Shown one piece after another: positions 1 to 64,000 of a stretch of 64,000 nt of DNA. The translations under genes and the position numbers were made by a program. Each line of letters opens with the position of its first letter. The stretch's first letter is position 1. The notes beneath the pieces were generated by a model. That model saw nothing but the letters and a program-made list of their open reading frames with translations, ran no database searches and was not told the DNA's origin. This stretch comes from Burkholderiaceae bacterium (GTDB taxonomy: Bacteria > Pseudomonadota > Gammaproteobacteria > Burkholderiales > Burkholderiaceae_C), in NCBI GenBank assembly GCA_026125795.1, contig JAHCKM010000001.1, forward strand, positions 434,001-498,000, read 5' to 3'.

Positions 1-495
1 GAGCACGTCCCAGCGCCGCGCGCCAAGCACGCGCAGCACGTCTTCAAGCTCGGGCTCCAGCGTGGCCAGCCCGGTGGCGATGTTGACGGTGATCGGGAAG
101 AACGAAATCAGGAACGCGGTCAGGATGCCGGGCCCGAGGCCGATGCCGAACCACACCACCAGGATCGGCACCACCGCGGCCTTGGGCACCGCGTTGAACG
201 CCACCATCAGCGGATAGAGCGAGGTGTAGGCCAGGCGCGAGCTGCCGATGAGAAAACCGAGCAGCACGCCCACCACGATCGACAGCGCGAAGCCGAGCAT
301 CGTGACCCAGAAGGTCTTCCACGCCGCCTCGATCAGCGGCGCCTTGAACTCGATGAACTGCAGCGCGATCTGCCACGGGCTGGGGAAGATGTACTCGGCG
401 ATGCCGAACGCCACCACGAAGAGCTGCCACAGCAGCAGCACGGCGGCCAGCACGATCAGCGGCGACCAGCGCTCGACGTTTTTCGTGATCTTCAT
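1..495 (-). CDS. ABC transporter permease, SsuC/ThiX-like (C-terminus cut by window edge)
   Basis: Inner-membrane permease of a nitrate/sulfonate/NMT1-type importer. Translation from the ATG at 495 gives 165 residues with no stop before the window edge. A hydrophobic helix near residues 11-30 is followed by further membrane segments. The visible end (LEPELEDVLRVLGARRWDVL region) is the cytoplasmic EAA loop that contacts the ATPase, so about a third of the protein is missing. It lies 10 bp downstream of the ATPase gene on the same strand and is surely cotranscribed with it. From the neighbouring urate/allantoin genes I infer that the substrate is a purine or ureide, but the sequence does not prove this. 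Confidence 0.88.
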   Translation of the reverse strand, partial: MKITKNVERWSPLIVLAAVLLLWQLFVVAFGIAEYIFPSPWQIALQFIEFKAPLIEAAWKTFWVTMLGFALSIVVGVLLGFLIGSSRLAYTSLYPLMVAFNAVPKAAVVPILVVWFGIGLGPGILTAFLISFFPITVNIATGLATLEPELEDVLRVLGARRWDVL

Positions 496-505
496 GGTCG
501 AGTGA

Positions 506-1324
506 TCACTGCGGCACCGCGGACGCGCCCGCCTTGCCACGCACCGCGCCGATGTGGCCGCGCAGCTCGTGCACGATGTCTGTGAACTGCGGCGTGTAGG
601 TCACCTCGAGGTCGCGCGGACGCGGCAGGTCGATCTCGCGCTTGACCACGAAGCGGCCCGGGCTCCTGCTCATGCAGTACACGGTGTCGGCCAGGAACAC
701 GCTCTCGCGCAGGTCATGGGTCACCAGGATCACGTTGAACTTCTGCGCCGCGTGCAGGTCGCGCAGCGCGCACCACAGCTCCTCGCGCGTGAACGCATCG
801 AGCGCACCGAACGGCTCGTCGAGCAGCAGCATCTTGGGCTCGTGCACGAGCGCGCGGCAGATGCTGGCGCGCTGCTGCATGCCACCCGACAGCTGCCACG
901 GAAACTTGTCCTCGTAGCCGCCCAGGCCCACACTCTTCAGCAGCGCGATCGCCTTGGCCTCGTACTCCTTGCGCTTGCTCTTGAACGTGGAACGGTACGG
1001 CTCCACGATCTCCAGCGGCAGCAGCACGTTGTGCAGCGTGGTGCGCCACGGCAGCAGGCTCGGCGCCTGGAACGCCATGCCGCTGATCTTGAGCGGCCCG
1101 TTCACCAGCTTGCCATCGATCTGGATCGTGCCCTTGCTCGGCATCTTCAAGCCGGTGGTCAGCTTCATGAACGTCGACTTGCCGCAACCGCTTGGGCCGA
1201 CGATGGCGATGAACTCGCCCTGGTTCACTTGCAGCGAGATGTCTTCGACTGCGAAGTGTCCTTGCGCCAGCAGCTCGTCGTTGTAAGCGAGCCAGACGTT
1301 CTTGAAGTCGACGAACGCGTTCAT
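506..1324 (-). CDS. ABC transporter ATP-binding protein, nitrate/sulfonate/NMT1 type
   Basis: Energises the importer whose permease follows. The 272 residues show Walker A GPSGCGKS (43-50), Q-loop Gln86, signature LSGGMQ (145-150), Walker B LLLDEP (166-171) and the switch His203. An open frame continues upstream to about 1861, but that part is a translation of repeat copy 1 and has no ABC homology. I therefore start at the ATG at 1324, where the family homology begins. The matching receptor gene lies upstream but is separated by a 553-bp repeat element, so this ATPase-permease pair may depend on read-through or on a promoter inside the repeat. Confidence 0.93.
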   Translation of the reverse strand: MNAFVDFKNVWLAYNDELLAQGHFAVEDISLQVNQGEFIAIVGPSGCGKSTFMKLTTGLKMPSKGTIQIDGKLVNGPLKISGMAFQAPSLLPWRTTLHNVLLPLEIVEPYRSTFKSKRKEYEAKAIALLKSVGLGGYEDKFPWQLSGGMQQRASICRALVHEPKMLLLDEPFGALDAFTREELWCALRDLHAAQKFNVILVTHDLRESVFLADTVYCMSRSPGRFVVKREIDLPRPRDLEVTYTPQFTDIVHELRGHIGAVRGKAGASAVPQ

Positions 1325-1330
1325 GCGTCG

Positions 1331-1867
1331 ATTGAGCGAGCAAGGCCGCGGCCGGGTGTGCGCCGGCGCTCGGCTGCAGCGGTCGGCCTGCGGCCGACTC
1401 CCCTGCGGTGCTCGATCGCATGGCCCGCGTCGAAACTCGCTCCGCTCACTTCGTTCGCTGTGCTCGAACAGTCGACGCGAGTCAGATGTTGAAGCGCGCG
1501 CTGCGCGCGCGCGGCCATGCGCTCTGCGGTCCTCGGCGCCGCAGATGTCGCTGCCGGCGCACACCCGACCGCGGCTTTGCCGATGCAACGAGGTGTTTGT
1601 CGACCCACACCACGAGAGGTGCTGCGCGGTGGGCGGTACCCGGTGGCGGCGACTTGTGGGGCGGCGAGAAGCGCAGCGACACAAGGGGAAGTCCGGCGCC
1701 GCAGGCGCTGGACCGGCGAGAAGCCATGAAGCAGTGGCCCGTTCAGGGCCGCTGCGAGCGGCATCGCAGCCGCCCTTGTGGCGCGAGCATCGCAGCGCAG
1801 TCGGCCTGCAAGGCCGACCGACCCAGTAGGAGCCGCTACCGGGTACCGCCCACCGCGCCACGCCACT
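1331..1867 (-). repeat. Bipartite inverted-repeat element, copy 1 (reverse orientation)
   Basis: Fills the 553-bp gap between the ABC ATPase and receptor genes. It is the reverse complement of the elements at 9460-10125 and 53836-54446. Module B spans 1341-1580: the outer arm 1341-1369 pairs with the inner arm 1553-1580 with about two mismatches, and both carry a core like GCGCACACCCG. Module A spans 1624-1858: arm 1624-1650 pairs with arm 1832-1858 at 26 of 27 positions around GGGCGGTACCCGG. Between the module B arms sits an Alu-like GC alternation (GCGCGCGCTGCGCGC type) and a conserved stretch with CACTTCGTTCGCTG. Several frames are open through it, but their products are low-complexity Arg/Ala/Ser proteins and I regard the element as non-coding. 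Confidence 0.85.
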
Positions 1868-1877
1868 GATGGAAGAG

Positions 1878-2915
1878 TCACTTCTTCCCAGCAGGCAGGA
1901 TGTTCAACTCAGCCTTGGCCGGCAGATAAGCGTCACTCCACACCGCTGCAGCATCGACCCGCGTCTTGGTCGCGAACGCATCCGACACCTGCGACGCCAT
2001 CAGCGCCAGGCGCCCCGGCACCACCACGCCAAAGCCCTCGGCACGCGCATCGGGGCTCGCCACCACCGAGTCGATCGCCATCCTCAAGCGGCGCTTCTCG
2101 AGGTCGACGTTGATGATGCCGTCGCGCGCCTTCACATAGTCGATCGATGCGTCGGGGTTGGCCATCACCTCCTTCGCGCCCTTCAGGAAAGCCGACAAGA
2201 AGCTCTTCACCGCCTGCGGGTTCTCCTTCATCAGCTTCGGGCTCGCGATGATGACGTTGCCGTACAGCTTGACGCCGTGCTGCGCGTACGGCATCACGAC
2301 GATGTCTTCGGTCCTGACGCCGCGCGCTTCCAGGTTGAGCAGCGACGTGAACGAGAAGCCGGTGATCGCGTCGACCTCGCCACGCGCCAGCATGGTTTCG
2401 CGCAGCGGCGGATCCATGCTGATCCAGCTCACGCTGGCCACGTTGTTGGCCTTGGCAAAGATCGGAAAGCCGCGCCGCCCGGCGTCGAACACCGGCGCGC
2501 CGAGCTTCTTGCCGTTGAGATCGGCCGGGCTCTTGATCGCGTTCTTCTTCAGCGTGAGCACCGCCGCCGGCGTGTTGTTGTAGACCATCATCACCGCCAC
2601 CGGCTTGTTGGCCGCGTCGGGGTTGTTGGCGTGGAACTCCATCAGCGCCGCCAGGTCGGCGAAGCCCATGTCGTAGGCGCCCGAGGCCACGCGCGTCACC
2701 GTGCCGCCCGAGCCGTTGCCGGCATCGATCGTCACGTCGAGGCCCGCGGCCTTGTAGTAGCCCTTGGCGCCCGAGGCGAGAAACAGCGCGGCCGGGCCTT
2801 CAAAACGCCAGTCGAGCTGGAACTTGATCGGCGTCTGTGCCAGCGCCAGCGGCGCGAGCGTGGCGGCAAACAGGCCGAGAACAAGGCGCCGTGCTCGGCA
2901 AAAAACGATGGTCAT
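1878..2915 (-). CDS. NMT1/THI5-like ABC transporter substrate-binding protein
   Basis: Periplasmic receptor for the adjacent ABC importer, 345 residues. A Sec signal peptide (Arg-rich start, hydrophobic core LVLGLFAATLAPLALA, cleavage AQA/AQT near 26-27) is followed by the family opening IKFQLDWRFEGPAALF and the GYYKAAGLDVTIDAGNGSGG region typical of NMT1/SsuA-type receptors. The start ATG at 2915 has an AGGAG box about 6 bp upstream. The gene lies 108 bp downstream of the M20 gene in a urate-degradation locus, which suggests a purine breakdown product or related ureide/pyrimidine as ligand. Family members also bind thiamine precursors, nitrate, sulfonates or riboflavin, so the ligand is inferred. 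Confidence 0.9.
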   Translation of the reverse strand: MTIVFCRARRLVLGLFAATLAPLALAQTPIKFQLDWRFEGPAALFLASGAKGYYKAAGLDVTIDAGNGSGGTVTRVASGAYDMGFADLAALMEFHANNPDAANKPVAVMMVYNNTPAAVLTLKKNAIKSPADLNGKKLGAPVFDAGRRGFPIFAKANNVASVSWISMDPPLRETMLARGEVDAITGFSFTSLLNLEARGVRTEDIVVMPYAQHGVKLYGNVIIASPKLMKENPQAVKSFLSAFLKGAKEVMANPDASIDYVKARDGIINVDLEKRRLRMAIDSVVASPDARAEGFGVVVPGRLALMASQVSDAFATKTRVDAAAVWSDAYLPAKAELNILPAGKK

Positions 2916-3023
2916 GGGAAGGGCTCCTGGGCTTGGGGCAGGTGTGTCGTTGAGATGGCCGGGTGATTTTGCAAGTGCCGTGCGCGATCGACTCTCGGGT
3001 GTTGCACCAAAGCGGGTCGCGAT

Positions 3024-4259
3024 TCAGGCCAACAGATCGGCCACGGTGCGCGCGATCACCTTGGTGGCGCGCCGCAGATCCTCCAGCACCAGATGCTCAT
3101 CGGCGCGCTTGGCGTTGGACTCCAGCACCGTGCGCGGCCCGGCGCCGTAGATGGCGCAAGGGATGCCGAGCGCGCCGTACAGCCGCACGTCGGTGTACAG
3201 CGGCGTGCCCGACACCGGGATCTCCTCGCCGAACAAGGCCTGCGCGTGGCGCTGCAGCGCCGCCACCAGGGCGTGGTTGCTCGGCGAAGGCTTGAGCGGG
3301 TGGGCCAGCAGCAAGCGTTTGATCTCGAGCCGGATGCCGGGGCACGACGCCACGGTTGACGTGATCAGCTCACGCACCTCGGACTCCACCTGCGCGGCGT
3401 CTTCCTCCGGGATCATGCGGCGGTCGAGCTTGAGCATCACCTTGCCGGGGATCACGTTGGTGTGGGTGCCGCCTTCGATGCGGCCCACGTTGAGGTAAGG
3501 GTGCTGGATCCCCGGTGTCTTGGAGAGCCGCTGGCGCAGCACATCGTTGTGCGCATAGAGCGCGGTGAGCAGCTTGTTGGCGGCCTGCAGCGCATCGACG
3601 CCGGTCTCCGGGTAGGCGGCGTGGCTCGCCAGCCCGTGCAGCGTGACCTCGAACTGCAGGCAGCCGTTGTGCGCCACCACCACCTGGTAGCTGAAGCCGG
3701 CGGCAATCAGCACGTCGGGTTGCGTCAGGCCGAGGTTCAGCAGCCAGCCGGGGCCGAGCTCGCCCCCGAACTCCTCGTCGTAGGTGAAGTGCAGCTCCAC
3801 GGCGCCGCGCAGCTTGGCGCTGCTGGCGAGCAGCGCTCGCAATGCATAGGTGTAGGTGGCGAAATCGCTCTTGCTCACCGCCGACGCGCGGCCGTAGAGC
3901 TTGCCGTCGATCACCTCGGCACGGTAGGGATGCGTCGTCCAGCCGTCGCCCGGCGGCACCACGTCGCCGTGCGCGTTGAGCGCGATCGTCGGGCCCTCGC
4001 CGAAGCGGTGGCGCACGATCAGGTTGGTGATCGACTGCAGCCCCGCGGCCTTCACCACCGCGTCGGGCACCTTGTGGCGCTCGGGCGTGAAGCCCATCAT
4101 GCCGAGCATCTCGGCGGTGCGCTCGGCATGCGGCGCGTTGTTGCCGGGCGGCGTGTCGGTGGGCACGCGCACCAGCTCCTGCAGGAAGCGGATCTGCTCT
4201 TCAAAGTGTTCGTCGATCCAGCGGTCGAGCCGGTCGTAGATCTCTGGGTTGGCGCTCAT
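3024..4259 (-). CDS. M20-family amidohydrolase/deacylase (ArgE/DapE type)
   Basis: Cytosolic 411-residue hydrolase of the ArgE/DapE/ACY1 fold. It has the first metal His in NAHGD, the catalytic Glu pair in DEEFGGE, a dimerisation domain, and a C-terminal metal His in ADEHL. The position of the metal-bridging Asp (GRGAxDxK in classic members) reads GRASAVSK here, so the Asp is Val, with a Ser-Asp three residues further on. Its ATG overlaps the TGA of the upstream uraD-allC gene by 4 bp, implying translational coupling. The locus suggests it acts on an acyl-urea, ureidoglycolate-like or N-acyl intermediate of allantoin breakdown. The true substrate cannot be read from the sequence. Confidence 0.88.
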   Translation of the reverse strand: MSANPEIYDRLDRWIDEHFEEQIRFLQELVRVPTDTPPGNNAPHAERTAEMLGMMGFTPERHKVPDAVVKAAGLQSITNLIVRHRFGEGPTIALNAHGDVVPPGDGWTTHPYRAEVIDGKLYGRASAVSKSDFATYTYALRALLASSAKLRGAVELHFTYDEEFGGELGPGWLLNLGLTQPDVLIAAGFSYQVVVAHNGCLQFEVTLHGLASHAAYPETGVDALQAANKLLTALYAHNDVLRQRLSKTPGIQHPYLNVGRIEGGTHTNVIPGKVMLKLDRRMIPEEDAAQVESEVRELITSTVASCPGIRLEIKRLLLAHPLKPSPSNHALVAALQRHAQALFGEEIPVSGTPLYTDVRLYGALGIPCAIYGAGPRTVLESNAKRADEHLVLEDLRRATKVIARTVADLLA

Positions 4260-6115
4260 GCGGTGGCGGTCAGTTGGGTCAGCAGGTGCTGAAAGGCGCG
4301 CACCGACAGCTCGGTGTCGTCGTTGGTGATCGCCTCGAGCGGGTTGTGGCTGATGCCGGCATTGAGCCCGCGCTGGAACAGCATGGCTTGCGGCATCACC
4401 TCGTGCAGCTTCATCGCGTCGTGGCCGGCGCCGCTGGGCAAACGCACGATCGGCAGCCCGAGGGATTGCACCGCGGTCTCCCAGCGCGCCTGCCATTCGG
4501 GCGCGCTCGGTGCGGCGGGTGCGCGGATGGTCTGCTCGGCGGTGCACGAGAGCCCGCGGCGCTGGCAGATCTCGCTCAGCCTGGCCAGCACATCGCGCTC
4601 GCAGGCGTCGCGCACCGCATCGGTGGTGGCGCGGATGTCGAGGCTGAACGTGCAGCGCCCGGGAATCACGTTGATCGAACCGTTGGGCACCTGCAGCATG
4701 CCGACCGTGCCCACCAGGTCGGGCTGGCTCGACGCACGCTGCTCGAGGTAGAGCACCAGCTCGGCGGCCGCTGCCGCGGCATCGCGGCGCATGTCCATCG
4801 GCGTGGTGCCCGCGTGGCTCGCCATGCCGGTGATCTCGCACAGATAACGCACGCTGCCGTTGATCGACGTGACGATGCCCAGCGGCACGTCGAGGCGATT
4901 GAGCACCGGGCCCTGTTCGATGTGCACCTCGACGAAGCCGAGGTAACGCGATGGATCGCGCTTGAGCCGCGTTATGCCGTCGATGTTCAGACCGGCGCGC
5001 TGCATCGCATCGCGCATCACCACGCCGTCGGCGTCGGTCTGGTCGAGCCACCTCGGATCGAAGTCGCCGGTGAGCGCGCCGGAGCCGAGGAACACCGCCT
5101 TGTAGCGCTGGCCTTCCTCCTCGGCAAAGCCGATCACCTCGATGCCGAAAGGCAGGCGACGCCGCGCGCGGTGCAGCTCGCGCACGCAGGCCATTGGCAC
5201 GAAGATGCCGAGCCGTCCGTCGTACTTGCCGCCGTTGCGCACGGTGTCGTAGTGGCTGCCGGTGAGCAGCCTGCGGCTGCTCACCGGCAAGCCGGTCGAA
5301 CTGTGACCCGACCCCACCCCATCCCTCCGCTGTCCAGGGGAGGGCTTGCCGTCAGCATGGAGCTGCGCTTCGTCGATGGCCCAGTACACGCCCACGACGT
5401 TGCCCACCGCGTCGGTGCTCACCTCGTCGAAACCGCATTCGCGCATCCACTGCACCAGTTGCCCGCTGCACGCGCGGTGCGCGTCGGTGAGGTAAGTGAC
5501 CGTCAGCTGGCCGTGCTCCTTGAAGCCCGGGTCGCTGTGCACCGCGAGCTGTTCGGCCCAGTCGAGGATCAGGTTGCCGGCCTCGGGCATGGCACCGAAC
5601 TTGTCATTCAGCCGCAGCTCGGCGATGCGATGGATGTTGCGCAGTGCCTCGGCGAACTCGAACTCCGGGTGGTTGGCCAATCGGCGCGCGAAGGTGGCGA
5701 TGATCTCGCCCTTGCCCAGCCCGGTGCCGCGCGGGCCGCGCACCGCGAGGATGAACGGAAAACCGAACCTGGCGTTGTAGTCGGCGTTGAGCTGCTGGAT
5801 GCGGGCAAACTCCTCGGGCGTGCACTCGGTGAGGCCGGCCTTGCCCTGTTCGTGCGTCGACTCGGCGGTGAGCGTCTTGGCAATCATCGCCTTGCCGGCC
5901 AGCTCGGGGTGGGCGCGGATCAACGCGAGTTGCCGCTCGCGCGGCGCATCGCGCACCACCTCGACCAGCGCGCGCTTGAGCGCGGCCAGCGTTGCAAACG
6001 GCCGCCTGCTCGCCGCGGTTTCCACGATCCACGGCGAGTGCTCGTAGGTGCCGGCGAGCGCCTGGGCGAACTCCGCCGCGCACGCCGCGTTCAGCTGCTG
6101 CAGATCCAACGCCAC
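4256..6115 (-). CDS. uraD-allC: Fusion of OHCU decarboxylase (UraD) and allantoate amidohydrolase (AllC)
   Basis: Bifunctional enzyme of 619 residues. Residues 1-170 are 2-oxo-4-hydroxy-4-carboxy-5-ureidoimidazoline decarboxylase, which makes S-allantoin. Catalytic His69 lies in HPELAGK, and GPRGTGLGKGEI is present. Residues about 175-619 are the M20-type allantoate amidohydrolase, with metal ligands in GSHYDTV (His288), GGKYDG (Asp299), AEEEG (331-335), EVHIEQGP and a late His in SHNPLE. Residues about 253-282 are an extra Gly/Ser/Arg-rich segment just before GSHYDTV, encoded by a palindromic insertion (hairpin 5259-5287). The start is a GTG at 6115, 3 bp after the puuE stop, and the end overlaps the M20 gene. 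UraD-AllC fusions are known in Burkholderiales; the insertion is not a standard part. Confidence 0.93.
   Translation of the reverse strand: MALDLQQLNAACAAEFAQALAGTYEHSPWIVETAASRRPFATLAALKRALVEVVRDAPRERQLALIRAHPELAGKAMIAKTLTAESTHEQGKAGLTECTPEEFARIQQLNADYNARFGFPFILAVRGPRGTGLGKGEIIATFARRLANHPEFEFAEALRNIHRIAELRLNDKFGAMPEAGNLILDWAEQLAVHSDPGFKEHGQLTVTYLTDAHRACSGQLVQWMRECGFDEVSTDAVGNVVGVYWAIDEAQLHADGKPSPGQRRDGVGSGHSSTGLPVSSRRLLTGSHYDTVRNGGKYDGRLGIFVPMACVRELHRARRRLPFGIEVIGFAEEEGQRYKAVFLGSGALTGDFDPRWLDQTDADGVVMRDAMQRAGLNIDGITRLKRDPSRYLGFVEVHIEQGPVLNRLDVPLGIVTSINGSVRYLCEITGMASHAGTTPMDMRRDAAAAAAELVLYLEQRASSQPDLVGTVGMLQVPNGSINVIPGRCTFSLDIRATTDAVRDACERDVLARLSEICQRRGLSCTAEQTIRAPAAPSAPEWQARWETAVQSLGLPIVRLPSGAGHDAMKLHEVMPQAMLFQRGLNAGISHNPLEAITNDDTELSVRAFQHLLTQLTATA
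5259..5287. repeat. Perfect 13-bp hairpin inside uraD-allC
   Basis: Arms CCGGTGAGCAGCC and GGCTGCTCACCGG with a 3-nt loop. One arm encodes the conserved LLTGS of the M20 domain. The other is an inverted copy placed at the end of the extra in-frame segment (about 5278-5360). This looks like an insertion that duplicated adjacent gene sequence in inverse orientation. Confidence 0.75.
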
Positions 6116-6118
6116 CTC

Positions 6119-7144
6119 TCACTCCCAGACGAATGCCGTGGCGGCATCGAACGGATGCGCCTGGCGCCAGTGGCGCGCGATGTCGATGCGCCGCGCGATC
6201 CACACCTTGTCGTGCGCCTGCACGTGATCGAGAAAACGCTGCAGCGCGCGCATACGCCCCGGGCGGCCGAGCAGGCGGCAGTGCATGCCGATGCTCATCA
6301 TCGCCGGTCGCTCGTCGCCCTCGGCATGGTGGACGTCGAACGCATCGCGCAGGTACTGGAAGAACGGCTCGCCGTGGCTGTAGCCCTGCGGTAGCGCGAA
6401 GCGCATGTCGTTGGCGTCGAGCGTGTAGGGCACCACCAGGTGCGGCGCGAGCATGCCGTCGGTCCTGCGCACCTGCAGCCAGAACGGCAGGTCGTCGCCG
6501 TAGTGATCGCTGTCGTACTCGAAGCCGCCGAAATCGGCCACCAGCCGGCGCGTGTGGGGGCTGTCGCGGCCGGTGTACCAGCCGAGCGGCCTGGCCCCGG
6601 TGAGCTGCTCGATCGCCTGCACGCCCAGGCGCAGGTGCTCGCGTTCGGTGGCCTCGTCCACGTTCTGGTAGTGGATCCAGCGCCAGCCGTGGCAGGCGAT
6701 CTCGTGGCCGAGCTCGGTGAACGCCGCGGTGACCTCGGGGCAGCGCTGCAGGGCCATGCCGACGCCGAACACGGTCAGCGGGAGACTGCGGCGCTGAAAC
6801 TCGCGCAGGATGCGCCACACGCCGACGCGCGAGCCGTACTCGTAGATCGACTCCATCGACAGGTGGCGCGCCGGGTACGCGGCCGGATTGAACATCTCGG
6901 ACAGGAACTGCTCGCTGCCGGCGTCGCCGTGCAGCACCGAGCTCTCGCCGCCTTCTTCATAGTTGAGCACGAACTGCAGCGCCACCCGCGCGCCGCCCGG
7001 CCAGCGTGCGTTCGGCGGATGGCGGCCGTGGCCGCGCAGATCGCGCGGGTAGCGTGCCGGCGTGCTAACTGTTGCACCCTTGGGCCTTCGGCCCTGTCCC
7101 TCCGAGAGGGAATGAGCCCCTTCGGGCGGCCGGACGGGGCTCAT
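6119..7144 (-). CDS. puuE: Allantoinase, polysaccharide-deacetylase type (PuuE)
   Basis: Hydrolyses allantoin to allantoate, using the NodB/polysaccharide deacetylase fold rather than the amidohydrolase fold. Family landmarks are RYPRDLRGHGRHPP, VALQFVLNYEEGGE, SVLHGDAGSE, HEIACHGWRW, GWYTGRDSPHTRRLV and EYDSDHYGDDLPFW. The only in-frame ATG (7144) lies about 25 codons before the usual family start. At the usual Met position there is GTT, not a start codon. The extra N-terminus comes from a palindromic segment (7081-7144). The ATG overlaps the GntR stop by 4 bp, so coupled translation supports 7144. The next gene, uraD-allC, begins 3 bp after its stop, so these genes form one operon. Confidence 0.92.
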   Translation of the reverse strand: MSPVRPPEGAHSLSEGQGRRPKGATVSTPARYPRDLRGHGRHPPNARWPGGARVALQFVLNYEEGGESSVLHGDAGSEQFLSEMFNPAAYPARHLSMESIYEYGSRVGVWRILREFQRRSLPLTVFGVGMALQRCPEVTAAFTELGHEIACHGWRWIHYQNVDEATEREHLRLGVQAIEQLTGARPLGWYTGRDSPHTRRLVADFGGFEYDSDHYGDDLPFWLQVRRTDGMLAPHLVVPYTLDANDMRFALPQGYSHGEPFFQYLRDAFDVHHAEGDERPAMMSIGMHCRLLGRPGRMRALQRFLDHVQAHDKVWIARRIDIARHWRQAHPFDAATAFVWE

Positions 7145-7905
7145 CGCTTGCTGAGCACCAGCGCCAGATCGGGCCGGCGCGGATCGAGCCGCAGGTTGTG
7201 TTCCACGCTGCTCAGGTGCAGGCGCGTGAGCCGCGCGGCCTCGCGCGCATCGGCGCGCTCCAGCGCATCGACGATCGCCACGTGCTCGGCGTACGACTCC
7301 TCGGCCGAATGCGTGGACTGGTACATCAGCGCGATCAACGACGAGCGCATCAGCAAGTCGCGCAGCAGCTGCGCCAGCACCTCGTTGCCCAGCAAACGCG
7401 CGAGGACCACATGGAAGTCGGCCAGCAGCTGCGTGCGGCCGGAGATGTCGGTGCGCTGCACCGCGGCGCGCTCGGCCTGCAGGTGCGCGCGCAACTCGGC
7501 CACCTGCGCCGGCGTGATGGTGCGCGCCAGCTGCTTGATGAGCGCGCCTTCGATCAACTGGCGCGCCTCGAACACCTGGCGCGCCTCGGCGACACTGGGC
7601 GAGGCGACGGTCGCCCCGCGCGCCGGCTGCAGCACCACCAGCCGGTCGCGACTCAGCTGGTTGAGCGCCTGGCGCACCAGCGTGCGCGACACGCGAAAGA
7701 TGTCGGCCAGCTTCTGCTCCGCCAGTTTGGTGCCCGGCATCAGGCGGCGCTCGGCGATGGCGGCGGTGATCGAGTCGACGATGCGCTGCGTCGCCGTCTG
7801 TGCCGCATCGGCGCGGCCGGCCGACGGCGGTGGCGTGCCGGGGCGGATCACACGCAGCGTGACGCGGCCGCGCGTGGCGCTGGGGCCCCTTGAGCTGACC
7901 TTCAC
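7141..7905 (-). CDS. GntR-family (FCD) transcriptional regulator of the urate locus
   Basis: About 254 residues. The N-terminal winged helix covers about 40-110 (ITAAIAERRLMPGTKLAEQKLADIFRVSRTLVRQAL), followed by an all-helical FCD ligand domain (DFHVVLARLLGNEVLAQLL, YAEHVAIVDALERADAREAARLTRLHL). I chose the GTG at 7905. The frame is open further upstream, but that sequence overlaps the divergent hydroxyisourate hydrolase gene on the other strand. It is the first gene of the minus-strand urate operon and divergent from uraH. A perfect palindrome AGTGTATACACT (7948-7959) lies between them and is the obvious operator. I infer autoregulation and control of both directions with a purine intermediate as effector. 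Confidence 0.9.
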   Translation of the reverse strand: MKVSSRGPSATRGRVTLRVIRPGTPPPSAGRADAAQTATQRIVDSITAAIAERRLMPGTKLAEQKLADIFRVSRTLVRQALNQLSRDRLVVLQPARGATVASPSVAEARQVFEARQLIEGALIKQLARTITPAQVAELRAHLQAERAAVQRTDISGRTQLLADFHVVLARLLGNEVLAQLLRDLLMRSSLIALMYQSTHSAEESYAEHVAIVDALERADAREAARLTRLHLSSVEHNLRLDPRRPDLALVLSKR

Positions 7906-7947
7906 GGCGTGGCTTTCACGTGGCGGCTCGATTGACCTGTGCGCAAG

Positions 7948-7959
7948 AGTGTATACACT
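7948..7959. promoter_or_regulatory. Candidate GntR operator palindrome
   Basis: Perfect 12-bp palindrome AGTGTATACACT in the 117-bp divergent gap between the GntR gene and uraH. A TGTATACA core is typical of FCD-type GntR operators. It lies 43 bp upstream of the regulator start and 64 bp upstream of uraH, well placed to control both promoters. No other copy was noticed in the window. Confidence 0.6.
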
Positions 7960-8022
7960 TTCGCCCGCCGTGGTCCAACCCGGCGGCACCGTTTCCCATC
8001 CACCTTGCGCGGAGCGTACGCC

Positions 8023-8379
8023 ATGGGTCACCTCAGCACCCACGTGCTCGACACGATGCACGGCACTCCGGCCGCCGGCATGCGCGGCAAGCTGCTGCGC
8101 ATGCAGGCTGGCGGCGCGCAGACGCTGGCCTCGTTCGAGCTCGATGCCGACGGCCGTCATCCCGGCGGCGCGCTGCTCGACGCGGCCACGATGGCCGTCG
8201 GCCGCTACCGACTCGTGTTCTCGGTTGCGGCGTACTTCCGGCAGCGCGCTGTCATGCTGCCTGACCCGCCGTTCCTCGACGAGGTGACGATCGATTTCGG
8301 CATCGCCGACGCTGGCGGCCACTACCACGTGCCGCTGCTGGTGAGCCCGTGGAGCTACTCCACCTACCGCGGCAGCTGA
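8023..8379 (+). CDS. uraH: 5-hydroxyisourate hydrolase (transthyretin-like)
   Basis: Hydrolyses 5-hydroxyisourate, the product of urate oxidation, to OHCU. At 118 residues it has the usual family length. It has the N-terminal STHVLDTMHGTPAAGM motif with catalytic His7 and ends in the signature YRGS (STYRGS). The ATG at 8023 is chosen because the family begins there; the frame is open upstream without similarity. It is the first gene of the rightward arm, divergent from the GntR-puuE-uraD/allC operon, and supplies the step between PuuD (10161) and UraD. Confidence 0.95.
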   Translation: MGHLSTHVLDTMHGTPAAGMRGKLLRMQAGGAQTLASFELDADGRHPGGALLDAATMAVGRYRLVFSVAAYFRQRAVMLPDPPFLDEVTIDFGIADAGGHYHVPLLVSPWSYSTYRGS

Positions 8380-8466
8380 GGTCGCACAGGGTGTGGGCGT
8401 GAGCCATCGGCGCACGGATCTTGCAAGCGCAAGCCATCGTTGCCCAACCGTTTGCAGGAGCCCGAC

Positions 8467-9417
8467 TTGAAACTTCACCGTCATGTCTTTTGCGCCGCGG
8501 CGCTGGCCTTGGCCACCGCCTCGCATGCCGCCTGGCCCGAGAAACCCGTGCGCATCGTCGTCACGTTCGCGGCCGGCGGCGCGAGCGACATCGTGGCCCG
8601 CGCGATCTCGGAGCCGCTGGCCAAGGCGCTCGGGCAGCCAGTGATCGTCGACAACAAGCCCGGCGCCGGCGGCACCATCGGCGGCGCTGAAGTGGTGCGT
8701 TCCGCGCCCGACGGCTACACGCTGATGCTGTCGAACTCCACCCCGCTGTCGATCGGCCCGTGGACGGTGCCCAAGCTGCCGTACGACCCGATCAAGCAAT
8801 TCACGCACGTGGCGATGCTCGGCGTGGCGCCGGTGCTGATGGCCAACCCGAAGAGCGGTCCCGCCACGGTTAAAGATCTGCCCAAGGCGGCCGCAGTCCC
8901 GGGCTACACCTTCGGCTCCGGCGGCCCGGGGTCGATCGGCCACATCGTCGGCGAGATGGCCAAGAGCGCGATGAAGCTCCAGATGACGCACGTACCGTAT
9001 CGCGGCGGCGCGCCGATGACGACTGACCTGATCGCCGGCCAGATTCCGCTCGGCATCGACGTCATCACGGCGTTCGTGCCGATGGTCAAGTCCGGTCAGA
9101 TCAAGGGCCTGGCCGTCACGACGCGCGAGCGCTCGCCGCTGTTGCCCGAGGTGCCGAGCGTGGTCGAGCTCGGGCTGCCGCAATTGGTGGCGGAGAACTA
9201 CTTCGGCGTGTCGGGACCGGCAGGCTTGCCGAAGGAGGTGACGGACAAGCTCGCCAAGGCGCTGGCCGACATCGTGGCCGATCCGGCCATCGTCAAGCGC
9301 TTTGAAGAGCTCGGCATCACGCCATCCAAGGTGAGCGCCGCGCAGTTCGCCGACTTTGTTGCCAAGCAGATCAACGACTGGGCGCCGGCGATCAAAGCGG
9401 CGGATTTGAAGCCTTGA
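8467..9417 (+). CDS. Bug/TctC-family periplasmic receptor
   Basis: Tripartite-tricarboxylate-type solute receptor of 316 residues. The signal peptide (HRHVFCAAALALATASHA) is followed by WPEKPVRIVVTFAAGGASDIVAR and the typical NKPGAGGTIGGAEVV, APDGYTLM and HVPYRGGAPMTTDLIAGQI motifs. The start is TTG at 8467, set by an AGGAG box 7 bp before it; no ATG fits the signal peptide. There is no TctA or TctB membrane partner in the window, as usual for the expanded Bug receptors of Burkholderiales. Position between uraH and puuD suggests a urate- or ureide-related ligand, but this family binds many carboxylates and amides. Confidence 0.92.
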   Translation: MKLHRHVFCAAALALATASHAAWPEKPVRIVVTFAAGGASDIVARAISEPLAKALGQPVIVDNKPGAGGTIGGAEVVRSAPDGYTLMLSNSTPLSIGPWTVPKLPYDPIKQFTHVAMLGVAPVLMANPKSGPATVKDLPKAAAVPGYTFGSGGPGSIGHIVGEMAKSAMKLQMTHVPYRGGAPMTTDLIAGQIPLGIDVITAFVPMVKSGQIKGLAVTTRERSPLLPEVPSVVELGLPQLVAENYFGVSGPAGLPKEVTDKLAKALADIVADPAIVKRFEELGITPSKVSAAQFADFVAKQINDWAPAIKAADLKP

Positions 9418-9637
9418 GGGTTTTCTAGCTTGATGGTGATTGAAGTCTGCGGAGGTTGGGCGCGGCGCGGCGGGCGGTACCCGGGGTGGGCTCCTGCTGG
9501 GTCGGTCGGCCCTGCGGGCCGACTGCGCTGCGGTGCTCGCGGCACAAGGGCGGCTGCGATGCCGCTCGCAAGCGGCGCTGAACGCGCCGCGCCTTGCAGG
9601 CCGCGCCGGGCCAGGGGGCCCGGCCCCTCGCCAGGCA

Positions 9638-9660
9638 CGAACAGTCCACCGGACTGTTCG
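9638..9660. repeat. Perfect 10-bp hairpin nested in repeat copy 2
   Basis: Arms CGAACAGTCC and GGACTGTTCG around ACC. Copy 1 lacks it at the matching place. Copy 3 has a related CAGTCC/GGACTG hairpin, but in module B (54303-54330), so the unit appears to move independently of the large element. Confidence 0.8.
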
Positions 9661-9744
9661 TGTCCGGGCTCGGCTTCATGGCTTCTCGCCGGTCCGGCCA
9701 CTGCGGGTCCGGACTCCCCCTTGTGCCGCTGCGCTTTTGGCTCC

Positions 9745-9773
9745 GGGTCATATGCGCTTCGCGCATATGACCC
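9745..9773. repeat. Perfect 13-bp hairpin nested in repeat copy 2
   Basis: Arms GGGTCATATGCGC and GCGCATATGACCC around TTC. It is more AT-rich than its surroundings and absent from the matching place in copies 1 and 3. Confidence 0.8.
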
Positions 9774-10160
9774 TACGCCGCAACTTCGTTGTCGCCGCCG
9801 CACAAGTCGCCCATCCCGGATAACGCCCACCGCGCAGAGACGCTCGCGGGTTTCCTCGACGAAAACCTCGCTGATGCTGGCCAAGCCGTGGTCGGGTGTG
9901 CGTCGGCAGCGACATTGTGCGGCGCTGAGCACCGCACAGCGCATGGCCGCGCGCGCGCAGCGCGCGCTTCAACCTCTGACTCGCGACGACTGTTCGACCA
10001 CAGCGAACGAAGTGAGCGGCGGGAGTGTCGACGCGGGCCATGCGATCGAGGAGCGCAAGGGAGTCGGCCCTTCAGGGCCGACCGCTGCACACGAGCGCCG
10101 GCGCATACCCGGCCGCGGCTTTGCCCTGCTCGGCCGCCGCAGGGCTGCTGCCTGAACGCC

Positions 10161-11357
10161 ATGGACGCCTACCTCCTCGACTGGATCAACCTGCTGCTGC
10201 GCTTTGCGCACGTGATCACCGGCATCGCGTGGATCGGTGCGTCGTTCTACTTCGTCTTTCTCGATCTGAGCCTCAAGCCGCCGACCGACCCGGTGCTGAA
10301 AGACAAGGGCGTCGACGGCGAGCTGTGGGCCGTGCACGGCGGCGGGTTCTACAACCCGCAGAAGTATCTGGTGGCGCCCAAGTCGCTGCCCGAGCACCTG
10401 CACTGGTTCATCTGGGAGAGCTACACCACCTGGCTCACCGGATTTGCGCTGTTCACCGTGCTGTACCTGTTCAACGCCAGCACGTTCCTGGTCGACAGGA
10501 ACGTGTTCGACTGGTCGGCGCAGGCCGCGGTGGTGGCGGCGCTGGCGTTCCTGGTTGCGGGCTGGATCGTCTACGACGCGATCTGCCGGCTGTTCGGCCA
10601 ACGCCAGCGCGGCGACCTGATCGTCGGCGTGCTGGTGTTCGTCTACGTCGTCGCGGCGAGCTGGCTCGCGTGCCGGCTGTTTGCCGGCCGCGCCGCGTTC
10701 CTGATCGTCGGCGCGATGCTCGCCACCGCGATGAGCGCCAACGTGCTGTTCTGGATCATTCCGGGGCAGCGCAAGGTGATCGCGCAGATGCGTGCCGGCC
10801 AGCCGGTGGATCCGGTGCATGGCCAGCGCGGCAAGCAGCGCAGCCTGCACAACACCTACTTCACGCTGCCGGTGCTGGTGACGATGATCAGCAACCACTA
10901 CGGCTGGCTGTATCAGGGTGCGCACAGCTGGCTGGTGCTGGTGCTGTTGATGCTGGCGGCGGCGCTGGTGCGCCACTCATTCGTCGCGCGGCACAAGGCG
11001 CTGGTGTTGCAGCAACCGGTGCCCTGGGGCTATGCGGCGGCGGGCGTGCTGCTGATGCTCGCGGTGGGTGTGGCGCTGAAGCCCGCGCCGCCTGCGGCGG
11101 CCGCCGCGTCACGGCCGGCGCAGCTGGCCGATGTGAAGGCGATCGTCGAGCAGCGCTGCGTCTCGTGCCACAACGCCCAGGTGCAGCAGAAGAACGTGGC
11201 GCTGCACACCGACGCGCTGATCCGCCAGCATGCGCAGGCGATGTACCAGCAGGTGGTGGTGCTCAAGCTGATGCCGCTGGCCAACGCCACGCAGATGACC
11301 GACGACGAGCGCCTGGTCGTCAAGCGCTGGTTCGACGCCGGCGCGCGTCCTGACTGA
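10161..11357 (+). CDS. puuD: Membrane urate oxidase/hydroxylase with C-terminal cytochrome c (PuuD)
   Basis: Oxidises urate to 5-hydroxyisourate at the inner membrane and passes electrons to its own haem rather than directly to oxygen. The 398 residues include eight or so membrane helices (for example 12-36, 91-110, 121-146, 152-173, 178-200 and 255-270) forming the urate-oxidase N domain, with conserved HGGGFYNPQKYLVAP and HLHWFIWESYTTW. One more helix near 288-307 leads to a C-terminal c-type haem domain with CVSCH at 333-337. The ATG at 10161 fits the family start. It lies 35 bp after repeat copy 2, so the repeat is its immediate upstream region. It feeds UraH and UraD encoded to its left. 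Confidence 0.94.
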   Translation: MDAYLLDWINLLLRFAHVITGIAWIGASFYFVFLDLSLKPPTDPVLKDKGVDGELWAVHGGGFYNPQKYLVAPKSLPEHLHWFIWESYTTWLTGFALFTVLYLFNASTFLVDRNVFDWSAQAAVVAALAFLVAGWIVYDAICRLFGQRQRGDLIVGVLVFVYVVAASWLACRLFAGRAAFLIVGAMLATAMSANVLFWIIPGQRKVIAQMRAGQPVDPVHGQRGKQRSLHNTYFTLPVLVTMISNHYGWLYQGAHSWLVLVLLMLAAALVRHSFVARHKALVLQQPVPWGYAAAGVLLMLAVGVALKPAPPAAAAASRPAQLADVKAIVEQRCVSCHNAQVQQKNVALHTDALIRQHAQAMYQQVVVLKLMPLANATQMTDDERLVVKRWFDAGARPD

Positions 11358-11364
11358 CCGCGCC

Positions 11365-11817
11365 CTATCGGGCGGCGACGATCAGCTGGCCGCGGATCTC
11401 GCCGCCGGGGCGCGCCGCGGTGACCACGCTGATGTACCAGCGCTCGGCGAGCACCGCGTCCACCTGCTCGGGCGTCAGCGTGATCGCGCCGCGCTCGAGA
11501 TTCTGGGCCTGCAGCGGCACTTCCACCGCCGCGTTGTCGCCCGGCATCGCGGGGCCGTTGAATGACGCACCGACCACCGGGCCGCTGAGTCCGATGGTGC
11601 TGAGCGTCCAGCTCAGCACGCGTGTCTGCTTGTCCAGCGTCGCCTGCAGGTTGCCGGTGGCCTCGCTGTTATTGGGCGGCACCACGCTAGCCCCCGACAA
11701 GCGCGCCAACAGGTTGGTCGGGCTGGACGCTTGCGCCATGGCCAACACGCCGAAGGCGAGCAGGCTGAACACCATCACGGCATAGACCAGGCGGCTGAAA
11801 CTGTGCGGCTGAAACAT
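11365..11817 (-). CDS. CHRD-domain secreted protein
   Basis: Exported protein of 150 residues. A hydrophobic signal/anchor segment (LVYAVMVFSLLAFGVLAMAQA) is followed by a single CHRD domain (LLARLSGASVVPPNNSEATGNLQATLDKQTRVLSWTLSTIGLSGPV to PGGEIRGQLIVAAR), a fold first seen in chordin and frequent in bacterial exported proteins of unknown role. The ATG at 11817 is preferred to one 36 bp upstream because a GGAG box precedes it. It converges with puuD, with 7 bp between stops, and has no obvious functional partner. Confidence 0.85.
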   Translation of the reverse strand: MFQPHSFSRLVYAVMVFSLLAFGVLAMAQASSPTNLLARLSGASVVPPNNSEATGNLQATLDKQTRVLSWTLSTIGLSGPVVGASFNGPAMPGDNAAVEVPLQAQNLERGAITLTPEQVDAVLAERWYISVVTAARPGGEIRGQLIVAAR

Positions 11818-11938
11818 CGTCGACGCTCCGGGCGGGCATGCGGCACCCCGCATGCCGAAGCGACATGCTGCGCCGGCCGCGATAACCCGCTTGTCGGGCG
11901 GGTCGTGTTTGGGCTGTAGGACGGCCCCGATAAACGTA

Positions 11939-12412
11939 TCAACGTGTGAGCTTGCGGCGCTCGTGCCACTGCGCCAGCGAGAAATCCGGATAGACGTCGA
12001 AGCGCTGGTCGCCGCGCCGGGTCTGCAGCGGCACCCAGTCGGGCTTGAAGCTGAGCATGATGTGGCACAGCGAGGGCGCCGCCGGCAGCGGCGTGTCGAT
12101 CGCGCCGGCCTGTGGGTGAACCAGATCGGGCCAGCGCGGATCCCACAACCACAACGGGCTGCCGCACTCCTTGCAGAAGTGGCGCTGCCCCTGGCTGCGC
12201 CGGCCGCTGCCGAGGCGGGCGCGGTACACGCTCAAGTGCTCGCGCCCCTTGACCTTCAGCGTGTTGAAGTCCGCGCCCAGGTTGATCGCATAACCGCCGC
12301 TGCCGGAGGTCTTGCGGCAGATCGAGCAGTAGCAGCGCATGAACGGCACCGGCTCGTGCGACTGCACGCTGAAGCGCACCGCACGGCAATGGCAGGATCC
12401 TTTGAGCAGCAT
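11939..12412 (-). CDS. GFA/CENP-V-type zinc protein
   Basis: Small cytosolic protein (157 residues) of the glutathione-dependent formaldehyde-activating (GFA) fold. Zinc ligands are in CHCRAVRF (near residues 8-10), CYCSICRKTSGSGG and HFCKECGSPLW. Most family members have no proven formaldehyde activity. The ATG at 12412 starts at the family N-terminus; an upstream in-frame start would overlap the divergent regulator. It is divergent from the large BTAD regulator with only 50 bp between starts, so the two may share regulation. Confidence 0.87.
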   Translation of the reverse strand: MLLKGSCHCRAVRFSVQSHEPVPFMRCYCSICRKTSGSGGYAINLGADFNTLKVKGREHLSVYRARLGSGRRSQGQRHFCKECGSPLWLWDPRWPDLVHPQAGAIDTPLPAAPSLCHIMLSFKPDWVPLQTRRGDQRFDVYPDFSLAQWHERRKLTR

Positions 12413-12462
12413 CGGTTTCTCCCGGTGTGGCGTGCCCCCTATCATCCGCCGAGGGACAGCGC

Positions 12463-15400
12463 ATGGCCCGCAAACCACCGGCCCTGGCCAAGATCACGCC
12501 ACCGCGGCTGCACGACGTGCTGCCGCGCACGCGGCTGTTCGACGCGCTCGACACGGCGCTGCGCCGCCCGGTGGTCTGGTTGAGCGCACAGCCCGGCGCC
12601 GGCAAGACCACGCTGCTGGCGAGCTATCTGCAGACGCAGGCGGCGGATCGCATCGGCCGCACGCTGTGGTACCAGGTCGATGAAGGCGATGCCGATCCGG
12701 CGTCGTTCATCTACCACCTCAAGCTCGCGGCCGAAGGCATCGCGCCGGCCGATGGCGCAGCCACGCTTCCGCTGCTGACGCCGGAGTACCGGGCCGACCT
12801 GCGCGGATATGCGCGACGCTTCTTTCGCGCGCTGTACGCGCAGCTCGATGCCGACGCGCTGCTGGTGTTCGACAACTTCCAGGAGGCGCCCGAGGGCTCC
12901 GCCTTCCACCGCTTGATGGCCGAGGCGATCGCGCAGCTGCCACACGGCGTGCACATCGTGGTGGTCAGCCGCACCGAGCCCGATGGCGCCTACGCGCCGC
13001 TGCTGGCCGCCGACGCGATCGCGCTGCTCGACGGGGCGGCGCTGCGGCTGACGCTGGAAGAGACCCAGGCGATCGCGCGCCGGCGCGGCGTCGAGGCCGA
13101 GCATGACGCACGTGCATTGTTCGAGCGCTCGCACGGCTGGGCCGCCGGCCTCACGCTGCTGCTGACGCGCACACGCGCCGCGCCGGGCGACGTCGGCGAT
13201 GGCACCGACTCGCTGCAGCACGTGTTCTCGTACTTCGCGCAACGCGTGTTCGACGACGCGCCGCCCGGGCAGCAACGCGCGCTGATGCAGCTCGCGTTCC
13301 TGCCGCAGATCGGTGCGGCGCAGGCCGAGCGGCTCACCGGCCAAGCCGATGCGCCCAAGCTGCTCGAGCGCTTTTATCGGCGGCATCTGTTCACCGATCG
13401 GCGTCGCGTCGCCGATGGCGCGGCATCGGCGCCGGTGTTCCAGTTCCACGCGCTGTTCCGCACGTTCCTGCGGCATCAGGCCGCGGCGAGTTGGAGCGCC
13501 GACGAACAACGCCAGGTGGCGCGGCGCGCCGGCACGCTGCTGGCCGAAGACGGTCTCCCCGATCCCGCGCTCGACTGTTTCGCCGAGGCCGGCGACTGGG
13601 CCGCCTACGGCCGCACGCTCAACCTGCATGCCGAGGCCTTGATCGAACAAGGCCGCGGACAGACGGTGGCGGAGTGGCTCGAGCGCATGCCGTCGGCCGA
13701 GCGCGAGGCGGCGCCCTGGCTCGGCTATTGGCAGGGCCGCGCGCTGGCCGCCACCGCGCCCGAGCGCGCGCTGCAGGCGCTGCAGGCGGCGCACGGGCGC
13801 TTCGAGTCGATGCGCGACGTCGCCGGCCAGCTGGCGTGCGGCGCCGCGGTGATGCAAACGCTGTGGTACGCGCGGCTCGGCTGGTCGGAGATCACGCCGT
13901 GGGTCGACCGGCTCGAGCCGCTGCTGCGCAGCGTCGGGCCGTGGCCGCTGGCGCAGGGCGTGCGGTTTCCGTCGCGCGGGGTGGAGCTGGTCAGCGTGGC
14001 AGCGCTGCATGCGTCGCTGGCGTTCTGCCGCCTGGCGCATCCGGCGCTGCGCGACATGGGGCGTGCCGTGCTGGCGATGATCGATGACGACGGCATCGAC
14101 TGGAACCACCGCCTGGCGGCGGCCACGCACCTGATCACCTGGTTCCACAACTCGGCCGACCATGCGTCGGCCACGCAGCTGATCGGCAAGGTCGATCCGG
14201 TGGTGGACCAGCGGCCGTCGAGCGCGCTGAACCGCGCGTTCTGGTCCACCTTCCGCGCCATCCACGACATGCGGCTCGGCCGCTACGAAGAGGCGTCGCA
14301 GCTGTTCCAGCGCGCCGAGGATCTGGCGCGCGAGCAGGGCCTGCCGCGCGCCGAATACGCGGCGATCCAGTTCCGCATCTACCTCGACATCATGTTCCGC
14401 CGCGCCGACGACGCGCGCGCGCGCGTGGCGCGGCTAGAGGTGCATCCGGCGCGCGGCAACCTCGACGCCGAGCTCAACCTGTGCCTCATCCAGACCATGC
14501 TGGCGCAGCTGCGCGGTCATGCTGCGCAGGCGCTGGTCCATGCAAGGCAGGTGCTCGACGAGGTGCAACGCGTCGACGCGGCGTACTTCCATGCGATGTA
14601 CCCGCCGGCGGTGGCGAGCGCGTTCGCCGACGCGGGCGAGCCCGAGCGCGCGCTGCAGGTGATCGCCGCGGCCCGCGAGGCGGCGCGCGGCAGCTATATG
14701 GAGGCGCTGCAGTCGCAGCTGGTGCTCGAGGAGGCCTACGTGGCGCTGACGCGCGGCGATGCCGGCAGCGCACGCACGCAGGTGGCCCAGGCGCTGGCGC
14801 GCGCCGCGCGCGAGCCGGCGCAGGCCGCCTACGTGCACCGCATCGTCGCGCGCAAGCCCGAGCTGCTGGTGCTCGCGCTGCGCGACGGTGTCGAGCCCGA
14901 GCTGGTGCGCGAGCTGATCCGCCGCTGGCGCCTGCCGCCGCCGCCCGACGAGGTCGCCGGGTGGCCCTGGGCCGTGAAGGTGCGCACGCTGGGCGCGTTC
15001 GAGGTGCGGGTGCATGACGTGCCGATCGCGTTCGGCCGCAAGGCCCCGAAGAAGACGCTGGCGCTGCTCAAGGCGGTGATCGCGCGCGGCGGCAGCGCAG
15101 CCGAGGGCGCGCTGATCGACCAGTTCTGGCCCGATGAAGAGGGCGACGCTGCCGCCAAGTCGCTCGGTGCCGCGGTGCACCGGCTGCGCCAGCTGATCGG
15201 CGTGCCCGACGTGGTGCTGCAACAAGGCGGCCAGGTGTGGCTCGACCGCGAGCGCGTGTGGGTCGACGCGCTGTCGTTCGAGCGCGGCCTGGGTGCCGAC
15301 GATGCCGACGCGGCGCTCGAGGCGCTGCAGCTGTACCACGGCGCATTCCTGGCCGAGGACGAAGGCGAGAGCTGGCCGGTGGCGATGCGCGAGCGGCTGC

Positions 15401-15675
15401 GCGGCAAGTTCGTGCACGCCGTGGCGCAGCACGCCGCGCGGCTGGAGGCGGCGCACCGGCACGACGAGGCGATTGGCTGGTACCTGAAGGGCCTCGACGC
15501 CGACCCGGTGGTCGAGCTGTTCTACCAGGGCCTGATGCGCTGCTACCACGGGCTCGACCGCCTGCCCGAGGCGGTGAGCGCGTACCGCCGGCTCAAGCAG
15601 ACGCTGTCGGTCACGCTGAGCCTGCCGCCTTCAGCGGCCACGGAGAGGCTGTATCAGTCGCTGCGACTGACCTGA
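12463..15675 (+). CDS. Large STAND ATPase regulator with C-terminal winged helix and BTAD domain
   Basis: Predicted signal-integrating transcription factor of 1070 residues. Residues 1-330 are a MalT/STAND-like ATPase with Walker A SAQPGAGKTT (41-50), Walker B-like LLVFDNFQEA and VVVSRTEPDG. The middle (about 340-830) is helical repeat with many Ala/Leu pairs. Residues about 835-925 form an OmpR-like winged helix (VKVRTLGAFEVRV to FGRKAPKKTLALLKAVIARGG), then a bacterial transcriptional activator domain (BTAD) to the end. In the SARP/AfsR group DNA binding is normally N-terminal, so this is the reversed layout. The ATG at 12463 follows a GAGGGA box. A 7-bp GC hairpin (15679-15697) follows the stop. 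It is likely to control the small genes downstream. Confidence 0.88.
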   Translation: MARKPPALAKITPPRLHDVLPRTRLFDALDTALRRPVVWLSAQPGAGKTTLLASYLQTQAADRIGRTLWYQVDEGDADPASFIYHLKLAAEGIAPADGAATLPLLTPEYRADLRGYARRFFRALYAQLDADALLVFDNFQEAPEGSAFHRLMAEAIAQLPHGVHIVVVSRTEPDGAYAPLLAADAIALLDGAALRLTLEETQAIARRRGVEAEHDARALFERSHGWAAGLTLLLTRTRAAPGDVGDGTDSLQHVFSYFAQRVFDDAPPGQQRALMQLAFLPQIGAAQAERLTGQADAPKLLERFYRRHLFTDRRRVADGAASAPVFQFHALFRTFLRHQAAASWSADEQRQVARRAGTLLAEDGLPDPALDCFAEAGDWAAYGRTLNLHAEALIEQGRGQTVAEWLERMPSAEREAAPWLGYWQGRALAATAPERALQALQAAHGRFESMRDVAGQLACGAAVMQTLWYARLGWSEITPWVDRLEPLLRSVGPWPLAQGVRFPSRGVELVSVAALHASLAFCRLAHPALRDMGRAVLAMIDDDGIDWNHRLAAATHLITWFHNSADHASATQLIGKVDPVVDQRPSSALNRAFWSTFRAIHDMRLGRYEEASQLFQRAEDLAREQGLPRAEYAAIQFRIYLDIMFRRADDARARVARLEVHPARGNLDAELNLCLIQTMLAQLRGHAAQALVHARQVLDEVQRVDAAYFHAMYPPAVASAFADAGEPERALQVIAAAREAARGSYMEALQSQLVLEEAYVALTRGDAGSARTQVAQALARAAREPAQAAYVHRIVARKPELLVLALRDGVEPELVRELIRRWRLPPPPDEVAGWPWAVKVRTLGAFEVRVHDVPIAFGRKAPKKTLALLKAVIARGGSAAEGALIDQFWPDEEGDAAAKSLGAAVHRLRQLIGVPDVVLQQGGQVWLDRERVWVDALSFERGLGADDADAALEALQLYHGAFLAEDEGESWPVAMRERLRGKFVHAVAQHAARLEAAHRHDEAIGWYLKGLDADPVVELFYQGLMRCYHGLDRLPEAVSAYRRLKQTLSVTLSLPPSAATERLYQSLRLT

Positions 15676-15954
15676 GCCGCGCGGCGACAAGCCGCGCCAT
15701 GACATCTGTAATGCGGCCCGGCACGGCCGCCGGCGAATCCGTAGCCAATAAATGTGCCCCTGGTTTCTACGCTGCACGCCGTTGTCAGCCAAACGAACCA
15801 GGAGCCTTGCGTGAACCGAATCCATCCGTCCAAAGCGGAGATCTGCGCGTGCTGCGGCCAGCCGTCGCGCTGATGCGCCGCATTCGCGAATCCGTGGTCC
15901 ATCCGTAGGCGATCGATCTCGATGATGCCCGCGAGCCCCAGACGGAGTCCCCGC
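15676..15954 (+). other. Intergenic region with GC hairpin, repeated boxes and a possible 20-codon ORF
   Basis: Contains a hairpin with 7-bp arms (15679-15697, no T-tract) right after the regulator stop, and three CGAATCC(G/A)T boxes (15734, 15817, 15887). A possible micro-ORF at 15811-15873 has GTG start and an AGGAG box 6 bp upstream. It would encode a 20-residue peptide with a CACCG motif. Its stop overlaps an ATG opening an 11-codon frame. These could be leader peptides or chance; nothing else is evident. Confidence 0.35.
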
Positions 15955-16170
15955 GTGAAGGAGATCGACAGCTATCTGGTGCGCATCGTGCGCCGCGAAG
16001 GCGACGCGCTCGCCGGCGTGGTGGAGCAGGTGCGCACCGGCAAGACCGCCCCGTTCGCGACCTTGGCCGAGTTGAGCGACCTGCTCGGCGGCCAGCGCCG
16101 CTCCACCCGCTTTCGCCGACCGGTGACGGTCGACCCCCTTCCACCCAAGAAACGAGCTTCCAGACCATGA
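15955..16170 (+). CDS. Small conserved hypothetical protein beside the BTAD regulator
   Basis: About 71 residues (KEIDSYLVRIVRREGDALAGVVEQVRTGKTAPFATLAELSDLLGG core), charged, with no signal or membrane segment. The pattern 'DSYLVRIYRR...GxVE...F.tl.EL..lL' recurs, from memory, in small proteins next to large BTAD/LuxR regulators in Burkholderiales. The GTG at 15955 has a GGAG box 7 bp upstream; an ATG 33 bp earlier is possible. Its end overlaps the next gene by 4 bp (ATGA), so the two are cotranslated. I suggest an accessory or anti-regulator role, without direct evidence. Confidence 0.65.
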   Translation: MKEIDSYLVRIVRREGDALAGVVEQVRTGKTAPFATLAELSDLLGGQRRSTRFRRPVTVDPLPPKKRASRP

Positions 16171-16478
16171 ATCCCATCTTTTCCACCGCGGGCGTCACGC
16201 TCGCTGCCTTGATGGCGGCCTGCGCGCAGACGCCCAGTGCGCACGATGTCCAGACCGCCGCGCTCGATTGCGCCGCGATCGAAGCGCAGATCGACACCGC
16301 CGCCGACGCGCAGCGCGCCGCCGCGCAACTGCAGCACGACGCCTGGAAGGCGGTGGTGCCTTTCGCCGTGATGGCGCGCTACGGCCGAGCCAAGGCCGCG
16401 GCCAACGAGTCGCAGCAGCGCCTCGACGCGCTGCGGCAGCAGGCGGCGCTGCGCGGCTGCGCCATCCCGACGCTCTGA
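16167..16478 (+). CDS. Small exported (possibly lipo-) protein, unknown function
   Basis: 103 residues. A short hydrophobic N-terminus (STAGVTLAALMAACAQ) contains a lipobox-like LMAAC, so Cys19 could be lipidated. The rest is Ala/Gln-rich and probably helical (AIEAQIDTAADAQRAAAQLQHDAWKAVVPFAVMARYGRAKAAANESQQRLDALRQQAA), with two further Cys. It is coupled by a 4-bp overlap to the preceding gene and 24 bp from the next, so it belongs to a run of small envelope proteins behind the BTAD regulator. Confidence 0.65.
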   Translation: MNPIFSTAGVTLAALMAACAQTPSAHDVQTAALDCAAIEAQIDTAADAQRAAAQLQHDAWKAVVPFAVMARYGRAKAAANESQQRLDALRQQAALRGCAIPTL

Positions 16479-16502
16479 ACACCCTTACGAAACGAGCACC
16501 CC

Positions 16503-16976
16503 ATGAAACGTTTGCACCTCACCTCGATCCTCGCCGCCGCGGCGGCCACGGCCGCCGGCCTGGTGATGATCACGATGGCCGCGCAATCCGCGCACGCCCA
16601 GATCCACGCCGGTGGCCAGCGCCGCCTGGTCAGCGACGGCAGCGGCAACGTCAACGCGGTGGCCGGCAGCGGCTTCAACACCGCTGCCGGTGGACAGGGC
16701 CTGCGCACGCGCTCGTTCGACCGCAATGCCGACGGCAGCGCCAGCGCGCGCAGCCAAGGCAGCGTGACCGGTGCCAACGGCGGGAGCGCGCAACGCAGCG
16801 GCAGCTTCACGCGCAGCGCCGACGGCTCGGCCAGCGGCGAGCGCAACACGAGCGTCACCGGCGCCAACGGCACCACGTTCGACGGCTCGACCAGCTACAC
16901 CAAGGGCAGCGGCTTCAGCCGCAGCGCGTCGTGCAAGGACGCCGCAGGCAACACGGTGTCGTGCGCGCCGCGCTGA
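16503..16976 (+). CDS. Secreted Gly/Ser-rich repeat protein
   Basis: 157 residues. The signal peptide (LTSILAAAAATAAGLVMITMAAQSAHA, cut before QIHAGG) is followed by about four imperfect repeats of 25-30 residues with the pattern (R)S.F.R..DGSASA...GSVTGANG. The end has two Cys (ASCKDAAGNTVSCAPR). The repeats look like short beta-strand turns of a secreted or surface protein. I recognise no named family. It sits in the cluster of small exported proteins after the BTAD regulator. Confidence 0.72.
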   Translation: MKRLHLTSILAAAAATAAGLVMITMAAQSAHAQIHAGGQRRLVSDGSGNVNAVAGSGFNTAAGGQGLRTRSFDRNADGSASARSQGSVTGANGGSAQRSGSFTRSADGSASGERNTSVTGANGTTFDGSTSYTKGSGFSRSASCKDAAGNTVSCAPR

Positions 16977-17002
16977 AACCTCGAACCCACAGGAGATTCG
17001 CC

Positions 17003-17560
17003 ATGAACCATCTGCATTCCCTCGCCGACGAGCGCGCCGTGCGCCGCCTGGTCTGGTGCGCCGCGGCCATGCTGCTTGGCGCTGCAGCCGCGCACGCGCA
17101 GAACACGCAGCCGGTGATCTATCCGGCCAAGGGCCAGAGCGCCAAACAACAGGACCAGGACCGCTACGAGTGCCACAGCTGGGCGCGCGGCCAGTCGGGC
17201 TTCGATCCGACGCAGGCGCCGTCCGGCCCGGCACCGACGCAAAGCGCCGCCGTTGCCACGACCGGCACGTCATCGAGCGGTGCGCCGGTGAGCGGCATGG
17301 CCGCGGGTGCCATGGGTGGCGCTGCGGTGGCCGAGTTGACGCACCACGACGCCGGCCGCGGCGCCGCGGCCGGCGCGCTCGGCGGCGCGGTGATCCAGCG
17401 CGTCAAGCAGCAGCAGGCCGCGCAGCAGCAACAGGCCCGGCAGCAGGCCGCGGCGCAGCAGGCCGCAGCCCAGCAGTCGGCCGCACGCAACCAGCAGCGC
17501 GCCACCTATGAACGCGCGTTGGGCGCATGCATGGAAGGCCGCGGCTACACGGTGAAGTAG
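17003..17560 (+). CDS. Exported glycine-zipper protein (YMGG-like)
   Basis: 185 residues. Signal peptide (RLVWCAAAMLLGAAAAHA), then QPVIYPAKGQSAKQQDQDRYECHSWARGQSGFDP. Next comes a glycine-zipper hydrophobic stretch (SGMAAGAMGGAAVAELTHHDAGRGAAAGALGGAVI) that may insert in the outer membrane. A Gln/Ala-rich tail (about 125-165) ends in RATYERALGACMEGRGYTVK with one Cys. The 'QQ.QD..EC..WA..QSG.DP' opening is shared by many proteobacterial glycine-zipper proteins. An AGGAG box precedes the ATG at 17003. It lies 28 bp before the RND adaptor gene and may be cotranscribed with it. Confidence 0.8.
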   Translation: MNHLHSLADERAVRRLVWCAAAMLLGAAAAHAQNTQPVIYPAKGQSAKQQDQDRYECHSWARGQSGFDPTQAPSGPAPTQSAAVATTGTSSSGAPVSGMAAGAMGGAAVAELTHHDAGRGAAAGALGGAVIQRVKQQQAAQQQQARQQAAAQQAAAQQSAARNQQRATYERALGACMEGRGYTVK

Positions 17561-17588
17561 CCGCGTCCCACACGAACGAGGAGTCACG

Positions 17589-18716
17589 ATGAAACGCGTT
17601 TTCGCCCTGAGCCTGCTGGCCGCGGCCGCACTGGCCGCCGGCTGCAGCCAAAAGCCCGAGGCCGCGCCGGAAGAGGTGCGCCCGGTGCGCAGCACCGTGG
17701 TGGGCACCAGCCACGGCTCGGTCGGCGCCACCTATTCGGGCGAGATCCAGGCCCGCTACGAGAGCAAGCTCGGATTCGAGACCTCGGGCCGCATCGTCGC
17801 GCGCCTGGTCGAGGTGGGCAGCGCGGTCAAGCGCGGCCAGCCGCTGATGCGCCTGGATCCGGCGCAGGAGACGCTGCAGGTCGTGGCCGCCGACGCCGAT
17901 GTCGAGGCCAAGAAGAGCCGCGTGGCGCAGGACCGCATCGACCTGCAGCGCACCGAGGCGCTGCTGGCGCGCAACTTCGCGTCGCAGGCCGAGGTCGACG
18001 CGCAGCGCCTGGCGCTCGCGACGTCGGAGTCGCAGCTCAAGTCGGCGCTGGCGCAGCAGCAGATCAAGGTCAACCAGCGCGGCTACACGCTCCTCAAGGC
18101 CGACCGCGACGGCGTGGTCAGCGCGATCCACGCCGAGGCGGGCCAGGTGGTGTCGCCCGGCCAAGCGGTGGTGACGCTGGCCGCCGACGGCGAGCGCGAC
18201 GTGGTGGTGAGCATCGCCGAGTCGCGCGTCGACGAGCTGAAGGCCGCCAAGACGCTGCAGGTGTCGCTGTGGTCGCTGCCCGGCAAGACCTACGCCGGCA
18301 CGCTGCGCGAGCTGGCGCCCGACACCGACAGCGTGACGCGCACTTACTCGGCGCGCATCGCGGTGAAGCATCCCGACTCAGGCCTGCGCCTGGGCATGAC
18401 GGCCTCGGTGTTCGCCGCCAACGTCGACGGCGCGCGCGCGATCCGCCTGCCGCTGACCGCGATCCACAACGTCAACGGCCAGCCGATGGTGTGGGTGGTC
18501 GATGCGAAGACCGGCCAGGTGAACACGCGCGCCGTCAAGCTCGGCGCGGCGCAGAACGACCACGTGTTGATCGCCGGCGGCGTCGCTCAAGGCGAGACGG
18601 TGGTGACCGCCGGCGTGCACATGCTGTTCGCCGGCCAGAGGGTGAAGGTCGCCGGGGCCGCAGAAGCCGCGGCCAAGGCGGCGGGCGCACAAGTCGCGAT
18701 GAAGGACAAGCCATGA
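17589..18716 (+). CDS. RND efflux periplasmic adaptor (membrane fusion protein)
   Basis: 375-residue adaptor linking the RND pump to its outer-membrane channel. It is a lipoprotein: the signal LSLLAAAALAAGC places Cys21 at a lipobox. It has the split lipoyl/barrel-sandwich halves (LGFETSGRIVARLVEVGSAVKRGQPLMRLDP and LKADRDGVVSAIHAEAGQVVSPGQAVVTLA) around a helical hairpin, then a beta-barrel and a membrane-proximal domain. The stop overlaps the pump start by 4 bp. Together with the pump and TolC-like channel it forms a complete tripartite system; substrates are unknown. Confidence 0.93.
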   Translation: MKRVFALSLLAAAALAAGCSQKPEAAPEEVRPVRSTVVGTSHGSVGATYSGEIQARYESKLGFETSGRIVARLVEVGSAVKRGQPLMRLDPAQETLQVVAADADVEAKKSRVAQDRIDLQRTEALLARNFASQAEVDAQRLALATSESQLKSALAQQQIKVNQRGYTLLKADRDGVVSAIHAEAGQVVSPGQAVVTLAADGERDVVVSIAESRVDELKAAKTLQVSLWSLPGKTYAGTLRELAPDTDSVTRTYSARIAVKHPDSGLRLGMTASVFAANVDGARAIRLPLTAIHNVNGQPMVWVVDAKTGQVNTRAVKLGAAQNDHVLIAGGVAQGETVVTAGVHMLFAGQRVKVAGAAEAAAKAAGAQVAMKDKP

Positions 18717-21700
18717 AGCTCAACCTGTCCGAATGGGCGCTCAAGCACCAGCAGATGGTGATGTTCCTGCTGATGCTGCTCGGCATCGCCGGCGTGCTCG
18801 CCTACGGCCAGCTCGGCCAGAAGGAGGACCCGGAGTTCACTGTCAAGGCGATGCTGGTGCAGGCTTACTGGCCGGGCGCGTCGGCTCAAGCAATGGCTGA
18901 CCAGGTGACTGACAAGCTCGAGAAGAAGCTGCAGGAGGTGGCCGAGATCGACTACACGACGAGCTACGCCAAGCCCGGCGTCACGCAGATCACCATCATC
19001 CTGCGCGAGGAGACGCTGGCCGCCGACGTGCCGCAGGTGTGGTACCAGGTGCGCAAGAAGCTCGGCGACATCGGCCACACGCTGCCGCAGGGCGTGAAGG
19101 GCCCGTTCTTCAACGACGAGTTCGGCGACACCTTCGGCAACCTGTACGCGATCACCGGCGACGGCTTCTCCAGCGTCGATCTGAAGAACTTCGCCGACGC
19201 CGCGCGCAACGAGTTCCTGCGCGTGGCCGACGTCAACAAGGTCGACCTGCTCGGCGTGCAGGACGAGAAGGTCTACGTCGAAGCGTCCAATGCCAAGCTG
19301 GCGTCGTTGGGGCTGGACCCGGCGCTGATCGCCAGCACGCTGGCGCAGACCAACGCGGTCACCGCGTCGGGTACGGTGCAGACCAGCACCGAGCAGGTGC
19401 GCCTCACGGTGAGCGGCGAGTTCGACTCGGTCGACGCCATCCGCAACATCGGCATCCGCGCCAACGACCGCACCTTCCGCCTGGGCGACATCGCCGAGGT
19501 CAAGCGGGGCGTGATCGAGCCGGCCACGTCGAAGATGCGCTTCAATGGCCGCGAGTCGGTGGGCCTGGCCGTCAGCATGCGCAAGGGCGGCGACGTGATC
19601 CGGCTGGGCGAGCAGCTCAACGCCACGGTCAAACGCGTGCAGGCCAGCTTTCCGGTCGGCGTGGAGGTCAACGCGGTGTCGGACCAGCCGCGTGTGGTCA
19701 AGGAATCGGTGCACGAGTTCAAGAAGAGCCTTGCCGAGGCGGTGGCCATCGTGCTGGTGGTCAGCTTCTTCTCGCTCGGGCTTCGCACCGGCCTGGTGGT
19801 GGCGCTGTGCATCCCGCTGGTGCTGGCGCTGACCTTCCTGGCGATGTATTTCCTGAACATCGAGCTGCAGCGCATTTCGCTCGGCGCGCTGATCATCGCG
19901 CTCGGCCTCTTGGTCGACGACGCGATCATCGCGGTGGAGATGATGGCGCTCAAGCTCGAGCAGGGCTGGGACAAGTTCCGCGCCGCCACCTACGCCTACA
20001 CCGCCACCGCGTTCCCGATGCTGACCGGCACGCTGATCACCGCCGCGGGCTTCCTGCCGGTGGGCTTTGCCAAGTCGGGTTCGGGCGAATACGTGTTCTC
20101 GCTGTTCCAGGTGGTCGGCATCTCGCTGATGCTGTCGTGGATCGTCGCGGTGATCTTCACGCCCTACATCGGCTTCAAGCTGCTGAAGGAGCACAAGGAC
20201 GCGGCGCACGACGAAGACGCGGTCTACCAGCGCGGCTTCTACCTGCGCTTCCGCAAGGTGGTGAACGGGTGCCTGGCGCAGCGCAAGAGCGTGATCGCGG
20301 TGACCGTGGCGGCGTTCGTCGCGTCGATTGCGCTCTTCAAGGCCGTGCCGCAGCAGTTCTTCCCGGCCTCCGACCGGCCCGAGCTGATGGTCGACCTGTG
20401 GCTGCCGCAAGCCGCCACCTTCGAAGCCAGCCAGCGCGAAGTGGCGGCGCTCGAAGCCAAGCTGAAGGACGACCCCGACGTGGTCGCCGTCACCAGCTAC
20501 ATCGGCACCGGCAGCCCGCGCTTCTACCTGCCGCTGGACGTGCAGACACCCAACCTCAACCTGGGCGAGATGATGGTGATGACCCAGGGCGGCGAGGCGC
20601 GCGAGCGTGTGCTGGCCAAGATCGAGGCGCTGTTCCAGAACGACTTCCCGCTGGTGCGCGGCCGCGTCAACCGGCTTGAGAACGGCCCGCCGGTCGGCTA
20701 TCCGGTGCAGTTCCGCGTGTTCGGCACCGACAACGCGCAGGTGCAGGCCGCGGCCGACAAGGTGCAGGCGATCCTGCGCGGCCACCCCAGCGTGCGCCGC
20801 GTCAACCAGGACTGGGGCGAGCGGCTGAAGCGCGTGAAGGTCGACGTCGACCAGGACAAGGCGCGCGCGCTCGGCATCACGTCGCGCGAGATCAAGGACG
20901 CGCTGCAGGGGTCCCTCTCGGGCACGCAGATCACCACCTACCGCGAAGGCGACGACGACATCGACGTGATGGCGCGGCTGATCGCGCCTGAGCGCACCGA
21001 CCTGAACAACCTGAAGGACGCCAAGATCTACCTGCGCGACGGCCGCTTCGTGCCGGTGTCGCAAGTGGCGCGACTGAGCCTTGACAGCGAAGACAGCGTG
21101 CTGTGGCGGCGCAACCGCGTGCCGACGCTGACCGTGCGCGCCGATGTCGAGGGCGCCGAAGCCCCGGACGTCACGATGGCCGTCAAGCCGCAGCTCGACG
21201 AGCTCGCCAAGACGCTGCCGCTCGGCTACGGCATCGACGTGGGCGGCGCGCTGGAGTCGAGTGCCAAGGCGCAGGCGTCGATCCTGGCGGTGATGCCGCT
21301 GACCATCGTCGCGGTGCTGCTGCTGCTGATGCTGCAGCTGCAGGACATGAAGAAGATGGCGCTGGTGCTGTTGACGGCACCGCTCGGGCTGATCGGCGTG
21401 TCGGCGATCATGGCGGCGTTCCGCATCCCGTTCGGCTTCGTCGCGATGCTCGGCGTGATCGCGCTGGCCGGCATGATCATCCGCAACTCGGTGATCCTGG
21501 TGGTGCAGATCGACCACGACCTGGCGGCAGGGCTGCCGCTGTGGGATGCCATCGTCGAGTCCACTGTGCGGCGCCTGCGCCCGATCGTGCTGACCGCACT
21601 GGCCGCCATCCTGGCGATGGTGCCGCTGACCACCTCGGTGTTCTGGGGTCCGATGGCGTGGGCGATCATGGGCGGGCTCGCGGTCGCCACGTTGTTGACG

Positions 21701-21817
21701 CTGCTGTTCCTGCCCGCGCTGTACGCGAGCTGGTACGGCGCCACGCGGCCGTCGGCGGGACCGGCATCGAAACCGGTGCTGCCCGCCGCACCGCTCGTGC
21801 AGAGCGCGCCGATCTGA
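18713..21817 (+). CDS. RND efflux transporter (inner-membrane pump)
   Basis: 1034 residues, full length for HAE1-type pumps. First helix near 12-30, porter domains, then central helices including LGALIIALGLLVDDAIIAVEMM, which carries the Asp-Asp pair of TM4 used in proton transfer. A second half repeats this layout (PLGLIGVSAIMAAFRIPFGFVAMLGVIALAGMIIRNSVILVVQID). Asp-Asp on TM4 and few cytoplasmic insertions resemble the short MexK/TriC group rather than AcrB; that is a guess. It is coupled to the adaptor by ATGA overlap and followed 28 bp later by the channel gene. Confidence 0.94.
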   Translation: MKLNLSEWALKHQQMVMFLLMLLGIAGVLAYGQLGQKEDPEFTVKAMLVQAYWPGASAQAMADQVTDKLEKKLQEVAEIDYTTSYAKPGVTQITIILREETLAADVPQVWYQVRKKLGDIGHTLPQGVKGPFFNDEFGDTFGNLYAITGDGFSSVDLKNFADAARNEFLRVADVNKVDLLGVQDEKVYVEASNAKLASLGLDPALIASTLAQTNAVTASGTVQTSTEQVRLTVSGEFDSVDAIRNIGIRANDRTFRLGDIAEVKRGVIEPATSKMRFNGRESVGLAVSMRKGGDVIRLGEQLNATVKRVQASFPVGVEVNAVSDQPRVVKESVHEFKKSLAEAVAIVLVVSFFSLGLRTGLVVALCIPLVLALTFLAMYFLNIELQRISLGALIIALGLLVDDAIIAVEMMALKLEQGWDKFRAATYAYTATAFPMLTGTLITAAGFLPVGFAKSGSGEYVFSLFQVVGISLMLSWIVAVIFTPYIGFKLLKEHKDAAHDEDAVYQRGFYLRFRKVVNGCLAQRKSVIAVTVAAFVASIALFKAVPQQFFPASDRPELMVDLWLPQAATFEASQREVAALEAKLKDDPDVVAVTSYIGTGSPRFYLPLDVQTPNLNLGEMMVMTQGGEARERVLAKIEALFQNDFPLVRGRVNRLENGPPVGYPVQFRVFGTDNAQVQAAADKVQAILRGHPSVRRVNQDWGERLKRVKVDVDQDKARALGITSREIKDALQGSLSGTQITTYREGDDDIDVMARLIAPERTDLNNLKDAKIYLRDGRFVPVSQVARLSLDSEDSVLWRRNRVPTLTVRADVEGAEAPDVTMAVKPQLDELAKTLPLGYGIDVGGALESSAKAQASILAVMPLTIVAVLLLLMLQLQDMKKMALVLLTAPLGLIGVSAIMAAFRIPFGFVAMLGVIALAGMIIRNSVILVVQIDHDLAAGLPLWDAIVESTVRRLRPIVLTALAAILAMVPLTTSVFWGPMAWAIMGGLAVATLLTLLFLPALYASWYGATRPSAGPASKPVLPAAPLVQSAPI

Positions 21818-21845
21818 CGGCGCGCTGCCAAGAGAGAGGAACGAC

Positions 21846-23207
21846 ATGAACCGCAAACACCCCGCCCGCGGGGCGGTGAGGGCCGCTGCATGCCTGCTGT
21901 TGGGCATTGCGGCCGGCGCGAGCCACGCGATCGACCTGATGGGCTCGTACCAGAAGGCGCTGCAGGTCGACCCCACCCGCCTGGCCGCCGACGAGGCCGT
22001 CGCAGCCGGCCGCGAAAAGGCCAAACAAGGCGATGCGATGCTGCGCCCGCGCATCAACCTGCAGGCCAGCGCCACGGGGCTGAACGACCGATCGTCGTCC
22101 AGCGTGCCGGCGCCGCTCGACCAGATCATCAAGTCCGAGAGCTCGGGCACGGTGAGCCAGGCGGCGCTGCAGTTGTCACAGCCGCTGTACGACCAGGGTG
22201 CACGTGCCGACAAGAAGCAGCTGCACCAGCAGAGCGCGCTGGCCGAGATCGAATACCGCCATGCCCAGCAGGACCTGATGCAGCGTGTGGCCGAGGCTTA
22301 CTTCGGCGTGCTGCTGGCGCAGGAGTCGCTGCGCGTCACGCAATCCGAGAAGGCCGCCGTCGCGTTGCAGCGCGACCGCGCGCAGGCGCGCTTTGACGTC
22401 GGCCGCGGCAGGATCACCGACCTGCAGGAAGCGCAGGCCCGCTACGACCAGACGCTCGCGAAGGAGGTGTCGGCGCAGAGCACGCTGGCCTCCGCACAGG
22501 CCCAGTACCTCGAGCTCACCGGCGTGCCGGCGCAAGGGCTCGCGCCGCTGCGCCCCTTTGCGCCAACGCCGCCGATGCCGGACGACCTGCTCGCCTGGCA
22601 TGACAAGAGCGCCGAATCGAACACGCGCGTGCTCGTCAAGCAGACCGAGCTCGCGATCGCCAGCGCCGAGATCGGGCGCTACCGCTTGAGCGGCCGGCCG
22701 ACCGTGGACCTCGTCGCCAGCTACACCGCCAAGAACCAGAGCGGCAGCCTGTCGCCCGCGGTCGCGCCCGACGGCAGCCGCTCGGCGGCGATCGGCCTGC
22801 AGTTCAACCTTCCGCTGTACAGCGGCGGCGCGTTGAGCTCCAAGGAGCGCGAGTCGCTCGCCAAGCAGCGCCAGGCCGAGCACGACCTCGCCGGCGCCAG
22901 GAAAGACGCGCGGCTGAAGGTGCAGGACAGCTTCCTGTCGGTGAAGAACGGCGTCGCGCGCATCGCGGCACTCGAGCAGTCGCTGCGATCGAACCAGACC
23001 GCGCTGGAAGCCACCACGCTCGGACGCGACGTCGGCACGCGCACCGAGCTTGACGTGCTGGACGCACAGCAGCGCGTCTACGCGTCACAGCTCGAGCTGG
23101 CGCAGGCGCGCAACGACTACCTGCTCGGCCGCGTGCGGCTGGCCATGGCGGCCGGCGAGCTGCAGGAGAGCGACCTGCGCGCGCTCGACGCCTACCTGCT
23201 GCGCTGA
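21846..23207 (+). CDS. TolC-family outer-membrane efflux channel
   Basis: 453 residues with signal peptide (AAACLLLGIAAGASHA), then two OEP repeats. Each has long helices rich in Gln/Ala (LMQRVAEAYFGVLLAQESLRVTQSEKAAV; ARLKVQDSFLSVKNGVARIAALEQSL) and ends in conserved GRGRITDLQEAQARYDQTLAKE and GTRTELDVLDAQQRVYASQLELAQARNDYLLGRVRLAMAAGEL. It completes the RND trio. A weak inverted repeat (arms 23209-23217 and 23226-23234) directly after the stop may help end transcription. Confidence 0.93.
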   Translation: MNRKHPARGAVRAAACLLLGIAAGASHAIDLMGSYQKALQVDPTRLAADEAVAAGREKAKQGDAMLRPRINLQASATGLNDRSSSSVPAPLDQIIKSESSGTVSQAALQLSQPLYDQGARADKKQLHQQSALAEIEYRHAQQDLMQRVAEAYFGVLLAQESLRVTQSEKAAVALQRDRAQARFDVGRGRITDLQEAQARYDQTLAKEVSAQSTLASAQAQYLELTGVPAQGLAPLRPFAPTPPMPDDLLAWHDKSAESNTRVLVKQTELAIASAEIGRYRLSGRPTVDLVASYTAKNQSGSLSPAVAPDGSRSAAIGLQFNLPLYSGGALSSKERESLAKQRQAEHDLAGARKDARLKVQDSFLSVKNGVARIAALEQSLRSNQTALEATTLGRDVGTRTELDVLDAQQRVYASQLELAQARNDYLLGRVRLAMAAGELQESDLRALDAYLLR

Positions 23208-23342
23208 CGTGTTGCAGTCGAAATGCTGCAGCACGCCAGCGAAACCGGCGCGTCAGCGCGTGCCGGTGCAATCCCGCGGATGCGCCGAGACACGGCTCGC
23301 AGCCCGCACGACACAACGTACACCCGAGGAGCCTCTGAAACC

Positions 23343-24302
23343 ATGGACATCGACGTCTTCCTTCCGGGTGAGTACAACACCGTGCAGCGTGTGCTGCGCA
23401 CGGCGCTCAACCCCGACGGCATGCTCGCTGCGGCCGAGCGCAGCTTTCTCGACACCTATGCCGCGATCTGCGGGCGAGCGCCGCTGCGCGCCGACCCGTT
23501 GCCGATCGACTCGCGCAGGGTGGTGATCGAAGGTGCCCACAGCCGCAAGCGGCTGGTGCAGCTCGGTGCGATGGCCGTGCTGCTGAGCCGGCCGGTGCGC
23601 CCGGCCTCTCTGGCGTTCCTGCAGACGCTCGCGGCCGCGTTGTCGACGCACGACCCGGTGATCGACGTGATCCGGGCGCTGGCCAAGGGCCGGCATCGCA
23701 CCGTGCGCCTGCTGGCGATGCGCCGCGTGATGCGCGTGATGCTGAAGGAGGCCTGGCTCAAGGAAGGCCTGATGGGCGTCCTGCGCGTGCCGATCGCGTT
23801 GCTGCTGAAGTCGCCGGTCAACAAGGACAAGCTCTGGAACTACAAGAAGCTCGGCCTGCTGCCCGAGGGCACGCTCGGCCGCGAGTACTGGAAGCACATG
23901 ACCGAGGTGGGCTTCGGTTTTCCCGGTGACGTGGCCGGCATCCCCGACTCGATCGCGTACCACGACGTCGCGCACGTGCTGGCCGACAACGACACCACGC
24001 CGCTCGGCGAAATCCAGCAGGGCAGCTTCCAGGGCGGCAACCGCCGCGAGGACGGCTTCTTCTTCATCCAGATGGTGATCCTGCAGTTTCACCAGGGCGT
24101 GCAGGTGACGCCGGCCACCGGCGCGGTGACCGGCCAGTTCCAGCCCGACAAGGTGCTGTGGGCGATCCATCGCGGCGCGCAATGCCACGTGGACCTCACG
24201 CACCAGTGGAACTTCTGGCCGCTGATGCCGCTGCCGTTGGCCGAAGCGCGGGCGCGCATCGGCCTGCTGCCCAAGCTGGGAGGGCTGCGCGCCGCGGCGT
24301 GA
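23343..24302 (+). CDS. Coq4-like protein
   Basis: 319 residues with the Coq4 metal motif HDxxHx11E: His207-Asp208, His211 and Glu223 in YHDVAHVLADNDTTPLGE. The approach GREYWKHMTEVGFGFPG resembles the Coq4 lead-in. Eukaryotic Coq4 organises ubiquinone synthesis and has been linked to C1 oxidative decarboxylation of the ring. Bacterial relatives are less studied. The N-terminal 120 residues are not obviously shared and contain Arg-rich amphipathic stretches that may touch the membrane. The ATG at 23343 starts the homology. It is 135 bp after the efflux operon and probably a separate unit. Confidence 0.78.
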   Translation: MDIDVFLPGEYNTVQRVLRTALNPDGMLAAAERSFLDTYAAICGRAPLRADPLPIDSRRVVIEGAHSRKRLVQLGAMAVLLSRPVRPASLAFLQTLAAALSTHDPVIDVIRALAKGRHRTVRLLAMRRVMRVMLKEAWLKEGLMGVLRVPIALLLKSPVNKDKLWNYKKLGLLPEGTLGREYWKHMTEVGFGFPGDVAGIPDSIAYHDVAHVLADNDTTPLGEIQQGSFQGGNRREDGFFFIQMVILQFHQGVQVTPATGAVTGQFQPDKVLWAIHRGAQCHVDLTHQWNFWPLMPLPLAEARARIGLLPKLGGLRAAA

Positions 24303-24335
24303 GCGGCACAACCGTCGCGGCGCGTGGCGAACGGG

Positions 24336-25625
24336 TCATGCGCCCAGCGTGTCGGCCCAGATCGACTGCGCCCAGCCCCACGCGTAGCCGCCTTCGAGCA
24401 CCCAGCGCGAGCGATCGGCCGGCGACAGGCCGCCCGCACCGGCCACCGCCACCATCGTCTTCTGGCCGGCGTCGTAGCGGTGCACGCTGGCGACGTGGAT
24501 CGCGCGCCGGTCGTCGATCATGCTGTAGCAGGTGTTGGTCATCACGGGCGGTTGGGGCGTGCGGCCGGCGAGCAGCTCGACGATCGCCGCCGCTGCAGCC
24601 TTGCCGTGCTGGTTGGCCATGTGGCCCGATTTCGGCATGCCGGGCGCCGACAGCGCCGCGTCGCCGAGCACGTGCACGTTCGGCACCTTGACCGACTCCA
24701 TCGTCGTCCAGTCCACCGCGCACCAGCGCTCGTTCGCCGTGACCAGCCCGGCGTCGCGCGCAATGTCGGCGGCGCGCATCGGCGGAATCAGGTTCAGTAC
24801 GTCGCCCTGGATGCGCTCGCCCAGATCGAGCACGAAGGTGAGTCCGTTCGCATCGACCTCGGCCACGTTCGCGTTCGGCCGGTACTCGATCCGTGAACCG
24901 TATTCGTCCTTCCAGACCGCCGTGAACAGCGCGCCCTTCGAAGTCACCTGCGGGTTGGCGTCGAGCACGATCAGCTTGGACTTCGGCTTCTGTGTCTTCA
25001 GGTACCAGCCGATCTGGCAGGCGCGCTCGTACGGCCCCGGCGGGCAGCGGTAGGGCGCCAGCGGCACCGCGAGCAGCACGATCCCGCCGTCGGGCAGCGC
25101 CTGCAGCTGCCGGCGCAACAGCGCGGTCTGCTCGCCGGCCTTCCACGCATGCGGCACGCGCTGCGCGGCATCGGCGCTGTAGCCTTGCACGCGCTCGAAC
25201 ATGAACTCGACACCGGGCGAGACGACGAGGCGGTCGTACGGCAGCACGGTGCCGGAAGCGAGCCGCACCTGCCGTCGCCCGGCGTCGATGGCGACGGCGC
25301 GCTCGTGCACCAGCCGCACGCCGAGCGTGCCCAATCCCTCGTAGCCGGCGGTGATGTCGGCCAGCGACCGGCTGCCCGCCAGCACCAGATTCGACATCGG
25401 GCACGAGACGAAGGCGCGGCCCGGCTCGACGAGCACGACGTCGATCGCGCCGGACGACCACAGCCGCAGGTGCTTGGCTGCGGTGGCACCGCCGAAGCCG
25501 CCGCCGATGACGACGACCTTGCCGGCGGACCCCGATGGTGTGGTGGCGCAACCCGCGAGCGCCGTGGCGGCGATCGCGCTGCCGGCCGCGCAGAAGTCGC
25601 GGCGCGAGATGTCGGTGCGGCTCAT
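24336..25625 (-). CDS. fccB: Sulfide dehydrogenase (flavocytochrome c) flavoprotein subunit
   Basis: Periplasmic sulfide:cytochrome c oxidoreductase flavin subunit, 429 residues. A Tat signal (SRRDFCAAGSAIAATALAGC) has twin Arg 8-9 and a lipobox-like LAGC at 23-26. The FAD site GGGFGG is at 41-46. The two redox cysteines of FCSD are present: Cys194 in YRCPPGPYERA and Cys366 in TNTCYSMIDD. The C-terminal ALSAPGMPKSGHMANQHGKAAA also matches. It is the last gene of the operon and its ATG overlaps the cytochrome stop by 4 bp. Expected product is polysulfide or sulfur. Confidence 0.92.
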   Translation of the reverse strand: MSRTDISRRDFCAAGSAIAATALAGCATTPSGSAGKVVVIGGGFGGATAAKHLRLWSSGAIDVVLVEPGRAFVSCPMSNLVLAGSRSLADITAGYEGLGTLGVRLVHERAVAIDAGRRQVRLASGTVLPYDRLVVSPGVEFMFERVQGYSADAAQRVPHAWKAGEQTALLRRQLQALPDGGIVLLAVPLAPYRCPPGPYERACQIGWYLKTQKPKSKLIVLDANPQVTSKGALFTAVWKDEYGSRIEYRPNANVAEVDANGLTFVLDLGERIQGDVLNLIPPMRAADIARDAGLVTANERWCAVDWTTMESVKVPNVHVLGDAALSAPGMPKSGHMANQHGKAAAAAIVELLAGRTPQPPVMTNTCYSMIDDRRAIHVASVHRYDAGQKTMVAVAGAGGLSPADRSRWVLEGGYAWGWAQSIWADTLGA

Positions 25626-25936
25626 CGTGCGGCTCCTCGTTGTTGGCGCGCGAAATGTTCGGCCAGCGCGTCGATCTGCGCGTCGCTGTAGCCGTTGGCG
25701 ATCTGCTGCATCACCGTTGCGTCGCGCCGGCCGTCGCGGAACGCGCGCATCTGCTCGGCCAGCTGCTTGCGCGGCAGGCTGGCGATCGACGGCATCGCGC
25801 CGGTGCTGCGGCCGTGCGTGCCGTGGCAGCCGGTGCAGGTGGTGGCCAACGTGCGGCTCGGCGGTTGCTCCGCTGCGTGGGCGCAGCACACGATCGCGGC
25901 AGCGATCGCGGCCGACGCGATTCGAAGCACGTTCAT
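25622..25936 (-). CDS. fccA: Monohaem cytochrome c, FCSD partner subunit
   Basis: 104 residues: signal peptide (IASAAIAAAIVCCAHA), then one class I haem site CTGCHG followed by GAMPSIASLPRKQLAEQMRAFRDGRRDATVMQQIANGYSDAQIDALAEHFA, where the Met ligand lies late in the chain. This matches the small monohaem FCSD cytochrome rather than the dihaem version of purple sulfur bacteria. I chose the ATG at 25936, preceded by GGAG; an ATG 66 bp upstream would add an Arg-rich leader. It accepts electrons from FccB and is translationally coupled to it. Confidence 0.88.
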   Translation of the reverse strand: MNVLRIASAAIAAAIVCCAHAAEQPPSRTLATTCTGCHGTHGRSTGAMPSIASLPRKQLAEQMRAFRDGRRDATVMQQIANGYSDAQIDALAEHFARQQRGAAR

Positions 25937-26012
25937 GGCTCGCTCCAGCTTCGTGCGCTGGCGCAGCACGAGGCCCGCGCGCGAAAACATGCGCTCGGTC
26001 ATCGTGGCCTCC

Positions 26013-26393
26013 CTACCAGTGCCAGACGCGCTCGTAGCGCGGCAGCCGTTGCACCAGCGCCGGCAGCCCGATCGGCTCGATGCCGTCGATCAGGTGCTCG
26101 CGGGCCAGACCGCGCTCGGCCAGGTCCTCGGCCAGCGCATAGACGGTCGCGCCCTTGGCGATCAGGCTCGCCAGGTCGTGCGCGATGCGCGGCGGCTCGG
26201 TCTGCTTCCAGTGCCCGAAAGCGAGCCCGCTGGCATCCTGCGCGCGCACCGCGTAGTTCACCGCGTTGTCGCGCAGCAGCAGATCGATCGACGCGCCGGC
26301 GCCCTTCATCGCGTGACTCAGCCAGACGATGGTGTCGTCCTGCTCCTCGATGGTGGCGCGGTACGCGCTGGCGACGATGTTCAGTGCCTTCAT
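26013..26393 (-). CDS. DsrE-like protein without cysteine
   Basis: 126 residues with the DsrE/F alpha-beta fold (KALNIVASAYRATIEEQDDTIVWLSHAMKGAGASIDLLL; ASLIAKGATVYALAEDLAERGL). The whole protein has no Cys, so it cannot carry a persulfide. It could be a structural partner, as TusB/TusC or DsrF/DsrH support the Cys-bearing DsrE. It lies third in a five-gene operon, 11 bp after the Cys-bearing paralogue and 76 bp before the cytochrome gene. Confidence 0.75.
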   Translation of the reverse strand: MKALNIVASAYRATIEEQDDTIVWLSHAMKGAGASIDLLLRDNAVNYAVRAQDASGLAFGHWKQTEPPRIAHDLASLIAKGATVYALAEDLAERGLAREHLIDGIEPIGLPALVQRLPRYERVWHW

Positions 26394-26404
26394 CTCGATT
26401 CCTT

Positions 26405-26821
26405 TCAGTCGTGGGTCGCGATGACCAGCGTGTTGATCGAGTCCTTGGCCATCTGCCAGAAGTCGCCCGGCGTGCCGCGGCGCACGCCGGCGATCGACTC
26501 GCCGGCGCCGCGCTCATCGACACACAGTCCGCAGTTGACCCAGTCCAGGCTGCCGCCGTGGCGCTGGGCCTCTTCCATCAGCGCGGCGATCGCGGTGCTC
26601 GGCAGGAAGTGGTTCTCCTCCTCCGCGGAGCGGCCGTGCACCGCGTTGGCGTGCGCCTGCTGCCTGGCAAACGGCAGCATCACGGCGCCTTCGTAGGCGA
26701 ACACCTTGATGTGGCAGCCGCGCCCGGCCGCGACGGCGAGCAGGCGCAGCGCGGTGGTCGAGCGCGCGCTTTCGAACGGCGCGTCCATCAGCGCGAACGC
26801 GAGGGTCGGTCGGTGGTTCAT
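26405..26821 (-). CDS. DsrE-family sulfur-carrier protein with CxxC
   Basis: 138 residues. The family core (TLAFALMDAPFESARSTTALRLLAVAAGRGCHIKVFAYEGAVMLPFARQ) is followed by NCGLCVDERGAG with Cys97 and Cys100, the position of the persulfide-carrying Cys in DsrE/TusD. The end APGDFWQMAKDSINTLVIATHD-like stretch is typical. This is the only one of the three paralogues with the active cysteine, so it should be the sulfur-carrying subunit. The ATG at 26821 is preferred over an upstream one because of AAGGAA spacing. It is cotranscribed with its neighbours (14 and 11 bp gaps). Confidence 0.83.
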   Translation of the reverse strand: MNHRPTLAFALMDAPFESARSTTALRLLAVAAGRGCHIKVFAYEGAVMLPFARQQAHANAVHGRSAEEENHFLPSTAIAALMEEAQRHGGSLDWVNCGLCVDERGAGESIAGVRRGTPGDFWQMAKDSINTLVIATHD

Positions 26822-26835
26822 GGCGATTCTTCCTT

Positions 26836-27156
26836 TCAATGCCAGACGACGCGCCAGCCGTCGGCCATGCGGTCGATCACGATGTCGAGCGGGGCCGGGC
26901 GCACGGCGTGGCTCAAGGCGTCGGCGGCGATGCCGCGCTCGCGCAGCGAGAACTCGTCGGCGTACAGCACGACGCCGGCGCGCGCCATGTCGGCCAGCGT
27001 GTCGGCGTGCGCGCCCTCGCGCGCCGCCAGCACGCCGTTTTGCACCAGCAGCACGGCCACCTGGGCACCGTCGCGTGCCAGGGTGCGGGCCAGCGCGCCG
27101 CAGAAGCCTTCGCGCGCGAAGTGGTCACGCGATTCGATCAACAGGTAGTTCGCCAT
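26836..27156 (-). CDS. DsrE/DsrH-like protein
   Basis: 106 residues (YLLIESRDHFAREGFCGALARTLARDGAQVAVLLVQNGVLAAREGAHADTLADMARAGVVLYADEFSLRERGIAADAL), an alpha-beta DsrE-type fold closest in feel to TusB/DsrH or to 'VLLVQNGV' sulfur-relay proteins. Its single Cys (19) is at the N-terminal helix, not at the persulfide site. It is the first gene of the sulfur operon. An ATG with a GAGGAG box is at 27156, and its promoter region holds the tandem 10-bp repeat described at 27208-27227. Confidence 0.75.
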   Translation of the reverse strand: MANYLLIESRDHFAREGFCGALARTLARDGAQVAVLLVQNGVLAAREGAHADTLADMARAGVVLYADEFSLRERGIAADALSHAVRPAPLDIVIDRMADGWRVVWH

Positions 27157-27207
27157 CGGGTCTCCTCGGTTGCGTCACAAGCGACGCGAAGGAAGACTAG
27201 GCGCGGT

Positions 27208-27227
27208 GCGTTCCGCGGCGTTCCGCG
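27208..27227 (-). promoter_or_regulatory. Tandem 10-bp repeat in the sulfur-operon promoter
   Basis: Two head-to-tail copies of GCGTTCCGCG (read CGCGGAACGC twice on the coding strand), 52-71 bp before the first dsrE-like gene. It overlaps the expected -35 of a TAGTCT -10-like hexamer. SARP/BTAD regulators typically bind short direct repeats about one helical turn apart overlapping -35, and a BTAD regulator gene lies next door. Most of the repeat lies between the operon start and the regulator stop. Confidence 0.5.
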
Positions 27228-27236
27228 AAGGCGAGG

Positions 27237-30149
27237 TCAGGAGGTGCCGGGCGCCGTTGCTTCGCGCATCTGCTGCACCAGCGTGGCCAGCGGCGTGTCG
27301 ATCGGCAACTCGGCAGCGTTGCCGGCCGGCAGCGCATCGAGGCTCTGCTGCGCGATCTGCCGATCCGCCGCATCGACCTCCGGACGCGCGATCAAGTAGC
27401 GCAACAGCGCCGCGGCGTGCGCCGCCGCGCCCGCGGCGGCGACCAGCTCGGCATAGCAGAACAGCGCATCGAGCTGCAACGGCGCGCTGTCGGCGGCCTC
27501 GGCCAGCGTGACCGCCTCGTGCAGCATGCGGCGCGCCGGCGCATGGTGGCCGCGCTTGACCGCGACGCGAGCCAGGTGCAGCAGCGCGGTCGCCTCGACG
27601 CCGCGGTCGCCGGTGGCCCGAGCCGCGTCGAGCGCCTGTTGCCCGGCGTGCTGCGAGGTGTCCAGATCACCGCTCAGGTAGCAGGTGTTGGCCAGGTTGA
27701 ACAGCAGGTGCGGCCGCGCGAACGCGACGCCGTGCTGGTCGCACACCGCCAGCGCCTCGTCGAGCTGCGCGCGCGCCTGTTGCCACTGGCCGCGCTGCTG
27801 GTGCAGGTGGGCCAGCATGTTGAGCCGGGCCGCGACGCCGGCCCAGTCGCCCAGCTCGCGCTGCATCGCCAGCACTTCGAGCGAGCGCTCGAGCGCACGG
27901 TCGTAGTCGCCGAGCGCCTTGTCGATCGTCGCCAGATGGCCGAGCGCCACGGCAACGGTGCGCCGCGCGTTGGCCGAGCGTGCCGCGGCCAGCGCACGCT
28001 CGAAGAAGCGGCGCGCCTGGTGGTCCTGCCCACGTCTGGAATGGCATGCGCCGAGCACCACCAGGCAGCGCGCCAGCGCGGCGTGGCGGGCCGACGCACG
28101 CGCCGTCTTGATGCCGGCGCGCGCACTCGCGGCCGCGTCGTCGAGCCGGTACTGCCGGTACTGCAGTTGCGCCAGCGCCGACTGCAGCTCCGCCGCGTGT
28201 GCCGGCTCCATCTCGCTCGCGGCGCCGGCGGCCAGCGCATCGAGCAGCAGCAGCGTGCCTTCCGCAGCGCGGCCGCGCAGCTCGAAGAAGCGCAGCAGCG
28301 CGGTGCTGCTGGCGGCCAGCAGCGCGCTCATGCGCCGCGCGGCCGCCCAGTGCCACGCCGCGCGACAGTTCTCCAGTTCGGCCTCGATCGTGTCGCAGGC
28401 GTGCGCTTCGTCCGTGGCGTCGCCCAGCCGCTCCAGCAGGCGATGGAACCACTCGGCATGCCGCCGCTGCGCCGCAGCATGCGCATCCGCATCGAGCTTG
28501 CCGGCCGCGAACTGGCGGATCAACGGATGCAGCGCGCAGCGCCCGCCGGGCGGCATCTGCAGCAGCGACTTGTCGGCCAGCGCGGCGAGCAGCGGCAACG
28601 CAGCGCCGGCCACGTGGCCAGCCGCCTCGCGCGAGAAGCTGCCGACGAACACCGACAGCGTGGCCAGCACCTGCTGCTCGCGCGTGGCCAGCATCTGCCA
28701 CGAGCGCTCGAAGGTCGCCAGCATGCTGCGATGCTCCGGTCGTTCCTCGCCATCGGCGCCGCTGTCGAGCACGTCGAGCGAGCGTTCGAGCTCGGCGGCG
28801 ATCTCGGCCACCGGCAGCAGCCGCACCCAGTGCGCGGCCAGCAGGATCGCCAGCGGCAGGCCGCCGACCGCGTGCACCAGGGCGCCGATCGCCGGCGCCT
28901 GGGCACGGGCGTCGAAATCGGGCTGCGCGGTCGCCGCGCCGGCGACGAAGAGCCGCGCCGCATCGCTGGCGAGAAGCTCGTTGGTTGCGGCCTGGGCTGG
29001 CGGCAGCGACAGGCCCTGCAGCGCGAGCAACCGTTCGCCGCTCAGCCCGAGCCGCACGCGCGACGTGGTGCAGATCTTCAGCTGTGGCGCCGCGGCGAGC
29101 AGGCGCTCGACCAGCCGCGGCAGGCCGGCCAGGTGCTCGGCGTTGTCGAGCACGAGCAGCAGGTGGCGCGGCCGCAACTGCGCGCCGACGAACGCCAGCA
29201 GATCCGGCTGCGCGGCCGGTGCGAGCTTCAGCTCGGCGGCGATGCGCGACGTCGCCTGCGCGGCATCGGTCAGGTCGTCGAGCGCGATCCACAGCGCGCC
29301 GTCGGCGAAGCGCGAGCCCAACGCCTTGAGCGCCTGCTTGAGCAGGCTGCTCTTGCCGACACCCCCAGGACCGACGACGCTGAGCAGCCGGCACTCGTCG
29401 CGCGCCAGCAGCGCGGCCAGCTCGCCGAGCTCGCGCGTGCGGCCGATGAAGCCGTCGGCAGCCGGCGCGGCGACCGCGCGCAGCGGACCCGACACGCGCT
29501 GCGACGGCTCGACGCCGAGCTCTTCTTCGAGGCGCAGCGCGAATGCGCGATAGGTCTCGCGCTGCTCGTCGTAGGCGCCCAGGTCGCGCTGGGCGGTGAG
29601 CAGCGCGACCACGGCATCCTCGTCGAGCGGATCGGACTGCAGCAGCCGGCGCGCGAACGTCATCGCAGCGTGCGGCTCGCTGCGCAGCTGCGCCAGGCGC
29701 GCGCGGGTCAGCTCGTGCACGCGGCGCGCGTGCTGCGCCCGTTCGGCATCGAGCCAATCGGTCCAGGCAGCGTTCGCCAGCTCGTCCAGGCCGTCGAGCA
29801 GCTCGCCGCGGCACAGCTCGAGCGCCGCCTCGGTACGGCCTTCGCGCAGCGCCTGCTCGACATCGTGCAAGTCGGTGGCCACGACAAAACGGACCGCGCT
29901 CCCGTGCGCTTCGAGCGCCGCGGCCCAGGGCAGCAAACGCGCGAAGTGCAGCGCCTTGCGCAGGTTGGCCTGGGCCAGCGGGCGTTGTTGGCCCGGCCAG
30001 AACAGCGCGGCCAGTTCGGCGCGCGCGACCCAGCCGCGACGCAGCGCCAGCAGCGCGAGCAACTGACAGCGGCGCTCGGCCGGCAGCATGCTGCGCACGC
30101 CGTCATGTTCAATCTGTGGACGCCCGAGCAGGCGCAGATAGGCCGGCAT
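27237..30149 (-). CDS. AfsR/SARP-like regulator: BTAD, STAND ATPase, TPR
   Basis: 970 residues in the usual AfsR order. A winged helix (about 1-90, YLRLLGRPQIEHDGVRSMLPAERRCQLLALLAL) comes first, then BTAD (about 95-240). A STAND ATPase follows, with Walker A VVGPGGVGKSS (near 257-267), Walker B LLLVLDNAEHL and TTSRVRLGL, then a helical bundle and TPR-like repeats (about 600-960). It lies 80 bp upstream of the DsrE-FCSD operon on the same strand. It may control that operon through the tandem repeat and may even be read into it. The effector is unknown. Confidence 0.88.
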   Translation of the reverse strand: MPAYLRLLGRPQIEHDGVRSMLPAERRCQLLALLALRRGWVARAELAALFWPGQQRPLAQANLRKALHFARLLPWAAALEAHGSAVRFVVATDLHDVEQALREGRTEAALELCRGELLDGLDELANAAWTDWLDAERAQHARRVHELTRARLAQLRSEPHAAMTFARRLLQSDPLDEDAVVALLTAQRDLGAYDEQRETYRAFALRLEEELGVEPSQRVSGPLRAVAAPAADGFIGRTRELGELAALLARDECRLLSVVGPGGVGKSSLLKQALKALGSRFADGALWIALDDLTDAAQATSRIAAELKLAPAAQPDLLAFVGAQLRPRHLLLVLDNAEHLAGLPRLVERLLAAAPQLKICTTSRVRLGLSGERLLALQGLSLPPAQAATNELLASDAARLFVAGAATAQPDFDARAQAPAIGALVHAVGGLPLAILLAAHWVRLLPVAEIAAELERSLDVLDSGADGEERPEHRSMLATFERSWQMLATREQQVLATLSVFVGSFSREAAGHVAGAALPLLAALADKSLLQMPPGGRCALHPLIRQFAAGKLDADAHAAAQRRHAEWFHRLLERLGDATDEAHACDTIEAELENCRAAWHWAAARRMSALLAASSTALLRFFELRGRAAEGTLLLLDALAAGAASEMEPAHAAELQSALAQLQYRQYRLDDAAASARAGIKTARASARHAALARCLVVLGACHSRRGQDHQARRFFERALAAARSANARRTVAVALGHLATIDKALGDYDRALERSLEVLAMQRELGDWAGVAARLNMLAHLHQQRGQWQQARAQLDEALAVCDQHGVAFARPHLLFNLANTCYLSGDLDTSQHAGQQALDAARATGDRGVEATALLHLARVAVKRGHHAPARRMLHEAVTLAEAADSAPLQLDALFCYAELVAAAGAAAHAAALLRYLIARPEVDAADRQIAQQSLDALPAGNAAELPIDTPLATLVQQMREATAPGTS

Positions 30150-30249
30150 TCACTCGCCACCCATCGCCGACGAAGCCGGCAGCTTAGCGCGGGTCGCAGC
30201 CCACCGACGGACGCCAGCGGCTGCCGGCAACCTGGGCGGTCGCTTGGCT

Positions 30250-30882
30250 TCAGCTGCGAAAACCGATGCGCTTGTGCGTGCCGTCGCAATAGGGCTTGTT
30301 GGCCGAGTGCCCGCAGCGGCACAGCCAGCACTCGGTCACGCGGTTGATCGTGCGGCCGGTGCCGCTGACCATCTCGAGGTTGCCGCTGACGTGCAGCGGC
30401 CCGTCCTTGACGGCTTCGATCGTCAGCACGCCGCTGCGCTGCGCCAGCGCAGTGGATTCCTTCGACGCCGACTCCCCGCTGGCGATGAAGCTGGCAGCGC
30501 TGTGGCTGCCGTCGCAGAAAGGCTTGTGCGACGACGCACCGCAGCGGCACAGCGTGACGCGATGACCCTGCTCGCGTCCGTCGACCCGCACCGGCGCACG
30601 AAACGCCAGCGGTCCGTTCTCACGCACGCGCACGGTGTTGACGAGCGGCGGCGTCTCGAGCTCGGCACCGTCGAGCGCGGTGCAGCGGATCGCGCCCGAT
30701 GGACAGTTGTGCGCCAGCTCCAGCAGCTCGGCGGGCGTGGCGCGGTCGGGATGGATCCACTCGCCGGACACGTTGGGCACGAACACGTCGGGCCGGTCGA
30801 GCACGCAATGGCGCGAATGGATGCAGCGTTCGCCGTTGAAGTGGATCACCACCTCCTTGCCACGCACCGACTCGATCGCCAT
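30250..30882 (-). CDS. Ferredoxin-like protein with two CDGSH iron-sulfur motifs
   Basis: 210 residues in three parts. Residues 1-70 are a divergent mono-cluster ferredoxin domain (Fer4_19 type: Cys20, Cys26, and Cys60 in CPSGAI, with His22 as possible fourth ligand). A first CDGSH motif has Cys112, Cys114, Cys123 and His127. A second has Cys188, Cys190, Cys199 and His203. Each CDGSH motif binds a 2Fe-2S cluster through three Cys and one His. It is the last gene after nitrilase and aldoxime dehydratase (52-bp gap, same strand). I propose it supplies electrons that keep the dehydratase haem ferrous; this is inference from position. Confidence 0.85.
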   Translation of the reverse strand: MAIESVRGKEVVIHFNGERCIHSRHCVLDRPDVFVPNVSGEWIHPDRATPAELLELAHNCPSGAIRCTALDGAELETPPLVNTVRVRENGPLAFRAPVRVDGREQGHRVTLCRCGASSHKPFCDGSHSAASFIASGESASKESTALAQRSGVLTIEAVKDGPLHVSGNLEMVSGTGRTINRVTECWLCRCGHSANKPYCDGTHKRIGFRS

Positions 30883-30934
30883 CTCGCGCTCCCACGACTG
30901 CCGTGGGCCACTGTCGTGCGGTGTGTCGGCGCTG

Positions 30935-31960
30935 TCAAGCCGCGCGCTGCATGCCCGTGCGCGCGTGACAGTTGAGGTACTCGAAGAGCTGGTCGTCGGC
31001 GCGTGCCACCGTGACCTCGTGGTACAGCTTCAGCTTGGCCGCGGGCCCGAGCGTCGACAGGTACTTCATTGCCGCACCGAAGATCGCCACGTGCGTCGGG
31101 TGCGACTCGGCCCAGCGCTCGAGCGCCGCGAGGCTCTTCCACCAGCTCATGCCGTAGCTCTTCTCGGTGGGTCGGCCGTCGCGTGTCTCCACCTGCACGT
31201 AGCGGTTGGCGTAGCAGCCGATCTTCACGCCGTCGTCGCGCAGGAAGTCCATGCCGGCGCGCAGCACCGGCTCCACGTCGCGCTGGTACAGCGTGCGCTC
31301 GTCGGCCTCGGTGTCGCTCCAGTCCTGGCCGGAGCGGATCAGGCACAGGTTGCCGTGCGGCCGCACGCTCACCAGCGGCCCGTCGCGCACCACCTGGGGT
31401 TGGCCCTGGGGGTCCATCGCGTCGGTCTGCGAGGCCGGGATGCGGTCGCGCGCGCCGCCCCAATACGCGTGCTCGAGCACCATGTCGCTCATGCCGTGCG
31501 CCAGGGTCGCGATGCCCTCGGCCCGGTCGGGCGCCGAGAACAGCGTCTCGTAGCGGTCGACGCCGGGCTTCACCAGCTCGACGTAGGTGCCCAGGCCGCT
31601 GCGTTCTTCGCGCGTCCAGCGCTGGCCCTGCGCCGCGAACCAGCGCTGAAAGCGCGCGGGATCGTCCCAGTAGGCGGAGCAGATCACGTTGGTGAAGCCG
31701 GCTTCGTCGGCGTGGCGCGAGCGGTCCCAATGGCCGGGGCCGTCGGCGGCATCGAACGACGCGGCGAGCTCGTGCAGCGCGCCGGCGGCGGGCGCCGGGC
31801 TGTCGCCTCGCGCTTGCACACCAAAGTACGCCATCACGACGCGGTTCACCGTCGGCGCGTGGCGGGCGACGAATGACGGGTAAGGCGGCGTGTAGTCGTC
31901 ACCGACACGGCGGTGACGCGTGCGCGGGCATTGCAGATGTTCGGGGATCGCCGATTCCAT
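30935..31960 (-). CDS. oxd: Aldoxime dehydratase (haem enzyme, Oxd family)
   Basis: Dehydrates aldoximes to nitriles at a ferrous b-type haem. 341 residues, close to characterised Oxd enzymes (about 350). By memory of the family, Ser210 (RSGQDW), His290 (SHPTHVAIFG, likely proximal haem ligand) and His314 (LYHEVTV, likely distal acid) correspond to known active-site residues. It also has YGMSWWKSLAALERWA. The ATG at 31960 lies 11 bp after the nitrilase stop, so both are cotranscribed. The pair converts aldoxime to nitrile to carboxylic acid plus ammonia, as in the Bacillus OxB-1 oxd-nit arrangement. Confidence 0.9.
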   Translation of the reverse strand: MESAIPEHLQCPRTRHRRVGDDYTPPYPSFVARHAPTVNRVVMAYFGVQARGDSPAPAAGALHELAASFDAADGPGHWDRSRHADEAGFTNVICSAYWDDPARFQRWFAAQGQRWTREERSGLGTYVELVKPGVDRYETLFSAPDRAEGIATLAHGMSDMVLEHAYWGGARDRIPASQTDAMDPQGQPQVVRDGPLVSVRPHGNLCLIRSGQDWSDTEADERTLYQRDVEPVLRAGMDFLRDDGVKIGCYANRYVQVETRDGRPTEKSYGMSWWKSLAALERWAESHPTHVAIFGAAMKYLSTLGPAAKLKLYHEVTVARADDQLFEYLNCHARTGMQRAA

Positions 31961-31971
31961 CGTTGCCTCCG

Positions 31972-33027
31972 TCACGGCGCGCGGCGCAGCATTGGCGCCT
32001 CGGCCAGGTCGTTGCGCGGCGCGACTGCGCGCGGCTCGTCGTCGGGCCCCAGCTCGGCGGTCGGCGTGGCGCGCACCACCACGCGGTCGCCCGGCGTCTT
32101 GTTGAGCAGCAGGCGCGTCACGTCGGGCCGCGCGTAGTGGCCGGCCGGATCGGCCGCGGCCTTGGCCAGCGAGATCATCCCGAGGTCGAGGTCGGCGTAG
32201 ACGATGCCTTCCTGGTCCTCGGGGATCGGCTCGTGCATCAGCTGGCCGTCGGGGGCGTAGATCGCGGTGAAGCCGCCGCCTTGCAGCAGCAGTTGCTTCT
32301 TCATCGGGTCGTCGCCGCACAGCATCTGCACCATCTCCTTGGACACCGTGGCGCACGGCGCCAGCACGAAGCACTGGCCTTCCACCGCGTAGATGCGGCT
32401 GGCCGCGTTGTTCACTTCGGGGCCGAGCGCATAGGCGCCGCCGCGATACAGCGAGAAGCTCGGCCACGCGGCGATGTGCACCTGCTCGTTCTGCGCGTAC
32501 ATCGCGTACTTCGACAGCGGCTGCAGATGCTCCCAGCAGCACAGCGCACCGACGCGGCCGAGCGCGGTGTCGTGCACCGCGAGGTCGCTGCCGTCGCCTT
32601 CGCCGAACACCGTGCGCTCCACGTGCGTGGGCTTGAGCTTGCGGCGCTGCGCGATCGTGCGGCCGTCGGCATCGATGATCCATTGGCCCATGTAGAGGCT
32701 GCCGCCTTGTTTTTCGCTCAGGCCCATCACGACGACGATGCCGTACTCCTTGGCCGCCTGCGCAATGCGGTCGGCCTGCGGCGTGCCGTAGGTCAGCGAG
32801 TTGTCGTGGTAGCGCTGCACGAACTGCATGCCCCAGGCCGGCGAGTCAAGCCAGATGAACCACGGGTAGCCCGGCAGCCAGGTCTCGGGGAAGGCGATCA
32901 GCTTCGCGCCGTTCTTGGCCGCCTCGGCGATCAGGTTGATCGCCTTGGTGATCGACGCGTCGAGATCAAGGAACTGAGGCGCGGCCTGGATCGCGGCGGC
33001 GCGGAACTTGGGGTGCGTGACGGGCAT
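31972..33027 (-). CDS. Nitrilase
   Basis: Hydrolyses nitriles to carboxylic acid and ammonia. 351 residues of the carbon-nitrogen hydrolase fold with catalytic Glu48 ([11 protein letters not shown]), Lys in [19 protein letters not shown] (near 130-132) and Cys164 in GALCCWEH. Length and the [10 protein letters not shown] motif are those of true nitrilases (branch 1), close to arylacetonitrilases. It is the first gene of the nitrilase-oxd-CDGSH operon, divergent from an AraC regulator 136 bp away. Phenylacetaldoxime- or amino-acid-derived nitriles are likely substrates. Confidence 0.93.
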
Positions 33028-33162
33028 GGCGGCTCTCCAGCGGTGGGTGCGCCGATGCTAGAAAGGTGCCGCCACGCCGGCTTGCCTGTGCGTCGCGCCG
33101 CGTTTGACTGCATGGCGCAACCCGCATTGCGCCCGTGCCGGCGCCCCTCTATGCTGCACCGC

Positions 33163-34107
33163 ATGTCCCGCACGATCAGCACCGAGTCGGTCGCGACGCC
33201 GCAGCGCACAGCGTTCTGGACCGACCTGGTGTGCGACACCTACGTGCAGCTCGAATGCGACCCCGGCGCCGGCTGCAACGGCATCGACGGCGAGATCGTC
33301 GCCGACGAACTGGCCACGCTGCAGCTGTCGCGCGTGACCGCCACCGCGCAGCTGGTCAAGCGCACACCGGCGCTGATCGCGCGCGCCAGCGAAGACCATT
33401 TTCTGGTCAGCATCCAGACGCAAGGGCGCGGCGTGATCTCGCAGGACGGCCGCCACGCGCTGCTGGGCCCCGGCGACTTCGCGCTCTACGACAGCACGCG
33501 TCCGTACCAGCTCACGTTCGACGCCGACTTCCAGCAGTACGTGCTCAAGCTGCCCGGCCCCACGCTGCGCACCGCGCTGCGCGACACCGACAAGCTCACC
33601 GCCACCACGGTGCGCGGCGACCGTGGCGCCGGCCACCTGATGATCGGCATGATCCGCACGCTGGCGGCCGACATCGATGCGCTGGCGCCGGAGTCGGCCG
33701 CTGCGGTGGCCGACAGCGTGTCGCAGATCCTGATCGCGGGGCTGGCGGCGCTGCCAGCCGCCAAGCGCGAGCCGGTGTCGCAGCTCACCGCCTACCACCG
33801 TGAGCAGATCAAGGCCCTGGTGCGCGCGCGCCTGGCCGACCCCGAGCTCAACGTGGCGCAGATCGCGCGGGTGCTGCGCCTGTCGTCGAGCACGCTGCAC
33901 CGCGCCTGGGCCGGCGAGCCGTGCTCGCTGAGCGACTTCATCTGGTCGCAGCGGCTCGACGCCGCGCGCCGCGCGTTGTGCGATCCGGCGTGCGCCGCAC
34001 GCACGGTGAGCGAGATCGCTTTTTCTTGCGGCTTCAACGATGCCGCGCATTTCAGCCGCGCATTCCGTGCGCGCTTCGGCTGCAGTCCGCGCGACGTGCG
34101 GCGTTGA
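33163..34107 (+). CDS. AraC-family regulator of the aldoxime-nitrile operon
   Basis: 314 residues. An N-terminal AraC-binding-like domain (about 20-180, LSRVTATAQLVKRTPALIARASEDHFLVSIQTQGRGVISQDGR to LLGPGDFALYDSTRPYQLTF) is of the FeaR/NitR type. Two C-terminal helix-turn-helices follow (LNVAQIARVLRLSSSTLHRAW and RTVSEIAFSCGFNDAAHFSRAFRARFGCSPRDVR). An alternative ATG lies at 33151. Divergent position strongly suggests it activates the nitrilase-oxd operon in response to a nitrile or aldoxime; NitR-type activators do this in other bacteria. The 135-bp gap (33028-33162) should contain the shared operators, though no clear direct repeat was seen. Confidence 0.88.
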   Translation: MSRTISTESVATPQRTAFWTDLVCDTYVQLECDPGAGCNGIDGEIVADELATLQLSRVTATAQLVKRTPALIARASEDHFLVSIQTQGRGVISQDGRHALLGPGDFALYDSTRPYQLTFDADFQQYVLKLPGPTLRTALRDTDKLTATTVRGDRGAGHLMIGMIRTLAADIDALAPESAAAVADSVSQILIAGLAALPAAKREPVSQLTAYHREQIKALVRARLADPELNVAQIARVLRLSSSTLHRAWAGEPCSLSDFIWSQRLDAARRALCDPACAARTVSEIAFSCGFNDAAHFSRAFRARFGCSPRDVRR

Positions 34108-34126
34108 CACGAGAAGAAGGGACACG

Positions 34127-34597
34127 ATGGAAGGCCCGGTTCACAGCAGCACGCTCGATGCGCTCGCCGCGCGCGTGGGCAAGGAGATCGGCGTGTCGGC
34201 GTGGAAGACGATCGACCAGCCGATGATCGATGCATTCGGCGAGCTCACCGGCGACCAACACTTCATCCACGTCGACCCGGTGCGCGCCGCCCAGGTGCTG
34301 CCCAGCGGCGGCACGATCGTGCACGGCTTCTTCACGCTCGCCCTGCTGTCGAACATGGCCTACCAGGTGTGCCCGACGATCGAAGGCGTGCGCTTTCCGC
34401 TCAACTACGGCTTCAACCGGTTGCGCTTCGTGGCGCCGGTGCCGGTCAACTCGCGCGTGCGCGGCCGTTTCGTGCTGAAGTCGGTTGACGTGATCGACGC
34501 GCAGCAGCGCCAGATCGTCTACGACGCCACGGTCGAGATCGATGGTGCGCCAAAGCCTGCGCTGGTCGCCGAGTGGCTGACCCGCGTGCTGGTCTGA
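34127..34597 (+). CDS. MaoC-like (R)-enoyl-CoA hydratase
   Basis: 156 residues, single hotdog domain. The hydratase motif is complete: IDAFGELTGDQHFIHVDPVRAA (Asp and His of the MaoC/PhaJ catalytic pair) and GGTIVHGFFTLALLSNM. YGFNRLRFVAPVPVNSRVRGRF is also typical. It lies 19 bp downstream of the AraC gene and is probably cotranscribed. It may act on acyl-CoAs formed from the acid product of the nitrilase, or be unrelated. It ends 4 bp before the convergent gene. Confidence 0.87.
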   Translation: MEGPVHSSTLDALAARVGKEIGVSAWKTIDQPMIDAFGELTGDQHFIHVDPVRAAQVLPSGGTIVHGFFTLALLSNMAYQVCPTIEGVRFPLNYGFNRLRFVAPVPVNSRVRGRFVLKSVDVIDAQQRQIVYDATVEIDGAPKPALVAEWLTRVLV

Positions 34598-34601
34598 AGC
34601 G

Positions 34602-35048
34602 CTAGTAGGCCTGCTCGCCGCGCTTGCGGTAGCGCGCCGCATGTTCGGCGGTGTACTCGGCCAGCGGGCCTTCGCGCACGTCGCCCTGCGTCACCTGCTG
34701 CGTGTGCTTCATGTACACCTGCGCCATCACCACCGCCCCGTCGTCGCCTTGCACCTGCAGCGCCTTGCGGTGGTAGCCGTCGGCGCGGCCCACGCCCTCG
34801 AGCTCGTCCATCGCGGCCAGCGCGGCGGCATTCACCTCGTACAGCTCGCCGGCCACGCACTGGCCGCTGCCGGGCGCATCGATCATCCACGGCACACAAC
34901 GCTCGCCCATCAGATAGAGCGGGTGCGGCTGCACGGTGCGGTACACGCCCCCGACGCGCCGTCCGCGGTTGACCGCGAAGTTCGGAAAGCCCGATTTCAG
35001 CGTGCCGAACACGAACACCAGCGTGCGGGCCTGCTGCTCCGGGACCAT
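34602..35048 (-). CDS. Gamma-glutamylcyclotransferase-like protein
   Basis: 148 residues with the GGCT/AIG2 fold opening VFVFGTLKSGFPNF (the substrate-binding loop YGTL-like), VPWMIDAPGSGQCVAGELYEVNAAALAAMDELEG (family Glu in DELEG) and VYMK. It may split gamma-glutamyl amines or similar to 5-oxoproline. Its ATG overlaps the RraA stop by one base (TGATG), so translation is coupled. It is the last gene of a minus-strand run of five small genes. Confidence 0.82.
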   Translation of the reverse strand: MVPEQQARTLVFVFGTLKSGFPNFAVNRGRRVGGVYRTVQPHPLYLMGERCVPWMIDAPGSGQCVAGELYEVNAAALAAMDELEGVGRADGYHRKALQVQGDDGAVVMAQVYMKHTQQVTQGDVREGPLAEYTAEHAARYRKRGEQAY

Positions 35049-35740
35049 CACAGCACGCCGAAGGTCTTGTAGGCCTCTGCCGCGCTCATGCCGCGCTCGA
35101 TCGCCGCGCGCACCCGGTTCTCGGTGCTGGCCTTCTCGAGCGCGCGGCGGATCGCCTCTTCTTCGGCGGCCTTGGGGATCACCAGCACGCCGTCGAGGTC
35201 GCCGAACACGATGTCGCCCGGGCTCACGCGCACGCCGTGCAGCTCGACGCTCACGCGCCAGTCCACCACCTTGCCACGCGCACCCTGGTCCTGCGCAAAA
35301 CCGCCGTAGCTGAACACCGGCAATCCGAGCTCGAGGACCTCGGGCGTGTCGCGCGAATAACCGTCGAGCACCGCACCGGCGGCCTTGAGGTGCACCGCAC
35401 GCGTGGTCATCAGTCCGCCCCACAACGCAAACTCCGGCGCGCAGCCGGTGGCCAGATAAACCTCGTGGCGCTTCAGATCGTCGAGCGCCTCGAACAACCG
35501 GCCGAACGGCTGGCGCGACAGCTCGCCATGCCCCTCGGGATCGGTGGCGGCGAACCAGTTCGACTCCAGCACCGGCATCGCGCGGCCGATCACCACCATG
35601 TCAGGCTTGAGCGGGCGGATCTGCGGGCTCAGGAACTGGTGCAGGAAACCCATCGTGTCGAGGATGTCGCCCACCACCGCCGGGAACAGCTGCTGGCGCA
35701 TCAGCGCGAACAGCTCGTCGTCGTCACGCCACGCGGCCAT
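35048..35740 (-). CDS. RraA-family protein (HMG aldolase-like)
   Basis: 230 residues of the RraA/4-hydroxy-4-methyl-2-oxoglutarate aldolase fold. VVGDILDTMGF, AMPVL, GGLMTTRAVHLKAAGAVLDGYSRDTPEV (the GG..a...a...G.v.dG.vRD core with the metal-site Asp) and VSPGDIVFGDLDGVLVIP are present. In many proteins of this branch the role is unknown (dehydratase or aldolase in sugar-acid breakdown). It overlaps the upstream GFA gene by 17 bp and the downstream GGCT-like gene by one base, so the three are made together. Confidence 0.85.
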   Translation of the reverse strand: MAAWRDDDELFALMRQQLFPAVVGDILDTMGFLHQFLSPQIRPLKPDMVVIGRAMPVLESNWFAATDPEGHGELSRQPFGRLFEALDDLKRHEVYLATGCAPEFALWGGLMTTRAVHLKAAGAVLDGYSRDTPEVLELGLPVFSYGGFAQDQGARGKVVDWRVSVELHGVRVSPGDIVFGDLDGVLVIPKAAEEEAIRRALEKASTENRVRAAIERGMSAAEAYKTFGVL

Positions 35741-36260
35741 CGGTGCCTCCTTTGCCTGCCGTGCGTTGGGCTTCGATCCGGGCGCGCAGCGCCTGGCGCC
35801 GCTCCTGGCTCTCGGGCGGCCAGTGTTGCTTCAGGTCGTAGTACTGCGGCACCGCGGTGTGCGAGGGCGGGATCACCACCCACGGCTGCTTCGACGCCGT
35901 GAAGATATGGATGTCGGGCGGGCAGTGGTCCGGCTGGTCCAGGGTGCCGACGCGCACGAACGCCACCGCCGGACCGGCGCCCGAGTAGTGGCTCCACACG
36001 GCGACGCGGCAGCCCGGGCAGCGCGCGATCTTCTGGCCCTTGCCGCTGGCCGACGGCGTGTCCACCAGCTCGGGCGGATCGCCGAGCATGTCGACGCGGT
36101 CCATCTCGATCATCGCGTTGAGCGCGAACGATGCGCCGGTCTCGCGCTGGCACCAGCGGCAGTGGCAGCAGTGCACGAACAGCGGCTTCGTGCGCATGCG
36201 GTAGCGCACCCGCTGGCAGTCGCAGCCGCCTTCGAGAGGAAAAGGATCCGCAGCACTCAT
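35724..36260 (-). CDS. GFA/CENP-V-type zinc protein
   Basis: 178 residues. Zinc-binding motifs are CDCQRVRYRM, CCHCRWCQRETGASFALNA and ARCPGCRVAVWSHYSG. It is longer than the GFA protein at 11939 and has a charged C-terminal tail (QERRQALRARIEAQRTAGKGG) that is encoded across the overlap with the RraA gene. It also overlaps the upstream thioesterase gene by 4 bp. A sulfur, glutathione or formaldehyde role is only suggested by family and by the neighbouring gamma-glutamylcyclotransferase. Confidence 0.83.
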   Translation of the reverse strand: MSAADPFPLEGGCDCQRVRYRMRTKPLFVHCCHCRWCQRETGASFALNAMIEMDRVDMLGDPPELVDTPSASGKGQKIARCPGCRVAVWSHYSGAGPAVAFVRVGTLDQPDHCPPDIHIFTASKQPWVVIPPSHTAVPQYYDLKQHWPPESQERRQALRARIEAQRTAGKGGTDGRVA

Positions 36261-36703
36261 CGCGCCTCCGGTTCGGTGGGCATGGACCGGATCAGCGCCG
36301 TTGCGGTGGCCGACGCGATGCGCTTGCCGTCCTGGAACAGCTCGCCGGCGAGAAAACACACATCGGTACCGCGCTTGAGCACCCGGCCGCGGCCGGTGAT
36401 TGCGCCGACCTTGCCGGGTCGCTCGAAAGACACGTTGAGGTTCAACGTCGGCGCGAACTGGCCCGGGCCCAACGTGGCGGCGAGCGCCGGGCCCATGGTG
36501 TCGTCGAGCATCGCGGCCAGCATGCCGCCCTGGATGTGGCCGGCCGGGTTGGTGAATTCTGGCCGGGCCTGGAATGTGGTTTCGATCGTGCCGGCGTCGG
36601 GGTCGATCGCGGTGAACTGAATGCCGAGCGTGGCGGCCACACGCGGCGGCGGCTGCACTCCGTCGATCACCTGCCAGAAATACGTGTTGGGGTCCTTGGC
36701 CAT
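36257..36703 (-). CDS. PaaI-type hotdog thioesterase
   Basis: 148 residues. The hotdog motif EFTNPAGHIQGGMLAAMLDDTMGPALA contains the Asn-His-Gly-type catalytic loop (HIQGG) and Asp of the helix. LNLNVSFERPGKVGAITGRGRVLKRG is the matching strand pair. It likely hydrolyses acyl-CoA thioesters. The ATG at 36703 fits the family start. It overlaps the GFA gene by 4 bp and lies 16 bp after the membrane protein gene, so it joins the same operon. Confidence 0.85.
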   Translation of the reverse strand: MAKDPNTYFWQVIDGVQPPPRVAATLGIQFTAIDPDAGTIETTFQARPEFTNPAGHIQGGMLAAMLDDTMGPALAATLGPGQFAPTLNLNVSFERPGKVGAITGRGRVLKRGTDVCFLAGELFQDGKRIASATATALIRSMPTEPEAR

Positions 36704-36719
36704 CGGGGATCTGCTCCGG

Positions 36720-37178
36720 TCAACGGGAGGCCGCCGGTGCCGCGGGTGGCGGCGAAGGTGACGTGGGCGCGGGTTGCGGCGCACCCGACGGGTTGGGCAG
36801 CACCACGCCGGGTCCGAGCGGAATGTCCGGTGTCTCGACGGCTTGGGTCACGTAGTGGCGCGTCTCGCCGAAGCAGGTGGTCGGCAGGCCGACCTTCTCT
36901 TCGTAGTGCAGGCTGACGCGCCGGCCCATCACCTTGTTGATCTGCTCGGCCACGGCTTCGTCGCGCACCGTGAAGTAGAACTTCTCGACCGACGTGCCGG
37001 GCAGCGACACCAAGGCCAGCTCGCCTTCCCAGGTCTTGCAGATCCAACCCTTGCGGGAGAACTTCTGCACCCAGCCGGCGCGCTCGCCGGTGGAGTAGTT
37101 CCAGTGCAGCACGATGGCGAAGTAGCCGGCGAGCAACACGGCGAGCACGACGATGCCGATGACAAAGCCCTTGAGCAT
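36720..37178 (-). CDS. Small single-pass membrane protein, unknown function
   Basis: 152 residues. An N-terminal helix (GFVIGIVVLAVLLAGYFAIVLHW) is followed by a folded part (YSTGERAGWVQKFSRKGWICKTWEGELALVSLPGTSVEKFYFTVRDEAVAEQINKVMGRRVSLHYEEKVG, two Cys) and a Pro/Ala/Ser-rich tail (about 127-152). The 'G.RAG.VQK.S.KGWICKTWEGEL' pattern recurs in many proteobacterial proteins that databases misname; I know no function. It is the first gene of the minus-strand run ending at 34602. Confidence 0.72.
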   Translation of the reverse strand: MLKGFVIGIVVLAVLLAGYFAIVLHWNYSTGERAGWVQKFSRKGWICKTWEGELALVSLPGTSVEKFYFTVRDEAVAEQINKVMGRRVSLHYEEKVGLPTTCFGETRHYVTQAVETPDIPLGPGVVLPNPSGAPQPAPTSPSPPPAAPAASR

Positions 37179-37260
37179 GGGCGGATTCCGGAAGACGCGA
37201 GGGCGTGATCGTCGCACAACGTGTCCTGCGGTCCGCGCACCGGGAGCGCGCACAACCGGC

Positions 37261-37397
37261 TTGTGGCTTCGGCCGGCGCTTGCGCGCCTTCACGTCGCTG
37301 CGCGACGTGAGCCTGCACCGCAGCCTCAGTCGGTTGTGGCTTCGGCCGGCGCTTGCGCGCCTTCACGTCGCTGCGCGACGTGAGCCTGCACCGCAGC
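37261..37397. repeat. Two tandem 64-bp repeats with internal hairpin
   Basis: Identical 64-bp copies at 37261-37324 and 37334-37397 (73-bp period). Each contains a hairpin with 7-bp arms CACGTCG and CGACGTG and a GC-rich GGCGCTTGCGCGCC palindrome. They fill most of the 235-bp gap between the membrane-protein gene and the zincin gene, and lie just after the zincin stop. Tandem terminators or a duplicated small repeat are possible. Confidence 0.85.
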
Positions 37398-37413
37398 GAC
37401 CTCACGGTCGCTG

Positions 37414-38187
37414 TCAGACGACGCTGGCCTTGTGCGGAAAGCTCATCGCCCACGCCAGCCAGCGCCACGTGTGCGGATCGCGCAGCATGATGGCCAGCCA
37501 GCCCTTGAGTTGCGCGCGCACGAAGTTGCGCTCGCGGTCACGCTGGCGCAAACCATGGGCGTGGTGCAGCGCATGCGTGATCTCGTGCAGCGCGACGATC
37601 GGCACGTTGGCGCCGTTCAGGCCCTCGTAGAGCTGCACCTCCCGGCGGTCGAAGTCGTACCAGCCGAGCGCGTTGCCGGCCTGCGCGCGCGACAGGATGC
37701 GCACCGGCACGTCGCGCCCGTCGAGATCCACGCTCGAGGGCAGCGCCGGCGCGGGCGCCACGCCGCAGACATAACGGTCGTACTGCATGTCTTGCGGCAG
37801 ATGCTCGTTCAAGCGCAGGTTGAACCAGATCCAGGCCTTGGCGTTGCGCTGCGCGAACTCCACCATGCCGGTGGCGAAGCTGTGCGTGTAGGCCTCTTCC
37901 ACGCAGCCTTGCTGGCAGCCTTTGCTGAAGTGGCTGAGCCGGATCAGCGCGTAGAAGAACGCCTCGACCAGCTTCAGGCCGCTCAAGTCGCTGCGCAACT
38001 CGATGCGCTGGTCTTCGATGTTCACGCAGGCGAGACGGCGCCTGCGGTCGCTCATCTCCTGCGGTTCGCGAAACTCGACGCTCATGCGGTACGGGCCGAG
38101 GTCGATGTGAAAGGGCAGCCGGGTCGCGCTGCCGGCGCGGGGCAAGGGTTGGAAAGGGGTGCCCAGTGCACCCAGGACGGAACTCAT
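37414..38187 (-). CDS. Zincin-like metalloprotein (HExxH), unknown substrate
   Basis: 257 residues without signal peptide. HEITHALHHAHG near residues 200-211 is a classic zincin HExxH followed by further His, in a context (VPIVALHEITHALHHAHGLRQRDRERNFVRAQLKGWLA) that resembles putative metallopeptidases or metal-binding domains. Upstream features include Cys-rich KGCQQGCVEEAYTHSF and WIWFNLRLNEHLPQDMQYDRY. I do not recognise the family. The gene stands alone between tandem repeats (37261-37397) and a Bug receptor gene. It could be a peptidase linked to toxin or phage defence, but nothing local supports that. Confidence 0.72.
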   Translation of the reverse strand: MSSVLGALGTPFQPLPRAGSATRLPFHIDLGPYRMSVEFREPQEMSDRRRRLACVNIEDQRIELRSDLSGLKLVEAFFYALIRLSHFSKGCQQGCVEEAYTHSFATGMVEFAQRNAKAWIWFNLRLNEHLPQDMQYDRYVCGVAPAPALPSSVDLDGRDVPVRILSRAQAGNALGWYDFDRREVQLYEGLNGANVPIVALHEITHALHHAHGLRQRDRERNFVRAQLKGWLAIMLRDPHTWRWLAWAMSFPHKASVV

Positions 38188-38394
38188 GTTGGAGGGGAAA
38201 CCTGCGGGAGGTGGGGGAAGCCGGCGCCATCATGGCAGGCGAAAAGCCCGCCATTCGCCCGCACGGGATAACCAACCGTGTAACGGCCGCAAGTGGGCTT
38301 GCCGACTGGCCTTGCTTGCCGGGATGCGGAACATCCCAGTAAAACACTGAGGTACCGGTTTTGTGCTGACCGATCCCGCCGTGGCGCCTCCCGG

Positions 38395-39393
38395 TCAGTC
38401 GCCGCGGATCTTGCGCTCCCTGATGATGGCCCCGAAGCGCTGGCTGTCCTGGGCGGCCTTGGCCGCGAACTGCGTGGGTGACATCGGTGCCGGCTCGCCG
38501 CCGAGCGCGCCGATGCGATCGCGCAGCGCCGGCGTGCCGAGGATGCGGTTGATCTCGCCGTTGAGCCTGGCGATCACATCGCCCGGCGTGCCGGCCGGTG
38601 CGTAGAAGCCGAACACGGTGTCGGCATCGAAGCCCTTCAAGCCCACCTCGTCGAGCGTGGGCACGTCGGGAAACAGCGGGGAGCGCTGAGGGCTGCCGAC
38701 GGCCAGCATCTTGAGCCGGCCGGCTTTCACGTGCGAGATCGCGATGCCGGGGTCGAACAGGAAGTCGAGCTGTCCGGCCAACAGGTCGGTCAGCGCCGGC
38801 GCCGCGCCGCGATACGGCACGTGCACCGCGAACACGCCGGCTTGCGACTTCATCATCTCGCCGGCCAGGTGCGGCGAGCTGCCGTTGCCTGGCGAGCCGA
38901 AGCTGCGCTTGCCGGGGTTCTTCTTCAGGTCGTCGAGAAACGCCCTGGCGTTGTTGGCGGGGTACTCCGGCTTCACCACCAGGAACACCAGCACGCGCGC
39001 GGCAGCGGCCACCGGCGTCAGGTCCTTGATCGGATCGAACGGCATCTTCGAATAGATATGCGGGTTCACCGACACCATGCCGCCCGAGCTCATCAGCAGC
39101 GTGTAGCCGTCGGGTGCCGACTTGGCGACCGCGTCGCCGCCCAGGTTGCCGCCCGACCCGCCGCGGTTCTCCACCACCACCGTCTGGCCGAGCGACTCCG
39201 AAAGCGGCGCCGCCACCGCGCGTGCGATCACGTCGGCGGCGCCGCCGGGCGGGAAGTTGACGACGATCCTGATCGGCTTGCTGGGCCAGGCCTGCGCCAG
39301 CGCCAGCGGCGCACCCAGGCCCAGCAGCAGCGCCGCGCAGGCGGCCAGCCCGCCGCGCCGGCTCCAACGAATGCGCGTGGTCGCAGCTTGCAT
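38395..39393 (-). CDS. Bug/TctC-family periplasmic receptor
   Basis: 332 residues. Signal peptide (RGGLAACAALLLGLGAPLALA, cut near AQA), then WPSKPIRIVVNFPPGGAADVIARAVAAPLSESLGQTVVVENRGGSGGNLGGDAVAKSAPDGYTLL and HVPYRGAAPALTDLLAGQLDFLFDPG. The ATG at 39393 has GGAGG a few bases upstream. It is divergent from the TetR gene with 155 bp between, and the TetR regulator may control both. No TctAB partner nearby. Ligand unknown; carboxylates are usual. Confidence 0.92.
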   Translation of the reverse strand: MQAATTRIRWSRRGGLAACAALLLGLGAPLALAQAWPSKPIRIVVNFPPGGAADVIARAVAAPLSESLGQTVVVENRGGSGGNLGGDAVAKSAPDGYTLLMSSGGMVSVNPHIYSKMPFDPIKDLTPVAAAARVLVFLVVKPEYPANNARAFLDDLKKNPGKRSFGSPGNGSSPHLAGEMMKSQAGVFAVHVPYRGAAPALTDLLAGQLDFLFDPGIAISHVKAGRLKMLAVGSPQRSPLFPDVPTLDEVGLKGFDADTVFGFYAPAGTPGDVIARLNGEINRILGTPALRDRIGALGGEPAPMSPTQFAAKAAQDSQRFGAIIRERKIRGD

Positions 39394-39517
39394 CGGCGGT
39401 CTCCTCGTCTGGTGTTGCGGCGCATCGTAGGCCACGGCGAGCACCGCAGGCGCGGCCCCGACACGCAGGGAAAACCCGGCTCCGCGGTTCCGGCCAGCGG
39501 GCTGCGCGAGTGCCATT

Positions 39518-39537
39518 TACATGACAGGCGTAATGTA
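39518..39537. promoter_or_regulatory. Possible TetR operator, TACAT-N10-ATGTA
   Basis: Short inverted repeat in the only AT-rich patch of the divergent gap between the Bug gene at 38395 and the TetR gene, 12 bp before the TetR start. It overlaps a TAATGTATATT stretch that may be a -10 region. Arms are only 5 bp, so this is tentative. Confidence 0.35.
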
Positions 39538-39548
39538 TATTGGCGGGC

Positions 39549-40214
39549 ATGAGCCCCGCACCCACGCGCCGTGGCGCGCGCCGCAGCCACGCCGAGCGCA
39601 GCCAGGCGATGCGCGATCGCCTGATCGCCAGCGCGATCGACGTGGTGCGCTCGCGCAGCTACCAGGGCACCACGGTGTTCGAGGTGGCCAAGGCCGCCGG
39701 CGTCACGCCGGGCGCGCTGCAGCACCACTTCGGCTCCAAGGCCGTGCTGATGATGCGCGTGATCCACGAGATCCTGCGCGCCAGCGATGCCGAGGGCGTG
39801 CGCTGGCCGGCGCCCGAGCTGCCGCTCGAGGAGCGCGCACGCCGGTTGATCAAGGCGCTGTGGGAGCGTGTCTACGAACCGCCGCGTTTCCTGGCCGCTT
39901 GGAGCGTCTACTTCGGCGCCAACACCGACCCGCAGGTGCGCGACTACATCGCCGAGCAGCGCGCGGCGATGGCGGCCACCTTGCGCCAGCGCTTCGCCAC
40001 CACGTTTCCCGAGCTCGGCGCGGGCGCCGGCGCGGGCGCGCTGGCCGATCTGGTGCTGTCGGCGCTGCGCGGCATCGGCATCGCACGGTTGCTCGACGGC
40101 GACTCGTCGCAGGCCGTCGCGCGCAACACCGCGCAGATGCGGGCGCTGGCCGAGCTCATCGCGCTGCGCTGCCGCAAGGCACAGCGTCATCCCACCCGGA
40201 GGAAGAAGGCATGA
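39549..40214 (+). CDS. TetR-family repressor
   Basis: 221 residues. The HTH (IASAIDVVRSRSYQGTTVFEVAKAAGVTPGALQHHFGSKAVLMMRVI) is at about 26-72, with a helical ligand domain behind. The ATG at 39549 is used. The upstream sequence contains an inverted repeat TACAT-N10-ATGTA (39518-39537) overlapping TATA-like promoter sequence, the likely operator. The stop overlaps the Bug receptor start by 4 bp, so regulator and receptor are cotranslated. It probably controls this rightward operon and the divergent receptor gene. Confidence 0.87.
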   Translation: MSPAPTRRGARRSHAERSQAMRDRLIASAIDVVRSRSYQGTTVFEVAKAAGVTPGALQHHFGSKAVLMMRVIHEILRASDAEGVRWPAPELPLEERARRLIKALWERVYEPPRFLAAWSVYFGANTDPQVRDYIAEQRAAMAATLRQRFATTFPELGAGAGAGALADLVLSALRGIGIARLLDGDSSQAVARNTAQMRALAELIALRCRKAQRHPTRRKKA

Positions 40215-41185
40215 ACCCTGTCTTGTGCACCTGCATCCGTGCCGCTTGCGGCGTGGCCCTGGCCGCGTGGTCGGCGTTCGCCATGGCGTTCCCCGACAAA
40301 CCGGTGACGCTCGTCGTGCCCTACCCGCCGGGCGGCGCCACCGACACCGTGGCGCGCATCATGGCCAAGGGGCTGACGCAGCGCTTGAAGCAGACGGTGA
40401 TCGTCGACAACCGCGCCGGCGCCGGCACGGTGATCGGCGCCGGCGCGGTGGCCCAGGCCGCGGCCGACGGCCACACGCTGCTGATCAGCTCCAACACCAC
40501 GTTCACCGTCAACCCGGCGCTGAAGTCCAAGTTGCCGTACGACCCGCTGAAGAGCTTTGAGTCGATCGGCGTGCTCGGTTCGTCGCCCCTGGTGCTGCTG
40601 GTGCATCCGTCGGTGCCGGCGCAAAGCGTGGCCGATGTCGTCGCGCTGGCCAAGGCGCGCCCCGGCAAGCTGAGTTATGCGTCGTTCGGCAACGGCACGA
40701 CCTCGCACTTCGCCGGCGAGATGTTCAAGCTGATGACCGGCGCCGACATCGTGCACGTGCCGTACAAGGGCAGCGCGCCGGCCATGCAGGACCTGATCGG
40801 CGGACAGGTGCAGCTGAGCTTCGACACCAACGTGGCGGCCATCCCGCAGATGCAGGCCGGCAAGGTGAAAGGCATTGCGGTCACCGCGCTCAAGCCCTCG
40901 CCGTCGCTGCCCACGCTACCGTCGATCGCGCAGGCCGGCTATCCCGACTACGAGATGGTGCCGTGGATCACCATCGTGGCACCGCGCGGCCTCAACGCCA
41001 CGGCGCGCACGGCGCTCGGCAAGGCGTTCGCCGACACGGTGGCCGATGCCGGCATCCGCGCCGAGCTGCAGAAGGTGGGCGTCGACGTCGCCTACGAGCC
41101 GCCCGCCGCCTACGACGAGCGCGTGACGCGCGAGCTGCCGCGACTGCGCGCCTATGTGCACAAGGCCGGCCTGACCGTCGATTGA
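40211..41185 (+). CDS. Bug/TctC-family periplasmic receptor
   Basis: 324 residues. Signal peptide (AACGVALAAWSAFAMA), then FPDKPVTLVVPYPPGGATDTVARIMAKGLTQRLKQTVIVDNRAGAGTVIGAGAVAQAAADGHTLLISSNT and HVPYKGSAPAMQDLIGGQVQLSFDTN. It overlaps the TetR stop by 4 bp and is followed 9 bp later by an amidase gene. The linkage suggests import of an amide or N-acyl compound that the amidase then hydrolyses; this is inference. Confidence 0.92.
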   Translation: MNPVLCTCIRAACGVALAAWSAFAMAFPDKPVTLVVPYPPGGATDTVARIMAKGLTQRLKQTVIVDNRAGAGTVIGAGAVAQAAADGHTLLISSNTTFTVNPALKSKLPYDPLKSFESIGVLGSSPLVLLVHPSVPAQSVADVVALAKARPGKLSYASFGNGTTSHFAGEMFKLMTGADIVHVPYKGSAPAMQDLIGGQVQLSFDTNVAAIPQMQAGKVKGIAVTALKPSPSLPTLPSIAQAGYPDYEMVPWITIVAPRGLNATARTALGKAFADTVADAGIRAELQKVGVDVAYEPPAAYDERVTRELPRLRAYVHKAGLTVD

Positions 41186-41194
41186 GCCCGCGTG

Positions 41195-42691
41195 ATGGGT
41201 GATCGCGAACTGGTCACGCTGCCGGCGCGCGAACTGCGCCGCCTGATCGGCACGCGCGCGCTGTCGCCGCTGGAGCTGATGGATGCATGCATCGCGCGCA
41301 TCGAGGCGCTGAACGCAGGCGTCAACGCGATCGCCGCCACCGACTTCGAGCGCGCGCGCGCAGCGGCGCGCGAGGCCGAGCGGCTGCAGATGTCGGGCAC
41401 GCCGCTGCCGCCGCTGCACGGCCTGCCGCTCGGCGTGAAGGACCTGCAGGACACCGAAGGCCTGCTCACCACGCGCGGCAACATCGGCCTGCGCGGCCAT
41501 GTACCGGCGGCCGACAACACGCTGGTGGCGCGCCTGAAGCGTGCCGGCGCGATCGTCGCGGCCAAGACCAACGTGCCCGACATGGGCGCCGGCGCCAACA
41601 CGCGCAACCCGGTATGGGGCGCCACCGGCAATCCGTTCGACCCGGCGCTCAATGCCGGCGGCTCCTCCGGCGGCTCCTCCGCCGCGCTGGCCACCGACAT
41701 GGTGCCCATCGCCACCGGCTCCGACACCGGCGGCTCGCTGCGCATTCCGGCCGCGCTGTGCGGCGTGGTGGGCCTGCGGCCGTCGCCCGGGCTGGTGGCC
41801 AACGACGCGCGGCCACTCGGCTGGTCGCCGATCTCGGTGCTCGGTCCGATGGCGCGCGACGTGGCCGACACCGCGCTGCTGCTGTCGGCGATGACCGGCT
41901 TCGATGCGCGCGATCCGCTGTCGTATCCGGCCCCCTCCGACGGGCTGCCGGCCTTGGCCGACGTGGACCTGCGCACGCTGAAGGTCGCGTTCAGCGAAGA
42001 CTTCGGCGCCTGCGCGGTCGATCCGATGATCCGCGCGGTGTTTCGGCAGCGCGTGGCTGCGCTGGCGCCCCTGTTTGCGGCCTGCGAGCCGCTGGCCGAG
42101 CGCCTTGGCGATGCCGATCGCGCGTTCGACATCGCGCGTGCCGAGGCCTTTGTCGCCGCCTACGCCGACACGTTGCGCCAGGCGCCCGAGACGATCGGCC
42201 CCAACGTGCGCGCCAACCTCGAGATGGCGACGTCGATCACGCTGGCCGATCGTGCGTGGGCGCACCTGGAGGCCACGCGCATCGCACGCCGCTTTCAGCA
42301 GCTGTTCGAACGCTTTGATCTGATCGTCGCGCCGGTGACGCCGCTGTCGCCGTTTCCGTGGACGCAGCTCTATGCCGAACGTGTGGACGGCCAGCCGCAG
42401 CGCACCTACTACCAGTGGCTGGCGCTGACCTACGTGGTGACGCTGGCCGGCAACCCGGCGCTGGCGCTGCCGTGCGGCCGCGACGAGCGCGGCATGCCGT
42501 TCGGGCTGCAGCTGATCGGCCCGTTGCGCGGCGACGCTCGGCTGCTGACGATGGCGCAGGCGATCGAACAAGCCTGCGCTTCGCAGCGTGAGCTCGCGCG
42601 GCCGCGGCCCGACATCGATCGATTGCGCACGCCGCGCCCGGAGTTGCGCAGTATCGTCACGCATCCGCCACATCCATCGCCGAGCCCATGA
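41195..42691 (+). CDS. Amidase-signature family hydrolase
   Basis: 498 residues, Ser-cisSer-Lys amidase fold: Lys82 in GVKD, the serine cluster GGSSGGSS (155-162) and GSDTGGS ending at Ser181, the likely nucleophile. Late motifs NPALALPCGRDERGMPFGLQLIGP are typical. GTG (41192) immediately precedes the ATG (41195), and either could start. The C-terminus runs into a Pro/Ser tail overlapping the next gene by 4 bp. The substrate is unknown; it probably acts on what the preceding Bug receptor binds. Confidence 0.9.
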   Translation: MGDRELVTLPARELRRLIGTRALSPLELMDACIARIEALNAGVNAIAATDFERARAAAREAERLQMSGTPLPPLHGLPLGVKDLQDTEGLLTTRGNIGLRGHVPAADNTLVARLKRAGAIVAAKTNVPDMGAGANTRNPVWGATGNPFDPALNAGGSSGGSSAALATDMVPIATGSDTGGSLRIPAALCGVVGLRPSPGLVANDARPLGWSPISVLGPMARDVADTALLLSAMTGFDARDPLSYPAPSDGLPALADVDLRTLKVAFSEDFGACAVDPMIRAVFRQRVAALAPLFAACEPLAERLGDADRAFDIARAEAFVAAYADTLRQAPETIGPNVRANLEMATSITLADRAWAHLEATRIARRFQQLFERFDLIVAPVTPLSPFPWTQLYAERVDGQPQRTYYQWLALTYVVTLAGNPALALPCGRDERGMPFGLQLIGPLRGDARLLTMAQAIEQACASQRELARPRPDIDRLRTPRPELRSIVTHPPHPSPSP

Positions 42692-43740
42692 GCAAGCTGC
42701 GCGTTGCGGTCGTCGGTGCCGGCCTGATCGGCAAGACGCACATCCGGCGCGCGCTTGACAGCACGAGCGTCGAGCTGGTCGCCATCGCCGATCCGAGCCC
42801 CGCCGCGGCCGAGCTGGCGCGCTGCGCCGGCGTGGCCTGCTTCGCGGACCACCGGCCTATGCTCGAGGAGGCCAGACCGCAGGGCGTGGTGGTGGCGACC
42901 CCGAACGCGACGCATGCACGGATCACCGTCGACTGCCTGCAGCACGGCGCCGCGGTGCTCGTGGAGAAGCCGATCGCCGACACGCTGGACGACGGCTGGC
43001 GCATCTGCGAGGTGGCACGGGCCACCGGGCTGCCGGTGCTGGTGGGCCACCAGCGACGCCACAACCCGATCACGCGCAAGGCCAAGGCCATCGTGCGCAG
43101 CGGTGCGCTCGGCCGTCCGGTCACCGCCACGGTGATGTGCACCTGGCTCAAGCCGCGCGACTACTTCGATGTCGAATGGCGCCGGCGCCGGGGCGGCGGG
43201 CCGATCCTGATCAACCTGATCCACGACATCGACCTGATGCGCCATCTGTACGGCGAGATCGAGAGCGTGCAGGCACTCGCCTCCAACGGCGTGCGCCGTT
43301 TCGAGGTCGAGGACAGCGCGGTGGTCGCGCTGCGGTTCCGCAACGGCGCACTCGGCACCGTGACGGTGTCGGACACGGTGGCCGCGCCGTGGAACTGGGA
43401 CCTGAGCGCCGGTGAGGCGGAGCGTTTTCCGCGGCAGGACATCGACGCGCACTTCTATTCGGGGACCGAAGGCTCGCTCACGTTGCCGCGCCTGCAGCTG
43501 TGGCGCTATCGCCAGGACCAGGGCGCGGCACAGGGCTGGCACGACCCGCTCACGGTCGAGCGCACGGCCGTGCACGGCGGCTGCCCGTACGCCGAGCAGT
43601 TGCGCCACTTCGCGGCCGTGGTGGCGGGCAGCGAACAAGCCGTGTCGTCGGCGCTGGACGGCTTTCGCACGCTGGAGGCGACGCTGGCCGTCACGCAGGC
43701 CGCCGCCTCCGGACAGCAGGTGGTGCTGCCGCAGCCGTGA
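42688..43740 (+). CDS. Gfo/Idh/MocA-family oxidoreductase
   Basis: 350 residues. The Rossmann start KLRVAVVGAGLIGKTHIRRAL, then VVVATPNATHARITVDCLQHGAAVLVEKPIADTLDDGWRICEVA carries the conserved EKP lysine. GHQRRHNPITRKAK and INLIHDIDLMRHLYGEIESVQA contain the His-Asp catalytic pair (HDIDLMRH). It is an NAD(P)-dependent dehydrogenase of sugars, inositols or sugar acids. It ends the TetR-Bug-amidase-Gfo operon and is coupled to the amidase by ATGA overlap. A carbohydrate-amide substrate would connect the enzymes. Confidence 0.9.
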   Translation: MSKLRVAVVGAGLIGKTHIRRALDSTSVELVAIADPSPAAAELARCAGVACFADHRPMLEEARPQGVVVATPNATHARITVDCLQHGAAVLVEKPIADTLDDGWRICEVARATGLPVLVGHQRRHNPITRKAKAIVRSGALGRPVTATVMCTWLKPRDYFDVEWRRRRGGGPILINLIHDIDLMRHLYGEIESVQALASNGVRRFEVEDSAVVALRFRNGALGTVTVSDTVAAPWNWDLSAGEAERFPRQDIDAHFYSGTEGSLTLPRLQLWRYRQDQGAAQGWHDPLTVERTAVHGGCPYAEQLRHFAAVVAGSEQAVSSALDGFRTLEATLAVTQAAASGQQVVLPQP

Positions 43741-43803
43741 GCGGCCGATTCGCCTGCGCCGCGCTGTGCGGCGGCCGCGGCTGCTTGCCCAGCGATGCGG
43801 CGG

Positions 43804-44895
43804 TCAGGCCGCTGCTCGCGCCACGGCGGGGCGCTGGATGCGTTCGATCACCGCATCGGTCACCTGCTGCGTGGTCGCGGTGCCGCCGAGGTCGCCGGTG
43901 TGCAGCGACCGGTCGGCGGTGACGCTTTCGATCGCCGCCATCAGCGTGCGCGCGGCGTCCGTCTCACCGAGGTGCTCCAGCAACATCACGCACGACCAGA
44001 AGGTGCCGATCGGGTTGGCCAGGCCCTTGCCCATGATGTCGAACGCCGAGCCGTGGATCGGCTCGAACATGCTCGGATAACGCCGCTCGGGGTCGATGTT
44101 GCCGGTGGGCGCCAGCCCCAGGCTGCCGGCCAGCGCGGCCGCCAGGTCGCTGAGGATGTCGGCGTGCAGGTTGGTGGCCACCACGGTGTCGATGCTCGTC
44201 GGCCGGTTGACCATGCGCGCGGTCATGGCGTCGACCAGTTCCTTGTCCCAGCGCACGTCGGGGAAGTCATTCGACACCTGCAGCGCCACCTCGTCCCACA
44301 TCACCATCGCATGGCGCTGCGCGTTGCTCTTGGTCACCACGGTGAGCTGCTTGCGCGGACGCGAGCGCGCGAGCTGGAACGCGAAACGCAGGATGCGTTG
44401 AACACCGGCGCGGGTCATGATCGACACGTCGGTCGCCACCTCGATCGCATGACCCTGGTGCGCGCGACCGCCGACGCCCGCGTATTCGCCCTCGGTGTTC
44501 TCGCGCACGATCACCCAGTCGAGGTCTTTCGCGGCGCAACGCTTCAGCGGCGAGTGAATGCCCGGCAGGATGCGTGTCGGCCGCACGTTGGCGTATTGGT
44601 CGAACCCCTGGCAGATCTTGAGGCGCAGGCCCCACAGCGTGATGTGATCGGGAATCCGCGGGTCGCCGGCCGAGCCGAACAGGATCGCGTCCTTGCCGCG
44701 CAAGGCGTCGAGCCCGTCCGGCGGCATCATCACGCCGTGTGCCCGGTACCAGTCGCCGCCCCAGCCGAATTCCTCGAGCTCGACGCGAAAGCGCCCGCTG
44801 TTGTGCGCCAGCGTCTGCAGCACACGCGCGCCGGCAGGCACCACTTCTTTCCCGATGCCGTCGCCCGGGATGGTGGCGATCGCATAGCTCTTCAT
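43804..44895 (-). CDS. Tartrate/malate dehydrogenase-like (isopropylmalate dehydrogenase family)
   Basis: 363 residues of the beta-decarboxylating dehydrogenase family: IATIPGDGIGKEVVPAG, LFGSAGDPRIPDHITLWGLRLKICQGFDQYANVRP, RENTEGEYAGVGGR, VTKSNAQRHAMVMWDEV, the metal-site region VVATNLHADILSDLAAALAGSLGLAPTGNI and the FEPIHGSAFDIMGKGLANPIG adenosine loop. WGLRLKICQ and GNIDPE fit tartrate dehydrogenase (TtuC/DmlA) rather than LeuB. It oxidises tartrate or D-malate with NAD. It is transcribed alone, convergent with the Gfo/Idh gene and divergent from a histidine kinase 76 bp away. Confidence 0.88.
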   Translation of the reverse strand: MKSYAIATIPGDGIGKEVVPAGARVLQTLAHNSGRFRVELEEFGWGGDWYRAHGVMMPPDGLDALRGKDAILFGSAGDPRIPDHITLWGLRLKICQGFDQYANVRPTRILPGIHSPLKRCAAKDLDWVIVRENTEGEYAGVGGRAHQGHAIEVATDVSIMTRAGVQRILRFAFQLARSRPRKQLTVVTKSNAQRHAMVMWDEVALQVSNDFPDVRWDKELVDAMTARMVNRPTSIDTVVATNLHADILSDLAAALAGSLGLAPTGNIDPERRYPSMFEPIHGSAFDIMGKGLANPIGTFWSCVMLLEHLGETDAARTLMAAIESVTADRSLHTGDLGGTATTQQVTDAVIERIQRPAVARAAA

Positions 44896-44971
44896 GCACG
44901 AACCTCCCGCAAGGCACACACTGTACCTGCGGCACCCCGTAGTATCGGCACCGTCGAGAGGAGCCCGTTGA

Positions 44972-46294
<1,323 letters not shown>

Positions 46295-46344
46295 ATGCCG
46301 CGCGCAGCGCGCCGGCCACAACACAGGCCTGAGGAGAAGGACCG

Positions 46345-47259
46345 ATGAGCAGCATGATGCAAGGCAAGGTGGCGATCGTCACCGGTGCGGGCGGCGGCAT
46401 CGGCCGCGACATCGCACTGGCGATGGCGCGCGAAGGCGCCAAGGTGGTGGTCAACGACGTCGGCGCGTCGCTCGGCGGCGAGGGCGGCAGCTCCGGGCCG
46501 GCGCAGCAGGTGGTGGCCGAGATCCGCGCCGTCGGCGGCCACGCGGTGGCCAGCACCGACTCCGTGGCCGACGCCGCGGCGGCGCAGCGCATCGTCAACG
46601 CCGCCGTCGATGCATTCGGCCGGATCGACTGTGTCGTCAACAACGCCGGCATCCTGCGCGACCGCTTCTTCCACAAGATGAGCGTCGACGAGTTCGACGC
46701 CGTGGTGAAGGTGCACCTGTACGGCTCCTACTTCGTGAGCCGTGCCGCGGCGCCGCACTTCAAGGAGCAGGGCAGCGGCGCGTTCGTGCACATGACGTCG
46801 ACCTCGGGCCTGATCGGCAACTTCGGCCAGGCCAACTACGCCGCGGCCAAGCTCGGCATCATGGCGCTGTCGAAGTCGATCGCGCTGGACATGCAGAAGT
46901 TCAACGTGCGCTCCAACTGCATCGCGCCGTTCGCGTGGAGCCGCATGATCGACTCGATTCCCACCGCCAGCGACGAGGAGCGCGCGCGCGTCGAGCGCAT
47001 GAAGCAGATGACGCCGGCCAAGATCGCGCCGCTCGCGGTGGCGCTGTGCAGCGACGCCGGTGCGCACGTGAGCGGCCAGGTGTTCGCGGTGCGCAACAAC
47101 GAGATCTTCCTGATGAGCCAGCCGCGGCCGATCCGCTCGGTGCATCGCGGCGAGGGCTGGACGCCCGAAATGGTGGCGCAGCACGCGCTGCCGGCGCTGC
47201 AGGCGTCGTTCTATCCGCTCGACCGCTCGCAAGACGTCTTCAGCTGGGAGCCGATCTGA
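46345..47259 (+). CDS. SDR dehydrogenase, 3-hydroxyacyl-CoA dehydrogenase-like
   Basis: 304 residues. Rossmann start KVAIVTGAGGGIGRDIALAMAREGAKVVVNDVG, NNAG, Ser in HMTSTSG and the catalytic YAAAK (NYAAAKLG). The insertion GASLGGEGGSSGPAQQVVAEI after the first strand and the C-terminal extension match the MFE-2/HSD17B4-like (R)-3-hydroxyacyl-CoA dehydrogenases, so a fatty-acyl or steroid side-chain role is plausible. A GAGGAGAAGG box precedes the ATG. It follows the kinase gene by 50 bp and nearly abuts (2 bp) the convergent GGDEF-EAL gene. Confidence 0.9.
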   Translation: MSSMMQGKVAIVTGAGGGIGRDIALAMAREGAKVVVNDVGASLGGEGGSSGPAQQVVAEIRAVGGHAVASTDSVADAAAAQRIVNAAVDAFGRIDCVVNNAGILRDRFFHKMSVDEFDAVVKVHLYGSYFVSRAAAPHFKEQGSGAFVHMTSTSGLIGNFGQANYAAAKLGIMALSKSIALDMQKFNVRSNCIAPFAWSRMIDSIPTASDEERARVERMKQMTPAKIAPLAVALCSDAGAHVSGQVFAVRNNEIFLMSQPRPIRSVHRGEGWTPEMVAQHALPALQASFYPLDRSQDVFSWEPI

Positions 47260-47261
47260 CG

Positions 47262-50200
47262 TCAGACCGCACGGGCCACGCCGTCGTCCACACCGTGCCG
47301 GTCTGCATCATCGGTTGACAGCCACGGCTTCAGTTGCTGCAGCCATTGGTCGACCGGCACCGGGCGGCCGTGCAGCCAGCCCTGTTGCGCATCGCATCCG
47401 TGCGCGTCGAGGAACTGCGCCTGCTGCGCCGTCTCCACGCCCTCGGCCACCACGTGCAGTCCGAGGTGGGCGCCCATCGCCAGCACCGATTGCACGATGC
47501 CCACCGACGCGCCGTCGCCCGGCAGCCCGGCGACGAAGCTGCGGTCGATCTTGATCTCGTACAGTGGCAGCCGGCGCAGATAGCCGAGGCTGGAGAAGCC
47601 GGTGCCGAAATCGTCGATCGAGAAGCGCACGCCCAGCGCGGTCAGCGCGTGCATGCGCTGCACCGCGGCATCGATGCGCGAGATCAGCAGGTTCTCGGTG
47701 ATCTCCAGGATCAGCAGCTCCGGGCGCGCGCCGCTCGATGCCAGCGCGTGGCGCACGTGCGCCACGAAGTCGGCGTGCTGGAACTGTGCCGGGCTGATGT
47801 TGATCGACAGCGGCAGGTGCACACCGGCGCTTGCCAGGCGTGCGAGCACGCGGCAGCCTTCCTGAAGCACCCAGCCGCCCAGCTCGACGATGCTGCCGGT
47901 GGACTCGGCCAGCGCAATGAACTGGTCCGGCGGCACCCAGCCGCGCTGCGGATGCAGCCAGCGCAGCAGCGCTTCGGCGCCGGCGGGACGGCGTTGCGCA
48001 TCGGTCTGCAGCTGCAGGTGCAGACGCAGCTGCTCGGTGCCGATCGCGGCGCGCAGGTCGCTCTCGAGCGCGAGCCCGTCCTGAAAGCCCGACATCATGC
48101 CGCTCTCGAACAGCGACACGCCGCCGCGCTCGTGCGCCTTGGCGCGGCGCAGCGCGAGCTGCGCTTCGCGCAGCACGTCCATCGCGTCGAGCGTGGCCGG
48201 GTCGATCAAGCTCAGGCCGGCGCTGGCCTGCAGCGTCCAGGGGCCGCCCGGGAGCGCGAACGGCACGCCGATGGCGTGGAGCAGCTTGCGGGCGGCGTTG
48301 CGTGCGGCCTGCATCGCTTGCGCGTGTTCGCGCCCGCAGGCGTCGATCACGATGACGAACTCGTCGCTGCCGGTGCGTGCGATGGTGTCCTCGCAGCGCA
48401 GCAGGCCGCTGCAACGGCGCGCCACTTCGCGCAGCAGCTCGTCGCCCGCCTGCGGTCCGCGTGCCACGTTGACGTTCTTGAAGTGGTCGATGTCGACGCA
48501 GATCACGGCGCCGTACTGGCCGTTGCGATGCACGCGCGCCAGCGCGCGATCGAGCCGCTCGTTGAGCAGGCGGCGATCCGGCAGGCCGGTCAGCGGGTCG
48601 TGCATCGCCGCGCTCGCCGGCGCGCCCGGCCGTTGCGCACCCGGCGCGTGCGCCGGCGCGGGCCCGACGGCCGCATCGTCGGCGGCGATCACGAAGCCGC
48701 CCTTGCCGGACTGCTTGACGGCATACATCGCCGCGTCGGCGGCGCGGATCAGTGTGGTGGCATCGGTCGCATGCTGCGGATAGCTCGCCACGCCGACGCT
48801 GGCCCCGACCTGGACGAACTGTCCGTCGGGCAGCTGGAACGGCGCCTTGAAGGCCCTGATCAGGTCGCTCGCCAGCGAACGCACCACGCCATCGCTGGCG
48901 TGCAGCCCTTCCAGCAACACCACCAGCTCGTCGCCGCCGAGCCGGCCGACGATATCGTCGTGGCGTTTGAACAGCGAGCGCAGCCGCTGCGCCGCCTCGA
49001 TCAGCACCGCGTCGCCGGCGGCATGGCCCCAGCGGTCGTTGACCGCCTTGAAGCCGTCGAGATCGATGAACATCAGCGTGACCGAGCCGTTGCCGTGGCG
49101 CGCGGCGTCCACGCGCTGATCGAGCGACGCCTCGATGAAGGCGCGGCTTTTCAAACCGGTGAGCGCATCGTGCTCGGCGCGATGCAGCGCCATGCTCTCG
49201 GCGCGCTTGCGCTGCGAGATGTCGTACAGCACGCCTTCGATCTGGCCCGCGTCGGGTCCAGACCCTGAGCGTACCGACACCAGGCAGTGCGCCCACAGCA
49301 CGGCGCCGTCGACGCGGCGCAGCTCCAGATCGGCTGCCACCGGCTGGCCGCTCGCGCGCGCCGACTCGATCACGTCGAACAGCTGCCGCGGGTGGCAGAA
49401 CGCGCGCGCGGCAAAGTCTTCTGGCGGCGCGCTGTTTGCCTGGCCCGCGGCCGCGCCGAGCAGCCGGCCCAGCGCCGGGTTGCCGTTGATCAGCCGGCCC
49501 TGCGCCGACATGATGAAGATGCCCGCGCTGGTGGAGTCAAAGATGCCGCGGTAGCGCGCCTCCATCGCTGCGATCTCGGCGCGCATCGCACGTTCGCGAT
49601 CGAGCGCGCGCTGCTGCAGCTCCAACAACCGGTTGGCGGCGTGGGTCACCGTGCCGACCTCGTCGCGTTCGTGTGCGGCCAGCAGCTCGATCCGGTCGGG
49701 TGTGCCGGGCTGAAGACGCGACAGGGCGGTCGCCAGGTTGTGCATCGGGCGCGACAGCAGCCGCAGCGCCAGTGCGTTGAACACCAACAGCACGCCGGCC
49801 AGCAGCACGATCAGCGCGATCACCAGCGTGAGGGCCTGCTTGCGCGCCTCTGCCGACAGCTTGGCGTCGTCGATCCAGACACGCAGCCGGCCCACCGACT
49901 CATGGGCGTCGAACGGCGAGCGCAGCAAGTGGTCGATCGACGCGGGCTGCGCGGGCGCGTCGGCCGTGGACGCGGAGGGCGTCGGCTCGCGCAGCGGCGC
50001 CGACACCAGCGCCTCGCCCGTGGGGCCCACCACCGCGGCGTGCGAGACGTGCGGGTGGCGTGCCAGACCATCGGTCAGCTCGTGCAGCAGCACCTTGTCG
50101 TTGGCATAGGCGCCGATCGCGCAGGTCTTGTCGATCGAGCCGATCAGCGCCGCGATCGAAGCACGGCCGCTTTCGTGCAGGTGGGCCTGTGCCACGCGGT

Positions 50201-50291
50201 AGACCGCCAGCGCGGCCACGGCGCCCAGAAACAGCGCCGTCCAGAACACGGCCGCCACGAAGCGCCGGTGCAGACTGCGGTTCGAGCTCAT
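47262..50291 (-). CDS. Membrane c-di-GMP enzyme: sensor, HAMP, PAS, two GGDEF domains, EAL
   Basis: 1009 residues. Helix 11-31, periplasmic CHASE8-like sensor (32-150), helix about 153-176, HAMP (177-230), PAS (240-365), GGDEF-1 (366-535, GGDEL 452-456), GGDEF-2 (560-730, GSDEF 641-645), EAL (740-1000). The EAL keeps EALLRW (773-778), SINISPAQF, EITEN, IDDFGTGFSS, EIKIDRSF and AEGVET, so phosphodiesterase activity is expected. GGDEF-1 is near-canonical and GGDEF-2 has Ser in the second position. Having two GGDEF domains is rare. It is last in a porin/binding-protein/GGDEF-EAL operon. Confidence 0.92.
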   Translation of the reverse strand: MSSNRSLHRRFVAAVFWTALFLGAVAALAVYRVAQAHLHESGRASIAALIGSIDKTCAIGAYANDKVLLHELTDGLARHPHVSHAAVVGPTGEALVSAPLREPTPSASTADAPAQPASIDHLLRSPFDAHESVGRLRVWIDDAKLSAEARKQALTLVIALIVLLAGVLLVFNALALRLLSRPMHNLATALSRLQPGTPDRIELLAAHERDEVGTVTHAANRLLELQQRALDRERAMRAEIAAMEARYRGIFDSTSAGIFIMSAQGRLINGNPALGRLLGAAAGQANSAPPEDFAARAFCHPRQLFDVIESARASGQPVAADLELRRVDGAVLWAHCLVSVRSGSGPDAGQIEGVLYDISQRKRAESMALHRAEHDALTGLKSRAFIEASLDQRVDAARHGNGSVTLMFIDLDGFKAVNDRWGHAAGDAVLIEAAQRLRSLFKRHDDIVGRLGGDELVVLLEGLHASDGVVRSLASDLIRAFKAPFQLPDGQFVQVGASVGVASYPQHATDATTLIRAADAAMYAVKQSGKGGFVIAADDAAVGPAPAHAPGAQRPGAPASAAMHDPLTGLPDRRLLNERLDRALARVHRNGQYGAVICVDIDHFKNVNVARGPQAGDELLREVARRCSGLLRCEDTIARTGSDEFVIVIDACGREHAQAMQAARNAARKLLHAIGVPFALPGGPWTLQASAGLSLIDPATLDAMDVLREAQLALRRAKAHERGGVSLFESGMMSGFQDGLALESDLRAAIGTEQLRLHLQLQTDAQRRPAGAEALLRWLHPQRGWVPPDQFIALAESTGSIVELGGWVLQEGCRVLARLASAGVHLPLSINISPAQFQHADFVAHVRHALASSGARPELLILEITENLLISRIDAAVQRMHALTALGVRFSIDDFGTGFSSLGYLRRLPLYEIKIDRSFVAGLPGDGASVGIVQSVLAMGAHLGLHVVAEGVETAQQAQFLDAHGCDAQQGWLHGRPVPVDQWLQQLKPWLSTDDADRHGVDDGVARAV

Positions 50292-50303
50292 GGGTGAACA
50301 GCG

Positions 50304-50753
50304 CTAGGGCAGCCGCAGCACGACGCGGACCGCGGAGTCGTGGGGTTCGTGCGCGAGGTAGCCGAGCGCGCTCGGATCCTGGCGCAGGCGCTGGATCAGC
50401 GCGCGCTCGTCGTCAACCGGTTGCGGCGGCTGCACCTGGCCGGTGAAGTGCAGGCGCGCCCAGTAGCTATTGATGCGCGCCAGGTCCATTCCGGTGAGCG
50501 CGCGGTAGAAGGCTTCGCGCAACGGACTGTCGCGTGGCTGATCGAGCGGCCGCGCCACCTCCCCGTTGGGAAACGAACGCGTGCGACCGGTGTACAGCGC
50601 CAGCACTTCCTTCTGGGTCATTGCCTGCACCGGGCTCTGCGCCGAGACCACGACGACCATCGCGTCGGCCGCGTGCGCCGCGGCCGCGCAGCACCCCAGT
50701 GCCAGCAGCGCCAGCGCGCGCAGTCGACGCCCGGATCCGAACAGGGCGCGCAT
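50304..50753 (-). CDS. Small PstS-like periplasmic binding protein
   Basis: 149 residues with signal peptide (LRALALLALGCCAAAAHA). AMVVVVSAQSPVQAMTQKEVLALYTGRTRSFPNGEVARPLDQPRDSPLREAFYRALTGMDLARINSYWARLHFTGQVQPP is the small half-size 'phosphate ABC transporter substrate-binding-like' family. Such proteins are encoded with a beta-barrel and a sensor protein rather than with ABC transporters. The start codon ATG at 50753 overlaps the porin stop (TGATG); a GTG 12 bp upstream is possible. I suggest it presents a ligand to the periplasmic domain of the GGDEF-EAL protein 12 bp downstream. Confidence 0.8.
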   Translation of the reverse strand: MRALFGSGRRLRALALLALGCCAAAAHAADAMVVVVSAQSPVQAMTQKEVLALYTGRTRSFPNGEVARPLDQPRDSPLREAFYRALTGMDLARINSYWARLHFTGQVQPPQPVDDERALIQRLRQDPSALGYLAHEPHDSAVRVVLRLP

Positions 50754-52087
50754 CAATGCCCCCACGTGAGGTCGACCAACACGGTCAGCACCGTGGCGGT
50801 GGCCGGCCGCGCATCGCCATGGCGCCAGGCGCCCGCGCCATTGGCATGCACGTGGATGCGATCGAGCTGCAGCTTGAGGGCGGTGCGGGCCGTCGCGTCC
50901 CAGCGCAACCCGCCGGCAAGCGAGCGCTGGTCATAGCGGCCACCGTTGGCGGCGTCGGTGGCACCTTGCGCCAGCATCTGTGCCTGCTGTCCCAACGCCG
51001 GGCCCAGCACCGGCGTGACGAGTGTGGCGAGATCGGGCGCGGCTTGCGCGTCGTGCTTGGGGATGCTCCGGCTTGCCAGCCCATACACCGTGACCGAACG
51101 GATGCGGTAGCCGATGCCGACATAGCCCCGCAGCCCTGACGCGGTGCTGCCGTCGATGCGCACGCGGCTGCCTTCGGCGTGCAGCGACCAGGGTCCCTGC
51201 TCGTACTGGACGCCAAGGCCCAGGTAGCGACCGACGCCGCGCGTCCACAGGCCGCGCTGCAGCGCGTCGACCTCGACGCCGAGACCGGGCACGGGCAGGG
51301 CGCCCAGTTGATCGAGCCCGCCGCGCAGCTGCAGCATCGACGGCGTGGAGTTCACCGACGTGCGGGCGCGAAAGTAGCTGCCCTTGACCAGCAGGCCGTC
51401 AGCCTCGCGGCTCAGCGTGAGCGCGATGGCGTCGCGGCCGGTCAGCACGAGTTCCTCGTCGCTGGCCAGCGCGCCCAGGTTGGCGGAGAAGCGCCCGGCG
51501 GCGAAGCGGCCGCGCCACTCGGCACCGGCCCAACTCCAATGGCGAGACACGTCGCCGCCATCGAACGATGTCACCGGGATGAAGCCGTAGAACTCCACCG
51601 GGGGCCGGGCCCACGGCAGCGCGAAGCCGATGCTGCGCGAGTCGGCGAACAGGAACAGGTCGGGGCTGGTGCGGCCGAGGCGCAGGCTGACTTCGGGTGT
51701 CGGCCGGTGCGTGATGTAGGCCCACTCCAGCGACTTCTCCGCCGGCGTGCCATAGGGGCGGTCGCGCAGCACTGCCTGCAGCGCGCCCTCCCAACGCGCA
51801 CCGCCGTTCCAGTTGAGCTGCAGGCCGGCGCGTGAATCGACCCGCGCGCTGACGTCGCTTTCCGCGCCTTTTTCACCCTGGTCGCGCGCGAAACCCCAAT
51901 CGTGGCCACCGGACTTCGAGGCCAGGCCGAGCGTGGCGAAGCCGCTCAGGGCCCACGGCGACTCGGCCTCGGCCGCCGCATCTGCGGATGTCGACAGCGC
52001 CAGCGCCAACACGAGTGCGGGCGTCCACGCGGCCGATCGTCGGAACCGCGGGCCCCGATGGCGCGTGACTTCTGGCTGGGCTTTCAT
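50753..52087 (-). CDS. Outer-membrane beta-barrel (porin-like) protein
   Basis: 444 residues. A long signal region (AAWTPALVLALALSTSADA) is followed by alternating hydrophobic strands with aromatic girdles (WALSGFATLGLASKSGG; GLQLNWNGGARWEGALQAVLRDRPYG; WAYITHRPTPEVSLRLGR; FYGFIPVTSFDGG) and a short final strand VLVDLTWGH. The layout is that of the porin found beside PstS-like and GGDEF/histidine-kinase proteins. The ATG at 52087 is chosen, with one 15 bp upstream also possible. It is first in the three-gene operon and would let the signal ligand enter the periplasm. Confidence 0.78.
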   Translation of the reverse strand: MKAQPEVTRHRGPRFRRSAAWTPALVLALALSTSADAAAEAESPWALSGFATLGLASKSGGHDWGFARDQGEKGAESDVSARVDSRAGLQLNWNGGARWEGALQAVLRDRPYGTPAEKSLEWAYITHRPTPEVSLRLGRTSPDLFLFADSRSIGFALPWARPPVEFYGFIPVTSFDGGDVSRHWSWAGAEWRGRFAAGRFSANLGALASDEELVLTGRDAIALTLSREADGLLVKGSYFRARTSVNSTPSMLQLRGGLDQLGALPVPGLGVEVDALQRGLWTRGVGRYLGLGVQYEQGPWSLHAEGSRVRIDGSTASGLRGYVGIGYRIRSVTVYGLASRSIPKHDAQAAPDLATLVTPVLGPALGQQAQMLAQGATDAANGGRYDQRSLAGGLRWDATARTALKLQLDRIHVHANGAGAWRHGDARPATATVLTVLVDLTWGH

Positions 52088-52259
52088 GCTGCGGGTTCGC
52101 ACTCGGTCGGCTCGCGACCTCGCGTTCTATATCGGAGGTGCGCGAGGAAACCTGAGCGCGCACGCTGGCGTGCGTGACGCGCGACCGAAGTCGATCGCCA
52201 ACCCAGCACGACTTGCGCTGCATCAAAGAGCAGCGCGCCGCGAGCGGCCGGGTGCGGTC

Positions 52260-53138
52260 TCAGCTCTCCAGCATGTGCATGGCCTGCACCAGGCTGCGCC
52301 GCATGCGCGACAGCGCGCTGGCCAGCATGCCGATCTCATCGCGGCCGCGTGCCGCGAAGTCCGGCGCATCGACCTCGCCCAGGCTGATGCGGTCGGCCAG
52401 CGCCGAGATCCGGGTGATGGGGCGGATGAACATCCACCACAGCACGCCGTTCATCGTCAGCGCGATGGCCACCAGCACGGCGAGCAGCGAGCCCATGAAG
52501 ACACGAAACGTGGTTTCGGCGCGCTGCAGCACGAAGGTCTCGGGGATCTGCACGATCTGCGCGCCGATGATCTCGTTGACCTTCCAGCCGAAGCCGTTGG
52601 CCGACCCGTACTTGGCGATCATCGTCGCCGGCGCCACCTCGGCGGTGTCGTGGCAGCGCAGGCAGGCGCCGCCGGCGCGCAGCGGCTTGGCCACGTAGAG
52701 CATGCGGCCGTTGGGCGTGTCGCGCTCGCCGAACAGCGGCGCCTCGGCGACGCCGTTGCGAAACGCATTGACGATGTCGCTCTCCCAGTCGACCGCGCGG
52801 TTCACCGGGTTGGTGGGGTTGAGCGTGGCCTCGCGGTACTGGAAGTTCTTGTAGTCCGGGTTGGCCTCGCGCAGGTGCTTGAGCATCTCGATGGCCGAAT
52901 ACGCCGACACCATCTCGGGGCGGAACTCGTACTTGATCTGCGTTTCGAGCAGTGGTGCGATGTTCCGGCTGGTGTAGGTGCGCACCGCCAGTGCGCTTTC
53001 GATCAGCAGCTTGGCGTTCTCGCGGATCTCCTCGCGCGCATTGCGCTGCAGCAGGTCGCGCGACACCAGCGCAGTGGCCGCGGTGCCGAGCGCGAACAGG
53101 ATGAACAGCACGAGGTTGAACTTGGCGAGCAGCTTCAT
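52260..53138 (-). CDS. Haem-binding Tll0287-like sensor with HAMP and no output domain
   Basis: 292 residues. N-terminal helix (LLAKFNLVLFILFALGTAATALV). The periplasmic DUF3365/Tll0287-like domain (about 28-200) carries a c-type haem motif CLRCHD. A second helix (VFMGSLLAVLVAIALTMNGVLWWMFI) leads to a HAMP domain (RPITRISALADRISLGEVDAPDFAARGRDEIGMLASALSRMRRSLVQAM), and the protein ends at LES with no kinase, GGDEF or chemoreceptor domain. It may be a redox or NO/CO sensor that signals through another protein. It sits divergent from the ECF sigma gene with 100 bp between. Confidence 0.85.
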   Translation of the reverse strand: MKLLAKFNLVLFILFALGTAATALVSRDLLQRNAREEIRENAKLLIESALAVRTYTSRNIAPLLETQIKYEFRPEMVSAYSAIEMLKHLREANPDYKNFQYREATLNPTNPVNRAVDWESDIVNAFRNGVAEAPLFGERDTPNGRMLYVAKPLRAGGACLRCHDTAEVAPATMIAKYGSANGFGWKVNEIIGAQIVQIPETFVLQRAETTFRVFMGSLLAVLVAIALTMNGVLWWMFIRPITRISALADRISLGEVDAPDFAARGRDEIGMLASALSRMRRSLVQAMHMLES

Positions 53139-53238
53139 GGCAGATGTCCTCTGATCGACTTAGGGGTGAAAACGCAAGACGGCCGCAGAACCTGACATCG
53201 GGCGGCCGCACAATCGACCCGATGACAAGGAGTGCGGC

Positions 53239-53805
53239 GTGGTCGTGAGCGAGCGCGTCACCGTGCTGCTGGCGCGCGTCACGGCGGGCGACCGCGCGGC
53301 GCGCGACGCGCTGTTCGCCGCGGTCTACCCCGAGCTGCGGCGCCTGGCGCACGCGCGCCTGTACGGCGGCGGCCGCAACACCGTGCTCGACACCACCGCG
53401 CTGGTGCACGAGTCGTACCTGCGCCTGGTGCAGACCGGCGAGCTCTCTTTCGACGACCGGCGCGCTTTCTTCGGCTACGCATCGCGCGTGATGCGCTCGG
53501 TGATCGTCGACAGCGCGCGGGCACGCCTGGCCGAACGCCGGGGCGGCGACGCGCGCCCAGTCACGCTGGCCGACGAGCCGGCCGCAGCGCTGCTGCAGCA
53601 GGACGAGCACATCATGCAGGTGCACGAGGCGCTGCAGCAGCTGGAGCAGGCCGATGCGCGCGCCGCGCAGATGGTGGAGATGCGCTACCTCGGCGGCTAC
53701 AGCGACAAGGAGATCGCCGAGACGCTGGACGTGACCGAGCGCACCGTGCAGCGCGATTGGGAGAAGGCGAGGATGCTGCTGCGCGCTCTCCTGGGCGAGA
53801 ACTGA
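53239..53805 (+). CDS. ECF-type sigma factor (TIGR02999 group)
   Basis: 188 residues, sigma-70 region 2 (AAVYPELRRLAHARLYGGGRNTVLDTTALVHESYLRLV, FFGYASRVMRSVIVDSARARLAERRGG) and region 4 (MVEMRYLGGYSDKEIAETLDVTERTVQRDWEKARMLLRALL). This group is linked to serine/threonine kinases, and one follows downstream. The GTG at 53239 has an AAGGAG box 7 bp upstream. Repeat copy 3 (53836-54446) separates it from the kinase gene, which in such pairs normally follows closely. Confidence 0.9.
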   Translation: MVVSERVTVLLARVTAGDRAARDALFAAVYPELRRLAHARLYGGGRNTVLDTTALVHESYLRLVQTGELSFDDRRAFFGYASRVMRSVIVDSARARLAERRGGDARPVTLADEPAAALLQQDEHIMQVHEALQQLEQADARAAQMVEMRYLGGYSDKEIAETLDVTERTVQRDWEKARMLLRALLGEN

Positions 53806-53835
53806 GATGAATGTCGAGCGGTCACTTCGGGGTGT

Positions 53836-54446
53836 GGCGCGGCGCGGCGGGCGGTACCCGGGGTGGGCTCCCACTGGGTCGGTCGGCCCGGGCCGGCTGC
53901 GCTGCGGTGCTCCCATCACAAGGGCGGCTGCGATGCCGCTCGCAAGCGGCCCTGCACGGGTCGCTGCCTCATGGCTTCTCGCCGGTCCGTCGCCTGCGGC
54001 GCCGGACTCCCCCTCTCTCCACTGCGCTCCTCGCCGCCCCACAAGTCGCCCACCCCGGGTACCGCCCACCGCGCAGAGACACTCGTGGTGCTCCTCGACG
54101 AAAACCTCGGTGGTGCGGCAAAGCCGTGGTCGGGTGTGCGCCGGCAGCGACATCTGCGGCGCCGAGGACCGCAGAGCGCATGGCCGCGCGCGCGCAGCGC
54201 GCGCTTCAACCTCTGACTCGCGTCGACTGTTCGACCATAGCGAACGCAGTGAGCGGCGGGAGTTTCGACGCGGGCCATGCGATCGAGGGAGTGAGCCCGG
54301 ACGTGGGACAGTCCCTGCGGACTGTCCCACGCCTGGCGAACGCCCATGCGCTTGCAAGCGCAAGGGCACGCAGGGGAGTCGGCCGCAGGCCGGCCGCCGC
54401 AGCCGAGCGCCGGCGCATACCCGGCCGCGGCTTTGCTCGCTCAATG
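53836..54446 (+). repeat. Bipartite inverted-repeat element, copy 3
   Basis: Fills the 690-bp gap between the sigma and kinase genes. Module A: arms 53848-53867 (CGGGCGGTACCCGGGGTGGG) and 54047-54066. Module B: arms 54121-54148 and 54407-54435. The right end shares TTGCTCGCTCAAT with the left end of copy 1, and the left end shares GTGGCGCGGCG with the other ends. A perfect hairpin (54303-54330) and a smaller GCGCTTGCAAGCGC palindrome near 54350 sit inside module B, absent from the other copies. Open frames across it encode the same Arg/Ala/Ser-rich strings seen in the other copies, and I do not call a gene. Confidence 0.85.
54303..54330. repeat. Perfect 12-bp hairpin nested in repeat copy 3
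   Basis: Arms GTGGGACAGTCC and GGACTGTCCCAC around CTGC. The CAGTCC/GGACTG core is shared with the hairpin at 9638-9660 in copy 2, at a different place in the large element. Confidence 0.8.
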
Positions 54447-54495
54447 GCGACAGTCCAAAAAGCGTGGCGTCGAACAGCTGTGGGCCACTGAAAAG

Positions 54496-57105
54496 ATGAG
54501 CCTCTCGACCGAACAGCTCTCGCGCCTCAGCACCTTGCTCAACGAGGTGATCGATGCCGACCTCGAGCAGCGCGAGCAGTGGCTGCGCGACCTGCCGCCC
54601 GAGCACCACGACCTGGAGACGGCGCTGCGTCGTTCGCTGCTTCCCGACGACGGCGGCGCCGCGATCGACGCATGGCTGTCCAAGCCGGTGCAGCTCGACG
54701 CGCTCGGCGCCAGCGGCCTGCGCGATGGCGATCACGTGGGGCCGTATCAGCTGCTGCGGCCGCTCGGTGCCGGCGGCATGGCCGAGGTGTGGCTGGCGCG
54801 GCGTGCCGACGGCGCGTTCAAGCGCGACGTGGCGCTCAAGACGCCGTCGCGCCTGGAATGGCGCGACGACCTGGCCGAACGTTTTGCGCTCGAGCGCGAC
54901 ATCCTCGCCGGGCTCGAGCATCCGCACATTGCGCACTTCTACGATGCCGGTGTCGGCGCCGACGGGCGGCCCTACCTCGCGCTCGAGTACGTGCAGGGGC
55001 AGAGCCTGCTGCAATGGGCCGACCAGCGGCGGCTCGGCATCCGCGCGCGCGTGGAGCTCTTCCTGCAGGTGCTGCAGGCGGTGCAGTACGCGCACGAGCG
55101 CGGCGTGCTGCACCGGGACATCAAGCCGCGCAACGTGCTGGTGACCGACGCCGGCCAGACCAAGCTGCTCGACTTCGGCATCGCGCGGCTGCTTCACCGT
55201 CCGCCCGAGGCCGACCTGACGCAGCGCTTCGGCCGCGCGCTGACGCCGGGTTATGCCAGCCCGGAGCAGGTGAAGGGCGATCCGATCGATGCGTCGAGCG
55301 ACGTCTATTCGCTCGGCGTCGTGCTGCATGAGCTGCTGTGCGGCCAGCAGCCGCGCGACGATGGCGCACCGCCGAGCGCGCGGCTCGACGCGGCGGCCGC
55401 CGACGCGCGCAACGGCGCGGTGCACGAGGTGGCGCGCCAGGTGAAGGGCGATCTCGATGCGATCGTGCGCAAGGCCCTGTCGCCCGCGCCGGCCGATCGT
55501 TACGACAGCGCCGGCGCGATGGCGCTCGACCTGCGCCGGCACCTGACCCGTCGACCGGTGCAGGCACGGCCCGGGTCGCTCGGGTACCGCGCCGGACGGT
55601 TCTTCGCGCGCCATCGCCTCGCTGCGGCGCAAGCCGCCGCCTTGGTGGTGGTGCTTGCCGCTGCCGCTTGGGCGTTGTGGCAGCGCGCACCGGCGGTTGA
55701 TGCGGCGGCACCGGTCGCGGCAGCCGCGCTGCCGCCGCTGCCGCAGGACAAGTCGATCGCCGTGCTGCCGTTCGCCGACTTGAGCGAGCAGCGCGATCAG
55801 CAGCACTTTTCCGACGGCCTGGCCGAGGAGCTGATCGACCGCCTGGCGCACAGCCGCAACCTGCGCGTGATCGCGCGCACGTCGGCGTTTGTATTCAAGG
55901 GCCAGGGCGACGACGTGCGCAGCGTGGCCGCCAGGCTCGGCGTGGCGCACGTGCTGTCGGGCAGCGTGCGCAAGAGCGGCGAGGTGCTGCGCGTGAGCGC
56001 GCGGCTGGTGCGTGCCGCCGATGCGCAACCGCTGTGGTCGCAGACCTACGAGCGCGACCTGGCCGATGTGTTCAAGGTGCAGGACGACATCGCCGCGTCG
56101 GTGGCCACGGCGCTGGAGGCCGTGTTGACCGACCGGCCCACGCACCGCGGCGTGCGCGTGCCCGACATCGAGGCCTACAACCTGGTGCTGCAAGGCGACG
56201 TCTACATGCACGGCCCGTTCGAGCGTGACGCGCAGCGCGCCGAGCTGGCGTTCAAACAGGCGATCGAGCTCGACCCCGGTTATGCGCTGCCGTGGGCACG
56301 GCTGGCCGCGCTGCACCTGCGGCAGGCCGAGCTGGGCTGGGCGCCGAAGCGCGAGGCCCATGTGCGCGTGCGCGAGGCGATCGACGCGGCCCTGCGCATC
56401 GATCCCAACGCGATGGCGGCGCTCGCGGTGCGCTTTCGCTACCTGGTGCGCGTGGAGGGCCAGTGGTCCGGCGCCCGTGCCGAGCTCGACCGCATGCGCG
56501 CCATTGACCCGCGCGATGCGTTGCTGCTGCCCGAGTGCGAGGCCACCTTCGCCAGCGTGACCGGCCGGCTCGACGAGGCGATCCAGATCCAGCGCGGAAT
56601 CGTCGAGCGCGATCCGCTGAATGCCGCGGCGATCGGCACGCTGGCGGCCTATCTGCTCGAAGCCGACCGCTTCGACGACTCGCTGGCGCTGCTGCAGCGC
56701 GAGCTGCAGATGAACCCGCACGCCATTGGCACCCACGCGCTGATCGGCGTGAACCTCGCGCTGCTGAACCGCGGCGACGAGGCGCTGGCCGTCATTGCGC
56801 AGGAGCGCCACAAGGGCTACCGGCTGTGGGCGCTGTCGCTCGCGCAGTTCCTGCGCGGCCAGCGCGACGCGTCGGACGCGGCACTGGCCGATCTGAAGGC
56901 CGCGCCCGACAGCAATGCCTACTGGATCGCCCGCCTGCACGCGGCGCGCGGCCAGAAGGCGGCGGCTTTCGAGTGGCTGCACAAGGCGTGCGGCGGCAGC
57001 GAACGCCAGCACGGCTGCGATCTGCTGAAGTCCGACCGCTTCCTGCGCGGCCTGCGCGACGATGCGCGCTACAAGGCGCTGATTGCCAAGCTGGGCTTGC
57101 CGTGA
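54496..57105 (+). CDS. Serine/threonine protein kinase with TolB-like and TPR regions
   Basis: 869 residues. The kinase domain (about 84-360) is complete: glycine loop LGAGGMAEVWLA (90-101), Lys115 in VALKTP, HRDIKPRNVLV with Asp208, and DFGIA with Asp226. A membrane helix (about 375-395, LAAAQAAALVVVLAAAAWALW) separates it from a TolB/FlgO-like domain (KSIAVLPFADLSEQRDQQHFSDGLAEELIDRL) and TPR-like repeats (about 545-860). The ATG at 54496 is chosen; an open frame continues upstream only through the repeat. Sigma and kinase are likely partners in envelope signalling. Confidence 0.9.
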   Translation: MSLSTEQLSRLSTLLNEVIDADLEQREQWLRDLPPEHHDLETALRRSLLPDDGGAAIDAWLSKPVQLDALGASGLRDGDHVGPYQLLRPLGAGGMAEVWLARRADGAFKRDVALKTPSRLEWRDDLAERFALERDILAGLEHPHIAHFYDAGVGADGRPYLALEYVQGQSLLQWADQRRLGIRARVELFLQVLQAVQYAHERGVLHRDIKPRNVLVTDAGQTKLLDFGIARLLHRPPEADLTQRFGRALTPGYASPEQVKGDPIDASSDVYSLGVVLHELLCGQQPRDDGAPPSARLDAAAADARNGAVHEVARQVKGDLDAIVRKALSPAPADRYDSAGAMALDLRRHLTRRPVQARPGSLGYRAGRFFARHRLAAAQAAALVVVLAAAAWALWQRAPAVDAAAPVAAAALPPLPQDKSIAVLPFADLSEQRDQQHFSDGLAEELIDRLAHSRNLRVIARTSAFVFKGQGDDVRSVAARLGVAHVLSGSVRKSGEVLRVSARLVRAADAQPLWSQTYERDLADVFKVQDDIAASVATALEAVLTDRPTHRGVRVPDIEAYNLVLQGDVYMHGPFERDAQRAELAFKQAIELDPGYALPWARLAALHLRQAELGWAPKREAHVRVREAIDAALRIDPNAMAALAVRFRYLVRVEGQWSGARAELDRMRAIDPRDALLLPECEATFASVTGRLDEAIQIQRGIVERDPLNAAAIGTLAAYLLEADRFDDSLALLQRELQMNPHAIGTHALIGVNLALLNRGDEALAVIAQERHKGYRLWALSLAQFLRGQRDASDAALADLKAAPDSNAYWIARLHAARGQKAAAFEWLHKACGGSERQHGCDLLKSDRFLRGLRDDARYKALIAKLGLP

Positions 57106-57162
57106 GCCCGCGGCGCCGGCTCCGCGTACACCCAAGGGTGCCGGCCTGTGCTACGCTGCCAG

Positions 57163-57180
57163 CCATATCGAGCGATATGG
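57163..57180. promoter_or_regulatory. Perfect palindrome upstream of vapB
   Basis: Arms CCATATCG and CGATATGG around AG, ending 8 bp before the vapB ATG, where a GGCCATATG half-site follows. It is a typical position for a VapB/VapBC autoregulatory operator. Confidence 0.6.
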
Positions 57181-57188
57181 GTGGCCAT

Positions 57189-57434
57189 ATGAAGACCACG
57201 ATCGACATTGCCGATGCGCTGCTGCAAGACGCCAAGCGCGTCGCGGCGCGCGAAGGCGTGACCGTGCGCGCGTTGGTCGAGCAGGGCTTGCGGCGTGTGC
57301 TCGACGAGCGCAAGCGGGCGAAGCCGGGCTTCAAACTGAGAAAGGCTGCATTCAAGGGCCGGGGGTTGCAGCCCGGCATTGCCGGTGACTTCGAGCGTCT
57401 GCGCGAGCTGGCCTACGAAGGTCGTGGCTCGTGA
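57189..57434 (+). CDS. vapB: VapB-type antitoxin
   Basis: 81 residues with a ribbon-helix-helix-like start (MKTTIDIADALLQDAKRVAAREGVTVRALVEQGLRRVLDERKR) of the DUF2191 type, then a basic tail (KPGFKLRKAAFKGRGLQPG). The start ATG at 57189 follows the palindrome. The tail probably occupies the toxin active site. The stop overlaps the toxin's GTG start by 4 bp, giving the usual antitoxin-first coupled translation. Confidence 0.88.
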   Translation: MKTTIDIADALLQDAKRVAAREGVTVRALVEQGLRRVLDERKRAKPGFKLRKAAFKGRGLQPGIAGDFERLRELAYEGRGS

Positions 57435-57871
57435 TCGCCGTCGACACGAACCTGCTTGTCTACGCCCATCGGGTCGACGCCGAGTTTCATGCCGAGGCGC
57501 TGGCGTGCATCACTGCGCTGGCCGAATCCACGGCCGCCTGGGCCATTCCCTGGCCCTGCCTGCACGAGTTCTACGCCATCGTCACGCATCGGCGCATCTA
57601 TGCGCCGCCCACGCCGCCCACGCGCGCGATCAACCAGATCGAGGCCTGGCTGGAGAGCCCTTCGTTGGTTCTGCTGGCCGAATCAGCGGCACATTGGCCT
57701 GCGCTCAGGCCCCTGCTGTCCGCCGCGCGGGTTCAGGGACCGCTGGTGCACGATGCCCGCATCGCGGCATTGTGCTTGCAGCACGGCGTGGCCACGCTGT
57801 GGACTGCGGATCGCGACTTCGCGCGCTTTGCGCCGTTGCAGGCTGTCAATCCGCTGATGAGCCGGGCTTGA
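57431..57871 (+). CDS. vapC: VapC-type PIN-domain ribonuclease toxin
   Basis: 146 residues. PIN active-site acids are Asp5 (VDTN), Glu46 (LHEFY), Asp108 (HDARIA), Asp127 and Asp129 (TADRDF). It should cleave RNA, and is held in check by the adjacent antitoxin. GTG start coupled to vapB. It ends 19 bp before a convergent SDR gene. The pair sits between a kinase gene and catabolic genes with no other mobile features. Confidence 0.9.
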   Translation: MIAVDTNLLVYAHRVDAEFHAEALACITALAESTAAWAIPWPCLHEFYAIVTHRRIYAPPTPPTRAINQIEAWLESPSLVLLAESAAHWPALRPLLSAARVQGPLVHDARIAALCLQHGVATLWTADRDFARFAPLQAVNPLMSRA

Positions 57872-57890
57872 CCGGCGCCTGTTGCTGACG

Positions 57891-58688
57891 TCACTGCGTC
57901 GCGGTGATGCCGCCGTCGACGGTTACGACCTGGCCGGTGATGAAAGCCGCCGCGTCGCTGCACAGGAAGTGCACCGGTCCGGCCACGTCGTGCGGCTCGG
58001 CCACGCGCCCGAGCGGGATTCGCTGCAGCAGCCGCTCGCGCACCTGCGGGTCGGCCAGCCAATGCGCGCCCATCGCGCCGCGCACCACCGTGGGCGCCAC
58101 GCCGTTGACCGTGATGCCGTGGTTGCACAGCTCGACCGCGTGCTGCTTGATCAGCATCACCAGGCCGCCCTTGGTCGCGCAGTAGGCCGAGTAGCCGCGG
58201 TCGCGCATGCCGAGCTGCGCGCGCACCGACAGCACGTGGACCTGCCGCCCCGGCGCCCGGCCGGTGGCCACCGCGGCCACTTGCCAGCGTGCCGCTGCCT
58301 GCGACAGGAACATCGCCGCGCGCAGATTGACCTGCACGATCTCGTCGAACGCCGACTCGGTCACGTCGGCGAGCCGCTCTTCACGCTGCATGCCGACACA
58401 GTTGACCAGCAGGTCGAGCGCGCCGAAGTGCTGGGCCACGCGCTCGGTGCAGGCACGGATCTGCGCCGTGTCCTTCACGTCGAGCGCAAGACCGAGCGCG
58501 GGGAAGCCGGCGCGTGCCAGTTCCGCGGCGAGCTGCTCGGCTTGGCTCCCGTTGCGCCCGGCCACGACCACCGACGCGCCGGCGCTCGCGAGCTGCCACG
58601 CCACCGCACGGCCGATGTCGCCGTAGCCGCCGGGCACGAAAGCGACACGGCCGGCGAGCGAGAACGACAGGGGACTCGGTTTCGCCAT
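57891..58688 (-). CDS. SDR-family oxidoreductase
   Basis: 265 residues. The Rossmann start is AFVPGGYGDIGRAVAWQLASAG, atypical in having PGGYGDIG instead of TGxxxGIG. The rest is standard: NCVG, active-site Ser in HVLSVRAQLG, YCATK in YSAYCATKGG, and PTVVRGAMGAHWLAD. The 3' end VHFLCSDAAAFITGQVVTVDGG is classic. A TTG start 9 bp earlier is possible, but the ATG at 58688 is preferred. It ends a five-gene run transcribed from the right. Its role is likely NAD(P)-linked oxidation of a polyol or sugar acid. Confidence 0.86.
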   Translation of the reverse strand: MAKPSPLSFSLAGRVAFVPGGYGDIGRAVAWQLASAGASVVVAGRNGSQAEQLAAELARAGFPALGLALDVKDTAQIRACTERVAQHFGALDLLVNCVGMQREERLADVTESAFDEIVQVNLRAAMFLSQAAARWQVAAVATGRAPGRQVHVLSVRAQLGMRDRGYSAYCATKGGLVMLIKQHAVELCNHGITVNGVAPTVVRGAMGAHWLADPQVRERLLQRIPLGRVAEPHDVAGPVHFLCSDAAAFITGQVVTVDGGITATQ

Positions 58689-58693
58689 CGACG

Positions 58694-59437
58694 TCAATCC
58701 ATGTGCAGGCCACCGTTGAGGTCGATGATCTCACCGGTGATGAATCCGGACAGCGGCGAGGCCAGAAACGCCACCACGTGCGCGAACTCCTCGGGCTCGC
58801 AGAAACGGCCCACCGGAATCTGCTGCAGCAGGGCCTGGCGTTGCGCCTCGGTGAGCGCCTGCGTGACCATCGGCGTGCGCACGTAGGCCGGCGCGATCGC
58901 GTTGGCCGTCACGCCGTGCGGCGCCAGCTCGCGCGCCAGCGACAGCGTGAGCGCGGCGATCGCGCCCTTGGACACGGCATAGGCGGTGCCGGCGGTGAGC
59001 CCGCCGGTCTTGGCGGCCAGCGAACCCACGTTGATGATGCGGCCCCAACGCGCGGCCTTCATGCCAGGCACGACGCAGCGCGCCCAGAACATCGGCGCAT
59101 CGGCGTTGACCGCCATCACGTCGCGCCAGCTCTGCGGCGTGGTGGCTTCGATCTTGGCGTTGGTCAGCACGCCGGCGTTGTTGACCAGGATGGCCGCCGG
59201 CGCCCAGCGTTCGACGATGCCGCCGTGCGTGGCGTCGACGGCATCGGGATCGCGGATGTCGCATGCCAGCGCCAGCACGCGCGCGCCGTGCCGTTGTTCG
59301 GCCGGCTGCATCGACTCGCGCCGCAGGTCGACCATCGCGACGCGGCAGCCCTGCGCGACCAGGGCGTCGACCACCGCGGCACCCATCGTGCCGCCGGCGC
59401 CGGTGACGATCGCCACCCGGTCTTGCAGCGTCTGCAT
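58694..59437 (-). CDS. SDR-family oxidoreductase
   Basis: 247 residues: VAIVTGAGGTMGAAVVDALVAQG, LVNNAG, SLAAKTGG with catalytic Ser, YAVSK (TAYAVSKGA), AYVRTPMVTQALT and the 3' end AHVVAFLASPLSGFITGEIIDLNGGLHMD. It resembles 3-oxoacyl-ACP reductase-like or sugar-alcohol dehydrogenases. The ATG at 59437 overlaps the livH stop by one base (TGATG), so it is coupled to the permease gene. It lies 5 bp from the next SDR gene. Confidence 0.88.
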   Translation of the reverse strand: MQTLQDRVAIVTGAGGTMGAAVVDALVAQGCRVAMVDLRRESMQPAEQRHGARVLALACDIRDPDAVDATHGGIVERWAPAAILVNNAGVLTNAKIEATTPQSWRDVMAVNADAPMFWARCVVPGMKAARWGRIINVGSLAAKTGGLTAGTAYAVSKGAIAALTLSLARELAPHGVTANAIAPAYVRTPMVTQALTEAQRQALLQQIPVGRFCEPEEFAHVVAFLASPLSGFITGEIIDLNGGLHMD

Positions 59438-60354
59438 CAGTTGTCCAGCACGCTCTTGCGGCCGAACAGGCCGCGTGCGCGGAAGGTGACCACGGCGATG
59501 AACAGCAGGTACATCGACAGCATCGACCACTCCGAGGCAAACGCGCCCGACAGGCCGACCACCATGCCCACCAGCAGCCCGGCCGACACCGCGCCCCACA
59601 ACGAGCCGACGCCGCCCAGCACGATGACGAGAAACGCCGGCACCACCGCGTCGACGCCGACCTGCGGCCGGATGCCCCAGATGGGCGCCATCACCACGCC
59701 GGCCAGCGCGGCGAGCGCAACGCCGAGCGCGAACACGGCCGCGCGCAGCCGCGCGAGGTTGATGCCCAGCGCCCGCACCATCTCGCTGTCGTGCGCACCG
59801 GCCTTGATGATGGCGCCGTACGGCGTCTTCTCCAGGAACAGCCACAGCGCGACGATGGCCACGATCGAGAAGCCGCAGGCGAACAGACGGTAGCGCGAGT
59901 AGATCAGGTCGCCCACCAGCAGCGCACCGGACAACGCCTCGGGCAGCGGCAGCTGCTTCTCGGTGGAGCCCCAGACCAGCCGGATCGCCTCCTCGATCAC
60001 CAGCGCCGCGCCAAAGGTGAGCAGCAGGCCGTACAACGGATCGCGCCCGTAGGTGCGGCGCAGGCACAGCTCCAGCAGCAGCCCGAACAGGCCCACCAGG
60101 ATCGGCGCGACGAACAGCGCGATCGCGTAGCGCGTGCCGGCCGGCAGCGACAGGTAAGCCGCCTGCCACTCGGGCAGCCAACCCAGGCGCGGCGCGATCA
60201 CCGCCAGCGCCGCGTACATGCCGAGCGCGAACAGCGATCCGTGCGCCAGGTTGATGGTCTCCATCACGCCGACGATCAGCATGAAGCCGAGCGCCACCAG
60301 CGCGAACAGCAGCCCGAGCGTGAGCCCGTTGAACAGGTGCGGCAGCAGCGTCAT
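59437..60354 (-). CDS. LivH-type branched-chain/ureide ABC permease
   Basis: 305 residues, eight or so helices (for example LFALVALGFMLIVGVMETINLAHGSLFALGMYAALAVI and VGVDAVVPAFLVIVLGGVGSLWGAVSAGLLVGMVVGL) with the family ERPGRVR-like loop replaced by LGRDPLYGLLLTFGAALVIEEAIRLVWGS. It is one of two membrane subunits expected in a Liv-type importer. LivM and the two ATPases LivG and LivF are not in the window and must lie elsewhere or be borrowed. The receptor gene is 175 bp upstream. Confidence 0.9.
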   Translation of the reverse strand: MTLLPHLFNGLTLGLLFALVALGFMLIVGVMETINLAHGSLFALGMYAALAVIAPRLGWLPEWQAAYLSLPAGTRYAIALFVAPILVGLFGLLLELCLRRTYGRDPLYGLLLTFGAALVIEEAIRLVWGSTEKQLPLPEALSGALLVGDLIYSRYRLFACGFSIVAIVALWLFLEKTPYGAIIKAGAHDSEMVRALGINLARLRAAVFALGVALAALAGVVMAPIWGIRPQVGVDAVVPAFLVIVLGGVGSLWGAVSAGLLVGMVVGLSGAFASEWSMLSMYLLFIAVVTFRARGLFGRKSVLDN

Positions 60355-60529
60355 GACAGCCCCTCGCCCGACAGGTACATCAAGCGATCCCCCGAGGGGG
60401 CGAGCGTCGACGTGAGCCGTCCAGTGGACGGCTCACGCCAGCGAGCGGCCGGCTTGGGAGCGGCCCGGCGCTCGGCCCGCGGGAGCCTCGAGGACACAGG
60501 GAGCCTCTTGTCAAGCAGGAGCGTCGAAG
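60355..60529 (-). other. 175-bp gap between livH and its receptor gene, with hairpin
   Basis: Contains a perfect 27-nt palindrome at 60411-60437 (13-bp arms CGTGAGCCGTCCA and TGGACGGCTCACG around one base) and a small CCCCCGAGGGGG near 60390. The hairpin may be a processing or attenuation site that sets receptor versus permease levels, or another of the palindromic insertions seen elsewhere in the window. Confidence 0.6.
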
Positions 60530-61843
60530 TCAACGCTCGTAGCTCGGCGTGCTCTCGTAGCTCTCGAGCTTGCAGGTCTTCGGCGCGTCGGGATCGGCCA
60601 CGTCTTTCGGATCGCTCTGCGTCAGGATCTTGAAGATGTCGGTCTTCTCCGCCGGCGTGTCGTTGTAGGTGGCCATGTAGATGGTCTGCTGGCACTGGTG
60701 CGTCGCCGGATCGATCCAGGCGTCAAAGTGCTGCAGCCGGTCGCGTGCGCTCATCTTGCGGCCCTCGAGCTTCTTGATCACCGCCAGGTTGTTGGTCGTA
60801 CCGGCCTCCTGCACGCAGCGCAGCAGCTCGCGCGTGGCCATGTAGCCGTTGTGGAACACGTTGCCCGGCACCGCGATCGCCATGCCCGGGAACTGCTTCT
60901 GGTACGCGGCCACGAACTCCTTCACCCCGGGCAGGTCGAGCCGGTAGTACCAGGTGGTGCCGAACACGCCGAAGATCTGCTCGGCGCCCAGGCCGTAGAC
61001 GTCGGGCCAGTCCTGCTGGTTGTTGATCCATGCCGCGCGCTTGTGCAGGCCGAGCTGCACCACCTGCTGGCGCAGCGCCTTGATGTCGTCGCCGCCGATC
61101 GCGGTGGCCACGGCCTGCGGCTTGATCTGCTGCAGCTTCAGCAGGTAGGCGGAGAAGTCGCGCGTGTTCTGCGGCACCAGCAGCTCGTCCATCACCTTGC
61201 CGCCGTTGGCCTCGAGGATGGCGCGCGTGGCCTTGGATGTGTTGTGGCCCCAGACGTAGTCGTTGGTCAGCAGCACCCAGTCCTTGCCGGCGGCGCGGAC
61301 GGCGTTGCGCACGGTGGCCTGCGCGAAGTTGCTGCCGTTGCCGTCCCACACGAACTTGGTGCGGTGGCAATCCTTGCCGCTCTCGGTGGGCGAGCTCGAG
61401 TTGGTGTTGAGGAAGATGCAGCCGTACTTCTGCGCCACCTGCGAGATCGCATTGGCTACGCCGGAATGCACCGCGCCGATCAGGAACGCCGCCTCGTTGC
61501 GGCTGATCATGCGCTCGGCCACGCGCGAGCCGGTGGCTGGCGTGGTCTCGGTGTCCATGTGGATCGCCTCGATCGGACGACCGAGCACACCGCCTTTGTC
61601 GTTGAACTCCTTGATGGCCATCATCGCGCCCAGGCGCTCCTCGCCGCCGCTGGCGGCGTACTGGCCGCTGGCGTCCATCGTCAGCCCGATCACGAGCGGC
61701 TTCGGCGCGGCGGTCTGCGACCACACGCGCGTGTGCGCCCAGGGGCCGAAGAAGCTGCCACCGCCCGCGAGGGCCGCGGCCATCGCGCTCACGAATCGAC
61801 GGCGTTGCGGTTGCACGTCGGATGGGGTCGGATCGTCGTTCAT
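60530..61843 (-). CDS. Liv-type ABC substrate-binding protein
   Basis: 437 residues. A Tat-like start (PQRRRFVSAMAAALAGGGSFFGPWAH) with twin Arg, then KPLVIGLTMDASGQYAASGGEERLGAMMAIKEFNDKGGVLGRPIEAIHMDTETTP, a leucine/urea-receptor-like fold (type I periplasmic binding). A conserved second part with DWVLLTNDYVWGHNTSKATRAIL and a C-terminal QQTIYMATYNDTPAEKTDIFKILTQSDP completes it. The ATG at 61843 follows GGAGACAA. It probably serves LivH. Tat export would suggest folding or a cofactor, though other Liv-type receptors also use this route. Confidence 0.88.
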   Translation of the reverse strand: MNDDPTPSDVQPQRRRFVSAMAAALAGGGSFFGPWAHTRVWSQTAAPKPLVIGLTMDASGQYAASGGEERLGAMMAIKEFNDKGGVLGRPIEAIHMDTETTPATGSRVAERMISRNEAAFLIGAVHSGVANAISQVAQKYGCIFLNTNSSSPTESGKDCHRTKFVWDGNGSNFAQATVRNAVRAAGKDWVLLTNDYVWGHNTSKATRAILEANGGKVMDELLVPQNTRDFSAYLLKLQQIKPQAVATAIGGDDIKALRQQVVQLGLHKRAAWINNQQDWPDVYGLGAEQIFGVFGTTWYYRLDLPGVKEFVAAYQKQFPGMAIAVPGNVFHNGYMATRELLRCVQEAGTTNNLAVIKKLEGRKMSARDRLQHFDAWIDPATHQCQQTIYMATYNDTPAEKTDIFKILTQSDPKDVADPDAPKTCKLESYESTPSYER

Positions 61844-61919
61844 GGTTGTCTCCTGTGGTCGCGGCCAAGGCGCCGCTGGGTGTGTGCGCGTGCCGTCGGC
61901 CCGACGGGCGCGCGGTCGG

Positions 61920-63908
61920 TCATGGCACCGTCCTTCTGTCGGGCCGCAGCGCACGCGCCTGCTGCCACATGCGGATCAAGCGCTGGTAACGCGCCGCCAC
62001 GCTGGCGACGACGCCGGCGTCGTCAAGGCGGCCTTCGAACCAGGCCTCGGCCGCGGCGGAGAACAGCGTGCGACCCACCGCGAAACCCTTGCAGATCGGC
62101 TGCCGCGCCGCCGTGCCGAAGGCGTCCGACAGTTCTTCTTCGCTGGCTTCCAGCCCCAGCAGCAGCACGCCGCGGCACCACGGATCGTGCGCGGCGATGC
62201 ATGGCGCCAGCGCATCCCAGGCCGCCGCGCTCAGCGGCGGCAGCTTCCACCATTCGGGCTTCACGCCCGTGGCATAAAGCTGCGCCACCGCGCGCACCAC
62301 CGTTTGTTCGTCTTGCGCCATCTCGCGCGGCGCGATCACCTCGAGCAGCAACTCATGACCGGTGCGACGACAGGCGCGATACAAGGTCTGCACGCGCTCG
62401 AGCTGCAACGTCGCGAGGCCCGGGTCGTCGTCGGGGTGGTGAAAGACCAGGCACTTGACGACCTGCTCGCTCGGCCAATCGGTGAGGTCGAGCCCGACGT
62501 TGCCGCCGGCCTCGAACGACAGGGGCCTCGAACCCGGCGCTTCCACCGGCCGCGCCAGCCACAGGCCGCGGCCGGCCAGACGATGCAGGATCGGCGTGCC
62601 GTAACGCGCGTCGACGATCATGCCGGGCGCCGGAAACGCGGGCGCGCTGCCGTGCCGCGCGCGTTCGGCCGCATAGCCGTCTTCGGCCGCGCGCGCCACC
62701 AGCGACTTGAAGTGCGCGATGCGCGCCAAGTCGGCACCATGCCGCCCGGCACACTCTTCGAGCTGGCTGCGGTGGTCGAACGCCAGCACGGCGAGCGCAT
62801 CGGGTGTCGGCCGGCGGGTCGTGGCGCGGTGCACGTGCTCGAGCTCGTCGTCCTCGCGCAGGCGGCGGATCGCCTGCTTGCGCGCGAAGAACAACTGCAG
62901 CTCGGGCCAGCTGGGCATCGCCGGTGCGCACCCGTGGCGCGACACGACGATGGCGCCGCACGCGTTGGCATAACGCAGCGCCTGCGCCAGCGGTTCGTCG
63001 CGCACCCAGCCGCGCAGCAGCCCGGCCATGAACGCATCGCCGGCGCCGAGCACGTTGAACACCTCGACCGGAAAGCCGGGTCCCTTCTCGCCGTGCTCGA
63101 TGTCCGCGGGAATCGGGCCCTGGAACGCCACACAACCCATCGGGCCGCGCTTCATCACGATCAGCGCAGGGCTCACGTCACGGATCGACTGCAGCGCCGA
63201 GCGGCTGTCGGTGCTGCCGCCGGCGATGTGGATCTCCTCTTCGGTGCCGACGACGAGGTCGCAGTCGGCCAGCACCGCCTGCAGCTGCTCGGTCACGCGC
63301 GCCGACGACACGAAGCGCTGCTCGCCGAGCCCGGGCGACGTCAGGCCCCACAGCACCGGCCGGTAGTCGATGTCGAGCGCCACGCGCCGCCCGAGGCTGC
63401 GCGCGAGCTGCATCGCCTTGATGCACGCCGCGCGCGTGTCGGGATGCGACAGGTGCGTGCCGCTGATCACCACCGCACGCGCGCGCGCCAGGTAGGCGGC
63501 GTCGATGTCGTCGACGGTGAGCCCCATGTCGGCGCAACGCTCGCGGTAGAAGATGAGCGGGAAGGTGTCGGGGTCGCGGATGCCGAGAAAGACCAGCGCG
63601 GTCAGCCGCGTGGGGTCGGTGCGCAGGCAGCTGACGTCGACGCCTTCGGCCTGCAGCGTCTCGCGCACGAAGCGGCCGTTGTGCTCGTCGCCCACGCGGC
63701 TGATCAGCCCGGCCGCAAGTCCCAGGCGCGCCGCGCCGATGGCGGTGTTGGTGGGCGAGCCGCCCACGTACTTGGCGAAGCTGCGCATGTCTTCGAGTCG
63801 GCCGCCGATCTGCTCGCCGTAGAGATCGACCGCGGCGCGGCCGATGCAGACCACGTCGAGGTCGATGCCCGCGCGCGTCTCGGGCCGCTTGTCGGTCGGG
63901 CCGGTCAC
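61920..63908 (-). CDS. iolC: IolC-like kinase fused to DUF2090 aldolase-like domain
   Basis: 662 residues. The N-terminal half (to about 340) is a PfkB-type 5-dehydro-2-deoxygluconokinase: DVVCIGRAAVDLYGEQIGGRLEDMRSFAKYVGGSPTNTAIGAARLGL and the signature NVLGAGDAFMAGLLRG. The C-terminal half (about 380-650) is the DUF2090 domain (LAVLAFDHRSQLEECAG, CLVFHHPDDD, ELLLEVIAP) linked with the IolJ aldolase step. Such fusions are common in proteobacterial myo-inositol operons. The start is a GTG at 63908 with GGAGG 5 bp before it, overlapping the previous gene's stop by 4 bp. Confidence 0.88.
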   Translation of the reverse strand: MTGPTDKRPETRAGIDLDVVCIGRAAVDLYGEQIGGRLEDMRSFAKYVGGSPTNTAIGAARLGLAAGLISRVGDEHNGRFVRETLQAEGVDVSCLRTDPTRLTALVFLGIRDPDTFPLIFYRERCADMGLTVDDIDAAYLARARAVVISGTHLSHPDTRAACIKAMQLARSLGRRVALDIDYRPVLWGLTSPGLGEQRFVSSARVTEQLQAVLADCDLVVGTEEEIHIAGGSTDSRSALQSIRDVSPALIVMKRGPMGCVAFQGPIPADIEHGEKGPGFPVEVFNVLGAGDAFMAGLLRGWVRDEPLAQALRYANACGAIVVSRHGCAPAMPSWPELQLFFARKQAIRRLREDDELEHVHRATTRRPTPDALAVLAFDHRSQLEECAGRHGADLARIAHFKSLVARAAEDGYAAERARHGSAPAFPAPGMIVDARYGTPILHRLAGRGLWLARPVEAPGSRPLSFEAGGNVGLDLTDWPSEQVVKCLVFHHPDDDPGLATLQLERVQTLYRACRRTGHELLLEVIAPREMAQDEQTVVRAVAQLYATGVKPEWWKLPPLSAAAWDALAPCIAAHDPWCRGVLLLGLEASEEELSDAFGTAARQPICKGFAVGRTLFSAAAEAWFEGRLDDAGVVASVAARYQRLIRMWQQARALRPDRRTVP

Positions 63909-64000
63909 CGCCGCCTCCCGCGCGCGTGCCTCGGCTCGACCAGGGCCTGCCCGGTGCACACCACCAGCGCCTGGGCCAGGCACATCGGCGCCACCAGCGA
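63905..64000 (-). CDS. C-terminal 31 residues of the gene upstream of iolC (possible RpiR/SIS regulator)
   Basis: Only SLVAPMCLAQALVV...RGRRR and the TGA are visible. The frame overlaps the iolC GTG start (GTGA). The hydrophobic PMCLAQALVVCTGQAL followed by basic residues would suit the end of a SIS-domain RpiR-type regulator, as found next to iolC in inositol loci, but 31 residues cannot prove it. Confidence 0.4.
   Translation of the reverse strand, partial: SLVAPMCLAQALVVCTGQALVEPRHARGRRR

What the first reader, a model, noticed from the sequence alone, without database searches (positions are those of the whole stretch)
1331..54446. A family of 540-670 bp intergenic elements, each two modules bounded by their own inverted repeats
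Seen in sequence: copies at 1331-1867 (reverse), 9460-10125 and 53836-54446 share long stretches and the same order. In each, module A is bounded by inverted arms around GGGCGGTACCCGG, and module B by arms around GCGCACACCCG. The arms of copy 1 match 26 of 27 and about 26 of 28. Three copies in 64 kb implies dozens in the genome. The structure fits a non-autonomous mobile or structural-RNA element more than a gene, and it interrupts operons (ABC importer, sigma-kinase pair). No transposase is encoded. Inference: a MITE-like or BIME-like bipartite element, perhaps acting as RNA processing or promoter unit.
Basis: seen in the sequence. Interest (0 to 1): 0.75.

Follow-up and report, generated by a model that had tools for sequence, protein, structure and literature searches.

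The report
Structured repeat threaded through bacterial operons
A two-part, strongly folded repeat found dozens of times in one bacterial genome sits between genes of the same operon and usually keeps an open reading frame running from the stop of the gene before it to the start of the gene after it, although the encoded amino acids do not seem to matter.

Summary
In detail: three real copies, each of two modules bounded by its own inverted repeat, and at least 46 copies in the genome. The main feature was missed. One sense frame is stop-free across 39 of 43 testable copies. It typically starts on an ATG/GTG overlapping or touching the upstream gene's stop and ends overlapping or touching the downstream start. 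Decoy frames do not: 26/37 against 1 and 0 at the left, 27/41 against 2 and 10 at the right (cruder callers 14/2/6 and 15/2/4). The frame survives inserts and compensating indels, yet shows no third-position bias, and the product gives no confident fold. Both modules show compensatory base pairing. Empty orthologous sites show insertion at gene junctions. Best reading: a dispersed, non-autonomous, RNA-structured repeat tolerated in operons because ribosomes can run through it; a new variant of the MITE/BOX kind. Translation, mobility and polarity are inferred. The direction-specific frame was seen in this genus only; 14 loci from other genera show no such bias.

The parts
1331..1867 (-). Copy 1 of the element (modules A and B, no extra hairpin)
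1624..1858 (-). Copy 1, module A (inverted arms, multibranched fold)
   Evidence: L022:1714-1948 of alignment A1 converted to window coordinates
1340..1581 (-). Copy 1, module B
   Evidence: L022:1430-1671 of alignment A2 converted
1321..1881 (-). Copy 1 through-ORF, GTG start overlapping the upstream stop by 4 nt (GTGA), stop overlapping the ABC ATPase ATG by 4 nt (ATGA), 186 aa
1878..2915 (-). Upstream gene, NMT1/THI5-like binding protein
506..1324 (-). Downstream gene, ABC transporter ATPase
9460..10125 (+). Copy 2 of the element, with two extra hairpins in module A
9465..9835 (+). Copy 2, module A
   Evidence: read by the same end motifs
9631..9667 (+). Extra hairpin inside copy 2 module A; the same hairpin occurs elsewhere in the genome
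9745..9773 (+). Second extra hairpin inside copy 2 module A (13-nt perfect arms)
9879..10124 (+). Copy 2, module B
   Evidence: read
9433..10155 (+). Copy 2 through-ORF (ATG, 240 aa); looser junctions, start +15 from the upstream stop, stop 5 nt before the next ATG
8440..9417 (+). Upstream gene, TctC family receptor
10161..11357 (+). Downstream gene, urate oxidase N-terminal domain protein
53836..54446 (+). Copy 3 of the element, with an extra hairpin unit in module B
53842..54074 (+). Copy 3, module A
   Evidence: L001:1507-1739 of alignment A1 converted
54117..54436 (+). Copy 3, module B including the inserted hairpin unit at about 54287-54368
53807..54499 (+). Copy 3 through-ORF, start 1 nt after the upstream stop (TGA-G-ATG), stop overlapping the kinase ATG by 4 nt (ATGA), 230 aa
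53239..53805 (+). Upstream gene, ECF sigma factor
54496..57105 (+). Downstream gene, protein kinase domain protein

Best explanation
A dispersed, non-autonomous, modular repeat whose transcript folds into two strongly paired domains. It has entered operons at or beside stop/start junctions. Ribosomes that end the upstream gene restart on a start codon overlapping or touching that stop, read through the element in one open frame, and end on a stop overlapping or touching the next gene's start. The element is kept because it is transparent to translation: selection holds the frame open and in phase, not the peptide. Shown by sequence: copy number, structure with compensatory pairs, orientation with the operon, frame conservation, codon overlaps, empty sites. 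Inferred: that it is translated, that a closed frame would cause polarity, and that it moved by transposition.
For: Stop-free frame 0 in 39 of 43 copies against 7 and 14 in the other sense frames and 6, 4, 20 in antisense; same length mod 3 in 37 of 43 although lengths run from 290 to 650 nt. Left junction 26/37 against 1 and 0; frame 0 reaches the right edge in 33/37 against 8 and 13. Right junction 27/41 against 2 and 10. 21 of 23 copies stop-free against 12.0 expected when the same substitutions are scattered at random. No codon-position bias on the 185 columns read in one phase; model pLDDT 50, pTM 0.12. Compensatory pairs. 32 loci from named MAGs: median open length 639 nt against 184 and 107. 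Empty sites with overlapping genes: GTGA in G003 for copy 1, ATGA in L153.
Against: No expression data. Copies are related, so counts are not independent events. The size of the right-junction effect depends on how the downstream gene is called: 14/2/6 of 37, 15/2/4 of 42, 27/2/10 of 41. Four of 43 copies have a closed frame, three of them (L012, L025, L064) in a codirectional setting. In 10 codirectional loci of other genera a spanning frame exists in gene direction in 7 and in the opposite direction in 8, so no bias there. Target-site duplication is only weakly supported (p 0.03). Gene directions rest on codon-position GC, not annotation.
Confidence: 0.62

Rival explanations
1. Active regulator: ribosomes crossing the element keep the RNA unfolded; when upstream translation is weak it folds and triggers cleavage or Rho termination, so the element sets the ratio of the two genes.
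For: Strong conserved pairing in both modules in addition to the open frame; insertions shared between species at the same place.
Against: No common function among the neighbours seen; no expression data; structure could be kept for mobility instead; wobble bias expected for sense RNA is seen in module B only.
Confidence: 0.2
2. Passive selfish repeat: the open frame was inherited from a master copy and has not yet decayed; junction overlaps come from the insertion process.
For: Repeat family with many copies; a 10-bp stop/start junction identical at both ends in L010; copies about 8% from the consensus (41 of about 512).
Against: 21 of 23 stop-free against 12.0 expected; single-base indels offset by others; start codons lie in dissimilar flanks.
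Confidence: 0.1
3. A real protein-coding gene family with a functional product.
For: Start, stop and a 185-240 aa frame in most copies; ends of the peptide such as ARRGGRYP and GRGFARS recur.
Against: No third-position bias and much of the element read in different phases in different copies; no family match above cut-off in Pfam and NCBIfam (2 ORFs each) or in PHROGs and PDB (1 ORF); no confident fold.
Confidence: 0.05
4. Pure structural RNA or DNA element; the open frame is chance in a 70% GC genome.
For: Very stable folds and compensatory changes.
Against: Frame, phase and junction results against decoy frames of the same sequences.
Confidence: 0.03

Closest known systems
BOX elements of Streptococcus pneumoniae (PMC3049150; abstract and passages seen)
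   Same: Modular intergenic repeat, can exceed 500 bp, folded, large copies encode expressed ORFs, in some cases with the stop codon beyond the element
   Different: In the passages seen, ORFs occur on both strands and no overlap of start and stop with both neighbouring genes is described; sequence relation was not compared here
Rickettsia palindromic elements (review PMC10969869; passages seen)
   Same: Repeats that keep a frame open so that translation passes through
   Different: About 150 bp, many inserted inside genes in frame with a conserved peptide; here the element lies between genes and the peptide is not conserved
Chunjie MITE of Geobacter uraniireducens (same review; passage and reference title seen only, the paper is not held)
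   Same: Repeat in an operon, by its title without disturbing operon structure
   Different: 178-235 bp with conserved terminal inverted repeats and direct repeats
ERIC, Correia elements and REP/BIMEs (same review and search listings)
   Same: Dispersed palindromic intergenic repeats that affect mRNA of operons
   Different: No through-frame coupling described in what I saw; no Y1 transposase relative found in this genome

Membership tests
MITE | Terminal inverted repeats of the whole unit | tested here: not met
   Each module has its own arms, but the outer left end (GCGCGGCGCGG) and right end (GGCTTTGCTCGCTCG) are not inverted copies
MITE | Target-site duplication | tested here: inconclusive
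   Permutation p 0.03 over 44 copies; clear only in single cases such as L010 and L063
MITE | Ends shared with an autonomous transposon of the genome | not tested
   No search for a partner transposase other than Y1_Tnp was made
MITE | Dispersed copies with empty orthologous sites | tested here: met
   At least 46 copies; empty sites
REP/BIME with RAYT | REP-associated Y1 transposase in the genome | tested here: not met
   PF01797: 0 matches at E <= 0.001, 2 candidates scored; control rings in 5 of 14 genomes
Rickettsia palindromic element | Insertion inside genes, in frame | tested here: not met
   37 of 46 lie between two codirectional genes
BOX element | boxA-boxB-boxC sequence modules | not tested
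   BOX sequences were not compared
Protein-coding gene family | Open frame with start and stop kept across copies | tested here: met
Protein-coding gene family | Amino acid sequence under selection | tested here: not met
   Minor-base frequency by codon position 0.075, 0.074, 0.063 on 185 columns
Known Rfam RNA | Match to a curated covariance model | tested here: not met
   0 matches at gathering score in the whole window; only sub-threshold hits on copy 3

The most novel reading that the evidence does not exclude
A class of mobile translational couplers: a repeat that inserts at the stop/start junction of two operon genes, takes over the downstream gene's start codon for its own frame, re-creates a coupled start at its far end, and uses its ribosome-dependent RNA fold to tune the ratio of the two genes. 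Selection acts on a reading frame whose protein product is irrelevant.
Probability: 0.22. Interest if true: 0.87.

Novelty: new variant of a known kind. Interest (0 to 1): 0.72.

Why it matters
If right, it shows how a 0.5-kb folded repeat can spread through operons without breaking them: by being readable by the ribosome. It is a natural case where an open frame is conserved while its amino acids are not, a warning for gene annotation, since such ORFs would be called hypothetical proteins. It also offers dozens of natural replicates for testing translational coupling and polarity.

Tried and rejected
Rfam: nothing at gathering score and only sub-threshold hits when relaxed. Protein family and PDB searches with one or two of the ORFs: nothing above cut-off; one sub-threshold Pfam hit, RTC_insert E 0.1. 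IMG/VR viral contigs, one exact pattern: 0. PLSDB plasmids, copy 1: no match. RAYT as mobiliser: none found. Target-site duplication as a general rule: weak. Wobble bias as proof of sense-RNA selection: 79 G-U against 30 A-C cells, but by column only in module B (21 vs 4; module A 13 vs 19). A riboswitch at the empty urate-oxidase loci (recalled resemblance): no Rfam match at gathering score. Extension of the frame rule to other genera: not supported. Of 14 fetched loci, 10 have codirectional flanks; a spanning frame exists in gene direction in 7 and in the opposite direction in 8. Searches of the paper library listed no title or abstract describing a repeat with this property; two of them returned no paper, and most subscription journals are not in that library. 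Three scripts for gene direction and starts disagree in detail. In one search, five of seven 'left gene reversed' calls score low (L003, L005, L015, L061, L076), and the right-hand calls of L019 and L070:6190 are weak and contradicted.

Full report
WHAT WAS CHECKED. The three copies exist at the stated coordinates. In each, two modules are bounded by their own inverted arms: in copy 1 the module B arms pair in 26 of 28 positions, the module A arms around GGGCGGTACCCGG in 26 of 27 (read). The window lies in an unnamed 6.57-Mb genome in 6 contigs, G000; the window is 70% GC. The exact 13-mer occurs 65 times there against 0 for the reversed control. I extracted 46 distinct copies and 3 fragments; from 53 hit clusters I dropped 3 repeats of the same place and 1 cluster that was the far arm of another copy. 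The core is about 534 nt: module A, a short linker, module B. Larger copies contain extra hairpins at a few spots, and shorter ones have internal deletions. One 44-nt hairpin also occurs at places outside the extracted copies.

STRUCTURE. RNAalifold gives 78 pairs for module A (30 copies) and 77 for module B (22 copies), copies with large inserts or deletions left out. On those pairs 97.9% and 99.3% of cells are standard pairs. Cells changed on both sides number 98 against a shuffled mean of 32, and 55 against 15; sliding the partner leaves 2-16 and 0-3. The structure was derived from the same alignments, so the slid controls flatter it; the shuffles ignore relatedness. Copy 1 folds with z -9.0 in sense and -9.9 in antisense, so stability does not tell the strand. 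G-U cells exceed A-C cells 79 to 30, but by column only in module B (21 vs 4; module A 13 vs 19).

THE READING FRAME. With GCG CGG CGC GGC GGG CGG TAC CCG as codons, the frame is stop-free in 39 of 43 copies; L019 and L067 lacked an anchor for this script and L073 is too short. The other sense frames are stop-free in 7 and 14 of 43, antisense frames in 6, 4 and 20. The anchor-to-anchor length has the same remainder mod 3 in 37 of 43, although it ranges from 290 to 650 nt. Single-base indels in stems are offset by others elsewhere. The four closed copies are L012, L025, L064 and L070:6190. L012 restarts at a GTGA in the linker and then reads open through module B; in L070:6190 the frame closes 13 nt before the right edge. 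L007 is called antisense to both neighbours and has no start; L019 is antisense to its upstream gene.

JUNCTIONS. By codon-position GC, 37 of 46 copies lie between two genes pointing the same way as the element, and the right-hand gene is called in sense in 44 of 46, two of those calls being weak and contradicted; an earlier script gave 32 and 41. In one search the start lies at -4 in 11, -1 in 3, +1 in 8 and +2 in 2 of 34 copies with a called upstream gene, and the stop at -4 in 17, +1 in 6 and +2 in 3 of 41 with a called downstream gene. Against decoy frames of the same sequences: left start at -4..+2 in 26 of 37 against 1 and 0, and frame 0 reaching the right edge in 33 against 8 and 13; right stop at -4..+2 of a downstream start in 27 of 41 against 2 and 10, 15, 2 and 4 of 42 with a cruder caller, and 14, 2 and 6 of 37 inside. 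In the window, copy 1 has GTGA and ATGA overlaps, copy 3 TGA-G-ATG and ATGA, copy 2 looser spacing of +15 and +5. Neighbours: NMT1-type binding protein and ABC ATPase; TctC receptor and urate oxidase; ECF sigma factor and protein kinase.

IS IT A PROTEIN GENE? In 23 copies of about 512 nt, 185 of 521 alignment columns are read in the same phase by at least 90% of copies (the rest include gap columns); on those 185, minor-base frequency by codon position is 0.075, 0.074 and 0.063. When each copy's own substitutions are scattered at random, 12.0 of 23 copies would stay stop-free; 21 do. The peptide is 56% Ala, Arg, Gly and Pro (23 ORFs, one present twice). Two ORFs had no Pfam or NCBIfam match above cut-off, and one had none in PHROGs or PDB. 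An AlphaFold2 model from 20 aligned ORFs has pLDDT 50 and pTM 0.12. So the frame is kept, not the product's sequence.

OTHER GENOMES AND EMPTY SITES. An exact pattern scan of the GTDB species genomes found 32 loci in 5 MAGs labelled Ideonella sp. (2), Burkholderiaceae (2) and Burkholderiales (1). In these loci the open length from the anchor has median 639 nt in frame 0 against 184 and 107, and is at least 300 nt in 29, 10 and 13 of 32; five loci run off their end in some frame and count as open there. Some insertions are shared between genomes at the same place, e.g. L013 with L110, L112 and L162. Others are absent. At the copy 1 locus G003 has the two genes overlapping as GTGA and G002 has them 5 nt apart; in G000 the corresponding GTG opens the element frame and the ATPase starts at an ATG overlapping the element's stop. 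At a livM-livG-like locus (names recalled) L153 has ATGA where L030 and L177 carry the element. At the copy 2 locus G001 has a module-A-only copy, G002 has a 113-nt gap without it, and in G003 and G005 no element is found just upstream of the urate oxidase gene. A 10-bp stop/start junction identical at both ends in L010 suggests duplication on insertion, but over 44 copies the signal is weak (p 0.03). In the wider family 60 of 299 genomes (37 of 141 genera) have related sequence at E <= 1e-12, two candidates scored per genome, most listed hits lying in the module B half. Of 14 such loci, 12 carry an additional inverted piece of module B. Ten have codirectional flanks: a spanning frame exists in gene direction in 7 and in the opposite direction in 8. 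The frame rule is therefore shown for this genus only.

READING. The element is best seen as an old, non-autonomous, folded repeat made tolerable to operons by being translatable; whether it also tunes expression is open. Closest in print, from passages read, are pneumococcal BOX elements, some encoding expressed ORFs (PMC3049150), and Rickettsia palindromic elements inside genes (PMC10969869). The listings showed no report of a repeat coupled by overlap to both neighbours, in a library that lacks most subscription journals.

Noticed in passing
L140 (G002), L144 (G003), L141 (G005), just upstream of the urate oxidase start: Where the element is absent, the leader holds a similar small hairpin (CTCAC...GTGAG type; in G003 CTCA...TGAG). 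It recalls a purine-type riboswitch from memory only; Rfam gave no match at gathering score.
   Followed up: partly
window 9631-9667 and 54297-54336; ten hits outside the copies: A separate small hairpin repeat inserts inside the element, in either direction, and also lives outside it.
   Followed up: partly
L012, linker between modules: A copy with a shifted frame restarts at an internal GTGA and then stays open: a two-ORF relay.
   Followed up: partly
L029, left end: Tandem duplication of about 39 bp of the left end, still in frame.
   Followed up: no
Left flanks of L012, L017, L067, L158, L170, L177: A degenerate extra leader (E.GPRAV-like) before the ARRGG codons recurs in several genomes, hinting that the true left end reaches further out.
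   Followed up: no
L192-L199 and L202-L205: In other genera an additional inverted piece of module B accompanies the element (12 of 14 loci), so module B may move on its own.
   Followed up: partly
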